DNA of 64,000 bases, taken from Bacteroidota bacterium (GTDB taxonomy: Bacteria > Bacteroidota > Bacteroidia > Flavobacteriales_D > Crocinitomicaceae). The notes under the pieces were generated by a model. That model made no database searches and was not told the DNA's origin. It was given only the letters and a program-made list of their open reading frames with translations. Where the stretch lies: positions 62,001 through 126,000 of the forward strand of contig JAJRQQ010000106.1 of the NCBI GenBank assembly GCA_024280155.1, read 5' to 3'. This document shows positions 1 through 64,000 of the stretch, one piece after another (the stretch's first letter is position 1; each line of letters starts with the position of its first letter). Position numbers and translations under genes: made by a program.

Positions 1-383
1 TGGTAAAAACACTGTTGTTATTCAGTAAAATAAAGTTTATTCTTGCGATAATAGCTGAAATTTTGGTTATCTACTACGTAGATTTAGAGCAAGATTATTC
101 CGTTGCAATGAAAGTTCCTATTATTAATTCTACAATTGGATTGGTATATACATTAGCTATTCTTGGATTTGTTTTTAGTAAAAAAATCACCCCTGGATTT
201 CGGTTTTTCTTATACAGTGTATTGATTATGTTGCCAAGCTTGGTTTTTCAAAGTCAAAAAATTAGTTTCGCTCCGTGGTTTGATAAGAACGACATCAGTC
301 ATATCTTTTTATTGGTTGGAGTAATTTTCTATTATTTAGGCGTAAAATCGGTGGCTAATTATCAGAAAGAATTAACGCACTAA
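1..383 (+). CDS. Small four-helix membrane protein, cut by left edge
   Basis: Unknown function. The frame is open to the left edge and the two bases at 1-2 are TG, so the true start is probably an ATG whose A lies one base outside the window (reading Met-Val-Lys-Thr-Leu-Leu). An internal TTG at 15 is also possible. About 126 residues with four hydrophobic segments (roughly 8-25, 41-58, 67-83 and 98-114 from the inferred Met) and no catalytic motif. It resembles small YhhN-like or unnamed Bacteroidota membrane proteins only in general character. It converges on the CHU_C gene at 372, overlapping it by 12 bases. Confidence 0.6.
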   Translation, partial: VKTLLLFSKIKFILAIIAEILVIYYVDLEQDYSVAMKVPIINSTIGLVYTLAILGFVFSKKITPGFRFFLYSVLIMLPSLVFQSQKISFAPWFDKNDISHIFLLVGVIFYYLGVKSVANYQKELTH

Positions 384-1259
384 AGTAAGTGATTGGTATT
401 TTTTCACAGGATTACCGCTTCTATCATTTCCTGTGATAAAATAAATGTATTTACCTGTTGGTACAGGGTTTCCATAAATATCATTTCCATCCCATTTAAA
501 ATTTAGATCTATGGATTGAAAAATAATGTTTGACTTTTCATTCATAATCACGATTGAGAAATCAATAATTCCATTCGATTCTACAAAAAGAAAATCATTT
601 TGTCCATCGTTATTTGGTGTAAAAATATCCGGCATTTTCGTAATCGAATATTCTTCTACTAGTTGTTCTTTATCTATATCTATCGAAAAAGTAGTTTGTT
701 CTTCTATTTTGTTTTCCTTAGATACTTCTTGTAAAGTATAATCAAAAGATTCCTTAGAAGGCTTGTATTCCACTATTGGATCTTCTTCGCGTTCTTTGAG
801 AATACCTGTCGTTTCACTTTTTGATTCAGTAAAGTTTTCTAATTCTTTTTCTGGTAGAAGAGAAGGTTTAGAAGGTTTATGTTCTTTTGAAAATTGAGTT
901 TCTTTTTTATTCGACGCTAAATCTTCATTTGAAGCATTTTCAATTTGAATCGATTTTTCTTGTTTTTCGGTTAAAACTGGCTCTTTTTGCTCTAAAATGA
1001 TTGATTTCGTTTCGTTTTTAGTTATTTTTTCACTTTTAACCTCTTTTTCTGACGAGGAATAAATGACAATTGCTGTAGAAATAGCCGCAACAGAAACGAC
1101 AGAGATAATCACCTTTGATAAAACAGAAATACCCGCCGATGCAGAAGTCGTTGCAGCAACTTGTGAAGCAATTCCGTTCCATAATTCTGGATGAACAGTA
1201 GCTTCATGGTTTCCTAATTTCTTAGAAAATAGTTCTTGTATTTGGTCTTTATCTTTCAA
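372..1259 (-). CDS. Anti-sigma-like membrane protein with CHU_C (T9SS type B) C-terminal domain
   Basis: 295 residues. Residues 1-45 are a soluble N-terminus (PELWNGI motif typical of short Bacteroidota anti-sigma proteins), about 46-68 form one transmembrane helix, about 70-205 are a Lys/Glu/Ser-rich linker, and about 206-295 match the gliding-motility-associated C-terminal (CHU_C) domain: FTPNNDGQND, a WDGND turn, then PTGKYIYFI and a final SLTLVR strand. The start is TTG, overlapping the sigma-factor stop by 11 bases, so the two are translationally coupled. By position it should bind the sigma factor. CHU_C domains normally target cargo to the type IX secretion system, so finding one behind an inner-membrane anchor is unusual. 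Function inferred, not proven. Confidence 0.8.
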   Translation of the reverse strand: MKDKDQIQELFSKKLGNHEATVHPELWNGIASQVAATTSASAGISVLSKVIISVVSVAAISTAIVIYSSSEKEVKSEKITKNETKSIILEQKEPVLTEKQEKSIQIENASNEDLASNKKETQFSKEHKPSKPSLLPEKELENFTESKSETTGILKEREEDPIVEYKPSKESFDYTLQEVSKENKIEEQTTFSIDIDKEQLVEEYSITKMPDIFTPNNDGQNDFLFVESNGIIDFSIVIMNEKSNIIFQSIDLNFKWDGNDIYGNPVPTGKYIYFITGNDRSGNPVKKYQSLTLVR

Positions 1260-1782
1260 ATCCTAATTCTTTCAATTGTTGTTGTAAATAAATTTTAGCA
1301 CGAGAATATTGAGATTTTGATGTACTCTCAGAAATAGAAAGTTCTTCAGCGATTTCTTTGTGAGAATATCCTTCAATTGCAAATAAATTAAAAACAGTTT
1401 TATAGCCCACAGGCATTTTTTGTATTAATTTAAGTAGATCTTCTGCGTGAATGTTTTCAAGAATATAACTATTGTGTTCTAATTTAAACTCAACAGCGTC
1501 AACAGTGATATTATTTTGTAATTTTTTTTCTTTTCGAATTTGATCCAAAGAAGTATTCACCATAATTCTACGAATCCAACCTTCTAATGAGCCCCCTTTA
1601 AAAAGGTCAAGTTTAGAAAAAACTTTAATAAAACTTTCTTGCAAAACATCTTCCGCTTGTTCTTTGTTTTTAGCATAACGCATACAAACACTTAACATTT
1701 TCGGTGCAAATTTATCAAACAACGCGCGCTGAGCTTTTGGATCTCCTTTAATACAATATTTTACTAATGATGAATCATCCAT
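1249..1782 (-). CDS. ECF-type RNA polymerase sigma factor
   Basis: About 177 residues, the usual size of an ECF sigma-70 factor. Sigma-2 region at about 20-85 (LFDKFAPKMLSVCMRY, then EDVLQESFIKVF, the core-binding helix) and sigma-4 at about 120-170 (GYKTVFNLFAIEGYSHKEIAEELSIS, the helix-turn-helix that reads the -35 element). I chose ATG at 1782; a GTG three codons upstream (1791) is possible. First gene of a two-gene operon with the anti-sigma-like CHU_C protein. Expected to direct polymerase to a small envelope-related regulon, possibly its own promoter. Confidence 0.9.
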   Translation of the reverse strand: MDDSSLVKYCIKGDPKAQRALFDKFAPKMLSVCMRYAKNKEQAEDVLQESFIKVFSKLDLFKGGSLEGWIRRIMVNTSLDQIRKEKKLQNNITVDAVEFKLEHNSYILENIHAEDLLKLIQKMPVGYKTVFNLFAIEGYSHKEIAEELSISESTSKSQYSRAKIYLQQQLKELGFER

Positions 1783-1883
1783 TTCTCGCACTTAAAACAA
1801 AGACTTATTTTTAATTAAAAAAGTTGCATTCTACTTTATAATTCCTCAAAAAAAGCTATTTTCGTTGAAACGAAAACAAACCA

Positions 1884-3094
1884 ATGAAATTTATTTTCAC
1901 CTTTCTTTTTTTTATTATCACATTTTTTTCTTTTACACAGAACCTTAAAAAAGGTATTTGGCATGCTCAATTAAAATTAAATAATAAAGATGTATTGCCT
2001 TTTACTTTGAAAGTAGATAAAAACAACCAAATAACCATATTAAACGGCGAAGAAAATATAAAATTAGAAAAGATTCGTGTTGAAAATGATAGTTTACGTG
2101 TTCGTTTTCCTTTTTTTAATTCTGAAATTGTTTTTATAAGCACTAAAAAAAGAATGACTGGTTATTGGGTAAATTACCAAAGAAGTGAAAATTATAAAAT
2201 TCCATTTTATGCCGAAAAAGTTAAACGAAAAAGTCCTCGGTTTTTAACTACAAAACAAACCAAAAATTCACTTGACATTGACGGAAATGGGAGGTTAAAT
2301 TTGAACCAGAAACGAAAGATGAATATCCTGCGTTGGGATTATTTAAACAAAATAATTCAACCGTTAATGGTACTTTTTTAACAGAAACTGGAGATTATCG
2401 TTATTTAGAAGGTAACACTATAAATGATAGTTTGTATTTATCTTGTTTTGATGGTTCTCACGCTTTTTTATTCAAAGCAAAACTCAAAAATGATTCATTA
2501 ATAGGAACATTTAATAGTGGTTCTCATTGGGAAAGTAAATGGAATGGAGTATTAAATAATTCTTTTAAATTACAAAGTCCTGAAAAATTAACTTATTTAA
2601 TTAACGATACACCTATTTCATTCTCTTTTCCTAATTTAAAAAAAGATACTGTTTCATTCCCAAATGAAAATTATAAAAATAAGGTTGTTATTCTTCAAAT
2701 TATGGGAACATGGTGTCCAAATTGCCTTGATGAGACGATATTATTTAAAGAAATTTATGAAAAGTATCATTCGCAAGGATTAGAAATTATATCTATTTGC
2801 TATGAAACTGGTCAAACATTAGATGATTATATAGTAAACGCAAAACGATTAAAAGATAAATTAGAAATAGAATACCCTTTTTTAATTGGTGGTTCTGCAC
2901 AAAAAAAAGATGCTTCCCTTGACTTTCCTATGTTAAACAATATCATGTCTTTTCCAACTACAATTATTATCGGTAGAAATGGAGAAATTAAACAAATTCA
3001 TACAGGTTTTAACGGTCCAGGAACGGGTGAATATTATACTGCATATAAAAAGAGATTGAATATATTAATCCAATCTCTTTTAAATATTCATTAA
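1884..3094 (+). pseudogene. TlpA-like thioredoxin-fold lipoprotein/periplasmic reductase, frameshifted
   Basis: Two overlapping reading frames (1884-2381 and upstream-extended 2333-3094) make one protein of about 400 residues. The first frame has a signal peptide (MKFIFTFLFFIITFFSFTQ) and a beta-rich domain; the second has a TlpA/AhpC-TSA thioredoxin fold with the active-site motif WCPNC in GTWCPNCLDE. The natural junction reads DIDGKWEVKFEPETK, which requires one extra A in the A-run at 2285-2287. This is the common Bacteroidota family of exported TlpA-type thiol-disulfide oxidoreductases. As written, the thioredoxin half lacks its export signal. It converges on rpiB. May be a real pseudogene or a one-base sequence error. 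Confidence 0.85.
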
Positions 3095-3107
3095 GTTTTA
3101 TTCCTTT

Positions 3108-3542
3108 TTAACAACACGCAATTTTATCTACTCTTCTTTGATGACGACCACCTTCAAAATCGGTAGAGAAAAAAATATCCACAATTTTTAAAGCTTCTTC
3201 TTCTGAAAGAAAACGGGCAGGTAATGCTAAAATATTTGCGTTGTTGTGTTGACGAGCTAATTTTGCTATTTCAACATTCCAACAAAGTGCACTACGAATA
3301 GCTTGATGTTTATTCACAGTCATATTAATTCCGTTACCAGAACCACAAATAACTATTCCTAAACATTTTTTCTCTGATACTTTTTCAGCAACTGGGTGAC
3401 CATAATCAGGATAATCAATACTTTCTTCTGAATAACAACCAAAATCTTCTAATTCATAGCCTTTATTCGTTAATAAGTTAATAATTGATTTTTTCAACTC
3501 AAATCCAGCATGATCAGATCCGATAGGAATATATTTTTTCAT
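3108..3542 (-). CDS. rpiB: Ribose-5-phosphate isomerase B
   Basis: 144 residues, the full RpiB/LacAB length. Interconverts ribose 5-phosphate and ribulose 5-phosphate in the pentose phosphate pathway, in the cytoplasm. Visible family motifs are GSDHAGFELK at the N-terminus (substrate phosphate binding), SIDYPDYG, and CGSGNGINM containing the catalytic Cys, followed by the NILALPARFL segment. The C-terminus ends in two Cys. It has its own well-formed promoter in the gap to the right and converges with the thioredoxin gene. Confidence 0.95.
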   Translation of the reverse strand: MKKYIPIGSDHAGFELKKSIINLLTNKGYELEDFGCYSEESIDYPDYGHPVAEKVSEKKCLGIVICGSGNGINMTVNKHQAIRSALCWNVEIAKLARQHNNANILALPARFLSEEEALKIVDIFFSTDFEGGRHQRRVDKIACC

Positions 3543-3561
3543 AATTTTATTGGTTTAGTTA

Positions 3562-3592
3562 CAAAGCTATATCATATTAACAATTCATACAA
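3562..3592 (-). promoter_or_regulatory. Predicted rpiB promoter (Bacteroidota type)
   Basis: On the minus strand TTG (3590-3592) is followed by exactly 20 bases and then TAGCTTTG (3562-3569), matching the Bacteroidota consensus TTG-N19-21-TAnnTTTG. The start codon of rpiB lies 19 bases further on. Confidence 0.6.
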
Positions 3593-4157
3593 CTTTTAAA
3601 CAATTAAAGTATTCATTGTTTTTTAACCAACTGATAAGTAGTTAATTAATTTTAAAGTTTTACACATAAAAAAAAATAAAATTGTTAATCAGTGTTTATA
3701 AAAAGTAAAGACTTTTCCTTTGATATCATCAATTAATAGTTCATATCAAAAAAGAAAAAGAAAAACCTAGAAAAGAAACCTTTATTTATTTAAAGTTATC
3801 AATAAGTAATTGAATGAAAATAAGTAAATAAATAAATAATCTTATAAACAATGGTTCTTTTTATAGATTGTTGATAATTCAGCTAAGAGGTTAAATTTAA
3901 AGGAAGAGAAGTATTGAAAACAAATGATTTTATCTTAATAAGTTAATTAACAAGAAATATTGAGTATTTTTCTACACAAATTAACAATCTTAATAAAAGT
4001 AATAAATTTCTTTTTATAAAAAATCTTTATTATTTACTTTATAAAAAAGACAAATTAGTAATATTTTGAAAATTCAAAAATTAGATTATATTCTAACTGA
4101 ATTAAAATAAAATAATTACAATTAACTGTATAACAACCGATTATAATAATTAAATAG
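3593..4157. other. Long AT-rich intergenic region without a recognisable gene
   Basis: The stretch between the rpiB promoter and the sensor-kinase start contains no ORF I would defend on either strand. It is very AT-rich, with a run of nine A at about 3668-3676 and repeated AATAA/TTAATTAA words. One inverted repeat is clear: TTTGATAT at 3719-3726 and ATATCAAA at 3743-3750 with a 16-base spacer, a possible operator. I see no tRNA and no strong terminator. It presumably holds the promoter of the kinase gene. Confidence 0.5.
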
Positions 4158-7100
4158 ATGAATTCTATTAAAAAACTTCTAAAAAAAATTGACTCATGGA
4201 AAAATGAATTTATTCCTTATTATGAACGTGAAAATGGAATTATTCGAATTTCAATTATTCATTCAATAACTGCATTTATCATACTCCCTCTTTTTTCATT
4301 TTTAATAAAAGATTTTCATGAGTTAGAAATTTACGTTTACCTAGCTTTATCTTATACAGTATTATTTCCTTTATATTTCTTCATTTCTTGGAAAATTAAA
4401 TTTTTTAAATACAAACTGGTCTACTTTTTTATTCTTCATTTATTCTTTGTTACTGCGATTGCTTTTTATAGTTTAATTAATCATCAATTTAGTGTTATAG
4501 AACTGATGATGTTTTTTACATTGTTTAACCTTTCTTTACTAATTATTCAAAGATGGAATTCATTATTACTTTATATTTCATTTGTATTTCTTTTATTTTT
4601 ATACGCCTTTTACAATAATAAATACGCCTTACCTTTCCAGAAAGTTTTGTTATCAGAAATATTTATTATTAGTGTAAGTACTTTATTTGTATTGTATTTT
4701 AGAATTAAATTATTAAAAAAAGTAAAAGATTATTCAAAATATTTACTTGATGTAATTAAATCATCAGGATCTGGATATTTAATTTTTGATATAAAAAAAG
4801 AAAATAGAGTTATTGATTTTAATCAAAAAGTTGGACAATTATTTTTTCTTACAGAAATTACAAATACTAATGTAAAAGATGTTGTTTTTTCTTATCTTAA
4901 TGAAGAAGAGATTAATAAAATAAAAAATCTAATTGTAGGAGATAATTATAAGAAAAATATTAAAATTCAAAATAAAGGAAAATCAATTTTTATTGAAATA
5001 AAATTTTCTGTTCTTGTATTAAAAAATAATCAATTTTGGTTGGCTTTAATTAATGATATTACATATGATGTTATTAAAAGAAAAGAAATAGAATTATCTG
5101 AGCGTAGGTATCAAAATTTATACGAAAAAAATAAAGCAGGTGTATTTACTTTAGATATTGATTCTAAAATATTAAAAGGAAATACTTCTTTTTTTAAAAT
5201 GTTGGATGGTTTTTGTAAGCAGGGAGATTATTTATTTACAAAAAAACAAAATAAAGAATGGGAAATAATTTTAGAATCGTTAGGAGAACATAGTTATTCT
5301 CAAAATTACCAAACACAATTTTCATTATCAAATGGAGTAGAAAAAATATTTATTTTTAATTGGTATATTGATATTGAAAGAAATCAAATTGAAGGTTCTG
5401 TTATTGATTTAACAAATATTCAAAAAACAACTTTAGCATTAAAACAAAGTGAAGAAAAATATCGACTGATTTTTGAAGAAACCAATGATGCTATTTTATT
5501 TTTAGATTCCGATAAAATTATTGATTGTAATCGAAGATCTCTTCAACTTTTTGGTGTTCCTCAAGAAGAATTATTAAATAAAAATTTATTTGATTTAAGT
5601 TTTAATACAAATAATCAATCGAAAAAGAAGTACAACTCATTAAAAGATGAAAACAATAATTATCGAAGTATAAAGTTTGATTGGACATTTAAATCTAATA
5701 ATCGTAAAATTGAAGCTAACGTTAATGTAATTGAAGTAATTTTAGATAAAAAAATATTTTATCAATGTGTTATTCATGATATAACAAAATTGAATAAACA
5801 CATTCGATCCATTGAAAATAATCAACAAAATTTAGAAAATATTTTTTTAAATCATCCGGAAGGAATTATTATTTGTCATGAATCAACCATTCTTTTTACT
5901 AATCCAGAAATTCATAAAATATTTGGTGATTTTATTGATTTAAAAAATATTTTTAAAGGAGAAAATAAAAAGAAATTTAATTATACCTACGAAGAACATT
6001 TAATAGATAGAGAAAGAAAAAATATTCAAATTAATTTCTTTAATTTATCGCGGTTAAAAGTGAAAATGGACATCACTTTTGTATCAACAGTTTATGAAAA
6101 TAAAGATGCAGTTTTAATTATTTTTAAAGATATTTCACTTCAATCTAAAATTGAAAAAGAAATTCTTCGTGCAGAATTAGCAGAGGAAATGAATTTTAAA
6201 TTAGAAAATGAAATTAATGATAGAATTTTAGCTGAAAAACAATTGGAAGAACAGTTTTTAAGAATGAAAGCAATTTTAGATAGTTCTTCCAATACTTTTT
6301 TATTAACATTAACATTAGATGCTAATATTTCTTCTTTTAATACACATTGTAAAGCTTATTTTTCCACTATTCTCCGAAATAAAATTGTAAAAGGAGATTC
6401 GTTTTATGATTATTTTAAAAAAGTTCTTAACCCTTTTCAATTGCGCTTTTTTAGAATAGTTTTCCTCGATATTAAAAAGGGAAGATCAAAACAATTTGAA
6501 ATAGAAATAGATGTAAACGGTATTAACCATTGGTTGGAAGTTTTTGTGAACCCAATTTTTAATACGGAAGGAAAAGTTTCTGAAATTTCTCTTGTTGCTC
6601 ATGATATTAGTGAGAAAAAGAAATCCAATATAGAAATAGAATCTTCTTTGAAAGAAAAAGATGTTTTACTGAAAGAAATTCATCATCGTGTAAAAAATAA
6701 TCTTCAAGTTATTTCAAGTATTTTAAACCTTCAAAGCTCTTTTATTACAGATGAAAAAATACTTTCAATTCTTCAAGAAAGTAGAAATCGAGTAAGAACA
6801 ATGGCTATAATTCATGAAAACCTTTATCGTACGGAAGATTTTGCAAGTATAAATTTTGCTGAATATCTAGATAATTTAATGGGAAATCTTATTTCTTCTT
6901 ATCGGGTAAATCAAAATATTCTTCTTATTAAAGATTTTGAACAAGTTGATTTAATTCTTGATCAAGCTATTCCAACAGGGTTAATTGTAAATGAAATAAT
7001 TTCTAATTCTTTAAAATATGCGTGGGGCGAAAATACAAAAGGAAAAATAAGTATTTCTTTAAAAGAGAAAAATGAAGTCATTCATCTTGAAATAAGTGAT

Positions 7101-7259
7101 AATGGTAAAGGACTACCTGGTAAATTTGAAGATTTACAAACGGAAACGCTTGGTTTACAACTGGTAGCAACTCTAATTGAACAATTAGATGGAGAGATTA
7201 AAACAGAAAATACAAATGGAACCAAATATTTCATTAAATTTGATAAAATCAAACCTTAA
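4158..7259 (+). CDS. Multi-PAS membrane sensor histidine kinase (HisKA_2 type)
   Basis: 1033 residues. N-terminal membrane block with about six helices (residues 28-185), then a chain of about five PAS-like sensor modules (roughly 190-310, 315-425, 430-545, 555-670, 700-825), then the kinase core. The dimerisation helix reads KEIHHRVKNNLQVISS with the phospho-acceptor His at 842/843, the HisKA_2 signature. The ATPase has an N box NEIISNSLKYA and a G1 box DNGKG, and ends in a FIKF strand. Three bases separate it from a LytTR response regulator, its evident partner. The five-PAS chain is long for this class and suggests integration of several cytoplasmic signals. Ligands unknown. Confidence 0.92.
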   Translation: MNSIKKLLKKIDSWKNEFIPYYERENGIIRISIIHSITAFIILPLFSFLIKDFHELEIYVYLALSYTVLFPLYFFISWKIKFFKYKLVYFFILHLFFVTAIAFYSLINHQFSVIELMMFFTLFNLSLLIIQRWNSLLLYISFVFLLFLYAFYNNKYALPFQKVLLSEIFIISVSTLFVLYFRIKLLKKVKDYSKYLLDVIKSSGSGYLIFDIKKENRVIDFNQKVGQLFFLTEITNTNVKDVVFSYLNEEEINKIKNLIVGDNYKKNIKIQNKGKSIFIEIKFSVLVLKNNQFWLALINDITYDVIKRKEIELSERRYQNLYEKNKAGVFTLDIDSKILKGNTSFFKMLDGFCKQGDYLFTKKQNKEWEIILESLGEHSYSQNYQTQFSLSNGVEKIFIFNWYIDIERNQIEGSVIDLTNIQKTTLALKQSEEKYRLIFEETNDAILFLDSDKIIDCNRRSLQLFGVPQEELLNKNLFDLSFNTNNQSKKKYNSLKDENNNYRSIKFDWTFKSNNRKIEANVNVIEVILDKKIFYQCVIHDITKLNKHIRSIENNQQNLENIFLNHPEGIIICHESTILFTNPEIHKIFGDFIDLKNIFKGENKKKFNYTYEEHLIDRERKNIQINFFNLSRLKVKMDITFVSTVYENKDAVLIIFKDISLQSKIEKEILRAELAEEMNFKLENEINDRILAEKQLEEQFLRMKAILDSSSNTFLLTLTLDANISSFNTHCKAYFSTILRNKIVKGDSFYDYFKKVLNPFQLRFFRIVFLDIKKGRSKQFEIEIDVNGINHWLEVFVNPIFNTEGKVSEISLVAHDISEKKKSNIEIESSLKEKDVLLKEIHHRVKNNLQVISSILNLQSSFITDEKILSILQESRNRVRTMAIIHENLYRTEDFASINFAEYLDNLMGNLISSYRVNQNILLIKDFEQVDLILDQAIPTGLIVNEIISNSLKYAWGENTKGKISISLKEKNEVIHLEISDNGKGLPGKFEDLQTETLGLQLVATLIEQLDGEIKTENTNGTKYFIKFDKIKP

Positions 7260-7262
7260 GTT

Positions 7263-8018
7263 ATGTCTAAAATAAACATATTAGTTGTAGAAGATGAAGC
7301 AATCGTTTCAAAAGATATTCAGAATAGCTTAAAAAAATTAGGTTATAATGTTGTTGGATCTTCTGCAACAGGAGAAAAAGCAATTGATTTAGCTGCAACT
7401 GAAAATCCAGATGTTGTTTTGATGGATATAATGCTAAAAGGGGAGATGAATGGAATTGAGGCGGCCTCAACGATAAAAGAACAACAAAAAATACCTGTCA
7501 TCTTTCTTACAGCTTATGCGGATGAATTAACGCTTTCTAAAGCTAAAGTAACTCAACCTTACGGATATATTTTAAAGCCGTTTAAAGAGATTGATTTACA
7601 CACGACAATTGAAATGGCGATTTACAAACACGCTAAAGAACAAGAAGTAATAAAAGAGCGTGATTTATTTTATTCAATTATTGAAAATAAAGAAACATCG
7701 AAAGAATTTATTTTTGTGAAATCAAACAGTAAATTGGTAAAAATAAAAACATCAAATATCTTCTATATAGAAGCTTTGAAAGATTATGTTGTGATTCATA
7801 CGAATGAAAAAAGATATACCATTCATTCTACAATGAAAGACATTGACATTAAAATGGGAAAAGAAGATTTTATTCGTGTTCATCGTTCTTACATTGTGCG
7901 CGTTGATAAAATTGCAACGATTGAACAACCAAATCTCACTCTTGAAAATGTAGAAAAAATGATCCCAATAGGTGGTTCTTACAAAGATGCTCTTTCTAAG
8001 AAAATTAACCAACTCTAA
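7263..8018 (+). CDS. LytTR-family response regulator
   Basis: 251 residues. Receiver domain 1-125 with the acidic pocket E10/D11/E12, phospho-acceptor D55 in VVLMDIMLKG, the switch Thr in FLTAYA and the invariant Lys in ILKPF. LytTR DNA-binding domain about 145-250 (FIFVKSNSKLVKI, FYIEALKDYVVIHT, FIRVHRSYIV). Phosphorylated by the preceding HisKA_2 kinase, it should bind paired direct repeats and act as a transcription factor. Three bases separate it from the kinase stop, so they are one operon. It converges with the RNase R gene four bases away. Confidence 0.93.
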   Translation: MSKINILVVEDEAIVSKDIQNSLKKLGYNVVGSSATGEKAIDLAATENPDVVLMDIMLKGEMNGIEAASTIKEQQKIPVIFLTAYADELTLSKAKVTQPYGYILKPFKEIDLHTTIEMAIYKHAKEQEVIKERDLFYSIIENKETSKEFIFVKSNSKLVKIKTSNIFYIEALKDYVVIHTNEKRYTIHSTMKDIDIKMGKEDFIRVHRSYIVRVDKIATIEQPNLTLENVEKMIPIGGSYKDALSKKINQL

Positions 8019-8021
8019 AAG

Positions 8022-10164
8022 TTAATCCAACACCATTTCTAAATTTATTTGTCGTTTAGGAACAGAAACATCTTGAATTCTGACTTTCACTTTATCACCA
8101 AAGTTATATTCTTTCTTTTTACGATTACCAACCACTGCAAACTTATCAGCATCAAATCGATAACGATCTCCAGGAATATCTTGCATTGGAATTAATCCTT
8201 CACATTGATTATCGTCCATTTTTACAAAAATTCCAAACTCTGCAACACCAGAAATGGTTCCATTAAATTCTTTTCCCACTTTATCTACAACAAATAAGGT
8301 TTGAAAATATTTAGTACTTTCCCTTTCTGCTTCCACCGCTTTTCGTTCCATGCGTGAAATTCGTTTACAAACGTCATTCAATTCAGAACCGTAACGGTGC
8401 TTTTGATGCGTTAATTCTTCTTGTAAAATACGGTGAACAACCAAATCAGCATATCGACGAATTGGTGAAGTAAAATGTGTGTAATGTGTAAAACCTAATC
8501 CATAATGACCAATATTATCTGTTTCATAAGTTGCTTTTGCCATCGAACGAATTGCCATGGATTGAATCAAAGAAAATTCATTTTTATAGCGAACATCTGC
8601 TAATAAAGCATTGATGTTTTTTGAAATTTGATGTGGATCAGTTACGTCGATATCGTACCCAAACTTTCGAATAAAAAGGTTGAATAATTCAATTTTTTCA
8701 GGATTTGGGTGGTCATGACAACGGTAGACAAATGGAATTTTATTCGTTCCTTTTTTTTGTTTTGAAACAAAAGTTGCCACCAATCGATTCGCTAAAAGCA
8801 TGTATTCTTCAATCAATTTATGGGCATCTTTTGATGTTTTAATCACCACCTCAACAGGAGTGCCTTCTTCATCTAATCGAAAACGAACCTCTTCACTTTC
8901 AATATTCATTGCACCGTTATCTAAACGTTTTTTTCGCAAAATCTTAGCGATTTTATCTAAAATATGGATTTCTTCGTAGTAATCTGAACCATCATTTTCT
9001 TTCGTTTCAATAATTTCTTGTGCTTCTTCATAAGTAAATCTTCGGTTAGAATGAATCACTGTTTTACCAAACCACTCATTGTAAATTTTACCTTTCTCAT
9101 CCATTTCAAAAACAGCGGAAAATGTAAATTTATCTTCATCAGGTCGTAAAGAACAGACAAGGTTAGACAATTGCTCGGGCAACATTGGAATAACTCGATC
9201 AACCAAATAAACAGAATTAGAACGTTTTAATGCTTCAACATCCATTGGTGAATCGGGTTGAACATAATGGCTGACATCAGCAATATGGATTCCAACTTCA
9301 ATGTGTCCATTTTCTAAAGATTTAAAAGAAATTGCATCGTCAAAATCTTTTGCATCAAGTGGGTCAATTGTAAATGTATCCACTTCTCTAAAATCTCTTC
9401 TTTTCTGTATTTCTTTCGGGTCAAGTTTTAAATGAATTTTTTCAGCCTCAGAAAGAACATCATAAGGAAATTTATAATCCAAACCTTGATTAATTCAAAT
9501 GCTTAACATTTCAATATCATTTCCACCAGAGTTTCCTAAAACTTCAATTATTTTACTAAGGACTTTGTGCAGATTTAGGCCATACAGTGATTTCAGCAAT
9601 CGCCTTATCTCCTTCTTTTGCCCCTTTTAATTTTTCTTTTTGAATAAAAATATCCGTTCCAACCCTTGGGTTATCAGGAATTAAAAAAGCATAATTATCA
9701 TGCATTTGTATGGTTCCAACAAATTGTGAACGTTCCCTTTCGATTACCTCAAGAACAACACCTTCCGGTCTTTTTTTTCCTTGTTTAGTAATTTGTATCT
9801 TAACTAAATCTCCTCCAATTGCTTGATTTATTGAATGCGGAGGAATAAATATATCCTCAACCTCTGGGTCATTTACAACCACAAATCCAGCTTTTCTGGC
9901 GGTCATTTGAATAATTCTTTCTAAAAAAGACTCGTTATGATTCAATTGATAAATGTTATATCCTGCTTTTTTAAGAATTTCTTTTTTAGATAAATCTTCT
10001 AAAATAGAATACACCAATTTACGAATAGCAGACTCTTTTACGTTTATCATCGCGCAAACTTGTTTGTGATTTAAAGTGCTATCAGGATTTTCTTTAAATA
10101 CTTTACGAATTATATGTGCTAAACTGTGTGTTAGCTTTTTGTTTGATTTTTTTCTTTTTGACAT
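8022..10164 (-). pseudogene. rnr: Ribonuclease R, interrupted by frameshift and in-frame stop
   Basis: The N-terminal part (start ATG at 10164, MSKRKKSNKK) carries a helix-turn-helix-like region and cold-shock/OB domains. The C-terminal part (8022-9482) carries the RNB catalytic domain, with the Asp cluster DPLDAKDFDD, and a C-terminal S1 domain (FNGTISGVAEFGIFVKM). Between them the expected linker is readable as IEVLGNSGGNDIEMLS, but the frame is lost at 9555-9559 (CCTTAGT where CCTTTAGGT would be normal) and a TGA sits in frame at 9495-9497. Together about 710 codons, normal for RNase R, a 3'-5' exoribonuclease in RNA quality control. As written it yields no full enzyme; two lesions in a 65-base stretch could be poor consensus. 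Confidence 0.9.
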
Positions 10165-10169
10165 TATTG

Positions 10170-10177
10170 CGAAGATA
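10170..10177 (-). promoter_or_regulatory. -7 box of rnr, five bases before its start
   Basis: Minus-strand TATCTTCG is followed by five bases and the rnr ATG at 10164. It is a variant of TAnnTTTG; the same variant precedes the DUF6427 gene at 22136. The spacing implies a leaderless or nearly leaderless transcript. Confidence 0.4.
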
Positions 10178-10188
10178 CGAAGAAATAA

Positions 10189-10219
10189 TTGATGAAATTC
10201 ATTGATAATGATAACTTTG
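10189..10219 (+). promoter_or_regulatory. Predicted ferritin promoter
   Basis: TTG at 10189-10191, 20-base spacer, TAACTTTG at 10212-10219, then 15 bases to the ferritin ATG at 10235. Lies back to back with the rnr -7 box in a 70-base divergent region. Confidence 0.6.
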
Positions 10220-10234
10220 TATAAAACAATTATT

Positions 10235-10750
10235 ATGAATACAAGAGTTGAAAAAGCATTGAACAATCAAATAGAAAAAGAAGCATTTTCTTCACAATTT
10301 TACTTAGCAATGGCTTCTTGGGCTGAAAATCAAGGATTAAACGGTACATCTAAGTTTTTATATGAGCATTCTGATGAGGAAAGATTTCACATGTTGAAGT
10401 TGGTGAAATTTGTCAATGAACGTGGTGGAAAAGCAATAATTCCTGCTATAGGATTACCTCAAAACAATTTCGATGGAATAGCAGATGTGTTTCAGAAATT
10501 GTTAGATCATGAATTAATCGTAACAGATAGTATTAATGAATTGGTAGATATTTGTTTGCAAGAAAAAGATTATACAACACATAATTTCATTCAATGGTAT
10601 GTTTCGGAACAACTGGAAGAAGAAGCACTTGCGCGTACAATTATGGATAAAATAAAATTGATTGGGAATGATAAAGGTGGACTTTATTTATTCGATAGAG
10701 ATTTAGAAAATTCAAGTATTCAAGTAAGTAATCCAAATGCAACGGTATAA
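10235..10750 (+). CDS. ftnA: Bacterial non-heme ferritin
   Basis: 171 residues from ATG 10235; an upstream in-frame ATG at 10202 overlaps the promoter and is rejected. Four-helix-bundle iron-storage protein that oxidises Fe(II) and stores it in a 24-mer shell. Ferroxidase ligands are visible as E16 (EKEAFSSQFY), E49 and H52 (DEERFHML) and the later WYVSEQLEEE helix. The closing segment GGLYLFDRDL is typical of the FtnA family. Transcribed divergently from rnr. Confidence 0.93.
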   Translation: MNTRVEKALNNQIEKEAFSSQFYLAMASWAENQGLNGTSKFLYEHSDEERFHMLKLVKFVNERGGKAIIPAIGLPQNNFDGIADVFQKLLDHELIVTDSINELVDICLQEKDYTTHNFIQWYVSEQLEEEALARTIMDKIKLIGNDKGGLYLFDRDLENSSIQVSNPNATV

Positions 10751-10762
10751 AGTATGAATTAA

Positions 10763-13700
10763 ATGAAATTTCTTCTCCTACTTCTATCTTTATCTTTATT
10801 CCTCACAGTTAATAGTCAAACAAGGTTTAATTTTAAAAATTACACCATCAGTGATGGTTTATCACAAAGTTCAATTACAACCATTCTTCAAGATGATTTG
10901 AATGGATTATGGGTGGGAACACAAGATGGATTAAATCGATTTGATGGTAAATCTTTTGAAAATTTAACCTCAGATAATACAGAGGGCATTTATAGTGATT
11001 ATATTCTTTGCTCAATAAAAGACAATGAGGGAAATTTATATTTTGGAACAAATAAGGGGTTGTTGGTTTACGATTTCACAAATGATGTTTTTCGCTCTTA
11101 TTTTATTTCTGAAAGTCATTCTTTTACAAAAATAAATAGTATTTCAAAAGATACTAAAGGAGATATTTGGGTTTCTGTCAGTGATATAGGGGTTTATAAA
11201 TTTAACAGAAAAGAAGCTAAATTTTATTCTTATTCTTCAAAAATACCGTTTTTTAAAATTAAAGAAATTGAAATTTCCCAGGAAGATGAATTGATTGCTA
11301 TTACAGAAAATGATGAGATAATCTTATTTGATATAACTTCAGATAAATTGATAAAAACAAATCATTTAGGAAAAATCACGCTCAATTCTATTTCCTTTTT
11401 TAACGGTAAAACGTACATATCAAGTAATAATGGTGTTTTCGGTTTACATTTACCCAGTTTAGCAATTCAGCCCCTATTTAAATCTTTGTTTAAAAAATAC
11501 GGGAATCAAAATATTTCAGATGTTTATTATGAAAACAATTTTGGTTGGATTTTTTGTACCAAAAAGAATGGTATTTTCTTTCTTATGAACGATGATGGTT
11601 TACACCATTGTACAGAAGATCTTTTTCAAAAAAATGCGTTACTTTTTAATGAAATTAATTCAATTTCAAAAGATAATTCAGGAACTTTTTGGTTGGCAAC
11701 TCAAAGAGGACTTTCAAGTTTTAATCCTCTGCAACAAGGGTTTTTAGGTGTTGGTGCAAGTGGTGAAAAAGAAAAAGGCATCCCTTCTCCAGGAGTTTGG
11801 AGTTTTAGCGAAACAAAGGATGCAAAGCACCTTTTTATAGGTACAGATTATGCTGTTACAAAACTAAATAATAAAACGGGTGTTTTTAAATCTTATTTTT
11901 TTCCAAAGGAGCAACAGATGAATCAACAGTGTTGTCTCTTGAGGCAATCACAGAAAAAGAAATTATGGTAGGTTGTGCGAATGGTTTTTTTAAATTAAAC
12001 ATTTTTAATAATAATTATACCTTTTCTTCCCTTCAAAATATTCACCCCTTAAAACACAAAAGAATTTATAAAATAATTCATTGGAAAGACAACCTATACT
12101 GGGCAGCCACAAAGGAAGGTGTCTTTTTATATAACAATAGTGATAAAAGTATTCAGTTTTTTGAACATGATTTGAAGAATAAAAAAGAAACAATTTCTCC
12201 AGGAATTTGTCGATTGGTTTATAAAGATCAATACGATCAAATATGGTTTACAACAAGTTCTGGTGGATTAAATAAATTAATTGAAAAAGAGGGGGAGTTA
12301 AAAATAATTCCATTCCATCAAAATGAAAAAATTAAGCACATATCTTCGGCATATATTACTTCTATTTATAGAGAAAGTAAAGATGTATTTTGGTTTGGAA
12401 CGTCAGGTTATGGCTTGTTAAAATGGAATAAATCTACCCAAAAATCAGAAACATTTAATAAGAAAAATGGTTTACCAAATAATGTTATTTATGGTGTCTT
12501 ACCGGGAAAAATACATTCACTTTGGTTGAGTACAAATAAAGGAATTTCCAACCTTAATACACAAACTAAAACGACTAAAAACTACACAGAATTAGACGGG
12601 TTGATGAGTAATGAGTTTAACCTTGGTGCTTATATGAAGTCCCCAAATGAATATATATATTTCGGTGGAATCTATGGGTATAATTATTTTGATCCAAATA
12701 ATCTAAAAACGACAAATAAAAACATTAATGTTTCTTTTATTAAATTAAAATTAGACAAAGAATGGGTAAAACCAGGAAAAGAAAATTCACCCTTGAAAGC
12801 ACCAATTTTCTTAACCAAAGAACTTTTATTGAATTACAATCAAAGAAGTTTTAGTGTAAAATTTCAAGCCTCAGACATTAGTAATCCTAATATTCTAAAT
12901 TACAAATACCTTCTTGAAGGATCGAATGATGAAGAGATTTTAATAGGTAATGAAAATGAAATTCATTTTAGTTCACTTTCTCACGGTGAGTATGTTTTAA
13001 AAGTATATGCTCGATTAGGAGAAGGGGAGTGGAGTAAATATCCAGCAAAATTAAAAATTATTATAAAACCTCCTTTTTGGTCAACTTGGTGGTTTAGAAT
13101 TGTAAGCGGTCTATTTTTTGCCGGAATGGTTTATTTGTATTTCAAAAAAAGAGTAGATGATGCTCGAAAAGACCAATTGCGTTTAGAAATGAAAATCAAT
13201 GAACGTACACGTGAGATAAAAAAACAAAACAAAAAAATTGAGCAACAAAAGAAAAAATTAGAACTCGAAAGAAATACGGTTATTAAACAGCAAAAAGAAC
13301 TTCAAAAAGAAAAAGATAAAACAGAACGACTTCTAAAAAACATTATTCCAGAATCTTTTGGAAAAGAACTTAAAAATAGAGGAAAGGTTAGCGCAAGATC
13401 TTATGATAAAGTATCTATTCTTTTTACTGATTTTGTTGGTTTTTCAAAGATATCAACTCAAATGAAGCCAGAAGAGTTGGTAAAAAAATTAGATGTTTAT
13501 GTTACCAAATTTGATGAAATAATCATTAAAAACAATCTCGAAAAAATTAAAACTATAGGTGACGCATATATGGCGGCAGGTGGTGTTCCTGTGCGAAATA
13601 AAACAAACCCAATAGATACTTGTCTTGCAGCAATTCAAATTCAAGCCTATATGCAAAAACGTAAAAATGATGCGATTGCAAACAATAGCGATTATTGGGA

Positions 13701-14622
13701 GTTGCGTTTAGGTATTAATACAGGAAACGTTACTGCGGGTGTAATTGGTCGTGAACGTCTTGCTTTTGATATTTGGGGGTCGGCAGTAAATACGGCCCAA
13801 AGAATGGAAATGTTGGGTCAACCAGGAAAGGTTACTATTTCTGAGCAAACCTATTATGAAATTGAACCTTATTTTGAGTGTGTTGTTTTAGGAAAAGAAA
13901 AAACGAAAGACAACGAAGATATTAACATGTTTTACGTTAAAGGTATCAAACAAGAGTTATCAATCGGTGGTGAAGGAATAGAACCAAACGAAAAATTTCA
14001 AAAAATTGTAAACCTTCATATATATAGTTCAATTAATTATTATAAAGCTGAGCGAGCAATTATTAATAAATTAACAGCCGAACTTTCTGAAAACCTGCAT
14101 TATCATAGTGTAGCTCACACAAGAGATGTTGTAAAAGCTGTAGAGCGACTTGCAATTGCTGAAGGAGTTACAGATGAAGGTTTATTTTTATTAAAATCTG
14201 CTGCTTCTTATCATGATGCAGGTTTTGTTGAACAGTATGAGAAAAATGAAAAAATTGGTGCGAGTATGGCACAAGAGATATTACCAAAATTTGGTTATAC
14301 ACAAGAACATATTGACCGAATAAAAGAACTTATTTATGTTACAGAAATTCCGCATCACCCCAAAAACCAATTGGAGGAGATTATTTGTGATGCCGATTTA
14401 GATTATTTAGGAAGAGATGATTTTCATAAAATTGCCGGTAAATTATGCAAAGAATTAATAGAACACGGGAAAATTGATCACCCAAAACAATGGGATGAAA
14501 TTCAAGTATATTTCTTAAAGCAACACCGTTATTTTACAAAAACAGCCATTGATTCACGCAGAAAAAAGAAGGTTAAAAATATGAAAGAAGTAATTGATCG
14601 ACTGGAAAAAAATGAGTATTAG
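10763..14622 (+). pseudogene. Propeller sensor - adenylyl cyclase - HD domain fusion, frameshifted
   Basis: Frame 1 (10763-11971) has a signal peptide (MKFLLLLLSLSLFLTVNSQ) and Reg_prop-type propeller blades (ISDGLSQSSITTILQD, GLWVGTQDGLNRFDG). Frame 2, to 14622, continues the propeller, then a Y_Y_Y domain, one transmembrane helix (near 13080-13140), a Lys/Glu coiled coil, a class III cyclase domain and a C-terminal HD domain. Cyclase residues are intact: both metal Asps (LFTDFVGF, IGDAYMA), the adenine-selecting Lys and Asp (KIKTIGD, FDIWGSAVN) and the transition-state Asn/Arg (NTAQRME). HD residues H, HD and D are in HSVAHT, YHDAGF and CDADLDYLG. The frames join if the T-run at 11896-11902 had eight T. 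About 1287 residues when joined. Confidence 0.88.
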
Positions 14623-14634
14623 AAGTTGAAGTTA

Positions 14635-15333
14635 TTACCCGAACGGATTAAATTCTTCTCTAGGTTTTATCTCATTTATCGTTCCGTCCTCTACACGTAA
14701 AATTCTTCCAGGAAACTTCTCTACCATATTCATATCGTGAGTAGCCATTAATATTGCCGCTTTTTCTTCTTTTGAAACAGCCACTAATAGTTGCATAATT
14801 TCTTCAGAAGTTTCAGGGTCAAGGTTTCCTGTTGGTTCATCAGCAAGAATGAGTTGGGGTTTATTAATCAATGCACGAGCAATCGAAATTCTTTGTTGCT
14901 CTCCACCTGATAAAGCAAATGGCATTACATTTATTTTTTGTTCTAAACCAACTAACTGTAACACTTCTTTTGCCCTGCTTTCCATTAATTTTTTATCCTT
15001 CCAACCAGATGCCCCCATCACAAAAAGAAGATTTTTCAAAACACTTCGGTCGGTGAGCAACTGAAAGTCTTGGAAAACAATGCCAATTTTACGGCGCAAC
15101 TTCGGAATATCTTTCTTTTTTAATTTATTTAAATCAAAATCAGCAATAGAACCTGAACCATTGGATAATTTAAGTTCACCATACAATGCTTTAAGTAAAC
15201 TACTCTTACCGGTACCCGTTTTCCCGATGAGGTAAACGAATTCTTGCGATTGTATTTCTAGGTTAATATTTTTCAAAACAGTAGTACCGCTTTGTTGAAT
15301 TTCTCCTGATTTTATTTCGATTACTTTGCTCAC
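14635..15333 (-). CDS. ftsE: Cell-division ABC transporter ATPase FtsE
   Basis: 232 residues. ATPase that works with FtsX at the septum to activate cell-wall amidases. Walker A is GKTGTGKS at residues 37-44, the Q-loop is VFQDFQLL, the signature ALSGGEQQRISIARAL, Walker B LILADEPTGNLD, and the H-loop ATHDMN. Residue pattern and length fit FtsE better than LolD. The partner ftsX is 17 kb away in this window (32498-33388), as is often seen in Bacteroidota. It converges with the cyclase gene 12 bases away. Confidence 0.88.
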   Translation of the reverse strand: MSKVIEIKSGEIQQSGTTVLKNINLEIQSQEFVYLIGKTGTGKSSLLKALYGELKLSNGSGSIADFDLNKLKKKDIPKLRRKIGIVFQDFQLLTDRSVLKNLLFVMGASGWKDKKLMESRAKEVLQLVGLEQKINVMPFALSGGEQQRISIARALINKPQLILADEPTGNLDPETSEEIMQLLVAVSKEEKAAILMATHDMNMVEKFPGRILRVEDGTINEIKPREEFNPFG

Positions 15334-15504
15334 TGAAAATTGTTTATTGTGTAAAGGTGGTAATTCTTAAGCGAGTATTTTCAAGGATACATAAAATAAT
15401 CTTAACATTTTCGCGTTTAAAACTTTTGAAACACCTCTCCAGTTTCCCCTATAAGTAATGTAATTTTATCGATTAAACCATTTTGGGATTAAAAAAGCAG
15501 TTGT

Positions 15505-18500
15505 ATGGAAAGATTTCTTGTCATTCTTATCCTTTTTTGTAGCTCTACTTTATTTGCGCAGACTTCTGACAAATACAACAGTGAATACGAAAATTATTAC
15601 CGTGCAGAAGATTTGTTCGAAAAAGAACAATACGGTTCAGCGCGTAAAGAGTTTAGAATCTTTATCAATGGATTCAACCATCCGAACGACCCAATGTATA
15701 TCAAAGCGCGATATTATGAGGCAATTTCAGCGCTGGAATTGTATAATAACGATGCAATAAAGTTATTAGAAGAGTTCAATCACAAATATCCAGAAAGCAT
15801 TTATAAAACAACCATTTACTTTAAAATAGGTCAGAGTTTTTATTACAAAAGAAAATACAAAGATGCTTTGGTGTGGTTCAATAAACTGTCGTCGCAAGAT
15901 GTTGAAGCGGAAAACAAAGACGAGTTTTTCTTCAAAGTAGGTTATGCAAACTTTAAAACGAAAGACTTTGAAGCTGCAAGAAGTGCTTTCTATGAAGTAA
16001 AAGATGGAGGTTCGCAATACGCTGCTCCATCATTGTATTACTTTTCGCACATTGCCTATCAGAATGAGAAATACCAAACAGCTTTAGATGGTTTTCTAAA
16101 ACTAGAGAATGATGAAAAATTTGGAAAAATTGTTCCTTATTACATTGCGCAAATCTATTATTTGCAAGGAAAATATACAGAGGTTACAGAATATGCAAAA
16201 AAGATAGATGAAAAAGGGTCGATTGTCAATGAAAAAGACATGAACCATTTAATTGGTGATGCTTTCTACCGAACAGGAAAATATAAAGAGTCTGTTCCTT
16301 ACTTAGAAAAATATAATAAAGCCAAACAAACAACACGTGAAGAAGATTATCGATTATGTTATGCGTATTTTAAAAGTGGTGATTACCCAAAAGCAGTAAG
16401 ATTATTCGATCGAGTGAAAAAAGTAAAAGACTCCCTCGGACAAATTGCTTTTTACCACATTGGAGAATCAATGTTGCAACAAGAAAATCTAATGTCAGCT
16501 CGTTCCGCTTTCGCAGGTGCGGCATTTATTGATAAAGATCCAAAAATTCAAGAAGATGCTCTTTACAATTATGCTATTCTATCCTATAAGTTAGACGTAA
16601 ACCCTTATGATGAAGCGGTGGAAGCATTTGAAATGTACTTGAATAAATACCCAAACAGTTCTCGAAAAGAAGATGTTTATCAATATTTGGTGAATGTTTA
16701 TATGACGACCAATAATTATCCAAAAGCTTTGGCTTCGTTAGATAAAATTCCTCAGAAAGACATCCGTTTGAAAACAGCTTATCAGATTATTGTGTTCAAT
16801 CAAGGTGTAGATCATTTTCAGAAATCAAATTTCCCTGCATCCATAAAATCTTTTGAATTAGTGGATAAATATCCTATCAACCCAGAAGTTTCTGGAAAAG
16901 CTGCATTTTGGAAAGCAGATGCTAATTATCGACTCTCAAATTTTGAGACAGCAATTGAAGGTTATCGTTCGTTTACCCTTTTGCCCGGTCAGGATAAATT
17001 GTTAAAATCAGAAGCAAATTACAATGTTGGTTATGCGTATTTAAGAATGGAAGAATGGACCAAATCTACTGAAGCTTTCCGTTTATATGTACAAGATAAT
17101 CCAGAGAATAAACATAAAAAAGCGGATGCATTGCTTCGAATAGCAGATAATTATTTCGTGCAAAGAGAGAATGACCAAGCGATAAAATATTACCAACAAG
17201 TTGTGGACACAAAAGCCGGTTTTGAAGACCAAGCGTTGTTTTATATGGCAAAAACCTATGGTTCCAATGGAAATACATCAAAAAAAATTAAAAAACTGTT
17301 GGTAATTACCAAGAATTATAAAAAATCGAAGTACCTGCAATTATCCATCTATGAAATCGCCGAAAGTTATTTATCCGAAGGAGAACTGGATAACGCAATG
17401 GAGTATTACAAGAAAATTATTTTTGATTACCCTTCTTCGCAATTGGTTGTGGACGCTAAAATGGCGGTAGCGGATATTTATTTCAAGAAAGGCAATTATA
17501 CAAAGGCAGAGAACGACTATAAAGCCATTCTAACAAAATACAGTTCAGATTTAAAAGTTTGTGAACGTTCTGTTTTAGGTATAATTGACGTTTATAAAGC
17601 ATCGCAACAATTGGAAAAAATAGATGTTATTCTTTCGGAATACAGTTGTGCAAATATTTCAGCCGATGAAAAAGAAGGTTTATATTATTTACCTGCTGTT
17701 GAAGCGTATAATGATAGCGCATATCAACAGGCAATTACTTTATTTGATAAATATCTCACAAAATTTCCGAATGGAAAATACAGTAGTGATGTGAAAATAT
17801 TTAGAGCAAACAGTTATTATAAAACAGGTGATGTTCCAAAAGCGGTTGAGCTTTACCGAGGGATATTAGAAGGGGTAAATAACGGTTATACCGAATTAAT
17901 GGCGTCTCGTGTCGCACATTATTTATACACAGAAGAAAATTTTGAGGAAGTGATTGAATATTATAAAACCCTAGAACAAGTAAGCTCAACTCCTTCCGTT
18001 ATTTTTAATGCAAAAATTGGTTTGATGCGTTCTTATTTCTTAACAGAGAATTGGGGAAATTCAGCACTGTATGCAGATAAGGTTTTGGAAAATAAAGAAT
18101 TAAATGGTGACTTAAAGCTGGAAGCAAATTATGCCAAAGGAATGGCGAATTACTACGTGAAAAATTATGATGCTGCGAAAGTTGCACTGGTTTGGGTGTT
18201 TGAAAACACAACAACTGTAAAAGCTGCTGAAGCAAGATATACTTTAGCGGATATATTTTATCAACAAGACTATTTAGATCACGCAAACGATGAAGTTAAA
18301 GCCATTCTAAAACAAAAACCAGCATACAACTTTTGGATCGCAAAAGGATTAATTCTCCGAACAAAGGTTTTAATTAAACAAGATGATTTATTTGAAGCAG
18401 AGCAGAATTTAAAATCAGTTATGGATCACTACCCTGTACAAGATGATGGTATATTGGATGAAGCAAATCAACTGTGGGATGAATTGATGCAATTGAAAAA

Positions 18501-18570
18501 TCAACCGAAAGAAATTGAACCGGAAGAAGAAAATATCATTGAAATTAACGACCAAAACGAAGAAGAATGA
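15505..18570 (+). CDS. Large secreted tetratricopeptide-repeat protein
   Basis: 1021 residues with a signal peptide (MERFLVILILFCSSTLFAQ). The rest is a nearly continuous solenoid of TPR helices (units such as YYRAEDLFEKEQYGSARKEF, IYFKIGQSFYYKRKYKDAL, ALFYMAKTYGSNGNTSKKI) and an acidic tail (EPEEENIIEINDQNEEE). Predicted periplasmic scaffold. The stop overlaps the ATG of the next gene, an outer-membrane barrel, by four bases, so they are translationally coupled. This pairing of a giant TPR protein with a barrel protein is conserved in Flavobacteriales. Function unknown; a role in envelope assembly is inferred from the pair. Confidence 0.85.
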   Translation: MERFLVILILFCSSTLFAQTSDKYNSEYENYYRAEDLFEKEQYGSARKEFRIFINGFNHPNDPMYIKARYYEAISALELYNNDAIKLLEEFNHKYPESIYKTTIYFKIGQSFYYKRKYKDALVWFNKLSSQDVEAENKDEFFFKVGYANFKTKDFEAARSAFYEVKDGGSQYAAPSLYYFSHIAYQNEKYQTALDGFLKLENDEKFGKIVPYYIAQIYYLQGKYTEVTEYAKKIDEKGSIVNEKDMNHLIGDAFYRTGKYKESVPYLEKYNKAKQTTREEDYRLCYAYFKSGDYPKAVRLFDRVKKVKDSLGQIAFYHIGESMLQQENLMSARSAFAGAAFIDKDPKIQEDALYNYAILSYKLDVNPYDEAVEAFEMYLNKYPNSSRKEDVYQYLVNVYMTTNNYPKALASLDKIPQKDIRLKTAYQIIVFNQGVDHFQKSNFPASIKSFELVDKYPINPEVSGKAAFWKADANYRLSNFETAIEGYRSFTLLPGQDKLLKSEANYNVGYAYLRMEEWTKSTEAFRLYVQDNPENKHKKADALLRIADNYFVQRENDQAIKYYQQVVDTKAGFEDQALFYMAKTYGSNGNTSKKIKKLLVITKNYKKSKYLQLSIYEIAESYLSEGELDNAMEYYKKIIFDYPSSQLVVDAKMAVADIYFKKGNYTKAENDYKAILTKYSSDLKVCERSVLGIIDVYKASQQLEKIDVILSEYSCANISADEKEGLYYLPAVEAYNDSAYQQAITLFDKYLTKFPNGKYSSDVKIFRANSYYKTGDVPKAVELYRGILEGVNNGYTELMASRVAHYLYTEENFEEVIEYYKTLEQVSSTPSVIFNAKIGLMRSYFLTENWGNSALYADKVLENKELNGDLKLEANYAKGMANYYVKNYDAAKVALVWVFENTTTVKAAEARYTLADIFYQQDYLDHANDEVKAILKQKPAYNFWIAKGLILRTKVLIKQDDLFEAEQNLKSVMDHYPVQDDGILDEANQLWDELMQLKNQPKEIEPEEENIIEINDQNEEE

Positions 18571-20273
18571 AAAAGACACTAAGCCTATTGTTTTTGATGA
18601 GTTGTTTGACTTCTTTTGGCCAAGGGGATGTTGTTGAAGCGTCTGCAACGGGAGATAGAAAAATAGAAAAAGCATACCGAACTCCGATTGCTCCACGTAT
18701 CATTGACACCATAATTCCAACAGCGATTGTAGAATATCCATTGTTGCCTTTGAAATATGAAACAACAACAGAAGTGGAACAAATTCATCCTGCATCCATA
18801 AAAATGAAGGAAAAATTACCACAATTGTACAATACTTATATCAAGTTAGGAATTGGTTCGGAATTAATGCCTTTGGGAGAGGTGTATTACAATAACAACC
18901 GTTCTCGAAAATACATTTACGGATTACACGTAAAACACTTGAGTTCTTTTGGAAATATAAAAGAGTATTCCAATGCGCAATTTGATAGAACAAAAGCAAT
19001 GATTTATGGTGGAATTAACGAAAAACGCTATTCACTCCTCGGACAAGTGCATTACAATAATCAAGGGCTACATTATTATGGAATTTCTGATTCGTTGAAT
19101 TTAGATAGAGACAGTATTGCACAACGATATAGTGATTTTGGTATAAGCGGAACTTATTCTTCGTTTAAAAAAGACAGTGCAAACATCAATTATTCTGTCG
19201 GACTGAAATACAATAACTATTCTTCGAAGAAACCGTTGGATAATAACTTATCGGATTGGAGAGCAAGAGAAAATTTCTTTGGGGTAAATTCTCGTGCATT
19301 TTACAAACAAGGAAAAGAAGTTTACTCATTGGATTTAAACGTAAATTACAACGGGTATAAATATGGTGGTTTAGATACAACATCAACAGGATTGGATTCT
19401 GGGTTGGTACTAAATAATACGGTAATTAATTTAAAACCAATGATTACCACGTTTTTATTTGGAGATCGTTTTAAAGCAAATATTGGAGTTGACTTAACTT
19501 TAGATGTGCATAATAAAACTAAATTTTACATTTATCCTTTAGCAGAAGTGAAGTACAGTATGTTTAACGATATCTTTATTCCTTATGTTGGAATTCGTGG
19601 AGGATTAAAACAGAATACATTTAAAGGTTTAACACAAACGAATGAGTTTATTCTTCCGAACGTAGCGTTGAGAAACGAAAAAACGCCAATTGATTTCTAC
19701 GGTGGAATTAAAGGAACGTTGAGTAAAAATATCAGTTTCAATGCTGGGATTAGTTTCGCAAATGTGAAAGACAAAGCTCTTTTTGTAACAGACACCACAC
19801 ATTCTATCGGAAATAAATTTGATGTGATTTATGATACAATGAATGTAACAACCATTGAAGCGTCTATTTCTTACCAAATGAAAGAGAAAATAAAAGTAGA
19901 TGCAATCGGACGTTACTATTCTTACTCGCCTCTAAACAACAGTTATGCGTGGAACTTGCCTCAATTTCAATTTATCATTCGTGGAGAATACAACCTATAC
20001 GATAAGTTCTTGTTTACGCTTGATTTTAACTTGGAACAAGGAAGAAAAGCATTGGCATTAACTCCAGATACTGATGTTACGATTGAAAATGGTCAACGGA
20101 TTAAAGATTTAAAGTTTGTAACAGATATTAATTTAGGTGTAGAATATAGATACACCAAAAGGTTGTCCGCTTTCATTCAGTTTAATAATTTAGCTTCGCA
20201 ACGATATTATAGATGGTACAACAGCCCTGTGCAAGCGTTTCAAGTGTTGGGTGGAATAACTTTCCGATTTTAA
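18567..20273 (+). CDS. Outer-membrane beta-barrel protein coupled to TPR protein
   Basis: 568 residues, signal peptide ending near MSCLTSFGQ, a Pro/Thr-rich N-terminal linker (about 35-85), then alternating amphipathic strands through the C-terminal ITFRF, a typical outer-membrane insertion signal ending in Phe. No plug domain or TonB box is obvious, although the barrel resembles the C-terminal half of TonB-dependent receptors (LGVEYRYTKRLSAFIQFNNL near the end). Overlaps the TPR gene by four bases. Substrate unknown. Confidence 0.82.
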   Translation: MKKTLSLLFLMSCLTSFGQGDVVEASATGDRKIEKAYRTPIAPRIIDTIIPTAIVEYPLLPLKYETTTEVEQIHPASIKMKEKLPQLYNTYIKLGIGSELMPLGEVYYNNNRSRKYIYGLHVKHLSSFGNIKEYSNAQFDRTKAMIYGGINEKRYSLLGQVHYNNQGLHYYGISDSLNLDRDSIAQRYSDFGISGTYSSFKKDSANINYSVGLKYNNYSSKKPLDNNLSDWRARENFFGVNSRAFYKQGKEVYSLDLNVNYNGYKYGGLDTTSTGLDSGLVLNNTVINLKPMITTFLFGDRFKANIGVDLTLDVHNKTKFYIYPLAEVKYSMFNDIFIPYVGIRGGLKQNTFKGLTQTNEFILPNVALRNEKTPIDFYGGIKGTLSKNISFNAGISFANVKDKALFVTDTTHSIGNKFDVIYDTMNVTTIEASISYQMKEKIKVDAIGRYYSYSPLNNSYAWNLPQFQFIIRGEYNLYDKFLFTLDFNLEQGRKALALTPDTDVTIENGQRIKDLKFVTDINLGVEYRYTKRLSAFIQFNNLASQRYYRWYNSPVQAFQVLGGITFRF

Positions 20274-20282
20274 TTTATCTCA

Positions 20283-20969
20283 TTGACAGATTCATACTTT
20301 CCAACGGTTTCTAATTTTGAAGACCTTCTTTCAACTTCTTTTCATGGAGAAACGAATGCCGCTTGTTGGAAACGTCAATTAAAAGGAGATTTTGAAGAAA
20401 TTGTAAATAAAGTTCAGTTCGATGGAAACATGATTGAGCTCACAGAAGAAATGCTTCGTGGTCTTTATTTAAGTGAAGATGCTCAGTTGGCTAGAGAAAC
20501 TTTACTGAATGATATGAGGTTACTTTCAGATTTTGGAGCAGAACCGATTTTAAATATTATTAAGAACTACGAGAGAGATGATGTTTCTTTTTTCGCAACA
20601 GATGTTTATTCTTTTCATGTTGATCGTTCTCCCATCCCAGTAGACACTTTTCTTTGTACTTATTATGGAGCGTCGAGTGAGATACTATTAAATTCTCAAG
20701 TCCAGCAAAAAATACTTGTCCCTGAAATTCGTGAAGAACTCAAAAAACAATATCAAGCAACAAGTCAAGAACAAACTTTTGCGTCATTTATAGAAGAAAA
20801 CTTCTTTGATTTACATTATCAAGCTGTGGGAAATTTTCAACCGATTAGTTGTGGCAATGGAAATTTATGGCGTTTAGCAACAGATTATCCTGAAAGTAAA
20901 TCTTTACCTTGTGTTCAGCGAGCACCAGAAGAAAATGATGGAAAAAAAAGGTTAATGTTAATCTGTTGA
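20283..20969 (+). CDS. DUF1826-like protein
   Basis: 228 residues from TTG at 20283, nine bases after the barrel gene's stop; no ATG gives a better start. It has the pattern VYSFHVDRSPIPVDTFLCTYYGASSE followed by LPCVQRAPEE, which I associate with DUF1826, a cytoplasmic family of unknown function. The conserved His-Val-Asp and C-terminal His/Arg-Ala-Pro resemble a double-stranded beta-helix metal site, but this is inference. The 3' end overlaps the lspA 3' end on the other strand by 12 bases. Confidence 0.55.
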   Translation: MTDSYFPTVSNFEDLLSTSFHGETNAACWKRQLKGDFEEIVNKVQFDGNMIELTEEMLRGLYLSEDAQLARETLLNDMRLLSDFGAEPILNIIKNYERDDVSFFATDVYSFHVDRSPIPVDTFLCTYYGASSEILLNSQVQQKILVPEIREELKKQYQATSQEQTFASFIEENFFDLHYQAVGNFQPISCGNGNLWRLATDYPESKSLPCVQRAPEENDGKKRLMLIC

Positions 20970-21602
20970 CTCTTTCGGAAAATACTTTTTCTGACGAATA
21001 AATATTAAAATTACACCAGAGGTAATACAAAAATCAGCAACATTCCAGATTGCAGGAAAAAGAGAACTTCCTCCTAACCAAGGCATCCATTCTGGCCAAT
21101 AACCTTCAAATTTGAACATATCTACAACATTTCCAAATAAGAATCCAGTGTGTCGAGTTTCAATTTCTCCCATGAAACCACAATCTGTAAAAATACCAGA
21201 ACCAGTGAGGTGATTGTACCCCATACAAGGATCGTAAGGGAAAATTAAATCATAAAACATAGAATCGATGAGGTTGCCTGTTGCACCAGCGAAAACCATT
21301 CCCAGTGCAATTAAAAACTCTAAGGATGCTCCCTTTTTAAGTTGTTTGTACCAGTAATACGCTAAACCAGAAATAGCTATGATTCTAAAAATACTCAGTC
21401 CTAGTTTTGCCCAAACAGCAGAACCAAAGGTTGTCCCAAATGCCATTCCTTGATTCTCAATATACTCAGCAACGAGCCAGTTCCCAATTAAAGGTACACT
21501 TTCTCCAGGCTCAAAATTTGTTTTCACATAAATTTTCACCCATTGATCAATCAATAGCAAAGCAGTTACAATAAATGTAACAATGAGCATTTTTTTCTTC
21601 AC
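20958..21602 (-). CDS. lspA: Lipoprotein signal peptidase (signal peptidase II)
   Basis: Membrane aspartyl protease that removes the signal peptide of prolipoproteins. Start taken as GTG 21602 (reading Met-Lys-Lys-Lys) with ATG 21590 as alternative; the longer open frame upstream lies inside dksA. Four membrane segments. Catalytic Asps are in GNVVDMFKF and NVADFCIT, and the N-terminal helix has LIDQWVKIYV. The long loop of about 45 residues between helices 3 and the catalytic Asp is typical of Bacteroidota. Probably co-transcribed with dksA, which lies just upstream. Confidence 0.92.
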   Translation of the reverse strand: MKKKMLIVTFIVTALLLIDQWVKIYVKTNFEPGESVPLIGNWLVAEYIENQGMAFGTTFGSAVWAKLGLSIFRIIAISGLAYYWYKQLKKGASLEFLIALGMVFAGATGNLIDSMFYDLIFPYDPCMGYNHLTGSGIFTDCGFMGEIETRHTGFLFGNVVDMFKFEGYWPEWMPWLGGSSLFPAIWNVADFCITSGVILIFIRQKKYFPKESTD

Positions 21603-21625
21603 AGAAATGATTATTGGAAAATAAA

Positions 21626-22000
21626 TTAATCTTGAGCGTTTTTTGCTTCTATACTTAACGTCGCATGAGGCACTAACATTAAACGTTTCTTTTGAATTAA
21701 TTTCCCTGTCACGCGGCAAATACCGTAATTTTTATTTTTTATACGGATTAAAGCATTTTAAAGACTTGTAATAAATTTTTCTTGACGGTTTGCTAGGTTT
21801 GCCATTTCTTCTCTTGACAATGTTTCAGAACCATCTTCCATCATATTGAAAGAACGCCCCGTATCATCAGTCCCATGATCATCGTTGTGTGACAATGAAC
21901 CACGAAGTAAATCTAAATCTATTTTAGCTTCCACTAATTTTTTATCAATAAGATCCTTACACTCCTGTAAATCCTTATCATTATATCTTGTCGTTGCCAT
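21626..22000 (-). pseudogene. DksA/TraR-family transcription factor with internal stop codon
   Basis: The reading frame encodes 124 residues in the typical Bacteroidota TraR/DksA form: a coiled-coil N-terminus (MATTRYNDKDLQECKDL), a segment GRSFNMMEDGSETLSREEMA, then after a TAA at 21758-21760 the C-terminal part NALIRIKNKNYGICRVTGKLI and VPHATLSIEAKNAQD. The family usually has Glu or Lys at the stop position. These proteins bind the secondary channel of RNA polymerase and assist (p)ppGpp control. As written only an 80-residue N-terminal fragment is made. Whether the stop is real or a base-call error cannot be settled here. Confidence 0.85.
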
Positions 22001-22135
22001 ATTTTGTATTTAATGTTTTTTAAAATCCCTCTAAGATAAATAGATTTATTCAAAAATAAAAGGAAGAAATCAAATTTTAGAAGGGTAAATATAGTTTTCT
22101 AAATAAAACTACGCAATAAAGAAGCAATAAAAATG

Positions 22136-22143
22136 TATCTTCG
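22136..22143 (+). promoter_or_regulatory. -7 box five bases before the DUF6427 gene
   Basis: TATCTTCG followed by five bases and ATG 22149, the same arrangement as at rnr. No clear TTG at -33. Confidence 0.35.
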
Positions 22144-22148
22144 CTAAT

Positions 22149-23120
22149 ATGTTAAAGATTTTTCATAGCAATAGAACCATTGTTTTGGTGTTAATTCCAG
22201 TGTTAATTTCATTGTATTTTAGTATGAATTCATTCTTCCATTACCATGTTTTGGAAGAACAAATGAATTTCGGTTTTTTTGGGAAATACAACATCAATTC
22301 AACCCTGTCTTCTTTTATTTCTTCATTACTTATTGGTTTTGGAGGTGTATTGTTGAATCAACTCTTTAATAAGAATGAATTTTCAAGTAAAAACAATTAC
22401 CTTCCAGTACTTTTTTACGTATTGTTTTTGAGTTTATCCAATTCATTTTATTTTTTGTCAGGGTTGTCAATAGCACAATTTCTTATCATTCTTTCTGTAA
22501 TGCAACTTTTTCAATTAAATCAGAAAGAAGATGGACGTAAAGCTGTTTTTAATGCAAGTTTCTTTTTTGGAATAGCATGTGTTTTTTTTCCTGTTTTATT
22601 TTTTGGTTGGCCATTTTTACTTTTTATAATTTGGATTAATCGACCCTTTTTATTTCGTGAAGCAGCAATCTCAATTGCTGGCATTATTATCCCAAGCTTA
22701 TATGCGTTTGCTTTTATTCTATTTTTTGATGTACAACTAGACTTAACAGTTATTAACTCTTCGTCGATAGAAGTTCATACGATTGACACTTTGGTGTTTG
22801 TCTCAACATTAATGCTTTTTTTCCTTTTTGGACTTAAAACCCTTTTTTATAAAATTCAAACAGGATCAATTCGGATTAAAAAGATTTTTAGGTTGCTTTT
22901 CTTTTTATCAATATTGTTTTTTATTCTCTTTCTTGTCGATGTTCTTTTTTACAAAAAGACACAATCTATTATTTTATTAATGATCCCTCAAGTACTTATT
23001 TTACCTTATGCTTTTGATGGAAAGAAATTTAAAATACTTCCAAAAATAATTTTTTACATTTTTTTTATTTTCACACTGGTTAAGTTTTTTATTCCATTTA
23101 ACGAACTTCTTTTAAACTAA
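22149..23120 (+). CDS. DUF6427-family polytopic membrane protein
   Basis: 323 residues, very hydrophobic, about nine membrane helices, starting MLKIFHSNRTIVLVLIPVL. The N-terminus (FHSNR) and the middle FFGWPFLLFIIWINRPFLFRE are hallmarks of DUF6427, a Bacteroidota-only family of unknown function that commonly sits near nucleotide synthesis genes. No signal peptide beyond the first helix. Contains an intact run of eight T at about 22582-22589, so eight-base runs are not always shortened in this sequence. Confidence 0.75.
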   Translation: MLKIFHSNRTIVLVLIPVLISLYFSMNSFFHYHVLEEQMNFGFFGKYNINSTLSSFISSLLIGFGGVLLNQLFNKNEFSSKNNYLPVLFYVLFLSLSNSFYFLSGLSIAQFLIILSVMQLFQLNQKEDGRKAVFNASFFFGIACVFFPVLFFGWPFLLFIIWINRPFLFREAAISIAGIIIPSLYAFAFILFFDVQLDLTVINSSSIEVHTIDTLVFVSTLMLFFLFGLKTLFYKIQTGSIRIKKIFRLLFFLSILFFILFLVDVLFYKKTQSIILLMIPQVLILPYAFDGKKFKILPKIIFYIFFIFTLVKFFIPFNELLLN

Positions 23121-23276
23121 GTCGGTTGTTTCGTTACAATAATTATTGTGACCCAGATTTCTTTAAAGACCATTATTTTTAAAAAAACAACGAACTGTGT
23201 GTAAGTTTTTTATTCCTTTTAATGCATAGGCTTTTTTTTATCGTAATTTTGCAACAGCTAATTAAAAAAGAATAAA

Positions 23277-23966
23277 ATGAAATTTGGAGTTGTTACTTTC
23301 CCTGGTTCTAATTGTGATGAAGATATTGTTTACGTTTTAGAGTCAATTCTTGATCAAAAAGTTGAACGCTTATGGCATAAAGACACTGACTTAAAAGGTG
23401 TTGATTTTATCGTTTTACCTGGAGGTTTCTCTTATGGAGATTACTTACGTTCTGGTGCTATTGCAAAACTTTCACCAATTATGGGGGAGGTAATTAAACA
23501 TGCTAATAACGTAGGATATGTGATGGGAATTTGCAATGGTTTCCAAATTTTAACGGAGTCTGGATTATTGGATGGCGCCTTGTTACATAACGATAATCAA
23601 AAATTTATTTGTAAAAATGTATTTTGGAAACCAGCAACAATGCATACTGCTATTACAAAGGATTTAGACATGTCTAAGGCATATAAAATTCCTATTGCTC
23701 ATGGAGAAGGACGTTATTTTGCTTCAAACGAAACAATAGATAAATTAGAAGAGAACGATCAAATTCTTTTCAAATATTGTGATGAAGAAGGAAAAGTAAG
23801 TAAAATTACAAACCCAAATGGATCTATTTTAAACATTGCGGGGATATGTAATGAAGGAAGAAATGTTTTTGGAATGATGCCGCATCCAGAAAGAGCTGCT
23901 GATACAGAGTTGGCAAATGAAGATGGAAAGGCAATGTTTTTATCGATACTTAATCACTGTAAATAA
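23277..23966 (+). CDS. purQ: Phosphoribosylformylglycinamidine synthase subunit PurQ
   Basis: 229 residues. Glutaminase subunit that supplies ammonia to PurL in the fourth step of purine synthesis. Class I amidotransferase triad: Cys86 in GICNGFQIL, His203 and Glu205 in MPHPERAAD. N-terminal motif FPGSNCDED and GGFSYGDYLRSG are PurQ signatures. A TAATTTTG box lies about 25 bases before the ATG. Followed five bases later by purD, so an operon; the separate PurQ implies a PurL elsewhere. Confidence 0.95.
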   Translation: MKFGVVTFPGSNCDEDIVYVLESILDQKVERLWHKDTDLKGVDFIVLPGGFSYGDYLRSGAIAKLSPIMGEVIKHANNVGYVMGICNGFQILTESGLLDGALLHNDNQKFICKNVFWKPATMHTAITKDLDMSKAYKIPIAHGEGRYFASNETIDKLEENDQILFKYCDEEGKVSKITNPNGSILNIAGICNEGRNVFGMMPHPERAADTELANEDGKAMFLSILNHCK

Positions 23967-23971
23967 TTATT

Positions 23972-25246
23972 ATGAGAGTACTTCTTTTAGGTTCTGGTGG
24001 ACGAGAACATGCTTTTGCATGGAAAATGGCACAAAGCTCTATTCTTGAAGAACTTTTTATCGCTCCCGGGAATGCTGGAACACGTAATTTTGGTAAAAAT
24101 GTAGATTTATCAGTCAATGATTTTGAGGCAATAAAAGATTTTGTCTTAAAAAACACCATTAACATGGTGGTCGTAGGTCCTGAAGATCCTTTAGTGAATG
24201 GAATTGTAGATTTCTTTTTAGCGGATGAAGAATTGAAGAACATTCCTGTTATTGGTCCAAATAAAAAAGCCTCTCAATTAGAAGGGAGTAAGGATTTTGC
24301 GAAAGAATTTATGAAACGACATAATATTCCAACGGCAAAATACGGTACTTTTACAAAAGACACTCTCGATAAAGGATATGCTTTTTTAGAAAAAATGAAC
24401 GCCCCTTATGTCTTAAAAGCCGATGGTTTGGCGGCAGGAAAAGGTGTTTTAATTCTACAAACACTCGAAGAAGCAAAAAAAGAATTAAAAAGTATGCTTG
24501 CTGATGCTAAATTTGGCGATGCGAGTTCTCGTGTTGTAATTGAGCAGTTTTTAGATGGAGTTGAATTGTCCTGTTTTGTTATTACGGATGGCGACGGGTT
24601 CAAAAATTTACCAGAAGCGAAAGATTATAAGCGAATAGGTGAAGGAGATACGGGTTTAAATACCGGAGGAATGGGCGCTCTATCTCCAGTTCCTTTTGCT
24701 AACCCAACATTTTTAGATAAAATTCAAAATCAAATCAGTATTCCAACCGTAAAAGGATTAAGAAGAGATGATATTTTATACAAAGGATTTATTTTCTTCG
24801 GAATTATTAATGTTAAAAATGAACCGTATGTGATTGAATACAATTGCAGAATGGGAGATCCTGAAACAGAGGTAGTTTTGCCTCGATTGAAGTCTGATTT
24901 ATTAGATTTATTCGAAGGAGTGGCGACGAATACACTCTCTGAAAGAGATATTCAATTTGATGATAGAAGTGTTGCTACAGTTATGATGGTGTCTGGTGGT
25001 TATCCGAAAGCTTACGAAAAAGGGAAAACAATCTATGGAATGAATACTGTTTCTGATAGTATTATTTTTCATGCTGGAACAAAAGCTGACGGGCCTGTTG
25101 TTACTACAAATGGAGGTCGTGTTTTAGCTGTTTCTTCTTACGGTAAAGATGTTGCAACAGCACTGAAAAAATCGTATGAATCTGTGAGTAAAATAGAATT
25201 TGAAAAAGCAAACTATAGAAAAGACATCGGTTTTGATGTGTTATAA
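23972..25246 (+). CDS. purD: Phosphoribosylamine-glycine ligase
   Basis: 424 residues, full length. ATP-grasp enzyme joining phosphoribosylamine and glycine, second step of purine synthesis. N-terminal LLLGSGGREHAFAWK, VVGPEDPLVNGI, the ATP-grasp segment APYVLKADGLAAGKGV, and EYNCRMGDPETEVVLPRL near the metal site. Directly follows purQ. Cytoplasmic. Confidence 0.96.
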   Translation: MRVLLLGSGGREHAFAWKMAQSSILEELFIAPGNAGTRNFGKNVDLSVNDFEAIKDFVLKNTINMVVVGPEDPLVNGIVDFFLADEELKNIPVIGPNKKASQLEGSKDFAKEFMKRHNIPTAKYGTFTKDTLDKGYAFLEKMNAPYVLKADGLAAGKGVLILQTLEEAKKELKSMLADAKFGDASSRVVIEQFLDGVELSCFVITDGDGFKNLPEAKDYKRIGEGDTGLNTGGMGALSPVPFANPTFLDKIQNQISIPTVKGLRRDDILYKGFIFFGIINVKNEPYVIEYNCRMGDPETEVVLPRLKSDLLDLFEGVATNTLSERDIQFDDRSVATVMMVSGGYPKAYEKGKTIYGMNTVSDSIIFHAGTKADGPVVTTNGGRVLAVSSYGKDVATALKKSYESVSKIEFEKANYRKDIGFDVL

Positions 25247-25279
25247 TTTTACTATCTTGCTCTTTTCTAATACAACTGA

Positions 25280-26539
25280 ATGGAAGACGTCCCACTGATC
25301 GGAATAATTATCACCCTTATATTTTCTGCTTTTTTTTCAAGCATGGAAATTGCTTACATTTCATCTAATCGATTAAAAGTTGAGTTGGATAAATCTACAG
25401 GTTCGTTAAATGGTCGAATTTTAGGTCGTTTTTACAAAAATGAATCTCATTTTATCGCAATGTTACTTTTGGGTAACAATATTTCTTTGGTGTTATTTGG
25501 GTTGTTTGCTGCTCAACTTTTAGATCCAATTATCACAATTTCTTGGGGGGTAAATGATGAAGGAATTGTGCTATTGATACAGACCCTATTATCAACTTTA
25601 TTGGTTTTAGTTGTTGCCGAATTTATACCAAAAACACTTGTGCAAGTAAGCCCAAATCGATATTTGAAAGTTGTTACTTTTCCAATGTTTATTCTTTATA
25701 TTCTTCTTTTCTTTCCAACTTACTTGGTTTTAGGTTTAAGCTCTGTTTTTTTAAAATTGTTAAAAGTAGACAGTAAAACAAGTGAAAAAGTGTTTTCTAA
25801 AGTTGATTTAGAACACTATGTGCAAGATATTACAGAGAGAATAGATGAAAAACAAGAGTTGGGAAATGAAATGCAAATTCTCCAGAATGCTCTTGATTTC
25901 GATGAAGTGAAAGCTAGAGACTGCATGGTGCCCCGAACTGAAATTATATCGATAGATTTAGCAGATGATATAGAAAACCTTCGCAATAAATTTGTATCCA
26001 CAGGAAAATCAAAAATCATTGTTTATCGTGAAAACATTGACAACATCATTGGTTATGTTCATTCTTTCGAAATGTTTAAAAAACCGAAAGCCATTAAAGA
26101 AATCCTATTGCCGATTCCTTTTGTACCAGAAGCAATACCCGGCAAAGAATTGTTAGAGCTTTTTAGTAAAAAATCAGGAAATCTTGCCATTGTTGTTGAT
26201 GAATACGGTGGTACGGCAGGAGTGATAACAATTGAAGATGTAATTGAGGAAATTTTTGGGGAAATTGAAGACGAACACGATAATGAAAATATGTTGGAAG
26301 AGGTTATTTCAGAGAATGAATATCGTTTTTCAGCCCGGCAGGATATTGATTACCTGAATGAAAAATTTGATTTAAACCTTGATCCAAAAGAAGAATATGA
26401 AACATTAGGAGGTTTTGTTATTCACCATTTAGAAACTATTCCAGAAGCAGGAACTCGTTTTAAAATTGCTGATTTTGAATTCTATATTGAAGAAGTTAGT
26501 GATAATCGTATAGAAATTATTAGAGTAAAGAAAGTTTAA
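25280..26539 (+). CDS. CNNM/CorC-type hemolysin-family membrane protein (GldE-like)
   Basis: 419 residues. Order: a CNNM (DUF21) membrane domain of about four helices (1-180), a pair of CBS domains (about 205-320, with the motif RDCMVPRTEIISID), and a CorC_HlyC domain (about 340-419). Family members transport or sense Mg2+/Co2+; in Flavobacteria the GldE branch is tied to gliding and T9SS assembly. No gldD or ssb neighbour is present here, so GldE identity is not secure. Followed by a HAD gene four bases away. Confidence 0.85.
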   Translation: MEDVPLIGIIITLIFSAFFSSMEIAYISSNRLKVELDKSTGSLNGRILGRFYKNESHFIAMLLLGNNISLVLFGLFAAQLLDPIITISWGVNDEGIVLLIQTLLSTLLVLVVAEFIPKTLVQVSPNRYLKVVTFPMFILYILLFFPTYLVLGLSSVFLKLLKVDSKTSEKVFSKVDLEHYVQDITERIDEKQELGNEMQILQNALDFDEVKARDCMVPRTEIISIDLADDIENLRNKFVSTGKSKIIVYRENIDNIIGYVHSFEMFKKPKAIKEILLPIPFVPEAIPGKELLELFSKKSGNLAIVVDEYGGTAGVITIEDVIEEIFGEIEDEHDNENMLEEVISENEYRFSARQDIDYLNEKFDLNLDPKEEYETLGGFVIHHLETIPEAGTRFKIADFEFYIEEVSDNRIEIIRVKKV

Positions 26540-26543
26540 GCCC

Positions 26544-27200
26544 ATGAAATTTAATCAATTCAAAGCGGTCATTTTTGATATGGATGGTGTGCTTATTGAC
26601 TCGGAACCTCTTTGGAAGATCGCGATGGAAGACGCTTTTCAATCTGTAGGATGTAAAATTACACGCAAAGATTTCCAAAAAACGGTTGGACTTCGAATTG
26701 ATGAGGTGATTGTGTTTTGGTACAATGAGATTGGGTGGAATGGGCTTACACCAAAAGAATTAGAACAAAGAATTGTAGATAAAATGGTAGAACTCATTCG
26801 TGAGAATGGAAAACCATTGGGGGGAGTGGTAGAAACACTCCATTATTTACGTGAGAATAATTATAAAATTGGTTTGGGAACCTCTTCTTATACTATTTTA
26901 ATTGATGTTGTACTAGAAACAATTGGCCTAAGAGATCAATTTGATTTTGTTCATTCTGCAGAACACGAAGAATATGGAAAACCTCACCCAGCTGTTTATT
27001 TAACCGTTGCAAAAGAACTCGGTGTTCAACCGACAGAATGTGTTGTGGTTGAAGATTCTATCAACGGAGTGATTGCTGGAAAAGCTGCCCAAATGAAAGT
27101 TGTATGTATTCCTGAAAAATCACATCATCCTAATCCAAAATTATCTTTGGCAGATTATACGTTTGAAAGTATGGAGGAAATGCTGACTGATATGAAATAA
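26544..27200 (+). CDS. HAD-family sugar-phosphatase / beta-phosphoglucomutase-like hydrolase
   Basis: 218 residues. Motif I is FDMDGVLIDSEP (nucleophile Asp and acid/base Asp), motif II GLGTSSYT, the conserved Lys is in EYGKPHPAVYL, and motif IV VVEDSINGVIAGKAA. The helical cap between about 18 and 90 fits subfamily IA, like the E. coli hexitol phosphatase / 2-deoxyglucose-6-phosphatase branch. Probably dephosphorylates a small sugar phosphate. Likely in one transcript with the preceding CorC-type gene. Confidence 0.88.
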   Translation: MKFNQFKAVIFDMDGVLIDSEPLWKIAMEDAFQSVGCKITRKDFQKTVGLRIDEVIVFWYNEIGWNGLTPKELEQRIVDKMVELIRENGKPLGGVVETLHYLRENNYKIGLGTSSYTILIDVVLETIGLRDQFDFVHSAEHEEYGKPHPAVYLTVAKELGVQPTECVVVEDSINGVIAGKAAQMKVVCIPEKSHHPNPKLSLADYTFESMEEMLTDMK

Positions 27201-27287
27201 TATTAATATTTTGTCTTTTTGAATATTTATTAAACGTTTATTTTATCTTTCTTTATAAAACATTACATTTGCAAAAAAACAAACAAT

Positions 27288-27875
27288 ATGAAAAATTTAA
27301 TTGCTTTATTATTCGTTGTAGCACTAGGTACTACAACTTATGCACAAGATTTTGAAAAAGGTGGAAACTACATCACAATTGGTTATGGTATAGACGCTTC
27401 TGGTTTGCCAGGTAGTAATGTGTATAGAAAATTAGGATTTGGTCCAGTTATGGCAACTTATGAACGAGGAATTACAGACATCATCGGTATTGGTCGTATT
27501 GGTATTGGAGGAGGAATTGCTTGGTCCCACTATGGGTACAATGATTACAATAGTAGTATTTGGTGGCTAGCAGGAAATGAATATTTAACTTCTGTGAATA
27601 GATTAAATATTTTTGTGAAAGCGCCGTATCATTTTGAATTTGATATTGATGGTTTAGATGTTTATGCTGGCGCTGGACTAGGTGTTAGAATTGACTCTGA
27701 AAAATACGATTATTGGAACAGCGGTGTTGTTACCGAAGAAAAAAGAACGAGTGTTGGTGTTGATCATTATATTTTTGCTGGTGCAAGATGGTACTTCTCT
27801 GATGCTTTTGGAGTATACTTAGAGGTTGGTGATGGTATTTCTAATGTAAATGCAGGAGTAGTATTCTCTCTTTAA
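27288..27875 (+). CDS. Small outer-membrane beta-barrel protein
   Basis: 195 residues with a clear signal peptide (MKNLIALLFVVALGTTTYAQ). The mature part is alternating Gly/aromatic strands (YITIGYGID, GIGGGIAWSHYGYND, YAGAGLGVRI, YIFAGARWYFSDAFGVYLEVG) of an eight-stranded OmpW/OmpA-like barrel, ending in Ser-Leu. A TACATTTG box precedes the start by about 16 bases. A strong hairpin terminator follows. Function unknown. Confidence 0.8.
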   Translation: MKNLIALLFVVALGTTTYAQDFEKGGNYITIGYGIDASGLPGSNVYRKLGFGPVMATYERGITDIIGIGRIGIGGGIAWSHYGYNDYNSSIWWLAGNEYLTSVNRLNIFVKAPYHFEFDIDGLDVYAGAGLGVRIDSEKYDYWNSGVVTEEKRTSVGVDHYIFAGARWYFSDAFGVYLEVGDGISNVNAGVVFSL

Positions 27876-27898
27876 GAAATACATTTATTAAATTAAAT

Positions 27899-27935
27899 CC
27901 CGGTTACTGAGCTTGTCGAAGTACCGGGTTTTTTT
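27899..27935 (+). terminator. Hairpin terminator containing the GAGCTTGTCGAAG motif
   Basis: CCCGGT at 27899-27904 pairs with ACCGGG at 27923-27928 and seven T follow. The loop carries TGAGCTTGTCGAAGT, a word dispersed in many bacterial genomes. A degenerate sister copy lies at 43373-43397. Confidence 0.75.
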
Positions 27936-28464
27936 ATGCCAAATTTTTAGAATAACAATCAAACACAGCGGGTACTTTCAATTGTTTCGCTTTCTCTATT
28001 TTTTCCGTTTTTAAACCTAAAAAAGAAATGGTTTTTTCATACTGATAACCCAAATCAGAATACCATTGGTGTAGAAATATTTTAAAAGGAACCTCAAAAT
28101 CACGCGGTTTCAATATTTCAAGAATCATTTTGTTTCCACCATTTTTTAAAGCATATTCTTCTGCAAATAGAATCAGTTTTTTACCAATACCCTCTCCTTT
28201 TTGAGTAAAATCAATCGCTAATAAACCAAAAGAGAATACTTTTTCTTCAGGGTTCGTAATTTGGATGCACCCATTCACTTGTTTATCCTTGAAAGAAAAG
28301 AATATTTCTCCTTTATCAATTAAACCTTCATATTCTTCACGACTAATTCGGACGTAGTTTTCACCCCATATTTCTGACTCTGTTTGTGCGTATGCGTTGA
28401 TAAGAATTGAATAAGCCTTGTCAATTGTTTTTATAGAAAGGGATAATGTTGCTTTTTTAATCAT
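27934..28464 (-). CDS. GNAT-family N-acetyltransferase
   Basis: 176 residues. The GNAT fold is visible: beta strand GCIQITNPEEKVFSFGLLAID, then the acetyl-CoA loop QKGEGIGKKLILFAEEYA (pattern Q/R-x-x-G-x-G/A) and a C-terminal WYSDLGYQYEKTISF strand. Substrate unknown. Transcribed toward the terminator shared with the barrel gene. Confidence 0.82.
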   Translation of the reverse strand: MIKKATLSLSIKTIDKAYSILINAYAQTESEIWGENYVRISREEYEGLIDKGEIFFSFKDKQVNGCIQITNPEEKVFSFGLLAIDFTQKGEGIGKKLILFAEEYALKNGGNKMILEILKPRDFEVPFKIFLHQWYSDLGYQYEKTISFLGLKTEKIEKAKQLKVPAVFDCYSKNLA

Positions 28465-28532
28465 ATATTTTGATCGTTTAAAAAAATAACAAACTGATTT
28501 ATAGTTAGTTATAGTTATATTAAAAACAAAAA

Positions 28533-28634
28533 GAGGGGCAAGCTACTTATATCGCACCGCTACAACCTCATACCTTTGCTGCGTTCCCGCCCTGGAGGAT
28601 TCTGAGGGAGCTGGTCGTACAAGACTTACCCCAG
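28533..28634 (-). ncRNA. ffs: Small (4.5S-type) signal recognition particle RNA
   Basis: On the minus strand, GGGGTAAG at the 5' end (28625-28632) pairs with CTTGCCCC (28535-28542), enclosing about 100 nt. The apical part carries the SRP domain IV signature CCAGGGCGGGAACGCAGCA. A T-rich tail (TCTTTTTGTTTTT) follows the 3' end. This is the small bacterial SRP RNA lacking the Alu domain; it binds Ffh. A promoter precedes it at the right spacing. Confidence 0.92.
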
Positions 28635-28637
28635 CTG

Positions 28638-28667
28638 CAAAAGTAACAGGAAAATTCTTTTTAGCAA
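28638..28667 (-). promoter_or_regulatory. Predicted ffs promoter
   Basis: Minus-strand TTG (28665-28667), 19 bases, TACTTTTG (28638-28645). The 5' GGGG of the SRP RNA begins five to six bases downstream, as expected for this promoter class. Confidence 0.65.
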
Positions 28668-28745
28668 TGATAATTGAATAAAGAATTTTAAAAGTTTGAA
28701 TTAGAGCCTTTTTTGTTTTTTTGAAGACTGCTTTTATCCCATATA

Positions 28746-29348
28746 TTATGGCGCTAAAAATATAAATCCACCTAAGATAATACTCGCTACAAGGTAGACT
28801 CCAAATCGAAAATACAATTGTCTTTCAGAAATCTTCCGTAAGAAAAACAAGCTTACAAACCCCATAAAACTCAAAGCTCCAAACCAAAAGCTCATACTGG
28901 ATACTTCAGCAGAGAGTTGATCAAAATTTAAAGGATACAAAAGAAAGAACAAAGATAAAATTGATCCAAACAAAATAATGAGAGAATTTTTTTGATTTAA
29001 CTCAAATGGAATCTGATTTGCATAAATCATCTGAGGTGTATAATTGTTAAACTCTTCTTCCGATACTTTTCTAACTTCCAATGAATTTTTGAATAAAATT
29101 TTAAGAAAGAAAAGAATACTATTGTCTTCTGGCTTGAGATTTACGACATAAAAAGCTTCTATTTTCGAACCAATGATATCTACTTCTGCTTTATGGTAAT
29201 CTATTTTTAAATAAAGTTTATTTGTCGGTGGAACAGAGAGTATGCTTGTTGAACTGAGGTTATACTCTTTCTTTCCGGAAGCAGTTTTAACATTAATTCC
29301 TTTTGCGGAGTATAGGTTGTTTGGAAATATTCGCTTGAGGTATATCAT
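28746..29348 (-). CDS. Membrane protein of unknown function
   Basis: 200 residues. The first about 120 are a soluble beta-rich domain (KKEYNLSSTSILSVPPTNKLYLKIDYHKAEVDI) and the last 80 contain three membrane helices (about 123-139, 150-168, 178-197). No motif or family recognised. The N-in soluble head with a three-helix tail may be a pleckstrin-like or sensing domain, but this is only shape. Lies between the SRP RNA gene and queA, on the same strand. Confidence 0.6.
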   Translation of the reverse strand: MIYLKRIFPNNLYSAKGINVKTASGKKEYNLSSTSILSVPPTNKLYLKIDYHKAEVDIIGSKIEAFYVVNLKPEDNSILFFLKILFKNSLEVRKVSEEEFNNYTPQMIYANQIPFELNQKNSLIILFGSILSLFFLLYPLNFDQLSAEVSSMSFWFGALSFMGFVSLFFLRKISERQLYFRFGVYLVASIILGGFIFLAP

Positions 29349-29437
29349 GAGAATCTAATATTGAGTATAAAGGTAAAAATTATTACAACTTATTTTGGTG
29401 TGGTTCTTAGCATTTCTCTGTTTTTAAATTTTACGCA

Positions 29438-29467
29438 TAAAAAAAGACCATCTTTCGATCGTCTTTT
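29438..29467 (-). terminator. Terminator downstream of queA
   Basis: AAAGACGATC and GATGGTCTTT form a ten-base stem with one mismatch and a GAAA loop on the minus strand, followed by a run of T. Confidence 0.7.
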
Positions 29468-29488
29468 CAATTCAATTTATCTGACTTA

Positions 29489-30547
29489 TTAGATAATTAA
29501 CATTGCATCTCCATACGAATAGAATCTATATTTTTCTTTTACAGCCTCTTCGTAAGAAGAAATCATCAATTCATGACCTCCAAATGCAGAAATCATCATT
29601 AACAATGTTGATAATGGCGTGTGGAAGTTTGTTATTAACGCGTCAGCAATATGAAAATCATAAGGTGGAAAAATAAATTTATTCGTCCAACCTTCGTATG
29701 GTTTTAATGTCCCTTCTGTTGAAACTGAAGTTTCAATACTACGCATTGCGGTAGAACCAACAGCAAATATCTTCTTCTTCTTTTTCTTAGCATTGTTTAC
29801 AATGTCTGCAGTTTCCTGAGTTATAAATGCTTGCTCAGAATCCATTTTATGCTTCGTTAAATCCTCTACTTCTACTGGGCGGAAAGTTCCTAATCCAATA
29901 TGTAAAGTAACCTCTGCGAAATTAACACCTTTCAACTCTAATTTTTTCATCAATTGCTTAGAGAAGTGTAATCCTGCAGTAGGAGCAGCAACAGCACCTT
30001 CTTCTTTTGCATAAATTGTTTGGTAACGATCTTCATCCTCTGGTTCAACATCTCTTTTAATGTATTTAGGAAGTGGAGTCTCACCTAATTCGGTAATTTT
30101 AGCTTTAAATTCTTCGTAAGTTCCATCAAAAAGAAAACGTAAAGTACGACCTCTTGATGTAGTGTTATCAATAACTTCAGCTACCAAAGAAGCATCTTCA
30201 CCAAAGTATAATTTATTTCCAATTCTAATCTTACGTGCTGGATCAACCAGAACGTCCCACAATAAACTCTCACGATTCAATTCTCTCAATAAGAAAACTT
30301 CAATTTTCGCTCCTGTTTTTTCTTTGTTTCCAAACATTCTTGCTGGGAATACTTTTGTATTGTTCATCACCAAAACATCTTCTTCATCAATGTAATCGAT
30401 GATGTCTTTAAACATTTTGTGCTCAATTTCTCCTGTATCTTTATGAACCACCATTAAACGTGATTCGTCTCTGTTTTCTGTAGGGTATTCAGCAATTAAC
30501 TCTTCGGGTAATTCGAAGTTAAATTGTGATAATTTCATTTTATTCAT
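29489..30547 (-). CDS. queA: S-adenosylmethionine:tRNA ribosyltransferase-isomerase
   Basis: 352 residues. Transfers the ribosyl part of SAM to preQ1 in tRNA, giving epoxyqueuosine at the wobble position. Signatures: [50 protein letters not shown] and [18 protein letters not shown]. Two ATGs (30547 and 30538) are possible starts. A TACCTTTG box lies about 35 bases upstream. The run of six Lys (KKKKKK) near residue 260 is unusual but in frame. Confidence 0.96.
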
Positions 30548-30611
30548 AACAATACTTGTTTTATATAATAAAAAAGGAACGCAAAGGTAATAAAATTAAT
30601 AATTTAATACG

Positions 30612-31313
30612 TTAATCTAGCTCAGATGATTCGATGAATGAAATCCAATCTTCAACGGACTTTGCATTATTAATATTTTGTTCTCCTGATTGCGTACGTC
30701 TTAATTCGATTAAAGTTCCTCCAGAATTCAATTTTTTACCAAAATCATAAGCAATCGAACGAATATAAGTTCCTTTAGAGGTTTTTATCTCAAATTTTAT
30801 TTTTGGAAAATCACGATCATCGATTTTAAAATCATAAATAGTAATCAGATTTTTTTTCATTTCAACCTTCTGTCCATCTCTTGCCAAATCATAAGCTCTT
30901 TTGCCATTAATTTTCTTTGCAGAGAATACGGGAGGGGTTTGCAATTGTTCACCAATGAATGTTTTTCGAACTTCTTCCAACATTTCTTTTGTGATGTGTT
31001 CTGTTGGAAATTCTTCACAGTATTCTGTTTCTAAATCAAATGATGGGGTTGTTTTTCCGAGAAGAATAGTTCCTGTGTACGTTTTTTCTCCCACCATTAA
31101 ATCATTGATAAGGTTGGTGTGTTTACCAATGCAAAGGACTAATAACCCTGTAGCAAGTGGATCGAGAGTTCCTGCGTGACCAACTTTTAACTTTTTCACA
31201 CCTAAGCGCTTACGCATGTGCCAACGCAGTTTGTTGACTACGTCAAAAGATGTCCAATCCAATGGTTTATCAACGAGTATAGTACTTCCAGAACAAAATT
31301 CTCTTAAATTCAT
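30612..31313 (-). CDS. truB: tRNA pseudouridine(55) synthase
   Basis: 233 residues. Makes pseudouridine 55 in the T-loop of tRNA. Catalytic Asp51 in KVGHAGTLDPLATGLLVLCIG, the GEKTYTG strand, and KSKGTYIRS-like motif KTSKGTYIRSIAYDFG. Belongs to the Bacteroidota run ftsX-DUF3098-uppP-truB-queA, all on the minus strand. Short C-terminal PUA region, as usual in this phylum. Confidence 0.96.
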   Translation of the reverse strand: MNLREFCSGSTILVDKPLDWTSFDVVNKLRWHMRKRLGVKKLKVGHAGTLDPLATGLLVLCIGKHTNLINDLMVGEKTYTGTILLGKTTPSFDLETEYCEEFPTEHITKEMLEEVRKTFIGEQLQTPPVFSAKKINGKRAYDLARDGQKVEMKKNLITIYDFKIDDRDFPKIKFEIKTSKGTYIRSIAYDFGKKLNSGGTLIELRRTQSGEQNINNAKSVEDWISFIESSELD

Positions 31314-31351
31314 GTGGTGTTTAATTCTATAGTTATTTAAGACTTAACGAT

Positions 31352-32146
31352 TTAATTCAAAAACGTCCAGCCAATAGCAATTGTACCAACTACAAAACAG
31401 TAATAGGCAAAATAGGAGAGTTTACTTTTCTTTACGAGGGATATCATCCAAGTACAAGCAAATATACCCGTAATGAACGCCGCAATAAAACCTCCGCCAA
31501 TTGCTGCCGCTGAAACGCCTTCTGTAGAAAATTCACTACTCATTAAATCCTTTGCCATTTTCCCGAAAATCAATGGAACAACCATTAAGAAAGAAAATCG
31601 TGCTGCTTTTTCTCGATCAACCCCTAATAAAACGGATGTTCCAATGGTTGCACCAGAACGAGAAATTCCTGGGAGTATAGCAATAGCTTGAGCAATGCCA
31701 ATCACGATAGAATTTGAAATACTCACATCTTTGGTTGTGTTCTTTGCTTTGTCTGCCAGAAACAAAAGAAGTCCTGTGAGAATTAACATCATCCCAACAA
31801 ATAATATTTGTCCTCCGAAAAAACCTTCAATCCATTCATCCATAAAAACACCAACCAATGCAGCAGGAATCATCGATAAAACAATTTTTACCGAAAACCA
31901 AAATTTATCATTTAATTTAAATTGAAATAAGCCTTTGAAAATATCAGCAATATCTTTTCTAAAAACGACAACCGTACTCAGTGCTGTAGCAAAATGAAGG
32001 ACAACAGTCATCATCATACTCGATTCTCCCGATAAATCTTGTTGTTGAATGGCTTTCATTAATTCTAAATGTCCACTACTACTGACGGGTAAAAATTCTG
32101 TTAAACCTTGAATAATTCCAAGGATAATTGCTTCAAGAAATGTCAT
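31352..32146 (-). CDS. uppP: Undecaprenyl-diphosphate phosphatase
   Basis: 264 residues, seven to eight membrane helices. Recycles the undecaprenyl-PP carrier of cell-wall synthesis. The two BacA signature motifs are seen: E17-FLPVSSSGH26 and PGISRSGATIG. Ten bases upstream lies the DUF3098 gene, which makes a likely operon with it and ftsX. Confidence 0.95.
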   Translation of the reverse strand: MTFLEAIILGIIQGLTEFLPVSSSGHLELMKAIQQQDLSGESSMMMTVVLHFATALSTVVVFRKDIADIFKGLFQFKLNDKFWFSVKIVLSMIPAALVGVFMDEWIEGFFGGQILFVGMMLILTGLLLFLADKAKNTTKDVSISNSIVIGIAQAIAILPGISRSGATIGTSVLLGVDREKAARFSFLMVVPLIFGKMAKDLMSSEFSTEGVSAAAIGGGFIAAFITGIFACTWMISLVKKSKLSYFAYYCFVVGTIAIGWTFLN

Positions 32147-32155
32147 TGAGTAAAA

Positions 32156-32488
32156 TTATTGGTCAGCTTTGGGTTTTTTCATGATGGAATAGATAATTAT
32201 TCCAAACCCAGCGACGATAAACATTGGGGCGATTGTGATTCTAGTAGTACTAAACATTTCTCCATCAAACACATTTGGGTCTTCGTTTGCGCCACCGATC
32301 ATTAAAATATAACCTAAAATATTAACTGCTAATCCAATCAAAAGTAACTTATAGTTGGCCTTGTTGAATGAAAAAGGGGCTGATTTAACATATTCTGCCA
32401 TTGAATCATTCTCTGTTTTTGAAGTTTTGTTCTTGTTCATCACAGCGTCTAATTCTTCTTTTGATAAAGTTGCTTTTTTCTTACTCAT
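32156..32488 (-). CDS. DUF3098-family small membrane protein
   Basis: 110 residues. Charged cytoplasmic N-terminus of about 50 residues, then two membrane helices (YKLLLIGLAVNILGYILMIGG and APMFIVAGFGIIIYSIM). This Bacteroidota family of unknown function sits between ftsX and uppP here, as in many relatives, so a link to division or wall synthesis is inferred from context only. Confidence 0.85.
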   Translation of the reverse strand: MSKKKATLSKEELDAVMNKNKTSKTENDSMAEYVKSAPFSFNKANYKLLLIGLAVNILGYILMIGGANEDPNVFDGEMFSTTRITIAPMFIVAGFGIIIYSIMKKPKADQ

Positions 32489-32497
32489 GCCTCAAAT

Positions 32498-33388
32498 TTA
32501 ATATAAATCATCCAATTTCAAACGCAAATATTTGTTAAGGGCAAACCATGTAGAAACAAAAGTAATGGTAACACCAATTAAAATAAGGGATACAACCAAT
32601 AAAAGGAAGTTTTGAAAGCCAAAATTTATTTCAACAGCACTGATCATATTGTTTAGCGCATAAAACAATCCAAACAATAGTGCAATAGCAATAATTCCAC
32701 TGGTTATTCCAATTCCAACTGCTTGCCACAGCAGGGGTTTACGAATATATGAAGAAGTTGCTCCGACCAATTGCATGGTTTTAATAGAGAATCTTTTGGA
32801 ATACAAAGCTAAACGTATAGTATTGTTAATCAGTGCAAAAGCGACTAAAATAAGCAATAAAGCGACTGCGCCAAAAAGAAAAACAAATTGCTTAAAACCA
32901 AGATTTACTTGTTTTACACTGGCTTCATCATAGTTGACTTCATCAATTATATCTCCATAAACTGAGAGCAAAGAATCTTTGATTCCCGCCATACCTTCTG
33001 ATGTGGCATATTTTGCTTTGGGTTTAAAACTAATGGTTGGAGGTAGAGGGTTGTCTCCGTCAAAAATGGCAAGAATATTATCTGCGTTTTGGTCTTCTCC
33101 CGTAAACTCTTCAATGGCTCTTTCGGGAGAAACGAAAAACACCTCATTGAATTGATGCCATGTTTTTAATTCTTGTTCCACTTGTTTAATATCAGCTGAA
33201 TTCATGTCTGGAATAAAAAACAAATCACCTTGCAAACTTTCTTTGGCTTGCTTTTGTATATTTTCTAAGCCAAAAAATCCACCCAAAACAATTCCAATCA
33301 TAAAAAGCACCAAAGAAATGCCTATGATTGTAGAGATATAGCTGGACTTAACACCTCGTTTATTTAATTTATCGACAGTTGAACTCAT
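32498..33388 (-). CDS. ftsX: Cell-division protein FtsX
   Basis: 296 residues. Four-helix permease of the FtsEX complex, which couples ATP hydrolysis to septal amidase activation. Helix 1 about 20-42, a large extracellular loop about 43-165, then helices near 170-192, 218-242 and 262-285. The C-terminal FtsX-like domain shows KRFSIKTMQLVGATSSYIRKPLLWQA. The ATPase FtsE is encoded separately at 14635-15333. Ten bases separate it from DUF3098. Confidence 0.9.
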   Translation of the reverse strand: MSSTVDKLNKRGVKSSYISTIIGISLVLFMIGIVLGGFFGLENIQKQAKESLQGDLFFIPDMNSADIKQVEQELKTWHQFNEVFFVSPERAIEEFTGEDQNADNILAIFDGDNPLPPTISFKPKAKYATSEGMAGIKDSLLSVYGDIIDEVNYDEASVKQVNLGFKQFVFLFGAVALLLILVAFALINNTIRLALYSKRFSIKTMQLVGATSSYIRKPLLWQAVGIGITSGIIAIALLFGLFYALNNMISAVEINFGFQNFLLLVVSLILIGVTITFVSTWFALNKYLRLKLDDLY

Positions 33389-33516
33389 ATTTTGTAAAAT
33401 TACGAAATAGAATGAACGATAAACAGTGTTTTGAATTAGTTTTTAATGCTTCATTGTGGAAAGGAGAAAATTTCTTTCATTCAAAAATCAGCCATTTAAG
33501 TTATTCTACAAAAAAA

Positions 33517-34125
33517 TCAACCTCTTATTTTCCAACGTCTTTTCATGCAAGACTTGCGATAGTCGTCTAATTTTTCAGAAATAGCATTGTTGACCATCTT
33601 CTGTCGAAACTTAAACATTCCCTTAGATTGTTTATAGTTGAACTCATCTTTAAACAATGGAATTATGGATAAAAAATGGATTTCTTTTTCACCGACAACA
33701 ACAGGTTCCATTTCCATCTCTAATAGAATTGGATCTGAGAGTAAAAAGTAATTTTGCAACATCGTTTCAGAAAGAGGTTCTGCTTCTTTCCCGCAAGGCA
33801 TGGTATGACCGTGTCCAAACCACGTTTCTTTTTCTACAACAAATTTTGCTAAACGTTGAATCCAATAAAAAGGCCAATTCATTTTTGGGTTATCTCTTTC
33901 TTCCCACATCCAATAACTTGGCAAGCAGAAATAGAGTTCGTTGTATTCTCTTCCTTTCCATTTATCGGCAACGGGCATTTTATAGTCGCGTAAACCATTT
34001 GTAACAATTACGGTAACGGGAGAGCGCAGTTCTAAATCCAATATAAGTAACGGAATCTCACCCTCCTTTACAGGAAGTTCATGAACCCTATGTTCCCCAA
34101 ACCGTTTGATTAATTGTTCTTTCAC
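33517..34125 (-). CDS. Suppressor-of-fused (SUFU) domain protein
   Basis: 202 residues from GTG 34125, which lies four bases after a TATCTTTG box. The pattern VIVTNGLRDYKMPV, ELYFCLPSYWMWEE, WPFYWIQRLAKFVVEKETWFGHGHTMPCG matches bacterial SUFU-domain proteins. Comparative work places such proteins among immunity proteins of polymorphic toxin loci, but no toxin is next to this one, so it may be a stand-alone housekeeping copy. Cytoplasmic. Confidence 0.82.
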   Translation of the reverse strand: MKEQLIKRFGEHRVHELPVKEGEIPLLILDLELRSPVTVIVTNGLRDYKMPVADKWKGREYNELYFCLPSYWMWEERDNPKMNWPFYWIQRLAKFVVEKETWFGHGHTMPCGKEAEPLSETMLQNYFLLSDPILLEMEMEPVVVGEKEIHFLSIIPLFKDEFNYKQSKGMFKFRQKMVNNAISEKLDDYRKSCMKRRWKIRG

Positions 34126-34129
34126 GCTG

Positions 34130-34137
34130 CAAAGATA
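34130..34137 (-). promoter_or_regulatory. -7 box four bases before the SUFU gene
   Basis: TATCTTTG followed by CAGC and the GTG start. Supports the GTG as the true start and suggests a leaderless mRNA. Confidence 0.45.
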
Positions 34138-34166
34138 AACGAACTTATTTGATAGACATTGTTATT

Positions 34167-34634
34167 TTAAAGTACTTTTTCTAAAGAATCCCAAAAAGTT
34201 TGATCTGAATGCACACAACCTTGTTGAATCATATCATGCACTTCCATCTCTCGTTCTTTGCTATAATTTGTCTGGGTTTTGAAAATGGTTAATTGCTCGG
34301 GGCTATTCTTCAATGCTTCATGAATACTTTCTGGTGTTTCTAGCGAAACATTACTTCCTTCTTTTCTCGAAATGGAAATTAATTCTATGTTTTCCTTATT
34401 GAACTTAAAAACCATGCACGAGTCTTCTGCTCGAAATTCTAAAAATTGAATTTTTTCATAGACTTTTTGCAAAACCGTATCCGAAAAGAGTTCAACAAAT
34501 TTCACGGCTTTTGCTTTGTCATTCTTGTTCATTTCTTCCCATTCTTCGGCGTGAACGCCATTGACAATCAAAAATTGTTTAAAGTCTTCTGCAAAAACTT
34601 CTAATTCCTCAAGAGTTAAATTTCGATATTTCAT
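34167..34634 (-). CDS. DUF6495-like protein
   Basis: 155 residues from ATG 34634 (an open frame extends further but runs through the promoter). Starts MKYRNLTLEELEVFAEDFKQFL and contains NGVHAEEWEEMNKND, typical of the Bacteroidota family DUF6495. Acidic, soluble, no catalytic motif. Divergent from dxr with only 51 bases between the two start codons. Function unknown. Confidence 0.65.
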   Translation of the reverse strand: MKYRNLTLEELEVFAEDFKQFLIVNGVHAEEWEEMNKNDKAKAVKFVELFSDTVLQKVYEKIQFLEFRAEDSCMVFKFNKENIELISISRKEGSNVSLETPESIHEALKNSPEQLTIFKTQTNYSKEREMEVHDMIQQGCVHSDQTFWDSLEKVL

Positions 34635-34638
34635 GGTG

Positions 34639-34646
34639 CAAAAATA
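34639..34646 (-). promoter_or_regulatory. -7 box four bases before the DUF6495-like gene
   Basis: TATTTTTG then CACC and ATG 34634. No good TTG at the expected upstream distance. It is back to back with the dxr promoter. Confidence 0.4.
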
Positions 34647-34651
34647 GGGTT

Positions 34652-34681
34652 TTGCTTTCAAATAGATTACCCTTACATTTG
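34652..34681 (+). promoter_or_regulatory. Predicted dxr promoter
   Basis: TTG (34652-34654), 19 bases, TACATTTG (34674-34681), then four bases (TTGC) to ATG 34686. A full match to the phylum consensus with almost no leader. Confidence 0.6.
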
Positions 34682-34685
34682 TTGC

Positions 34686-35852
34686 ATGCAAAAGAAGAAA
34701 GGAATCGCAATATTAGGGTCAACTGGGTCAATTGGAACGCAAGCACTAGAGGTAATTGAAGTTTATCCTGAACAATTTGATTTACAGGTTATCACAGCGA
34801 ATAAAAATGCTGATTTATTGATAAAACAAGCGATAAAACATCAACCTAACATTGTTGTTATTGCTGATGAATCTCTTTTTGATAAAGTGAGAGATGCGCT
34901 TTCCAATGAAGACATTCATGTTTATGCTGGGTCGAAGGCACTGTCACAAGTAGTGATGGGAGATGAAATTGATGTTGTATTAACTGCAATGATGGGGTAC
35001 GCCGGACTAGAACCTACACTTTCTGCCATTCACGCGAAGAAAAATATCGCTCTTGCGAACAAAGAAACGTTGGTTGTTGCTGGAGAATTAATTACAAAAC
35101 TGGCTTACGAAAATGGGGTAAATATTTATCCTGTAGATTCAGAACATTCTGCCATTTTTCAATGTTTAACCGGTGAATTTCAAAATAAAATTGAGAAAAT
35201 ATACCTTACTGCTTCTGGAGGTCCTTTTCGTGGTTTTTCTGCTGAAGAATTGCAAAAAGTAACCAAAGCACAAGCTTTGAATCACCCAAATTGGGAAATG
35301 GGTGCTAAAATCACCATTGACTCTGCTTCTATGATGAATAAAGGTTTAGAAGTTATTGAAGCAAAATGGTTGTTTAATATACATCCCGATCAAATTGATG
35401 TCATTGTACACCCACAATCGATTGTGCATTCTTTGGTGCAATTTGAAGATGGAAGCATGAAGGCACAAATGGGGTTGCCTGATATGAAATTACCGATTCA
35501 ATATGCATTAACGTATCCCAACCGTTTGAAAACAGATTTCCCTCGTTTCAATTTTATGGATTATCCCGAATTGACTTTTGAAAAAGTAGATACCAAGGTT
35601 TTTACGAATTTACAATTGGCGTACGACGTTCTTCGTGAAGGAGGAACGGCTGCTTGTGGGTTAAATGCATCCAATGAAATTGCTGTAGATGCCTTTTTAA
35701 AAGAACAAATTTCATTCGTTGATATTTTTAGAATTAACACTGAAATTGTCGAGCGTATAGAGAATGTACAAAAACCACAATTGGAAGATTATATCGCTAT
35801 CGATGAGTTGGCCAGAAAGGAAGCAAAAAACTTTATTAAAAACCTTTCATAA
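34686..35852 (+). CDS. dxr: 1-deoxy-D-xylulose 5-phosphate reductoisomerase
   Basis: 388 residues. NADPH-dependent second step of the MEP isoprenoid pathway, in the cytoplasm. NADPH loop AILGSTGSIGTQAL, substrate/metal region LANKETLVVAG, VDSEHSAIFQCL (metal-binding Asp and Glu), TASGGPFRGF and NHPNWEMGAKITIDSASMMNKGLE. Full length. The gene usually next in this phylum, rseP, is absent; a Crp remnant follows instead. Confidence 0.96.
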   Translation: MQKKKGIAILGSTGSIGTQALEVIEVYPEQFDLQVITANKNADLLIKQAIKHQPNIVVIADESLFDKVRDALSNEDIHVYAGSKALSQVVMGDEIDVVLTAMMGYAGLEPTLSAIHAKKNIALANKETLVVAGELITKLAYENGVNIYPVDSEHSAIFQCLTGEFQNKIEKIYLTASGGPFRGFSAEELQKVTKAQALNHPNWEMGAKITIDSASMMNKGLEVIEAKWLFNIHPDQIDVIVHPQSIVHSLVQFEDGSMKAQMGLPDMKLPIQYALTYPNRLKTDFPRFNFMDYPELTFEKVDTKVFTNLQLAYDVLREGGTAACGLNASNEIAVDAFLKEQISFVDIFRINTEIVERIENVQKPQLEDYIAIDELARKEAKNFIKNLS

Positions 35853-35854
35853 TT

Positions 35855-36027
35855 ATGGAAAAAGGACATTTAAAAGCAATTTTGCCTTACCGTTATTAAC
35901 TGAAATCAGCAAGAATGGGGAAAATATGGAAATCCCTACTGGAACCGAAGTTCTTCGTGAGGGACAATACGTAAAAGTAATTTCTATTGTTATTTTCGGT
36001 TTAATCTTTTTACATCAGGATATTTGA
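35855..36027 (+). pseudogene. Crp/Fnr-family regulator, N-terminal remnant
   Basis: ATG 35855 opens MEKGHLKAILP, which stops early. One T more in the TT at 35887-35888 would continue as LPLLTEISKNG, then EIPTGTEVLREGQYVKVI and IVIFGLI. This is the start of the cyclic-nucleotide-binding domain of Bacteroidota Crp/Fnr regulators (IP.GTEILREGQYVKVIPIVI.GLIKV). After GLI the similarity ends and a stop follows at 36025-36027; the rest of the sensor domain and the DNA-binding domain are missing. The bestrophin 3' end lies at this point, so the remnant was probably cut by a deletion or insertion. Confidence 0.7.
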
Positions 36028-37044
36028 CTTAGATTTAATTGGTTCGGGTAAGTCTGTTTCGGAGAGCATTTCCTTTAAATCAATTTCTATCGTTCTACAA
36101 ATTGAAAGCATTGGAATATCAGAGCCTAAACCTTGAAAAGGGAATTCTGCAAAATCGCCAATAATTTCCATAATAATATAAATCCAACCTACAAGAGATG
36201 TAATTGGTATCGCTAACCAAACCCCCATGTGTCCAGATTTAACAATTTCAGGAATCATACTAAAAGGAAGTAATATTAAAAATATTCCCACAAAATAACG
36301 GCTCATATTCGCCATTTGTCTTGGAATAGGAAACTTCTTTATTCTTTCACATTTACCTTGTTGCGTATAAAAATCTTTTAAAATTGTAGTTAATTCTACG
36401 TGGCTAAAATCATTAATTAAACCTTTTTTTCTAAGTTGTGCAATATCTTTCGACTGCTCAAAAATTAACTGAGTTGCAGGGTTTTTAGCTTTAATTATAA
36501 GGTCTAATTCATTTTTAGGAATAAACTTATCAATATCTGATTCCGTAACTTCATTTTCAACCAGACCTAGACCATATTTTCTCTGATGATTTTTTACAAA
36601 ACGTGCAACTAACCCTTTTTGATTTGCGTGCTCCCAGGAGGTTGGTTCTAACAGCTGTTTTCTCAACATATATAACCAAGCAATATGTCTGTATGTTAGC
36701 CTCTTTTTAATAGCGGAAAGTTCTTCCTCTGACATCTGATCTGAGTTTGGTTGGTTGGTTATAAACCCGTCTACATCCATTCCCCAAGTTCTACTCGAGT
36801 TCACAATTGCACCCCACACTTTTCGTGCTTCCCATATTCTATCGTATGCCTGGTTGTTCTTAAAACCCAAATAAAAAGCTACGGCGGTACCTATTATTGA
36901 TAATGGTAACCATGGTAATACAACTTCAACGATATCATATTCGTACAATAATGAAACGATTGTTGTACCGATTAAAAGTAAAAGTATATGAATCCCTGAC
37001 CAAGAAATTACTTTTTTAAAAGGAATTGTTTTTGAAGTTACCAT
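36010..37044 (-). CDS. Bestrophin-family anion channel
   Basis: 344 residues. Four membrane helices (about 12-34, 36-58, 240-260, 268-292) around a long cytoplasmic domain, as in bestrophin/UPF0187 proteins such as KpBest. Motifs: IPFKKVISWSGIHILL, YLGFKNNQAYDRIWEARKVWGAIVNSSRTWG and PLVGWIY-like ITSLVGWIYIIMEIIGDFAEFPFQG. Seven bases downstream of carbonic anhydrase, on one operon. In algae and some bacteria bestrophins carry bicarbonate, so with the anhydrase a role in bicarbonate transfer is likely. Confidence 0.9.
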   Translation of the reverse strand: MVTSKTIPFKKVISWSGIHILLLLIGTTIVSLLYEYDIVEVVLPWLPLSIIGTAVAFYLGFKNNQAYDRIWEARKVWGAIVNSSRTWGMDVDGFITNQPNSDQMSEEELSAIKKRLTYRHIAWLYMLRKQLLEPTSWEHANQKGLVARFVKNHQRKYGLGLVENEVTESDIDKFIPKNELDLIIKAKNPATQLIFEQSKDIAQLRKKGLINDFSHVELTTILKDFYTQQGKCERIKKFPIPRQMANMSRYFVGIFLILLPFSMIPEIVKSGHMGVWLAIPITSLVGWIYIIMEIIGDFAEFPFQGLGSDIPMLSICRTIEIDLKEMLSETDLPEPIKSKSNILM

Positions 37045-37051
37045 AAATGTT

Positions 37052-37699
37052 TTATTTATCTGTTCCTAAATCATATATTTCTCTAATACCTTCAAGCTTT
37101 TCATGAAAATCAATATCAAGATCAATTAATTCTCCTGTATGAACATCAAATACCCATGCGTGAATAGAAGGGCCTCCTTTTTTTAAGTAGGATTTTTGAA
37201 AAACAGCCATTTTTATAACATTCACACATTGTTCAATCACATTTAATTCAACTAAACGATTGTACTTCTTTGTTTCATCCTCGATTGCATTTAATTCATC
37301 CTTGTGAATTCGATAAACATCTCGAATGTTTCTTAACCAAGGATTAAGTATGCCTAAATCTTGGGCTTCCATTGCTGCCTTAATTCCTCCACAATAATAA
37401 TGTCCGCAGACAATAATTCTCTTAACCTCTAAATGTTTTATTGCATATTCTACAACAGAGGCAGAACTATTGTCATTGTTTGGAACTAAATTAGCAACAT
37501 TTCTTAGAACAAACATTTCTCCAGGCTGAACACCAGTCATGTCTTCTGCAGTTACTCTACTGTCACTACAGCCAATGTATAAAATTTCAGGTTTTTGTCC
37601 TTTCGCGAGTTCTTCAAAAAAATTTTCATTTAAATCTTTCTGTGACGCAATCCACTTCTTATTATTTTCAAAAATTTGATCGTAAAGTTCTTTTTCCAT
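37052..37699 (-). CDS. can: Beta-carbonic anhydrase
   Basis: 215 residues, same size as E. coli Can. Reversibly hydrates CO2. Zinc ligands Cys44, His100 and Cys103 (GCSDSRV, CGHYYCGG) and the Asp46-Arg48 dyad are intact. Nearby motif GEMFVLRNVANLVP is standard. First gene of the pair with bestrophin. Confidence 0.95.
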   Translation of the reverse strand: MEKELYDQIFENNKKWIASQKDLNENFFEELAKGQKPEILYIGCSDSRVTAEDMTGVQPGEMFVLRNVANLVPNNDNSSASVVEYAIKHLEVKRIIVCGHYYCGGIKAAMEAQDLGILNPWLRNIRDVYRIHKDELNAIEDETKKYNRLVELNVIEQCVNVIKMAVFQKSYLKKGGPSIHAWVFDVHTGELIDLDIDFHEKLEGIREIYDLGTDK

Positions 37700-37979
37700 A
37701 TAAAAAATTAATATCCAAATATATATATATTAACTTAATAAATCATAAACTTCATATCCCAAAAACCTATACTTGATATAAAATATATTTATATTATAAC
37801 ACTACTCATGTGTTTATAATTGTTGTCAATGATTTTTTATGTACTTAGTCTTATTAGCTTTTCAATTTGAACGGTGATTTTGCAACACAGCGAATCATGA
37901 AGCATTAAAAATAATATGATGTGAGGTTTTTCGTGAGCAATAAAACTATTTGTATCTTAGTTGTTCCAAATAAACAGAT

Positions 37980-39365
37980 ATGCTCAAAGTTACTTCCCCT
38001 TTCGATTTATCATTAATCAAAGAAATTCCTATTGTTGGAAAAAAAGAAGTAGAATCTGCACTTAAAAAAGCACATTCTCTCTTTTTAAATCAAGAAAAAT
38101 GGTTGCCACCACATGAAAGAATTGCTATTCTGCATAAAACCGTGGCAATAATGAAAACCAAAGTTGATGAATTGACAAAACTTGCTGCTTCTGAAGGTGG
38201 AAAACCTTTGATTGATTCTAAAGTGGAAGTTCTACGGGCAATTAACGGTGTACAGTTGGCGGCAGAACATATCGGTCAATTAAAAGGAGAGCAAATTCCG
38301 ATGGGTTTGACGAAAGCATCTGAAAATAGATTGGGTTTCACAACCCGAGAACCGATAGGAGTTGTTGCGTCGATTAGTGCATTTAATCATCCTTTAAATT
38401 TAATCGTTCATCAAGTTGTTACCGCAGTAGCTGCTGGTTGCCCTGTGATTGTAAAACCTGCTCTAACTACTCCTTTATCTTGTTTGGCTTTGGTTGAAAT
38501 TCTACACGAAGGAGGATTACCAGAAGGTTGGTGTCAGGCGATAATTTGTGAAAATGATGCCGCAGAATTATTAGCCACAGATAAACGAGTAAACTATCTT
38601 TCATTCATCGGTTCTGCAAAAGTGGGTTGGTATTTAAAATCAAAATTATCTCCTGGAACACGTTGTGCTTTAGAACATGGTGGAGTTGCACCAGTAATTG
38701 TTGAGAAAGATGCTGATTTCACCGAGTTAATTCCTGCTTTAGCAAAGGGTGGTTTTTATCATGCAGGACAAGTTTGCGTTTCAGTACAGCGTGTTTTTGC
38801 ACATGAATCAATTGTTGATGAGTTAGCGAGAGAATTATCCGAAGTTGCCTCAAAATTAGTCGTTGGTAATCAAATGGATGAGAAAACAGAGGTTGGTCCG
38901 TTGATTCTACCCAAAGAAGTTGACCGAGTTGAACAATGGGTGAATGAAGCTATTGAAGAAGGAGCAATACTTTTAACTGGGGGAAAACGAATTTCGAACA
39001 CTTGCTTTGAACCAACTGTTTTATTAAATTCTTCTGAATATTCAAAAGTTTCAACATTGGAAATTTTTGGTCCTGTGGTTTGCGTTTACGCCTATTCTGA
39101 CAGAAATAAAGCGATAGAAATTGCCAATTCTTTAGATTACCACTTCCAAGCTGCTGTTTTTACAAAAAATATCGATATCGCATTTGAATGTGTAAAAAAA
39201 CTAAACGCTACGGCAGTAATGGTCAATGATCATACTGCTTTTCGAGTAGATTGGATGCCTTTTGGTGGTCGAGACGCTTCTGGTATAGGCATGGGTGGGA
39301 TTCAATATTCTATGCACGAAATGACAAGAGAAAAACTAATGGTTTTTAAAAGTTCAGTCTTATAA
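37980..39365 (+). CDS. NAD(P)-dependent aldehyde dehydrogenase
   Basis: 461 residues. Full ALDH fold: GVVASISAFNHPLNLIVHQ (cofactor binding), PVIVKPALTTPLSCLALVEIL, SFIGSAKVGWYLK, catalytic Glu in ALEHGGVAPVIV, catalytic Cys in HAGQVCVSVQRVF, and EIFGPVVCVYAY. The Glu-His-Gly-Gly in place of the usual Glu-Leu-Gly-Gly is seen in some branches. Substrate is not evident; succinate-semialdehyde-like or phosphonoacetaldehyde-like enzymes are possible. Single gene. Confidence 0.9.
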   Translation: MLKVTSPFDLSLIKEIPIVGKKEVESALKKAHSLFLNQEKWLPPHERIAILHKTVAIMKTKVDELTKLAASEGGKPLIDSKVEVLRAINGVQLAAEHIGQLKGEQIPMGLTKASENRLGFTTREPIGVVASISAFNHPLNLIVHQVVTAVAAGCPVIVKPALTTPLSCLALVEILHEGGLPEGWCQAIICENDAAELLATDKRVNYLSFIGSAKVGWYLKSKLSPGTRCALEHGGVAPVIVEKDADFTELIPALAKGGFYHAGQVCVSVQRVFAHESIVDELARELSEVASKLVVGNQMDEKTEVGPLILPKEVDRVEQWVNEAIEEGAILLTGGKRISNTCFEPTVLLNSSEYSKVSTLEIFGPVVCVYAYSDRNKAIEIANSLDYHFQAAVFTKNIDIAFECVKKLNATAVMVNDHTAFRVDWMPFGGRDASGIGMGGIQYSMHEMTREKLMVFKSSVL

Positions 39366-39477
39366 TTAAATGAAATAACTGTTTTTTTTAAATTTCCTTG
39401 GAAATGATGTTCTTTTGTAACTTTTGTTGAATTATTCTCAAAAGTTTATGTCTATTTTTGGAAAAAACAATAAAATT

Positions 39478-39897
39478 ATGGCACATACAATAAAAACAAA
39501 ATGGGAAGGTGGTATGCTTTTCAATTCTGAGACCGTAGGAGGAGAAGTTGTTCTTGATGCAGACGCAGCAGTTGGTGGACAAGGAAAAGGAGTTCGACCA
39601 AAAGCGTTGATGTTAGTTTCTCTTTCTGGTTGCACAGGAATGGACGTTGCTTCTTTGATGAAAAAAATGCGCGTTGACGTAGAAGATTTTCGTGTGGAGG
39701 TTAGTGGTGAATTAACCGAAGAACACCCAAAAAAATACCATACCGTAAAAGTGGATTATTTCTTTAAGTGTGACCCATCAGAGGAAAATAAAAAGAAAAT
39801 TGAAAAATCAGTCGATTTATCAGTGAATAGATATTGCGGTGTGTTTGAAATGTTTCGCTCTTTTGCAGATGTTTCGCATGAAGTGCACTATGAGTAG
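39478..39897 (+). CDS. OsmC-family peroxiredoxin-like protein
   Basis: 139 residues from ATG 39478; a start at 39448 (MSIFGKNNKIM) is possible. Redox Cys residues lie in SGCTGMDVASLMKKM and NRYCGVFEMF. Family members reduce organic hydroperoxides. The first strand HTIKTKWEGGMLFNSE and GKGVRPKALMLVSLSGC are typical. Confidence 0.92.
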   Translation: MAHTIKTKWEGGMLFNSETVGGEVVLDADAAVGGQGKGVRPKALMLVSLSGCTGMDVASLMKKMRVDVEDFRVEVSGELTEEHPKKYHTVKVDYFFKCDPSEENKKKIEKSVDLSVNRYCGVFEMFRSFADVSHEVHYE

Positions 39898-39983
39898 AAA
39901 CAACTTAAGTATTGTGGTGTATGGAAGCAGAACATCTTTCGACGATTAACTTCTATTCTCATATTTTTTGTTTTCCACGCTTT

Positions 39984-40229
39984 TCACATCTTCTCCGTTA
40001 AAGCCTTAAAAACACGCACAATTTTTTTTCGGAAGAAAACAACCAGCAAGATGTATGGAAGTATCATTAAATAGAGGATGCCATAATTGATGTTTTGTCC
40101 AAAAGATGCTTCATCTAATTCACTTCCTTGTTCTGCGAGAAGTTTACATTGTGAACACCCTTGACCAAAAGAATAGTCAATGATAAAAACGGCAACTAAA
40201 AGAATTAATATGCGAGTCCATTTATTCAT
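39984..40229 (-). CDS. Small membrane protein with Cys-x-x-Cys
   Basis: 81 residues. N-terminal helix or signal peptide (MNKWTRILILLVAVFIIDYSFGQ) followed by GCSQCKLLAEQGSELDEASFGQNINYG and a second helix (YGILYLMILPYILLVVFF), then a basic tail. The conserved GCSQCK and FGxxINxGI pattern is a recurrent small Bacteroidota family without known function. Four bases after a TAAATTTG box. Confidence 0.75.
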   Translation of the reverse strand: MNKWTRILILLVAVFIIDYSFGQGCSQCKLLAEQGSELDEASFGQNINYGILYLMILPYILLVVFFRKKIVRVFKALTEKM

Positions 40230-40233
40230 GGCG

Positions 40234-40241
40234 CAAATTTA
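40234..40241 (-). promoter_or_regulatory. -7 box four bases before the small membrane protein gene
   Basis: TAAATTTG then CGCC and ATG 40229. No clear -33 TTG. Confidence 0.4.
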
Positions 40242-40348
40242 TGAAAAATAGAGCTTTAAATTCATGATTTTTATCATTTGATGACCTTTTATTGAGTAAT
40301 CTGATACAAACACCTCTTTTTTATCCTTTTTAGTCTGAAAAATTCGAA

Positions 40349-40356
40349 TAACTTTG
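40349..40356 (+). promoter_or_regulatory. -7 box five bases before the TPR lipoprotein gene
   Basis: TAACTTTG, then TAAAC and ATG 40362. Identical box to that of ferritin. Confidence 0.4.
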
Positions 40357-40361
40357 TAAAC

Positions 40362-41375
40362 ATGAATAAAATATTATTTACAGCATTTACAGTTCTTTTA
40401 TTCGTTACTTTTTCAAGTTGTGACGACACAGAAGTGAATGAAGAAAATACAGAAGTTGTTGAGCAAAACATCGATAGTCTTTTAACTTCAAATCCGGATG
40501 ATGTTGGTTTACTTGTAAAAAGAGGAAATGAATATTTTGACAACTATCAGTATGATTTAGCGATGAATGATGCTGCAAAAGCATTTCGACTTGATTCTTT
40601 AAACGTTGATGCTCGGCTATTGTATGCAGAGGTTTTAAATAATCGACACAATAGAACCGTTGAAGATGTGAGTATTGCTCAACGACACTATAAAGTTGTC
40701 TTAGGAAAACAACCTGAAAACACAAGGGCTTTAGTTGGATTGGCTTCCACTTATTTGTATCAGCAAGATTTTGACAGAACATTTCAATTTGTGAACGATG
40801 CGCTTCGAATAGACCCAAAATACAGAAATGCTTATGTTTTAAAAGGAACGGCATATTTGATGATGGACAATAAAAAATTAGCTATATCTTCTTATGAAAC
40901 AGCCATCCAACAAGACCCCGATTTCTATGAAGCTTATTTTATTTTAGGGCAGATTTTTCAAGCGGAGAATGACCCATTATGTGTTGAATATTTTACTTCT
41001 GCTGCAAAATTAAAACCAGATAATTACGAATTCAAATACCAAGAAGCTTATTCGAAAGAAATGTTTGGACAATTTGAAGGGGCAAAAGAAGGTTATAGAG
41101 AAATGGTATACAGTGAAGACGATATTTATGTTATGAGAGGTTTGTTTCATCAAGGGCATATTCAACAGTTTGAAGATAAAAACATCGATAGTGCCATCTA
41201 TTTTTATCAATCAGCCATTAAAACAGACCCTCGTTTTTTAGAGGCGTGGTTTAACCTTGGTATTTGTCACGAAGAAAAAGGAAACAAAGAGAAAGCATTA
41301 AAATCATACGCTAAATGTTTGGAGTTAAATCCAGAATTTGAAGTGGCTAAAACACGAGCGAACAAAATTAGATAG
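40362..41375 (+). CDS. Tetratricopeptide-repeat lipoprotein
   Basis: 337 residues. Lipoprotein signal with the lipobox FSSC at Cys20, an acidic linker (DDTEVNEENTEVVEQNI), then about seven TPR units (VGLLVKRGNEYFDNYQYDLAMNDAAKAF, AYVLKGTAYLMMDNKKLAISSYETAI, AWFNLGICHEEKGNKEKALKSY). Predicted periplasmic membrane-anchored scaffold. The next gene begins immediately after the stop. Function unknown. Confidence 0.85.
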   Translation: MNKILFTAFTVLLFVTFSSCDDTEVNEENTEVVEQNIDSLLTSNPDDVGLLVKRGNEYFDNYQYDLAMNDAAKAFRLDSLNVDARLLYAEVLNNRHNRTVEDVSIAQRHYKVVLGKQPENTRALVGLASTYLYQQDFDRTFQFVNDALRIDPKYRNAYVLKGTAYLMMDNKKLAISSYETAIQQDPDFYEAYFILGQIFQAENDPLCVEYFTSAAKLKPDNYEFKYQEAYSKEMFGQFEGAKEGYREMVYSEDDIYVMRGLFHQGHIQQFEDKNIDSAIYFYQSAIKTDPRFLEAWFNLGICHEEKGNKEKALKSYAKCLELNPEFEVAKTRANKIR

Positions 41376-41963
41376 ATGAAAATCAATCAAAAAGCCGTTC
41401 AAATAGCATCGGATGCTATTATTCCTTTAATGGGGTTTTTTCTCTGGAACTGGAGTTTATACTTCATTCTTCTGTTCTATTTTATCGATTTAATCGGGAA
41501 CGAAATGATTGCTCATCTAAAATCTCGTAAAACCATTCAATTTCAGCAAAAACCGAAAACAGAATGGATTAAATTTGGTATTTTTAGTAGTGCTTTATTC
41601 ATTGTTTTGATTGCTTTGATTCACTTTGCCATGACATTTATTTCGCCTACCATTGACTTTTTCAGTGAAATGAAAAACTTTTGGAATTACGAAGAACTAG
41701 GAATAAAACAAGGATACATTCTTGTTCCTCTGGTATTATTTGTTGCTTTCCAACAATACAAAATGACTTTTTTAATGACAGCAAAATTTAGAACGACGAC
41801 TGTTGAAACAATTTGGAAAAACCACCTTCACGCCATTTTCATTTTGATTGGTTTTACCGGATTGGTCATCGGGTTAAATTTATTTATTTTGCTTTCTGAT
41901 ATGGTTTATGTTTTAGGAATCGTTCTTTGTACTACTTTGTATAAGTGGAGGTCTACGAATTAA
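41376..41963 (+). CDS. DUF6498-like membrane protein
   Basis: 195 residues with about five membrane helices (roughly 12-38, 62-88, 102-124, 146-165 and 170-187), beginning MKINQKAVQIASDAIIPLMGFFLWNWSLYFILLFYFID. Its helix pattern recalls DUF6498 but I am not certain. It follows the TPR lipoprotein with zero spacing and should be co-transcribed. Confidence 0.55.
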   Translation: MKINQKAVQIASDAIIPLMGFFLWNWSLYFILLFYFIDLIGNEMIAHLKSRKTIQFQQKPKTEWIKFGIFSSALFIVLIALIHFAMTFISPTIDFFSEMKNFWNYEELGIKQGYILVPLVLFVAFQQYKMTFLMTAKFRTTTVETIWKNHLHAIFILIGFTGLVIGLNLFILLSDMVYVLGIVLCTTLYKWRSTN

Positions 41964-42054
41964 TAGATAAACTTTTATTTATTTCAACATCTTTTCTTTT
42001 CGCTCTATAGAAATTAGCTTCTTTAATTCTTATTTTTGTAAAAAAATCAAAACA

Positions 42055-43353
42055 ATGACAAAAATCAATCGTTCCAAATCAGAATCATTATTTATAACAG
42101 CCAAAACATATTTCCCTGGTGGGGTCAATTCACCTGTTCGTGCTTTTAAATCTGTAGAAGGTGCACCAATCTTTATGAAAAAAGGAGATGGATGTGAAAT
42201 TTGGGATGAAGATGGAAATAAATTCATTGATTTTTGCTGTAGTTGGGGGCCATTGATTTTAGGTCACAACAATAAAGGTGTTTACGATGGAATTGTTGCA
42301 GCACTGAAAAATGGAGCAAGTTTCGGAGCACCAACGGTTCTGGAAAATGAATTGGGAGAATTAATTCTTTCTAAAAACCCATTCATCGATAAAATTCGTT
42401 TTGTGAGCTCTGGAACAGAAGCGGTAATGTCTGCTTTACGTATGGCAAGAGGTTTTACTGGACGAACAAAAGTTTTAAAATTTGAAGGTTGCTACCACGG
42501 ACATACCGATTCAATGTTGGTCAAAGCAGGGAGTGGTTTGGTAACTTTTGGAGAATCATCAAGCGCAGGAGTTCCTGAAGAATACGCAAATGAGACTTTA
42601 GTTTTACCATTAAACGATATCGACGCATTAAAAAAATGCTTTGCAGATTTTGGAAAAGATATTGCCTGTGCGATTATTGAACCGATACCAGCAAACAATG
42701 GATTGTTATTGCAAGATAAGTCTTTCTTAACTGCTTTACGAGAAATTTGTACAGAATATGGTGCTTTATTATTCTTCGATGAGGTTATTTCTGGATTTAG
42801 AGTTGGTTTTAATGGTGCCGCAGAATTGTATGGAATTACACCAGACATCATCACTTACGGTAAAATTATTGGTGGTGGATTGCCTGTTGGTGCTTATGGA
42901 GCAAGAAATGAGATTATGGCAATGATTTCTCCTGACGGACCAGTTTACCAAGCAGGAACGCTTTCAGGAAACCCTGTTGCTATGGCAGCCGGTATTGCTC
43001 AATTGACAGAATGTGCAAAAGATGGTTTCTATGAAGATCAAGAACGAAGAACAAAAACGTTTGTCAATACAATCAACGCTCACGCAAAAACGAAAGGATA
43101 TAATTTTGAGTTGATTACCATTGGTTCAATTTTTTGGTTATCATTCGATGGGAAAAAAACGATTCGTCGTGCAGATGAAATTGATGGAGATATGTCTAAA
43201 TTCGCTGCTTTATTCTCTGAATTATTAGACAGAGGAGTTTACATAGGACCAAGTGGATATGAAGTTGGATTTATTTCTCAAGCTCACACAGAAGAATATT
43301 TAAAAGTTGCAGCTCAGGCATTCTGCGAGAGTTTAGATGCTGTGATGGGGTAA
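42055..43353 (+). CDS. hemL: Glutamate-1-semialdehyde 2,1-aminomutase
   Basis: 432 residues. PLP enzyme converting glutamate-1-semialdehyde to 5-aminolevulinate, the C5 route to heme. Motifs: FPGGVNSPVRAFKSV at the start, SGTEAVMSALRMARGFTGR, FEGCYHGH, FDEVISGFR, and the PLP Lys270 in TYGKIIGGGLPVGAYG. Full length. A TATTTTTG box lies about 17 bases before the ATG. Confidence 0.96.
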   Translation: MTKINRSKSESLFITAKTYFPGGVNSPVRAFKSVEGAPIFMKKGDGCEIWDEDGNKFIDFCCSWGPLILGHNNKGVYDGIVAALKNGASFGAPTVLENELGELILSKNPFIDKIRFVSSGTEAVMSALRMARGFTGRTKVLKFEGCYHGHTDSMLVKAGSGLVTFGESSSAGVPEEYANETLVLPLNDIDALKKCFADFGKDIACAIIEPIPANNGLLLQDKSFLTALREICTEYGALLFFDEVISGFRVGFNGAAELYGITPDIITYGKIIGGGLPVGAYGARNEIMAMISPDGPVYQAGTLSGNPVAMAAGIAQLTECAKDGFYEDQERRTKTFVNTINAHAKTKGYNFELITIGSIFWLSFDGKKTIRRADEIDGDMSKFAALFSELLDRGVYIGPSGYEVGFISQAHTEEYLKVAAQAFCESLDAVMG

Positions 43354-43372
43354 GTTTTGTGCAAGAGGCAGG

Positions 43373-43397
43373 GGTAACTGCGACAAGCTCATTTACC
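43373..43397 (+). repeat. Degenerate copy of the CGACAAGCTCA palindromic element
   Basis: GGTAA...TTACC arms flank CTGCGACAAGCTCAT. Reverse-complemented, the terminator at 27899-27935 has GGTACTTCGACAAGCTCAGTAACC, so the two agree at most positions. It follows hemL closely and a T-run follows about 15 bases later, so it may end hemL transcription. Confidence 0.5.
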
Positions 43398-43569
43398 AAA
43401 TTAGAAGGGTTTTTTTATGAATAATTTTGAGATAGATATAAACATTGAACAAGGAATATGAAATGAAAAAGTAAATTTTTATCTTTTTCAAGTGTACGTC
43501 CCTCGTAAATCACTCTCAATACTGTTTCACAACTTTCTCGAGATTTTTTGTACTTTTATACAAAAACGC

Positions 43570-44112
43570 ATGACCATTTTATTTATATTTCTTGCTGTTG
43601 TTTTTCTACTTGTTGTTTTTGTGTGGACAATTTACAATAGACTTATTCAAGCACAAAATATTGTTGATGAGGCGTTTAGTGGAATTGATGTTCAACTGAA
43701 AAAACGTTTTTCTCTCATCCCAGCCTTGGTGAATGCTACAAAAGCTTACAATGAACATGAAGCTAATGTACTTGAAAAAATCGTTGCATTGAGAAGTGGA
43801 AATGACTTTCAACAAACGGCGTTAAAAGATCAAAAAATGACAAGTGCATTGAATCATTTTAAAATAACGATTGAGGATTACCCTGAGCTAAAAGCAAATA
43901 CACAATTTTTAAAACTCATGGACAACCTTTCTGCAGTTGAAAATGATTTATCAATGGCAAGAAGGTATTACAACGGAACTGTTCGAGATTTCAACACAAA
44001 AACAGAGGTATTTCCTGCTGTATTAGTTGCAAAAAAGTTTGGATTCAAGGGCATTGATTTTTATGAAATAAATGAAAATGAAATAAATGTTCCAACCATT
44101 GATTTAAACTAA
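43570..44112 (+). CDS. lemA: LemA-family protein
   Basis: 180 residues from ATG 43570 (a longer open frame upstream starts at a weak codon). One N-terminal helix (TILFIFLAVVFLLVVFVWTIYN), then the LemA helical bundle: NIVDEAFSGIDVQLKKRFSLIPALVNATKAY, NLSAVENDLSMARRYYNGTVRDFNTKTEVFPAVLVAKKFGF (family signature). Function poorly known. Thirteen bases upstream of a DUF2207 gene; the two are frequent partners. Confidence 0.92.
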   Translation: MTILFIFLAVVFLLVVFVWTIYNRLIQAQNIVDEAFSGIDVQLKKRFSLIPALVNATKAYNEHEANVLEKIVALRSGNDFQQTALKDQKMTSALNHFKITIEDYPELKANTQFLKLMDNLSAVENDLSMARRYYNGTVRDFNTKTEVFPAVLVAKKFGFKGIDFYEINENEINVPTIDLN

Positions 44113-44125
44113 TTTATACTGTTTT

Positions 44126-45829
44126 ATGATAAAAGCTATCTTTTTATTATTTTCTGTTTGCTTGGCATTTCTTTCTTTCACACAAGAAGAAAAAATTAAT
44201 CTGTTTTCCAGTGACATTGTTATTGGAGAAGATAGAATTGTTACCGTAACTGGAACCATCGTTGTATATTCAAGAGGAATCGATATCAAACGTGGTATTT
44301 TCAGAGAAATTCCATTGTCTTATGAGTACAATGGAGGGAATTATCGAGTAGATTTCGACCTCATCAGTGTGAAACGTGATGGAAAAGTAGAAAAATTTCA
44401 AACTGAAAGTGTTTCCAATGGAATTCGGATTTATTGTGGCGATAAGGATGTTTTCTTAGAAACAGGACAATACACCTATGAAATAGAGTACCAAGTTGAA
44501 CATGTTTTAGGTTTCTACGAAAAATACGACGAGTTTTATTGGAATGTGAATGGAAATGGGTGGATATTTAATATTGATAGCATTTCTGCAGTAGTTCACT
44601 ATCCAAAAGGCGCAAAACTTGTTCAATTGAATGGATATACAGGACGTCAAGGAGAAAAAAGTAAAGATTTTTCCACAATTAAATCGCAAAATTCAGTTGT
44701 CTTTTCAAGTAACAAACCAATGCAAGCACATGAAGGATTATCGGTTGCTGTTGCGTGGGAAAAAGGACATATTATTTACCCAACACCTTCTGAAGAATTT
44801 TGGTTTTGGTTACAAACTTACTTGTTGTATATTATTTGTGTTCTCGGCTTAATCATCAGTTTTCTTTTTAATTTTATTCTATGGTGGAAACACGGGAGAG
44901 ATCCCAAAAAAGGGACAATAATACCATTGTTTAAAGCACCCGATGATTTTTCTCCGGCAGAATGTGCTTACCTTGAAAATGAAGGGCGAAGAACAAATAC
45001 AATGTTTGGTTCTACGCTAATTAGCCTTGCAACGAAAGGATATTTATCGATAGAAAAAGAAAAAAAGGGTTTAATTTTTAAGCACAATAAATACACGATT
45101 ACCAAAACTAAAGGTGGAAATATAAAACCAATTAATGACATTGAGAAAGCTTTCAAAAAGCAACTTTTTTCAATGAATGATATTGTTGAAATTGAAAAGG
45201 GCGTTTACAATTCGAAAATTAATGTTGTCAGTAATAATTTAGTCAATGATATTGATGATAAGCAGAATAAGGTCTACTTTCAACGTAACAGTCACTTGCG
45301 CGTAAAACCGTTTATTATTACATTTATACTCCTTGTTTTTGGTGCAGTAACATTTGCTTTATATGGTGGAGCAATTTTTATTTTAATTGTCAGTGTTATT
45401 TTATCTGTCATTATCAATTTAATTTTCTATAGATTATTAGAACAACCCACTCAAAAAGGTCGACAAAAAATGGATGAAATTGCAGGGTTTAAAATGTATA
45501 TGAAATATACAGACAAGGAACGAATTAAATTAATGAACCCACCCACATTAGATTTCTCCCATTTTGAAGAAAACTTAGCGTATGCAATTGCATTAGATAT
45601 TGCTGAAGAATGGGCTGGTAAATTTGAGCCAAAAGAGTTGAGAAAGAACAGTTCTTTATTTATGCCTTACCTAATTGGAACCAGTTTTCATGACATAGGC
45701 GATATGGGAAATGAGTTAGCGAGTACAATTTCTTCTGCTTCAACCCCACCGAGTTCTTCGAGTGGAGGAAGTAGTGGTGGCGGGTTTTCCGGCGGTGGAT
45801 TTGGCGGCGGTGGTGGTGGCGGTTGGTAA
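44126..45829 (+). CDS. DUF2207-family membrane protein with Gly-rich tail
   Basis: 567 residues: signal peptide (MIKAIFLLFSVCLAFLSFTQ), an extracytoplasmic beta domain (about 25-215, VVYSRGIDIKRGIFREIPLSYE), a helix near 232-252, a cytoplasmic domain (DPKKGTIIPLFKAPDDFSPAECAYLENEG), two helices near 395-435 and a C-terminal Ser/Gly tail ending in a run of Gly and Trp. Fits DUF2207. Partner of LemA upstream. Confidence 0.9.
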   Translation: MIKAIFLLFSVCLAFLSFTQEEKINLFSSDIVIGEDRIVTVTGTIVVYSRGIDIKRGIFREIPLSYEYNGGNYRVDFDLISVKRDGKVEKFQTESVSNGIRIYCGDKDVFLETGQYTYEIEYQVEHVLGFYEKYDEFYWNVNGNGWIFNIDSISAVVHYPKGAKLVQLNGYTGRQGEKSKDFSTIKSQNSVVFSSNKPMQAHEGLSVAVAWEKGHIIYPTPSEEFWFWLQTYLLYIICVLGLIISFLFNFILWWKHGRDPKKGTIIPLFKAPDDFSPAECAYLENEGRRTNTMFGSTLISLATKGYLSIEKEKKGLIFKHNKYTITKTKGGNIKPINDIEKAFKKQLFSMNDIVEIEKGVYNSKINVVSNNLVNDIDDKQNKVYFQRNSHLRVKPFIITFILLVFGAVTFALYGGAIFILIVSVILSVIINLIFYRLLEQPTQKGRQKMDEIAGFKMYMKYTDKERIKLMNPPTLDFSHFEENLAYAIALDIAEEWAGKFEPKELRKNSSLFMPYLIGTSFHDIGDMGNELASTISSASTPPSSSSGGSSGGGFSGGGFGGGGGGGW

Positions 45830-45930
45830 ACAGTTTTGAGTTGAGAGGGCTTCATTTCCTATAAGTCGGTCATAGAAAAACCTCTAAACTCTTCCCCAAA
45901 AGACTCTTTATTATTTTCTCTATTTTTGGT

Positions 45931-45938
45931 TACCTTTG
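45931..45938 (+). promoter_or_regulatory. -7 box four bases before dusB
   Basis: TACCTTTG, then CACC and ATG 45943. The word TTTGCACCATG also occurs at the DUF6495-like gene. Confidence 0.45.
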
Positions 45939-45942
45939 CACC

Positions 45943-46908
45943 ATGGCTAAAATTAGAGATATTGATTTAGGTGATTTTCCATTGTTGCTCGCTCCTATGG
46001 AAGATGTAAGTGACCCTCCGTTTCGTGCGTTGTGCAAACGTTATGGTGCGGACTTAATGTACACCGAATTTATCTCATCAGAAGGACTTATTCGTGACGC
46101 TGCTAAAAGTGTTCAGAAGTTGGATATTTTTGAATATGAACGACCGATTGGAATTCAAATTTTTGGCTACGACATCGAAAGCATGAAGCGTGCAACAGAA
46201 TTAACAGAGCAAGCTAACCCTGATATTATTGATATCAATTACGGTTGCCCGGTAAAGAAAGTGGCCTGCAAAGGAGCTGGGGCTGGAATTCTCCAAGATA
46301 TTCCAAAAATGGTAAAAATGACAGCAGAAATTGTGAAATCAACACACTTGCCGGTTACTGTTAAAACACGTTTGGGGTGGGATGAAAATTCAAAATACAT
46401 TGTTGATGTTGCCGAACGTTTGCAAGATGTTGGAATAGAAGGAATCTCTATTCACGGGCGTACGAGAAAGCAAATGTATAAAGGTGAAGCCGATTGGGAG
46501 TTGATTGCTGCGGTTAAAAACAATTCTCGAATGAAAATTCCTGTTTTTGGAAATGGTGACATTGATTCTCCACAAAAAGCGAAAGAATACAAAGAAAAAT
46601 ACAATGTAGACGGTATCATGGTCGGTCGAGCGAGTATCGGAAACCCATGGATTTTTAATGAAATTAAACATTACGTTGCAACCGGTGAAATCTTACCAAA
46701 ACCAAGCATCATTGATCGAGCAAATGCATGCATGGAGCATTTAGAGATGAGTGTAAAATGGAAAGGAGAAACGTTGGGTGTAGCAGAAATGAAACGTCAT
46801 TATACAAATTACTTTAAAGGAATTTCTCACTTCAAAGAATACCGAATGAAATTGGTTACTTCGTTTGATTTAGAAGAAATACGCGAAACTCTGCTATGGA
46901 TTAAATAA
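45943..46908 (+). CDS. dusB: tRNA-dihydrouridine synthase
   Basis: 321 residues. FMN enzyme reducing uridine in the D-loop. Motifs: LAPMEDVSDPPFRALCKRYGADLMYTEF, INYGCPVKKVACKGAGAGIL with the catalytic Cys, VKTRLGWDENS, ISIHGRTRKQMYKGEADW and GNGDI...DGIMVGRASIGNPWIF (phosphate-binding loop). Length and motifs fit DusB. Followed by a convergent small gene. Confidence 0.95.
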   Translation: MAKIRDIDLGDFPLLLAPMEDVSDPPFRALCKRYGADLMYTEFISSEGLIRDAAKSVQKLDIFEYERPIGIQIFGYDIESMKRATELTEQANPDIIDINYGCPVKKVACKGAGAGILQDIPKMVKMTAEIVKSTHLPVTVKTRLGWDENSKYIVDVAERLQDVGIEGISIHGRTRKQMYKGEADWELIAAVKNNSRMKIPVFGNGDIDSPQKAKEYKEKYNVDGIMVGRASIGNPWIFNEIKHYVATGEILPKPSIIDRANACMEHLEMSVKWKGETLGVAEMKRHYTNYFKGISHFKEYRMKLVTSFDLEEIRETLLWIK

Positions 46909-46940
46909 CATGCAGAAGAGTTTAAGTTGGTGGAGTGATT

Positions 46941-47360
46941 TTATTCTTCCATTTGTTTCAATGTCCACTTTTCCGCCGATTTTAAATTGAAAAATACCTT
47001 CGTTGGTTTTACAGGTTTATTAAATCGGATATAAAAATCTGCTAGTATTTTTTGAGAAAGTGAATGAATGACAATTGCATCAGAAAAAGTATAATCGTTT
47101 CCTTTTGGATCAGCTGCCCATTCTCGCATTTCAGGTTTGATGTCAGAAAAGTTACTAAATTCAAAAATATTGTAAAATTTTCCTCCACCATTTCGCTGAA
47201 TAAATTTTAGTCCATATTCAACGATTTCCATCCCAACATTATGCATAGGAGGAATGACTATGTGATAAATTCTATTCTCATAGAGACGATATATCACACC
47301 GTTTATATTGTCTTCCGCTATTAAAGCAGAATTTATGATACGTTCTTTTTCAGTCTTCAA
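46941..47360 (-). CDS. Hypothetical protein, possibly STAS-like
   Basis: I place the start at TTG 47360, because a TATATTTG box at 47385-47392 covers the upstream TTG at 47387. About 139 residues, soluble: VIYRLYENRIYHIVIPPMHNVGMEIVEYGLKFI, then GGKFYNIFEFSNF, DYTFSDAIVIHSLSQKILADFYIRF and KPTKVFFNLKSAEKWL-like end. The strand/helix order and LKSAEKW recall SpoIIAA/STAS-like or DUF7793 proteins of Bacteroidota; not certain. Confidence 0.6.
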   Translation of the reverse strand: MKTEKERIINSALIAEDNINGVIYRLYENRIYHIVIPPMHNVGMEIVEYGLKFIQRNGGGKFYNIFEFSNFSDIKPEMREWAADPKGNDYTFSDAIVIHSLSQKILADFYIRFNKPVKPTKVFFNLKSAEKWTLKQMEE

Positions 47361-47384
47361 GCAATTTTGATTATTTTTACTTTT

Positions 47385-47415
47385 CAAATATACGATAAAA
47401 ATGCAACGATATCAA
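47385..47415 (-). promoter_or_regulatory. Promoter of the STAS-like gene, inside the start of paaZ
   Basis: Minus-strand TTG (47413-47415), 20 bases, TATATTTG (47385-47392). The -33 element lies within codon 5 of paaZ on the opposite strand, so the two genes have interleaved control regions. Confidence 0.5.
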
Positions 47416-49452
47416 AATTACGTACAAGGTCAATGGGTTGACGGACAGGGTTCTGAACTCGATTTATTCAATGCTATAACTGGCGATAAAATTGGAGAAG
47501 CTTCAAGTGCTGGTCTCGATTACGAGTCAATTTTAGCTTATGGACGTAAAACAGGTGGAGATAAGCTACGCAAAATGACTTTTCAAGAACGTGGTCGAAT
47601 GTTAAAAGCATTAGCATTTCATTTAATGGAAAAAAAACGTAAATATTATGAAGTAAGTGCATGGTCTGGAGCAACAAAAGTAGATTCTTGGATAGACATC
47701 GAAGGTGGGATAGGTAACCTTTTTGCCAATGCATCTTTGAGAAGACAATTTCCAGATTTACCTTATCATGTTGATGGTGTTGCTGCTCCCCTTTCAAAAG
47801 GAGGATCTTTTATTGGACATCATATTATGGTGCCTAAACGTGGTGTTGCTGTTCATATCAATGCTTTTAACTTCCCAATTTGGGGAATGTTAGAGAAAAT
47901 TGCTGTCAATATGATGGCAGGTGTTCCTTCTGTTGTGAAACCATCCGAGTTTACATGTTATTTGACGGAAGTTATGGTGAGAGACATCATTGCTTCGAAA
48001 ATTTTACCCGAAGGTTCTTTGCAATTGATTTGTGGATTAGGTCGTGGTGTGATTGATCATGTTTCTTCTGAGGATGTAGTTACTTTTACGGGTTCTGCCA
48101 AAACAGGTCGTATTTTAAAATCAATGCCGCACATCGTGGAAAATAGTGTTCCTTTTAACCTTGAAGCAGACTCGTTAAATGCATCCGTTTTAGGTGAATA
48201 TGCAACACCAGATACTGAAGAGTTTAAATTATTCATCAAAGAATGTACAAAAGAGATTACAGTGAAAGCTGGACAAAAATGTACGGCTGTTCGAAGAATT
48301 ATCGTTCCAGAAAACTTAATCGATGAGGTTGAATCAGCGATTGCTAGTCGTTTAAGTACAACAATAATTGGCGACCCAAGTCAAGAAGGAGTAAGAATGG
48401 GAGCGTTAGCAACGAATTTACAAGTAGAGCGTGTTCGTGAGAATGTTGAATTATTAGCAAAATCTCAAGATATTGTTTATGGTGATTTAGATAATTTTGA
48501 CGTAGTCGGTGCAGATAAAGAGAAAGGAGCTTTTTTCTCTCCAATTTTATTTAGAAATAATGACCCATTCAATAAAACAGATGTTCACAACATTGAATGT
48601 TTTGGACCAGTTTCTACGATAATGCCCTATAAATCATTGGATGATGCCATCGAACTTTCTCGAATGGGGAAAGGCTCATTGGTTTCTTCCATTGTTACCC
48701 CAAATGATGATGAAGCGAAAGATTTTGTCATCAATGCAGCACATATGCACGGCCGAATTTTAGTGTTGAATAAAGGTTGTGCGAAAGAAAGCACAGGACA
48801 TGGTTCTCCAATGCCGCTGTTAACACATGGTGGTCCAGGTAGAGCTGGTGGAGGAGAAGAAATGGGTGGTAAACGTGGAATTTTGCATTACATGCAACGA
48901 ACAGCTATCCAAGGTCACCCAACTACGATTACGAAGATTACAGAGCAATTCCAGGTAGGTGCAGAGATGCCAGAAGCAAACCCTCATGTGTTTAGACAAC
49001 ATTTCGAAGAATTAACGATTGGCGATACTGTTTTTACACATAAACATACCGTAACAGATGCAGATATTGTAAATTTTGCGAATGTTTCTGGAGATAACTT
49101 CTATGCACATATGGATGAAACTTCTTTGGACGGTACTATTTTTGAAAAAAGAGTAGCACATGGTTATTTCTTACTATCAAAAGCGGCAGGTTTATTCGTT
49201 GACCCAAAGAAAGGTCCGGTTTTATTGAATTACGGTGTAGAAGAAGCACGATTTACGAAACCTGTTTATCCAGGGGCAACAATTGGCGTTCGATTTACGG
49301 TGAAAGAAAAAATAGACCAAGAAAAGAAAGATGAGAATGATATCGCTAAAGGGATTGTTAAGTTTTTAGTTGATATGTATGATGAAACGGGAGAAACAGT
49401 TGCAATGGCGACCATTTTAACGATGGTAAAGAAGTTGGATCAGAGTATGTAG
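47401..49452 (+). CDS. paaZ: Bifunctional aldehyde dehydrogenase / MaoC-like hydratase PaaZ
   Basis: 683 residues. ALDH domain about 1-520 with SGATKVDSW, INAFNFPIWGMLEKIAVN, PSVVKPSEFT, Glu in NLEADSLNASVLG and catalytic Cys in AGQKCTAVRRI. MaoC-type hydratase about 530-683 with TDADIVNFANVSGDNFYAHMD (Asp-His active site). Opens the oxepin-CoA ring in phenylacetate breakdown and oxidises the aldehyde. No other paa genes are nearby, so the rest of the pathway, if present, is elsewhere. Followed by a hairpin terminator. Confidence 0.93.
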   Translation: MQRYQNYVQGQWVDGQGSELDLFNAITGDKIGEASSAGLDYESILAYGRKTGGDKLRKMTFQERGRMLKALAFHLMEKKRKYYEVSAWSGATKVDSWIDIEGGIGNLFANASLRRQFPDLPYHVDGVAAPLSKGGSFIGHHIMVPKRGVAVHINAFNFPIWGMLEKIAVNMMAGVPSVVKPSEFTCYLTEVMVRDIIASKILPEGSLQLICGLGRGVIDHVSSEDVVTFTGSAKTGRILKSMPHIVENSVPFNLEADSLNASVLGEYATPDTEEFKLFIKECTKEITVKAGQKCTAVRRIIVPENLIDEVESAIASRLSTTIIGDPSQEGVRMGALATNLQVERVRENVELLAKSQDIVYGDLDNFDVVGADKEKGAFFSPILFRNNDPFNKTDVHNIECFGPVSTIMPYKSLDDAIELSRMGKGSLVSSIVTPNDDEAKDFVINAAHMHGRILVLNKGCAKESTGHGSPMPLLTHGGPGRAGGGEEMGGKRGILHYMQRTAIQGHPTTITKITEQFQVGAEMPEANPHVFRQHFEELTIGDTVFTHKHTVTDADIVNFANVSGDNFYAHMDETSLDGTIFEKRVAHGYFLLSKAAGLFVDPKKGPVLLNYGVEEARFTKPVYPGATIGVRFTVKEKIDQEKKDENDIAKGIVKFLVDMYDETGETVAMATILTMVKKLDQSM

Positions 49453-49497
49453 AATATATTCTGACTATAATTCTAGAGTTTCATATTTTGATAATGA

Positions 49498-49534
49498 CTA
49501 AAAAAGATTTCACAACACAGTGAAGTCTTTTTTA
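49498..49534 (+). terminator. Terminator downstream of paaZ
   Basis: CTAAAAAAGATTTCAC pairs with GTGAAGTCTTTTTTAG with one mismatch around a six-base loop. Symmetrical, so it may act on both strands. Confidence 0.7.
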
Positions 49535-49650
49535 GCTCTTCCACCGATTTAATTGTCGTCAGACGCATTCAGACATGAAAATTTTGGTTCTTCCATGATT
49601 TCACACTCAATTTTTAATATTGATTGGTGTTAATTCCAAAACGTTATAGC

Positions 49651-49683
49651 ATAAAAAAAGAGCTTATCGTTAGATAAGCTCTT
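49651..49683 (-). terminator. Terminator downstream of tRNA-Asn
   Basis: AAGAGCTTATC at 49658-49668 and GATAAGCTCTT at 49673-49683 form a perfect 11-base stem with a four-base loop; on the minus strand seven or so T follow. Confidence 0.75.
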
Positions 49684-49684
49684 G

Positions 49685-49758
49685 CTCTCCCTCAAGGACT
49701 CGAACCTTGGACCCTCTGATTAACAGTCAGATGCTCTAACCAACTGAGCTAAGGGAGA
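49685..49758 (-). tRNA. tRNA-Asn (anticodon GTT)
   Basis: 74 nt on the minus strand. Acceptor stem TCTCCCT / AGGGAGA (7 base pairs), D-arm TAGCTCAGTTGGTTAGAGCA, anticodon stem TCTGA / TCAGA with loop CTGTTAA (anticodon GTT), T-arm GGTTCGAGTCC, discriminator G. CCA is not encoded. Confidence 0.97.
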
Positions 49759-49788
49759 ATTTGCGCACCTATTTGGTGTTAGCGAGTG

Positions 49789-49817
49789 CAAATATAGGGA
49801 AAGAATTTATTTTTCAA
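49789..49817 (-). promoter_or_regulatory. Predicted tRNA-Asn promoter
   Basis: Minus-strand TTG (49815-49817), 18 bases, TATATTTG (49789-49796), about 30 bases before the mature tRNA 5' end. Confidence 0.55.
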
Positions 49818-49862
49818 ACAGAAAACAGAAAAAAATATCGCTTTTCCATGTTTTTTTTAAAA

Positions 49863-50794
49863 TCAATTCTTTTTTACAACAATTGCATCTGTAAACCCTC
49901 GTTTTTTTATTTGATTCAAGGCATTTTTAGCTTCTTCTTGTGTAGAAAAATTACCCACTAAATAGATGTATTTGTAAGCATTTTTCGTGTTCAATTCTTT
50001 TCGATGTACATTCATTTTCAATCGTTTAAACGATTTGTCTTCTTCGTTAATAGGTAGGATAGATGACATTATTTGAATGCAATAATACTGTGATGATGTT
50101 TTTTTCTCTGTGTTTTGGACTTTTTTTCTCTGCACAAAATTAATTTTTGGAAATTCTTTAATAATTGTTGTTCGAAAAGCTCGAAAAATTGCAGAAGCAA
50201 TGATTTCTTGACCATAAGTCGTGTTTAAATAATTGGCTTCCTTAGTGTTTGTTAAGAATCCACATTCGACTAAAACACTTGTCATATTGGTGTATTTTAA
50301 AACCTGTAAGGTGTGCTTTAAATCTTTCATGTCTTTAACACCTCTTGATTTTCGGCCGGCACGTTTGGAAAACTGTTTTTCAATTTCACGAGCTAGTTGA
50401 ACAGATTTTGTTAAACGCATAGTATGAACATGTGTTTCTGTTCCCTTTACTCGTTTATTATCGTTTCCATTGCAGTGAATACTGATGAAATAATCTGCTT
50501 TATTCTTATTTGCCATTGCAACTCTATCATCTAGACTCGGATAAATATCATTTGTTCGAGTGTACATGACCCTAACATTTTGTAAGTATTTCTCCAAGTA
50601 GCCTCCTAATTCTTTCGCAATAAGTAAATTTAATTCTTTTTCAGAATGCAATTGAGTGTTGTGAGCGAGGTGACCAGGATCACTTCCACCATGTCCAGGG
50701 TCAATAACTACTAAGACTTCTTTTTTTGTGCAAATAATGAATTCTGAACAAAAAACATTAGGAAGAAGAGTAAAAGAAGTCGTATTATTTTCAT
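49863..50794 (-). pseudogene. N-acetylmuramoyl-L-alanine amidase with SPOR domain, frameshifted
   Basis: Start ATG 50794 gives a signal peptide (MKIIRLLLLFFLMFFVQNSLFAQ) that stops after three Lys. One more A in the run of seven (T at 50721-50727 on the plus strand) would continue as KKEVLVVIDPGHGGSDPGHLA into the Amidase_3 domain. Zinc ligands are His in DPGHGG, His in SIHCNG and a Glu, and the catalytic Glu is in VLVECGFL. The C-terminal region (about 240-310 when joined) is a SPOR domain (QYYCIQIMSS, YIYLVGNFSTQEEAKNAL) that binds denuded septal glycan. Cleaves the peptide stem during division; likely a target of FtsEX. Confidence 0.9.
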
Positions 50795-50880
50795 TTTATA
50801 AATATAAGAAAGATTGTTTTTTGTTTCTTTACATAAATAAAAGATTACAAAGTACGAATTGTTGACAGCTATAATAAAGA

Positions 50881-51936
50881 ATGGAAAAAATCGCATTAGT
50901 AGAAATTGGAGGATCACATGATGAGTGCTTATTAACCCAAATGGATGCCATTAAACAATCGGGTAGAAAAGTTATTCTTATAACAACTCAGGTTGTAATG
51001 GATAGAAACCCATTTTTTAGCGATTACATCGATTCTCTTCTTCTTCTTTCAGAAGCAGAATTAAAAAACAAAATGAAGTCGATGCGAAAACTTCTCCACT
51101 TTTTAAAAAAAGAAGGTGTATCTAAACTTGTTTTAAATACTGCGCAAGGCAATCATATCCGAAATTTATCCATTCTTGCTCTTTTTTCTAAAATAGAATT
51201 TATTGGGATTATTCACACAACGCGAAAATTTAACGACAGTTTTACGCAGAAAATCATACATAAAAAGATTAAAAAGTATTTATTGTTGAGTGCTTTTTTG
51301 AAAGATAAAATTACACCACAAAAAGGCATTTCTTTAGATTACTTTTATCCTATTCACTTTAATAAAGCAAGTATAAATCACGAGAAATTCCCCAAAAAAA
51401 CGATAGTCGTTATTGGGGGGGTAGAAAATCGTCGGAAAGATTTAGAAGGTTTTCCACAACTCATTAAAAACGTTGGAAATGATTTCCAATTTGTTTTTTT
51501 AGGAAAAAGTGACCCAAATCAAGCTGAAGTAATTGTATTTAAAAAAAGGTTGATAGAAAATCAGTTATCAGACAAGGTCATTTTCTATGATCATTTTGTT
51601 TCAAACGAAGAATTTTCGCAACAAATTCAATTATCTACAGCTATTCTTCCTTTGGTTCATCCCAACACACCAAGTGCTGATCAATATTTTAAAAATCAAA
51701 TCTCAGGGGCAATGAATGTCGCTTTTGGTTACCATAAATCGTTGCTAATTCATGAAGAATATTCACTGATCGAAGAGATGCAACCGGCAAGTGTTTACTA
51801 TAATTTAGAAAATTTTTCATCAATTCTTGAAATGAATAAAGATACTTTTATAGAAATTTCAGCACAAATGAAAAATAATTCTTCATTTGATGTTTTAGAA
51901 CAAGAAAAAAGGTATTTATCTTTTATACTTGGTTAA
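50881..51936 (+). CDS. Glycosyltransferase-like protein (GT-B fold)
   Basis: 351 residues, no signal peptide. Two Rossmann-like halves: EKIALVEIGGSHDECLL at the start and KTIVVIGGVENRRKDLEGFPQLIKNV with NDFQFVFLGKSDPNQ in the second half, then ILPLVHPNTPSADQYFKNQISGAMNVAFGYHKSLLIHEEY, which resembles the donor site of GT4-like enzymes. No strict EX7E motif was checked. Donor and acceptor unknown. Its 3' end overlaps where the intact uvrC would end. Confidence 0.7.
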   Translation: MEKIALVEIGGSHDECLLTQMDAIKQSGRKVILITTQVVMDRNPFFSDYIDSLLLLSEAELKNKMKSMRKLLHFLKKEGVSKLVLNTAQGNHIRNLSILALFSKIEFIGIIHTTRKFNDSFTQKIIHKKIKKYLLLSAFLKDKITPQKGISLDYFYPIHFNKASINHEKFPKKTIVVIGGVENRRKDLEGFPQLIKNVGNDFQFVFLGKSDPNQAEVIVFKKRLIENQLSDKVIFYDHFVSNEEFSQQIQLSTAILPLVHPNTPSADQYFKNQISGAMNVAFGYHKSLLIHEEYSLIEEMQPASVYYNLENFSSILEMNKDTFIEISAQMKNNSSFDVLEQEKRYLSFILG

Positions 51937-52005
51937 AGTGGTTAAAAACAACTTTTGCTTTTGCTTCACCAACAACAGTTTTTAATTCATCAACGGTTGC
52001 GGTCT

Positions 52006-53721
52006 TTATTTTTTTACCGTTTTAAAAGCCTTCATTAATTCTTCATGTGTTTTAGGTCCTACTCCTTTGATTGCTGTTATTTCGGACGTCAAAGATGCTT
52101 TACTACGTTTGTCTCGATGATGTGTAATTCCAAAGCGATGTGCTTCATTTCTTAAATATTGAATAATGCGTAAACTTTCCGATTTTTTATCAATGTAGAT
52201 AGGATATTGGTCACCTGGAAAGAAAATTTCTTCCAAACGTTTTGCAATTCCTACAATGGCGATTTTTCCACGGAGATTTAGTCGCTCTAATGCTTTTAGT
52301 GATGCGCTTAATTGCCCTTTTCCACCGTCAATGACAATGAGTTGGGGTAAAGATTGGTTTTCTTTTAATAAACGTTTATACCTTCGATATACTACCTCCT
52401 CCATGGATGCAAAATCGTCAGGACCATCGACTGTTTTAATATTGAAATGGCGGTAATCTTTTTTACTTGGTTTTGCATTTTTAAAAACGACACAGGCAGA
52501 AACAGCATTTGTTCCTTGGAGGTTAGAGTTATCAAAACACTCAATGTGTACAGGTTTTTCTTGTAATCGAAAATCAACGCGAATTTGCTCTAGAATTCTT
52601 TCGGTGTGTCGCTCTGGGTTTTTAATTTTCTCTTGTTTTAACTTATCCATTCGAAAGAACTTAGTATTCCGTTGAGATAGATCAATAAGAGACTTTTTGT
52701 CGCCACGCTGAGGAACAAAGAATGTTATTCCATCCAATTCTAATCCGATAGAATGAGCAATTAAACCCTCTTTGTTCTGACTACTGAATCTTTCTCGCAT
52801 GTCTGGTAAAACAAAACCAATAATGTCGGCATCAGTTTCTTCGAGTTTCTTTTTAACTTCAACGGTAAAACCATGAATAATTGAGCCGTTTTGAATGACG
52901 AGATAATTTACAAAAGCTGTTTTCTCGTCTTGGAGAACGGTAATAACGTCCAATTGAGAAATCGTAGGAGAAACAACCGTAGATTTTGCTTTGTAACGTT
53001 GGATGGTGGATATTTTTTCTTTGACTTCTTGTGCTTCTTCGAATTTTAACTCTTCTGCAAGTGTCATCATTTTATCTTTCAAAGAACGAATAACTTCACC
53101 AATATTTCCTTTAACGATATGTTCAATTTCCTTGATATAAACATTGTATTCGTCTTCTTTTTCATACCCAACACAGCCGCCCTTGCAATTTCCAAGGTGA
53201 TACTCTAGGCATACTTTATGTTTTTTTTCAGCAATTTTATTTTTAGATAAATCGAGGTTGCAATTTCTGAGCGGATATACTTCTCGAATAAAAGAGAGGA
53301 GAGTAGTTACAACTTTTACACTTGGGTAAGGACCGAAATACTTAGAACCGTCCTTTACAATTCTTCGTGTAGAAAAAACACGAGGAAAGGCTTCTTTTTT
53401 TATACAAATCCACGGATATGTTTTATCGTCTTTGAGTTGTATGTTGTATTTTGGTTGGTACTTTTTTATCAGACTGTTTTCCAACAACAGTGCATCCATT
53501 TCTGTTTCAACAACAATGTATTTTATTTCATCAATTTGGGCAACAAGTACACGGGTTTTACCATACTCTTGCTTTTTATTAAAGTAGGAAGCAACTCTCT
53601 TTTTGAGGTTTTTTGCCTTTCCGACGTATAAAATCTTCTCTTCTCTATTGTAAAACTGATAAACTCCAGGTTTTTCAGGGAGAACTTTTAACTTAAGTAG
53701 AATAGAAGCTTTTACATTCAT
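52006..53721 (-). CDS. uvrC: UvrABC excinuclease subunit C, C-terminus shifted
   Basis: 571 residues. GIY-YIG nuclease domain at 13-92 (PGVYQFYNREEKILYVGKAKNLKKRV), Cys-rich CNLDLSKNKIAEKKHKVCLEYHLGNCKGGCVGY, UVR motif near 205-240 and the RNase H-like domain (HIECFDNSNLQGTNAVSACVVF, LIVIDGGKGQLSAS). The protein ends after the first half of the helix-hairpin-helix (AIKGVGPKTHEELMKAFKTVKK). One more A in the run at 52009-52015 would extend the frame through IKTATVDELKTVVGEAK to a stop at 51923, completing the second HhH. Makes both incisions in nucleotide excision repair; the missing tail is needed for the 5' cut in E. coli. Confidence 0.92.
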   Translation of the reverse strand: MNVKASILLKLKVLPEKPGVYQFYNREEKILYVGKAKNLKKRVASYFNKKQEYGKTRVLVAQIDEIKYIVVETEMDALLLENSLIKKYQPKYNIQLKDDKTYPWICIKKEAFPRVFSTRRIVKDGSKYFGPYPSVKVVTTLLSFIREVYPLRNCNLDLSKNKIAEKKHKVCLEYHLGNCKGGCVGYEKEDEYNVYIKEIEHIVKGNIGEVIRSLKDKMMTLAEELKFEEAQEVKEKISTIQRYKAKSTVVSPTISQLDVITVLQDEKTAFVNYLVIQNGSIIHGFTVEVKKKLEETDADIIGFVLPDMRERFSSQNKEGLIAHSIGLELDGITFFVPQRGDKKSLIDLSQRNTKFFRMDKLKQEKIKNPERHTERILEQIRVDFRLQEKPVHIECFDNSNLQGTNAVSACVVFKNAKPSKKDYRHFNIKTVDGPDDFASMEEVVYRRYKRLLKENQSLPQLIVIDGGKGQLSASLKALERLNLRGKIAIVGIAKRLEEIFFPGDQYPIYIDKKSESLRIIQYLRNEAHRFGITHHRDKRSKASLTSEITAIKGVGPKTHEELMKAFKTVKK

Positions 53722-54684
53722 TTATTGGCTAATCAATTCGTATAATTCATTTAGGTTTGGCGAAATTATTATTTCAATTCGACGATTTTTTGATTTATCG
53801 TTTATATCAACGGGAATAAATTCAGAGCGACCTGCGGCCATTAATTGCGCAGGATTTATCGTTGAATTTTCCAACATTATTTCAATTACGGAGGTTGCCC
53901 TTAAAACAGAGAGTTCCCAGTTGTTTTTTGGATGTTTACTACCGGCCATTTTATCGGTATCGGTATGGCCTTCAACAATAATTTCCAATTCTGTTTCTGT
54001 TTCTAAAACTTTGGATAAATCAATGAGTACATTTTTACCTTCAGCACCCACCTGAGTGCTTCCCGATGCAAATAATAGTTTTGCTTCCATGCTTACATAA
54101 ATTTTACCGTTTCTTTCTTCAACAGTTAGACCTTTGTCTGCAAATCCAATCAAAGCTTTTGCTACTTTTTCTTTTAGTAATTGTGTTGCTCTTTCTTGAT
54201 CGTGGATAATTTTTTCTAACTCATTCACACGTTGTTCACGTTCTACTAGTAAAGTTTGTTTTTCCAACAATTGACGCTCTAACTCCAATAAATCATCTTC
54301 TTTTTTCTGTAGTTCAATTTTTTTCGTTTCCAATTCAGAATTTAAGTCTGCACTTTCTTTGCCACTTTTCAACCTTAAATTACCATAAGTTGTTTCCAAA
54401 GATTCATTGATTTCAGCCAATTTATCGTATTTAGCTAACAATGTTCGATAATCTAAGCCTAAACGAGTTGTATCGATTTTTAAATCGACTACTTGGGCAG
54501 TTAGCTGTTCGTGCTGTGTACGCAAATCTTTGGCTTCTGCTTCAAAATTTAAAGCATTTGTTTTGTGCTTTTTCAACTCTTCACTGCATTGTTTTTCTCT
54601 TTCCAATAGTTCGTTGTATTTCTTTGCAGGAACACAAGAAGTTATCAATAACAGACCGAGAATAAAGCTTATAAATAATTTCAT
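53722..54684 (-). CDS. OmpA-family lipoprotein with coiled coil
   Basis: 320 residues. Lipoprotein signal with lipobox ITSC (Cys17), a coiled coil of heptads over about 25-180 (QLEKQ/ELEKI-rich), and a C-terminal OmpA/MotB peptidoglycan-binding domain (about 200-315): ASGSTQVGAEGKNVL, VEGHTDTDKM, NNWELSVLRATSVIEIM, GRSEFIPV, KSKNRRIEIII. Anchors the outer membrane to the wall. Upstream of uvrC, downstream of the porP/sprF pair. Confidence 0.92.
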   Translation of the reverse strand: MKLFISFILGLLLITSCVPAKKYNELLEREKQCSEELKKHKTNALNFEAEAKDLRTQHEQLTAQVVDLKIDTTRLGLDYRTLLAKYDKLAEINESLETTYGNLRLKSGKESADLNSELETKKIELQKKEDDLLELERQLLEKQTLLVEREQRVNELEKIIHDQERATQLLKEKVAKALIGFADKGLTVEERNGKIYVSMEAKLLFASGSTQVGAEGKNVLIDLSKVLETETELEIIVEGHTDTDKMAGSKHPKNNWELSVLRATSVIEIMLENSTINPAQLMAAGRSEFIPVDINDKSKNRRIEIIISPNLNELYELISQ

Positions 54685-54840
54685 ATTAAAACATTTTAAA
54701 CAAAGATGCAGAGAAGAATGAAGTCAAAAACAAAGATGCACAGTTATTTATACACATCGAAGGGTTGAAATTGTTTTGGGCAAGATGATCTTAAAAACAC
54801 ATCCTTCTATTTTCATACAGTTGTTCTATAGTACTTCTTT

Positions 54841-55764
54841 CTAAAACAGCGGGCAGCTTGCCGTTCTTGTTTTCTTCACTTTGCAAGTAGAGAAACGCAA
54901 TGAAACCTCGTGAGTATTCTTTGCTACGTTTTGAATTTTTGAAAGGGTATAATCGAAAGAGTAAACTAAAGCAAATTGTCCATTTATTTTAACAGAGGCA
55001 AAAGCTAAAAGCGCATCTGTATTTCGATACCCTAGCCCAAATGTTAAAGTGTTTTTAAAATCTAAGAATAAGTTTAAATCGGCAGAAGTTTTACCCCTGA
55101 CAGGTGTACGTATAATCATAGCAGGAATAAAAGAAACATTTTCATTCACAACAAATTGATAACCTCCTTTTAATTCTAGATGTAAAATAGTTTGGGAATT
55201 ATTTCCAACTTTTGACCATTTGGTAGGGATGAGATTGTTGAATGCAGCAGCGAAAAAATATTTCTCATCTTTAAATAAAATGCCAAAAGATGCATCAGGG
55301 GCCACAATACTACCTTCGCGATAAACAGCAGGGTCCGTATCAAGAACGGTGGTTAATGAAGGGTCATAACCCATTTGTATCATTCCTGCGTAGAGCCCAA
55401 AAGAAATCCGTTTGTGTTTATCAAAATTAAAATGGGCTGCATACGCAACATTAAATCGGTTGAAAGTAAAAGCACCAACTTGATCATGTTCAAATTTAAA
55501 ACCAGCACCATGTCTCGTAGTTAAATAAGCTTTTCTTTGGGTGTAAAGCGGAATACTTGCAGTGACAAATCCACTTTTTCGCGCGCCATCAAACCCCACC
55601 CATTGATTTCTATACAAAGCATGAACATCCACACATCTTTTTGTGCCAGCAAATGCAGGATTGGTTGAAAATTGATTTTGATACCATTGAGTGTATTGTG
55701 GTAATTGTTGTGCATTAACAGCAAACAGGGTAAATGAAAATAGGAAGAGAATAAACAGTTTCAT
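54841..55764 (-). CDS. PorP/SprF-family type IX secretion membrane protein
   Basis: 307 residues. Signal peptide (MKLFILFLFSFTLFAVNAQ) then the PorP/SprF start QLPQYTQWYQNQFSTNPAFAGTKRCVDVHALYRNQWVGFDGARKSGFVTASIP. Predicted 14-strand-like barrel that stays with and displays a particular CHU_C cargo on the cell surface. Overlaps the upstream cargo gene by four bases. Several such pairs per genome are normal in this phylum. Confidence 0.92.
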   Translation of the reverse strand: MKLFILFLFSFTLFAVNAQQLPQYTQWYQNQFSTNPAFAGTKRCVDVHALYRNQWVGFDGARKSGFVTASIPLYTQRKAYLTTRHGAGFKFEHDQVGAFTFNRFNVAYAAHFNFDKHKRISFGLYAGMIQMGYDPSLTTVLDTDPAVYREGSIVAPDASFGILFKDEKYFFAAAFNNLIPTKWSKVGNNSQTILHLELKGGYQFVVNENVSFIPAMIIRTPVRGKTSADLNLFLDFKNTLTFGLGYRNTDALLAFASVKINGQFALVYSFDYTLSKIQNVAKNTHEVSLRFSTCKVKKTRTASCPLF

Positions 55765-57041
55765 CGTATTAAGTTTATTGTTCCTTTGATTAATTCTGAT
55801 CCGTTTCCTAAATCAAGTACATAAAAATAGACACCTTCAGCTGCTTTTCTTGAATTGATAGAACCATCCCACGCTTTATCTTTTGAATAACCAACACTTT
55901 GAAAAACTTGTTGCCCCCAGCGCGTGTATATTTTTAAAGTACAATCTGGATAGTTTTCAATACCTTTTATTCGCCATGTTTCATTGTTGCCGTCACCGTT
56001 TGGAGGAAATGTGTTTGGAATTTCTAAACCTGTGTTTATCGTGAGAATGAGGTAATCTGTTAAGGTACAACCGTTTTCTGTTGCACTTAATGTTAAAGTA
56101 ACTGTTTGGTCTGTGCTAACAAGTGTTGTCAGTGCATTTGGGTCGGAGAATAAATAACTTGGCTCCCAAGAGTAAACGGGTGCACTTGTGTTGCCGTTAA
56201 TGGAAGTGAGAACTCCCGCTTGAGTTGTTATGTCTGGTCCAGCATCTACATTGAAAGAATAGACAGAGAAAGTTGTACTATTAACACTGACGTGCTCGGG
56301 ACAAATAGTATAGCAATCCGTTTCTACTGTAACAACATCACCGTCAACTAATTGTGAAGTGGAGAACAGTGTATCTGTTGTTGTTGCAACAGGTATTCCA
56401 TTGATAGACCAAGTGTAGTCAGTATTGTTTGGGCAATCACTCGGAGTAACATTGAAAAACACCGTTTCATTCAAACAAATAGAAGCTGAATTTTGTGCAA
56501 TGGTTAAACTTGGTGGCGGTCGAATAACAGCTGTTCCAGAAATCTGAACATAAAAATTTGCTTCTGCAGGGGAAGTAATTCCAGCACCTGTATTGTCTCC
56601 ATCTATGACAATGTAGTACGTCGTATTTGGAAGAAGACCAGCAGCATTTAGTGTAAAATTTCCCGTAGCATTAGAAACACAATTTCCAATTTGTGTATAA
56701 CTGTTTGCACTGCATGGAATTGTAGCCTCTATGATTGTTGCTTGCAACTGGTTTCCTTGTCCGGCGTTGGTTTGAAAAATGAGGTTTGAAAAATTAACCT
56801 GTACGTCTCCTCCGTTTGCATTTGTTGTAAAGGTTAGCCAGATGCTATTCTCAGAAGTAAAACAATAATTAAAGTCATCTTCACACCCTGAACAAACCGT
56901 AGAGTTTGCAGCAATGTTATTTACAGAAAAAGTAGTAGTTGGACAAATTTCTAATGCACTATTACATTGATTATAGGTTTCTTGCGCGTTCAACTGAATG
57001 AAGGCAAATAAAAAAGAAATAAAAATCAATTTTGAATTCAT
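55761..57041 (-). CDS. T9SS type-B cargo protein (CHU_C C-terminal domain)
   Basis: 426 residues from ATG 57041. Signal peptide (MNSKLIFISFLFAFIQLNAQ), an N-terminal Cys-containing jelly-roll-like domain (TYNQCNSALEICPTTTFSVNN), PKD/Ig-like strands around 170-330 (SLTIAQNSASICLNETVFFNVTPSDC), and a C-terminal CHU_C domain (EIPNTFPPNGDGNNETWRIKGIENYPDCTLKIYTRWGQQVFQS...GTINLIR). Exported by T9SS and retained at the surface, probably through the PorP/SprF protein encoded immediately downstream. Ligand unknown. Confidence 0.9.
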   Translation of the reverse strand: MNSKLIFISFLFAFIQLNAQETYNQCNSALEICPTTTFSVNNIAANSTVCSGCEDDFNYCFTSENSIWLTFTTNANGGDVQVNFSNLIFQTNAGQGNQLQATIIEATIPCSANSYTQIGNCVSNATGNFTLNAAGLLPNTTYYIVIDGDNTGAGITSPAEANFYVQISGTAVIRPPPSLTIAQNSASICLNETVFFNVTPSDCPNNTDYTWSINGIPVATTTDTLFSTSQLVDGDVVTVETDCYTICPEHVSVNSTTFSVYSFNVDAGPDITTQAGVLTSINGNTSAPVYSWEPSYLFSDPNALTTLVSTDQTVTLTLSATENGCTLTDYLILTINTGLEIPNTFPPNGDGNNETWRIKGIENYPDCTLKIYTRWGQQVFQSVGYSKDKAWDGSINSRKAAEGVYFYVLDLGNGSELIKGTINLIR

Positions 57042-57195
57042 AAACAGAAAATCGATGCAATTAAATAGGCATTTAGGCAAAAATAAGATAATTTTGACGA
57101 GTTTTAATTACTTTACTAACGAAAGCGAATCAAACTTTAGTATGATTTGGCATAAAATTAGAAGAAAGCAACGAAATTATCATAAAACATTACCT

Positions 57196-60100
57196 ATGAA
57201 AAGAATCATTACACTACTTTTTACTGTATTTTTTTACAGACATCTTTTGCTCAAAAATTGGATTATGACCACGATTCTAAATGGTTTTTAGGGATTAATT
57301 CAGGAGCCGCATGGAACACAACAGATGTTAAAAACAAAACCAATATTGCTTGGGGATTGACCTTAGGTCGTGCTTTTAACTATAATTATGGAAAGAAAGT
57401 TAGTTTTGATTTACGTTTTAGATATTTAGGTGGAAAATGGAGAGGACAAGATTACGACACAACATCTTTAAACGGTTATAATGCATCCATAACACCTCAA
57501 GGAAACGTCAGAACATTATACGATACTTTAGGTTATACCATTAATAATTTTCAAACTCAAATTCATGAATTTGGTTTAGAGTTAGTTATTCACGCCAATA
57601 GTTTACGAGAAAATTCAGGTTGGGATCCTTATATTTTTGGAGGAGTAAATTTTGTTTGGAATCAAACAAAAGGAGATTTATTGTACGAAGATTCAACATT
57701 ATCGTATTCTGATATTTACTATTATTCTCCTGATGGAATGACGAAAAAAGAATGGCGTAAAATGCGTGATAAAGATTATGACCTCGCCCTTGACGGTAGT
57801 TCTCTCAGTCGTTACAATGTTGATTTTATGCCAAGTTTAGGATTTGGGTTGGGTTATCAAGTCGGACCTCGGTTTCAGATTGGGTTAGAGCATAAAACAA
57901 CTTTCACAATGAATGATTTGTTTGATGGATACATTGATCCAACAGAGAGATGGGGCATGTTTACAAATGACATTTACCATTACACAAACTTGTATCTAAA
58001 ATTCCATATTCGTCATTATACAGAAGAAGAAAGGTTGGAGCAACAAGCACAGAATACGCAAACAACTCAAACAAACCCAACAAATACAAGTAATCCGAAC
58101 CCTGGAGGAGGTTGTTTAACACCAAGAATAAACATCAATAAACCACGAGGGGGTTCAATTACTGTTTATGAAAATCAATACACTATTCAAGCAATTATTG
58201 AAGAAGTTGCGGGCAGAAACAACCTTGTTTTTGATGTAAACGGACAGCTTTCTACGAATTTTATATACAACCCAAATAATGAAAGGTTTGAAGCGAAAGT
58301 TTTTCTTCAACCTGGAAATAATACAATTAGAATTGAAGCGGGAAATGGATGTGGAAAAGATGAACGTGTCATTACAATCAATTATGTTCAATGTACTGCG
58401 CCAATTGTTCAGTTTGTTAACCCTCAAGGAAATGGAATTACGGTAACCAACGCAAATTACACCGTAAATGCAAATGTAGTGAATGCAACAACTGTTGAAT
58501 ATTACGTGAACGGGAATCGAGTAAATTCATTCTCTCACAACTCATCAATAGGAAATTTTAGCAGTAACACTGTTTTAAAAAGAGGGATTAATACTTTACG
58601 AATTGTTGCTTCGAATAATTGTGGACAGGTGGAGCAAACGACAAGTATTGAATACACATCGTGTGTGAGTCCTTTTGTGGCAATTGCTACAGGAAGTCAA
58701 TCACAAATTGTAGATAATGCACAGTTTACTTTTCAAGCAACAATTACTGGTGTAACAACACAAAGTAATATTAATTTTAGGTTAAACGGAATGAATAAAA
58801 CATTCTCTTTTAACCCAACAACTCATCAGTTTTCTTCTACAATTACATTGAGAAGAGGAACAAACACACTTGAATTATTTGGTAGCAACACGTGCGGGAC
58901 AGATAGAAAAACGGTTACAATAGAATATGTTCCTTGTTCTTTACCTACGGTAATGTTTATTTCTCCAATAAATGGTAATTCTCCAAATGCACAAACATTG
59001 GTTAAAGTTAAGTTGACAGATATTTCTAATAGAAACCAAGTACAATTAAGAGTGAATGGGGTGTTAACTCAAACAGGAACTTTTGATGCTGCAACGCAAA
59101 TTTTCCAAGCCAGAATTTCTTTAGCCAGTGGAGAAAACAATATTTTGGTTACTGCAACAAATGATTGTGGAACGGTTTCTCAATCTGTGAATACGATATA
59201 CTCTCCTTGTGTTCCACCAGCAGTAACGATTATTCTACCGAATCAAACGATGTCTACACAGAATTCTGCAATTTTAAAAGTGAGCATTCTCAATGTTGCA
59301 AATAGAAATCAATTGACGGTAACGATTAATGGAGCGGTTTATACCGGTGGTACATTTAATGCCTCTACAAAAATTTATCAAACGAATTTTATACTTCAAC
59401 CGGGAGGAAACTCAATTCAAATAAAAGCAGTGAACAATTGTGGAAATGATCTAAAAACGGTAAACATTCAATACAAACCCTGTTATTCTCCAGAGGTAAA
59501 CATTCTTTCGCCGTTAGAAAATTCAACTACAGAATCTACGGTGTTATTGAGTGTAGCTTTACAGAATGTATCTTCTACAAATCAAATTCAAGCAACGAAT
59601 AATGGTCAAATTATAACAGGAGGGACTTATTCCTCCACAACAAAAAGATTTGAAGCTGTCGTAAATTTAATCGAAGGAATGAACAATATTGTAGTGGTTG
59701 CAACCAATTCTTGTGGTGCAATTAATCAATCTGTTCAAATTAAGAAGGTTACCGATATGAGAAAAGTATTGATTTGTCATAATTCTGGGAAGAAAGGAGA
59801 AAAAGATGTTGAAATGTATATTCCACTCTCAGAATGGGCAACGCACCAAGCACATGGCGATATTTTAGGTGGATGTCCACAAGTTGAAGACCCGATAGAC
59901 GACCAAATTACAATTTGTCACAAAAGTCCAAAAACAAATACACAATCTACTATAGTTATCAGTGCTTCAGATTGGGCAGTTCACGAAGCACATGGAGATA
60001 CAAAAGGTACTTGCCGAGAAATTAGTGACCCAAACACAGAATTAACCTATGTTATTTGTCACACTGACCCACAAACAGGCGAAAAGTCGACCATTAAAAT

Positions 60101-60479
60101 TAAAGAATCAGAGTGGGCAAAACACAAAGCGCACGGCGACTCTAAAGAACCTTGTCCAACTGTTGTGAATGAGAAAATGATTACAATTTGCCATAAAGTT
60201 CCAGGTACAACTCAACAAGAAGAAATGCAAATTAAAGAGTCTGAATGGGCAGTACACAAAGCACATGGTGATAAATTAGGTTCATGTACTCAAGTGGGAA
60301 GCATAGGCACAGGTGGAACAGGAACGATAACCATTTGTCATAAAGTACCAGGGTCAGATGAAACACAAGAAATGGTAATTACACAAAACCAATGGTTGAT
60401 TCATCAACGACATGGAGATACTTTAGGTGCTTGCCCAGATGATTCAGATGACGATAATAAAAGCATTGTAAAACCTTGA
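57196..60479 (+). CDS. Outer-membrane protein with six Ig-like and five Cys-His/His-Gly-Asp repeats
   Basis: The natural start is ATG 57196 with signal peptide MKRIITLLFTVFF then LQTSFAQ, but the T-run at 57229-57235 is one base short, so the open frame starts at 57258 without a signal peptide. From 57258 there are 1073 residues: a barrel-like head (about 1-255, LDYDHDSKWFLGINSGAAWN), a Thr/Gln/Pro linker, six Ig-like repeats of about 90 residues (58113-59740, each starting at a Cys and ending in N.CG...V.I.Y..C), and five short repeats (59766-60440) with ICH at one end and W..H.AHGD...C at the other. Terminator follows. Function unknown. Confidence 0.8.
58113..59740 (+). repeat. Six tandem Ig-like coding repeats
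   Basis: Six repeats of roughly 270-280 bases; each begins with a Cys codon (TGT) after a Tyr-x-x, and has a ...NG....F.......F...V.L..G.N.I...A.N.CG... core. Copies 4-6 resemble each other most (TGTFDAATQIFQARISL, GGTFNASTKIYQTNFIL, GGTYSSTTKRFEAVVNL). Confidence 0.75.
59766..60440 (+). repeat. Five tandem ICH ... HGD ... C coding repeats
   Basis: Five copies of about 38-45 residues separated by short acidic linkers. Each has ICH near the start, a Trp, then H.AHGD (RHGD in copy 5), and a Cys 4-5 residues later. Cys, two to three His and Asp recur at fixed places, which suits a metal site, but none has been shown. Confidence 0.75.
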
Positions 60480-60498
60480 TAATTAACATTTAAAACAT

Positions 60499-60540
60499 GA
60501 AAAGCCAATTGATTTCGATCGATTGGCTTTGTTTTTTTTA
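60499..60540 (+). terminator. Terminator after the repeat outer-membrane protein gene
   Basis: A 13-base stem (AAAGCCAATTGAT with ATCGATTGGCTTT, one G-T pair) closed by a TTCG tetraloop, followed by a run of T. Confidence 0.8.
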
Positions 60541-60633
60541 ATCCAAGTTAAAATGTTCTCACCCATTTAGTTGAAATACTCGATTGATCTGACTATATTC
60601 GCAGACTTATTTAAGATATAGAAAACAAGAAAA

Positions 60634-62838
60634 ATGGCGATAATAGGAAAAATACGCGAAAAATCATGGTTAATGCTCGTTCTAATTGGAGGGGCACTTA
60701 TGGCTTTTATTTTTACAGATTACAACAAAATGACAGGCAATGTCGAATCTAAATATGGAATCGGGACTGTTTATGGTGAAAAAGTAAAAGAGCAAGACTT
60801 TAATAGAGATGTTGAAATGGCTCAGCTGAACGCAGATCGACAAGCGCAACAACAACAGCAACCTTCAAAACCGGTTGATAAAGCACAAGTTTGGAAAATG
60901 TTTACAGACCGTTTGGTTTTAAGTGCTGAGTTTGAAGCATTAGGAATTGATGTTTCAGATAATGAGTTTGATGCATACTTATACGGTGAAGAAGGATTTG
61001 ATGTTCTTCCTGAGTTTACTCAAAGTTTTACAGATTCTGCTACGGGAATGTTTGATAAGAAATTATTGCAATCTCGTATTGAAGAAATGGAAAACTCAGA
61101 AGAGCCAGACGTTCAACAACAATGGAAAGACAGTAAGCAGTATTACCAAGATAAAATCAAACAAGAAAAATACTTTGCGATTATTAATCAAGGGATATAT
61201 GTAACCACTTTAGAAGCAAAGAATGAATATGTTGCTCAGAAAGAAATTAAAACAGTTTCTTATGTTGTTCAACGTTACGGTGCAATTAAAGATGAAGAAA
61301 TTGAAGTAACTGATGATGCACTTAAAGCGTATTATGAGGAACATAAAAACGAACCTAAATTTAACAACAAAGTTGCTTCAAGAGAAGTTAAATTCTTTGA
61401 TATTAATGTTTTACCTTCAGGTCAAGATTCAACTAGCTTTGACAATGAAATTGCAACATTGAAAGAAAAATTTATTGCAACATCAAACGATTCATTGTTT
61501 GTAACAAATCATTTAAACAGTGACTTTAACTTTTACTCAAGCACACACCAAGCAACTTACAAACCAGATTCTGATGAAAAAGCACAACAAAGAGGATTAT
61601 CTTATCCTGCTGCTATGGATTCTGTGTTTACAAATGCACAAATAGGTGATGTGATCGGGCCTTTCCAAGATCGTGGTGTGACTCGTATTGCAAAAGTATT
61701 GGATTTTAATACCAACCTTTTAAGTGTAAGACATATTTTAATTGCGGCACAAAGAATGGACACGGTTGCGGTTGGAATTGCCAAAGCAAAAGTAGATTCT
61801 CTTTTACCTTTAATTAATAAAGATAACTTTTTTGAATATGTAATGAATTATTCAGAAGATCCAGGTTCTAAAAACACAGGCGGAGAGTACAAAGATTTCA
61901 TGGATTACGAAATGGTACCAGAATTCAGTAACTTCGCAACAGATGAGCCTGTTGGAAAAATTGGATATGTTCAAACAGATTACGGTTTTCACATCATTGA
62001 AGTTTTAGACAAAAAACAGGTGAAATATCCTGTTTTAGCAGTTGTTCAAAAATCATTGGTTGCTAGCCAAGAAACAATTGACCAAACAGATGAAGAAGTA
62101 GATAATATTATTTACTTATTGGATGAGAAAATGAGTCCGATTGAAAATGGTGCTGAAAAAGTTGCCATGTTTGATACAATCGTGAAAGAAAATGGATATT
62201 TCGCGAGACCTTTACAAATTCAAGACAATGGACCAACCGTTTACGGATTTAACTCAACTTTCGCAGAAGATAAAATCTTAAAACTAGCTTTCCAAACAGG
62301 AGCACAAGTAGGAGATTTAATTGATTCACCAATCAAAGAAAACGGTCGTTATATTATTGCTGTGCTTTCTTCGATAAAAAATGAAGGCATCCTTTCTTTT
62401 GAAGATGCAAAAGATATCGTGAAAGCAGAATACATTCAAGCAGAAAAAGTAAAAATGCTTTCTGATAAAATGTATGGTGCAAAAACTTTAGAGGAAATAA
62501 AAGGAAAATTAGAGCGTGTAAACATCAATAAAGGTGAGTTAACATTTGCTAATCCTCAAATCACAGGAGCAGGATTTGAACCTTATGTTGTTGGAACAGT
62601 ATTCGCTGGATTGAAAGATGGTGAAATGACCAACCCAATTAAAGGTAAAGCAGGGGTTTATGTAGTGCTGTTAGAGAAAACAGAAAAAGTACCAACTGCA
62701 GCAAATTACCAAGCAGAGAAAGATCAAATGTTAGCTTCAGCGAGGGCAAGTGTTCAAGTGAACTTAACAAAAGGTTTAGCTAAATTAGCAGATGTAGTTG
62801 ATAATCGTCGTTTCTACCAGTTAGGAGTTAGAAGATAA
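60634..62838 (+). CDS. PpiD/SurA-type membrane-anchored peptidyl-prolyl isomerase
   Basis: 734 residues. One N-terminal helix (SWLMLVLIGGALMAFIFTDY), a SurA-like N-terminal chaperone region (about 30-250), a parvulin/PpiC domain about 355-465 (VRHILIAAQRMD, NYSEDPGSKNTGGEYKDFM, GFHIIEVLDKK), and a second helical chaperone part with a further rotamase-like fold near 590-690. Folds outer-membrane proteins in the periplasm; the plentiful barrels here are plausible clients. Confidence 0.9.
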   Translation: MAIIGKIREKSWLMLVLIGGALMAFIFTDYNKMTGNVESKYGIGTVYGEKVKEQDFNRDVEMAQLNADRQAQQQQQPSKPVDKAQVWKMFTDRLVLSAEFEALGIDVSDNEFDAYLYGEEGFDVLPEFTQSFTDSATGMFDKKLLQSRIEEMENSEEPDVQQQWKDSKQYYQDKIKQEKYFAIINQGIYVTTLEAKNEYVAQKEIKTVSYVVQRYGAIKDEEIEVTDDALKAYYEEHKNEPKFNNKVASREVKFFDINVLPSGQDSTSFDNEIATLKEKFIATSNDSLFVTNHLNSDFNFYSSTHQATYKPDSDEKAQQRGLSYPAAMDSVFTNAQIGDVIGPFQDRGVTRIAKVLDFNTNLLSVRHILIAAQRMDTVAVGIAKAKVDSLLPLINKDNFFEYVMNYSEDPGSKNTGGEYKDFMDYEMVPEFSNFATDEPVGKIGYVQTDYGFHIIEVLDKKQVKYPVLAVVQKSLVASQETIDQTDEEVDNIIYLLDEKMSPIENGAEKVAMFDTIVKENGYFARPLQIQDNGPTVYGFNSTFAEDKILKLAFQTGAQVGDLIDSPIKENGRYIIAVLSSIKNEGILSFEDAKDIVKAEYIQAEKVKMLSDKMYGAKTLEEIKGKLERVNINKGELTFANPQITGAGFEPYVVGTVFAGLKDGEMTNPIKGKAGVYVVLLEKTEKVPTAANYQAEKDQMLASARASVQVNLTKGLAKLADVVDNRRFYQLGVRR

Positions 62839-62856
62839 ACAACCAAAATAAGATTG

Positions 62857-62887
62857 AAAGCCGTTCATTGATTTGAACGGCTTTTTT
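62857..62887. terminator. Bidirectional terminator between ppiD and dprA
   Basis: AAAGCCGTTCA and TGAACGGCTTT form a perfect 11-base stem with a TTGATT loop and T-runs on both sides; it serves the two convergent genes. Confidence 0.8.
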
Positions 62888-62899
62888 GTATAGTCATTT

Positions 62900-64000
62900 T
62901 CAACAAACGGTATAAACTTTTCCAGGTAGACTCCTTACAACTCCATTCATTTCTAACGTGAACAATTCTTGATTGAGTACGGAAATAGGTATTTTTACAT
63001 CAATCGATAAGAGGTCGATTTGCATTTTCTTATTCTTTCTCAAACAATTCACAATAATTTCTTGAGGCTTTGTTAAATCAACAAACAATTGATGTTGTAC
63101 GGCCGATTTTTTCTTATTGGTTTCATTTTTCCAATTCATCATGCGTAGAAAATCGTCAGCATTTTGGATGAGGTGAGCTTTTTGTTGTGCAATTAATAAG
63201 TTGCATCCCTGAGAAGTTTCCATATGAACAGATCCTGGAAAAGCAAATACATCGCGACTGTAATCATTGGCGAGATTTGCAGTGATTAATGAACCTCCAC
63301 GCTTTTTACTTTCTACGACAATTGTTGCATCTGTCATACCAGCAACAATTCGATTGCGTAACGGAAAATTTTGACGATCAGGCATCGTTCCTGGGGTTAA
63401 TTCAGAGAGTAAACCTCCATTTTTTTCCATTTTTGCGGCTAGTTCTCGGTGAATTGCTGGGTAAACTCTATCTAAACCATTGCCCAACACACCAATCGTA
63501 GGCACATTGTATTTTAAACAAAAACGATGAATGTAAGCATCAATTCCATGAGCTAAACCACTTACTACAACGATGTTTTGCCCTTTGAATGATTGAATTA
63601 ATTTTTCGCAAATTTCTTTACCGTATGAGGTTGCATCTCTCGTTCCAACAATGGCAACCATCTTTTGTTCGTTCATTGAAAACTCCCCTTTTGTGTAAAG
63701 TAAAATGGGAGCATCTGCACAACTTTTTAAACGATGAGGATAGGCAGCATCAGTATAAAAAACAGTATTCATCTTTAATTGTTGAATCGACTCAAAAACA
63801 GGAGTTGCTTTTTCTAATGCTTTTTTACGCTTCATTTTTTTGAGACTTTCTCGACTTATTTGATAGTTGCTTTCTAAAAACAAGGGTGTTTTTTCAAACA
63901 ATTCTTCAATAGGTATGTCTGATTCAACAAGTTCTTTCGTCTTGATTGCACCTATCCCTGAAAGGTAATTAAGTGCAATTTGATAGTGTAAAATGGTATA
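62900..64000 (-). CDS. dprA: DNA-processing protein DprA, cut by right edge
   Basis: The frame is open from 62900 to the last base (367 codons), so the true start lies beyond the window; a TTG at 63901 is only an internal codon. N-terminal SAM/HhH region (YQIALNYLSGIGAIKTKELV), the Rossmann-like core (VAIVGTRDATSYGKEICEKL, VVVSGLAHGIDAYIHRFC, GVLGNGLDRVYPAIHREL, RNRIVAGMTDATIVVESKKRGGSLITANLANDYSRDVFAFPGS), and a C-terminal winged helix. Loads RecA on incoming DNA during natural transformation. Confidence 0.94.
   Translation of the reverse strand, partial: YTILHYQIALNYLSGIGAIKTKELVESDIPIEELFEKTPLFLESNYQISRESLKKMKRKKALEKATPVFESIQQLKMNTVFYTDAAYPHRLKSCADAPILLYTKGEFSMNEQKMVAIVGTRDATSYGKEICEKLIQSFKGQNIVVVSGLAHGIDAYIHRFCLKYNVPTIGVLGNGLDRVYPAIHRELAAKMEKNGGLLSELTPGTMPDRQNFPLRNRIVAGMTDATIVVESKKRGGSLITANLANDYSRDVFAFPGSVHMETSQGCNLLIAQQKAHLIQNADDFLRMMNWKNETNKKKSAVQHQLFVDLTKPQEIIVNCLRKNKKMQIDLLSIDVKIPISVLNQELFTLEMNGVVRSLPGKVYTVC

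Follow-up and report, generated by a model that had tools for sequence, protein, structure and literature searches.

The window analysed here, a stretch of 64,000 nucleotides, corresponds to positions 62001-126000 of the 137,282-base contig C114 in a draft genome (bin) of 2.86 Mb and 114 contigs, and carries eight genes that the initial annotation described as broken. Frame-aware alignment of relatives' proteins against the window confirmed the breaks in seven of these genes, namely, those for the TlpA-like protein, RNase R, the nucleotide cyclase, the DksA-like protein, the amidase, UvrC and the outer-membrane protein, whereas the eighth, the Crp/Fnr-like gene, proved to be a truncated remnant (Table 1). 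Thirty-three relatives share the genus with this genome, and the named records found with its RNase R (26 loci) bear titles mostly of freshwater-type Flavobacteriales and Crocinitomicaceae bins; a literature search on pseudogenes of freshwater Crocinitomicaceae found no paper.

Table 1. Genes of the window with disrupted reading frames (positions in the window)
Gene	Position	Strand	Lesion
TlpA/AhpC-like thioredoxin-fold protein	1884..3094	+	frame broken near 2285
rnr (ribonuclease R)	8022..10266	-	shift ~9557 and in-frame TGA 9495-9497
Sensor and nucleotide cyclase	10763..14622	+	frame broken at T7 run 11896-11902
dksA-like	21629..22000	-	in-frame TAA 21758-21760
Crp/Fnr-like remnant, truncated	35856..36030	+	~48 codons, not in frame with the apparent start
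N-acetylmuramoyl-L-alanine amidase	49863..50917	-	frame broken at T7 run 50721-50727
uvrC	51984..53721	-	frame broken at T7 run 52009-52015
Large surface or outer-membrane protein	57200..60479	+	broken near start, T7 run 57229-57235

Judged from the alignments, the breaks in uvrC and in the cyclase gene are the firmest of those in the window. The uvrC shift was placed at 52015 with all 36 references, the truncation being small in that only the last ~30 residues are lost (571 vs ~602 aa), and the cyclase shift was placed at 11893-11926, adjoining the T7 run, with 28 of 28; the uninterrupted cyclase frame spans 1276-1418 aa in 24 of the 33 relatives and 910 aa in this genome. Five of the listed relatives also have shorter cyclase frames. 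In rnr, for which damage at 9555-9559 had been annotated, a shift is indeed present there (9557-9560 with 23 of 23 references), but the gene carries, in addition, a second lesion, the in-frame TGA at 9497, 60 bases from the shift and seen with 22 of the 23, so that this is not a simple run error; the RNB domain is present in an rnr reference protein.

The amidase shift was located at 50726-50732 with four of the five references, the fifth of which aligns only from residue 15; by the layout of the open reading frames, the break lies between the signal peptide and the catalytic domain, in a region of low identity, and amidase models match a reference of this gene. For the TlpA-like gene, one reference protein of which matches AhpC-TSA/Redoxin, six of the seven reference alignments place the shift at 2285 and the remaining one at 2225. 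The shift in the outer-membrane protein gene was placed at 57216-57246 by three references, one of which was scored as fully spanning. The nonsense codon of the dksA-like gene was verified as TAA with both available references (2/2), although a reference protein of this gene matches the DksA models below the model cut-offs.

The Crp/Fnr-like remnant, which owes its family name to inspection by eye and to the initial annotation, differs from the other seven cases. In the sequence and its three-frame translation, the short coding stretch runs into a stop and then into a bestrophin-like gene on the opposite strand, and a tblastn comparison with the relatives' loci gave one significant match (42%, L074). 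It is the exception among the breaks of the window, being most likely what is left of a gene that was genuinely lost at an earlier time.

Breaks across the genome

The breaks are not confined to the window as several contigs are affected. In a sample of 858,800 bases of this genome, window included, the coding parts of which were compared with relatives, the automatic procedure covered 214,562 aligned coding bases and returned 29 break sites; 18 of these, 8 shifts and 10 in-frame stops, were retained by hand, which amounts to approximately one break per 12 kb of aligned coding sequence, with stops as common as shifts. The same procedure applied to a relative, G015, gave 15 automatic sites, at most five of them kept, over 209,370 bases. 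This second census covered these two genomes and was cleaned by hand, with the context of open reading frames re-checked. The 11 sites dropped from this genome were antisense (four rows of L050, L223 13859 and 15364, window 9031-9082), fell into tRNA or upstream frames (L223 16420, window 7257 and 54690) or were weak (L080 243). For G015, ten sites were dropped (three rows of L141 and seven of L225) and five are possible (L039 19722, L139 5748, L140 6475 and 6644, and L147 2391), the ceiling being set at five because L147 2391 is not demonstrably antisense. Six of the 18 kept sites rest on a single reference each, and two of these six, both in glmM, are backed by a separate glmM comparison; the TlpA-like and outer-membrane protein breaks are below the identity threshold of the census and so are outside the 18, and the count excludes two candidates of low identity (L080:6410 and L246:18703). 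The raw rates per 10 kb from a first, automatic census of 21 genomes, in which some relatives came close to or exceeded this genome (1.2 for this genome, 0.8 for G015 and 5.7 for G001), were not used because antisense, tRNA and upstream frames swamp that census.

The other broken genes are nrdA, glmM, asd, rplA and those for ornithine aminotransferase, an ABC-F ATPase, a COX3-like protein, a DUF4175 protein and a T9SS protein. A bacterium with a cell wall should not be able to do without glmM, asd or der. In glmM, which is uninterrupted and full-length in 25 of the 33 relatives, a shift occurs together with a TGA, and this genome has no other close copy. In asd, 98 bases separate a stop from a shift (four of four references), and a second full copy was not found in this genome, only a 31-residue fragment elsewhere. 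A TGA also interrupts a two-domain GTPase frame on contig C12 that, from its layout beside an era-like frame, is probably der. The gene for ribosomal protein L1, rplA, the loss of which is tolerated in E. coli, has a TGA with 17 of 17 references, and nrdA is broken while a second ribonucleotide reductase is whole. The importance of a gene is no barrier to breaks, as glmM, asd, rplA and, probably, der show, although ten other core frames, taken for valS, ileS, leuS, fusA, tuf, lepA, typA, infB, rpoB and mutS, are whole. A match to the tRNA synthetase family on contig C78 has a frame of just 176 aa.

The breaks, then, are not confined to dispensable genes in the manner of pseudogenes in reducing genomes, given that the single-copy glmM and asd are broken. 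Since the damage extends to genes that the cell should need, most of the breaks are probably sequence error rather than biology.

Seven-base runs, clustering and the spectrum of stops

The initial annotation attributed the breaks mostly to one-base deletions in short A/T runs. This description holds for the four genes with runs of exactly seven A/T, all of which were recovered, namely, those for the cyclase, the amidase, UvrC and the outer-membrane protein; it does not hold for the TlpA-like gene, rnr and dksA, the shifts in the first two of which lie at runs of only three to five bases. In the genome sample, four of the eight kept shifts were assigned to seven-base A/T runs, whereas only 2.0% of the aligned positions lie no farther than 9 bases from a run of this kind (binomial, 1e-5); in the genome census, the cyclase shift is located at least 12 bases past the T7 run, and without it the count is three of eight (binomial, 4e-4). 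Shifts at seven-base A/T runs exceed chance. The aligned stretches include 30 eight-base A/T runs.

When set against the relatives, neither the slip run nor the break was found to be conserved among the genomes compared. A break within 30 bases of the site was found in none of 29 relatives for uvrC, none of 29 for the cyclase, none of 24 for rnr, none of seven for the TlpA-like gene, none of three for the outer-membrane protein and neither of two for dksA; for the amidase, there was one among five (L033 of G020). The breaks in uvrC, the cyclase gene, rnr and the L1 gene are common to no relative examined. At the uvrC site, A/T runs reach seven bases in one of 29 relatives and are shorter in the others, with no break there, and a run of seven at the cyclase site occurs in two of 29, neither of which is broken there.

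The frame could also be restored at the seven-base A/T runs by transcriptional slippage, one of the options raised in the initial annotation, or by programmed frameshifting. Four breaks of the window do lie at such runs, and insertions made during transcription have been described as prevailing in A/T runs in both E. coli and Buchnera (PMC5574713). This option fails, however, on the stops and the shifts away from runs: slippage cannot mend 10 of the 18 breaks, which are stops, and the runs themselves are not conserved. Furthermore, slip sites are often eight bases or longer according to the relevant passages of PMC3711429, and the portions of PMC5574713 that bear on transcription errors report no frame restored by them. 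We therefore regard this explanation as extremely improbable. Polymerase slippage reportedly rescues breaks in poly(A) tracts of insect endosymbionts (Tamas et al. 2008), and the present case is similar in that the breaks occur at A/T runs within an AT-rich genome but, unlike in the endosymbionts, the genome is not reduced, the runs are only seven bases long and unconserved, and stops are present. It is barely conceivable that living cells cope, through slippage combined with stop-codon readthrough, with breaks as dense as one per ~12 kb of coding sequence, some of them in cell-wall and ribosome genes. Slippage-prone mutation in living cells, within real gene loss, is still a conceivable contributor.

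The breaks are clustered: two pairs lie within 150 bases where 0.2 would be expected (P 0.018), and seven lie within 2 kb where the expectation is 2.1 (P 0.007), a pattern that also fits decaying genes. Among the eight of the ten stops for which the source residue is clear, the two ambiguous ones being excluded, five are changes to G, with P 0.010 under equal rates and P 0.0002 against a bacterial mutation spectrum with assumed rates. Two of these five need T-to-G, and the other three fit C-to-G, one of them possibly T-to-G. Two-colour Illumina chemistry is described as producing a read-level T-to-G artefact (PMC13218037), which is comparable to the two T-to-G stops but differs from the other to-G stops that fit C-to-G. 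A defect in mismatch repair is unsupported as far as mutS shows (a single MutS frame, 908 aa long and free of stops).

Sequence change in the broken genes

Conceivably, the breaks could reflect real and very recent inactivation of genes throughout the genome, as in a bacterium with a new host tie or under weak selection, where slippage in A/T runs and nonsense mutations have seen little later decay so far; selection would then have collapsed very recently. Several observations are compatible with this scenario, the main rival of sequence error, which we nevertheless consider the less likely of the two. Young pseudogenes show about equal numbers of shifts and stops, one to two per gene, and so do the genes described here. 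The GC content of this genome is the lowest among the 11 genomes sampled, a real remnant, that of the Crp/Fnr-like gene, exists, and several of the broken genes (uvrC, rnr, dksA and those for the amidase, the COX3-like protein and T9SS proteins) are dispensable elsewhere. Against recent inactivation stand the breaks in the single-copy glmM and asd, in rplA and, probably, in der, a stop spectrum unlike that of an AT-pressed bacterium, and the size of the genome, which, at 88.8% completeness, is not small for a genus that ranges from 2.1 to 5.1 Mb.

The changes peculiar to this genome at otherwise invariant columns (own-only changes) point both ways. In rnr (4/144) and the cyclase (10/264), these are more numerous than in all relatives but two, and in nrdA (35/659) and asd (6/170), they exceed those of every reference, although the references number only six and four, respectively; the many changes in these four genes would fit inactivation. 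By contrast, the broken uvrC (2/230) and rplA (0/147) are ordinary, with no extra change, and whole genes share the high rate. The rpoB block has 66 own-only changes in 3,467 columns, mostly conservative ones, which is the top value of 19 genomes; because this whole block is likewise high, the raised rate may reflect a long branch rather than decay of broken genes. For rpoB itself, this genome has 6 such changes in 1,089 columns, most relatives have 0-3, and the outliers have 18, 28 and 66, the two highest being located on contaminant-like contigs. An excess of A:T to C:G among the changes of the rpoB block was not significant (Fisher, P 0.09). Around the breaks, there are too few cases to judge whether own-only changes cluster. 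Protein identities are slightly below those of neighbours, but the gene sets differ.

Assembly and origin of the breaks

The mode of assembly can be read from the contig ends. At three junctions among the 39 ends examined (one contig being masked), exactly 141 bases are common to the ends of contigs. This length is the largest default k of MEGAHIT, so a short-read assembly is most likely, and the overlaps point to a short-read de Bruijn assembler rather than to long-read homopolymer error. Shortening of homopolymers in long reads of the nanopore type would agree with the shifts at seven-base A/T runs, which are all of one sign, but the 141-base overlaps are at odds with it, half of the breaks are stops, and the number of (overlapping) matches to A/T runs of ten, 18 in this genome, is within the range of the 33 relatives (3-124). 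No 23S rRNA gene was found in this genome either, which is one of 28 without a hit among the 34 searched, so that 23S rRNA was dropped as a gauge of error. Altogether, long-read error appears highly unlikely. The sample had hinted at a paucity of A/T runs of at least ten bases relative to G015, but genome-wide truncation of homopolymers was rejected because the whole-genome count is in the ordinary range.

Most of the breaks are probably mistakes of a short-read draft assembly and not features of the organism itself. In favour of this reading are the excess of breaks over G015, the hits on single-copy genes that should be indispensable, the otherwise ordinary conservation of uvrC and rplA, the clustering, the to-G bias of the stops, the 141-base overlaps and the breaks in a second draft genome, G007. 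Where coverage is thin, the contig would follow one or a few faulty reads, and these would introduce one-base errors in A/T runs of roughly eight as well as scattered substitutions, some of them creating stops. MEGAHIT discards k-mers seen once but rescues some of these as 'mercy k-mers', as described in PMC8021871. Of the origins proposed in the initial annotation, consensus error is the best supported; its restriction to homopolymers does not stand, considering that 10 of the 18 breaks are stops, that the contig ends overlap by 141 bases, and that long A/T runs are not depleted. Some observations run against the error reading, too. With 10 stops in 214,562 bases and a nonsense share of 5.2%, the implied level of substitutions is ~0.09%, and a short-read assembly of fair depth, such as the long contigs (>100 kb, up to 146 kb) suggest, should hold far fewer. 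In addition, rnr, the cyclase, nrdA and asd are at the high end of own-only change, and the ten core frames are whole.

A survey with GeneTack (PMC3711429) includes singleton frameshifts, that is, breaks in a single genome with both parts matching one family, and states the expectation that these are sequencing errors rather than genuine indels. The breaks described here resemble the singletons in both respects but, unlike them, come from a draft bin and include stops in numbers similar to those of the shifts. Assembly error of this kind would not be limited to one record. In the relative G007, also a draft, an in-frame TAA interrupts rpoB with 18 of 18 references, and tuf is frameshifted with 14 of 14. 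Because a cell should not survive a stop in rpoB, breaks of this kind occur in no fewer than two drafts of the genus, and claims of pseudogenes or gene loss made from the present bin and from at least this other draft are unsafe without read support.

Broken and divergent genes in relatives' drafts

In the draft genome of one relative of the same genus (G007), both rpoB and tuf are interrupted, the former by an internal in-frame stop and the latter by a frame shift near its end. The rpoB copies binned in two further relatives, G031 (locus L216) and G014 (L218), share only ~74-78% identity with the rest of the rpoB copies in the comparison, and the contigs that bear them are therefore probably contaminants.

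Repeats and masking in the genome of origin

On contig C50, the 3' end of asd, a broken gene outside the window, is present as two 96% identical copies that flank a 304-aa ORF on the reverse strand; the duplication may have arisen when an inserted element copied the end of asd, or may be an assembly error. A dispersed family of repeats, from tens to ~500 bases long and 85-100% identical, is scattered over seven contigs (loci L085, L087, L096, L250, L255, L256 and L258), contig C7 begins with a tandem repeat, and contig C85 (L261) is apparently N over almost its full length.

Composition of the window

One stretch of the window has a GC content of 23.8%, against ~33% for the window overall, and spans a 1033-aa ORF that, named by eye, is PAS/histidine-kinase-like.

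Coordinates of the features, counted within each locus or within the window
Feature	Location	Positions	Detail
rpoB (TAA) and tuf (frame shift)	L239, G007	11611 and 16394	
asd 3' end, two copies	L088, C50	1164-1271 and 2250-2357	108 bases each
Tandem repeat	L051, C7	1-1268	period ~210 bases
Low-GC stretch	window	4001-8000
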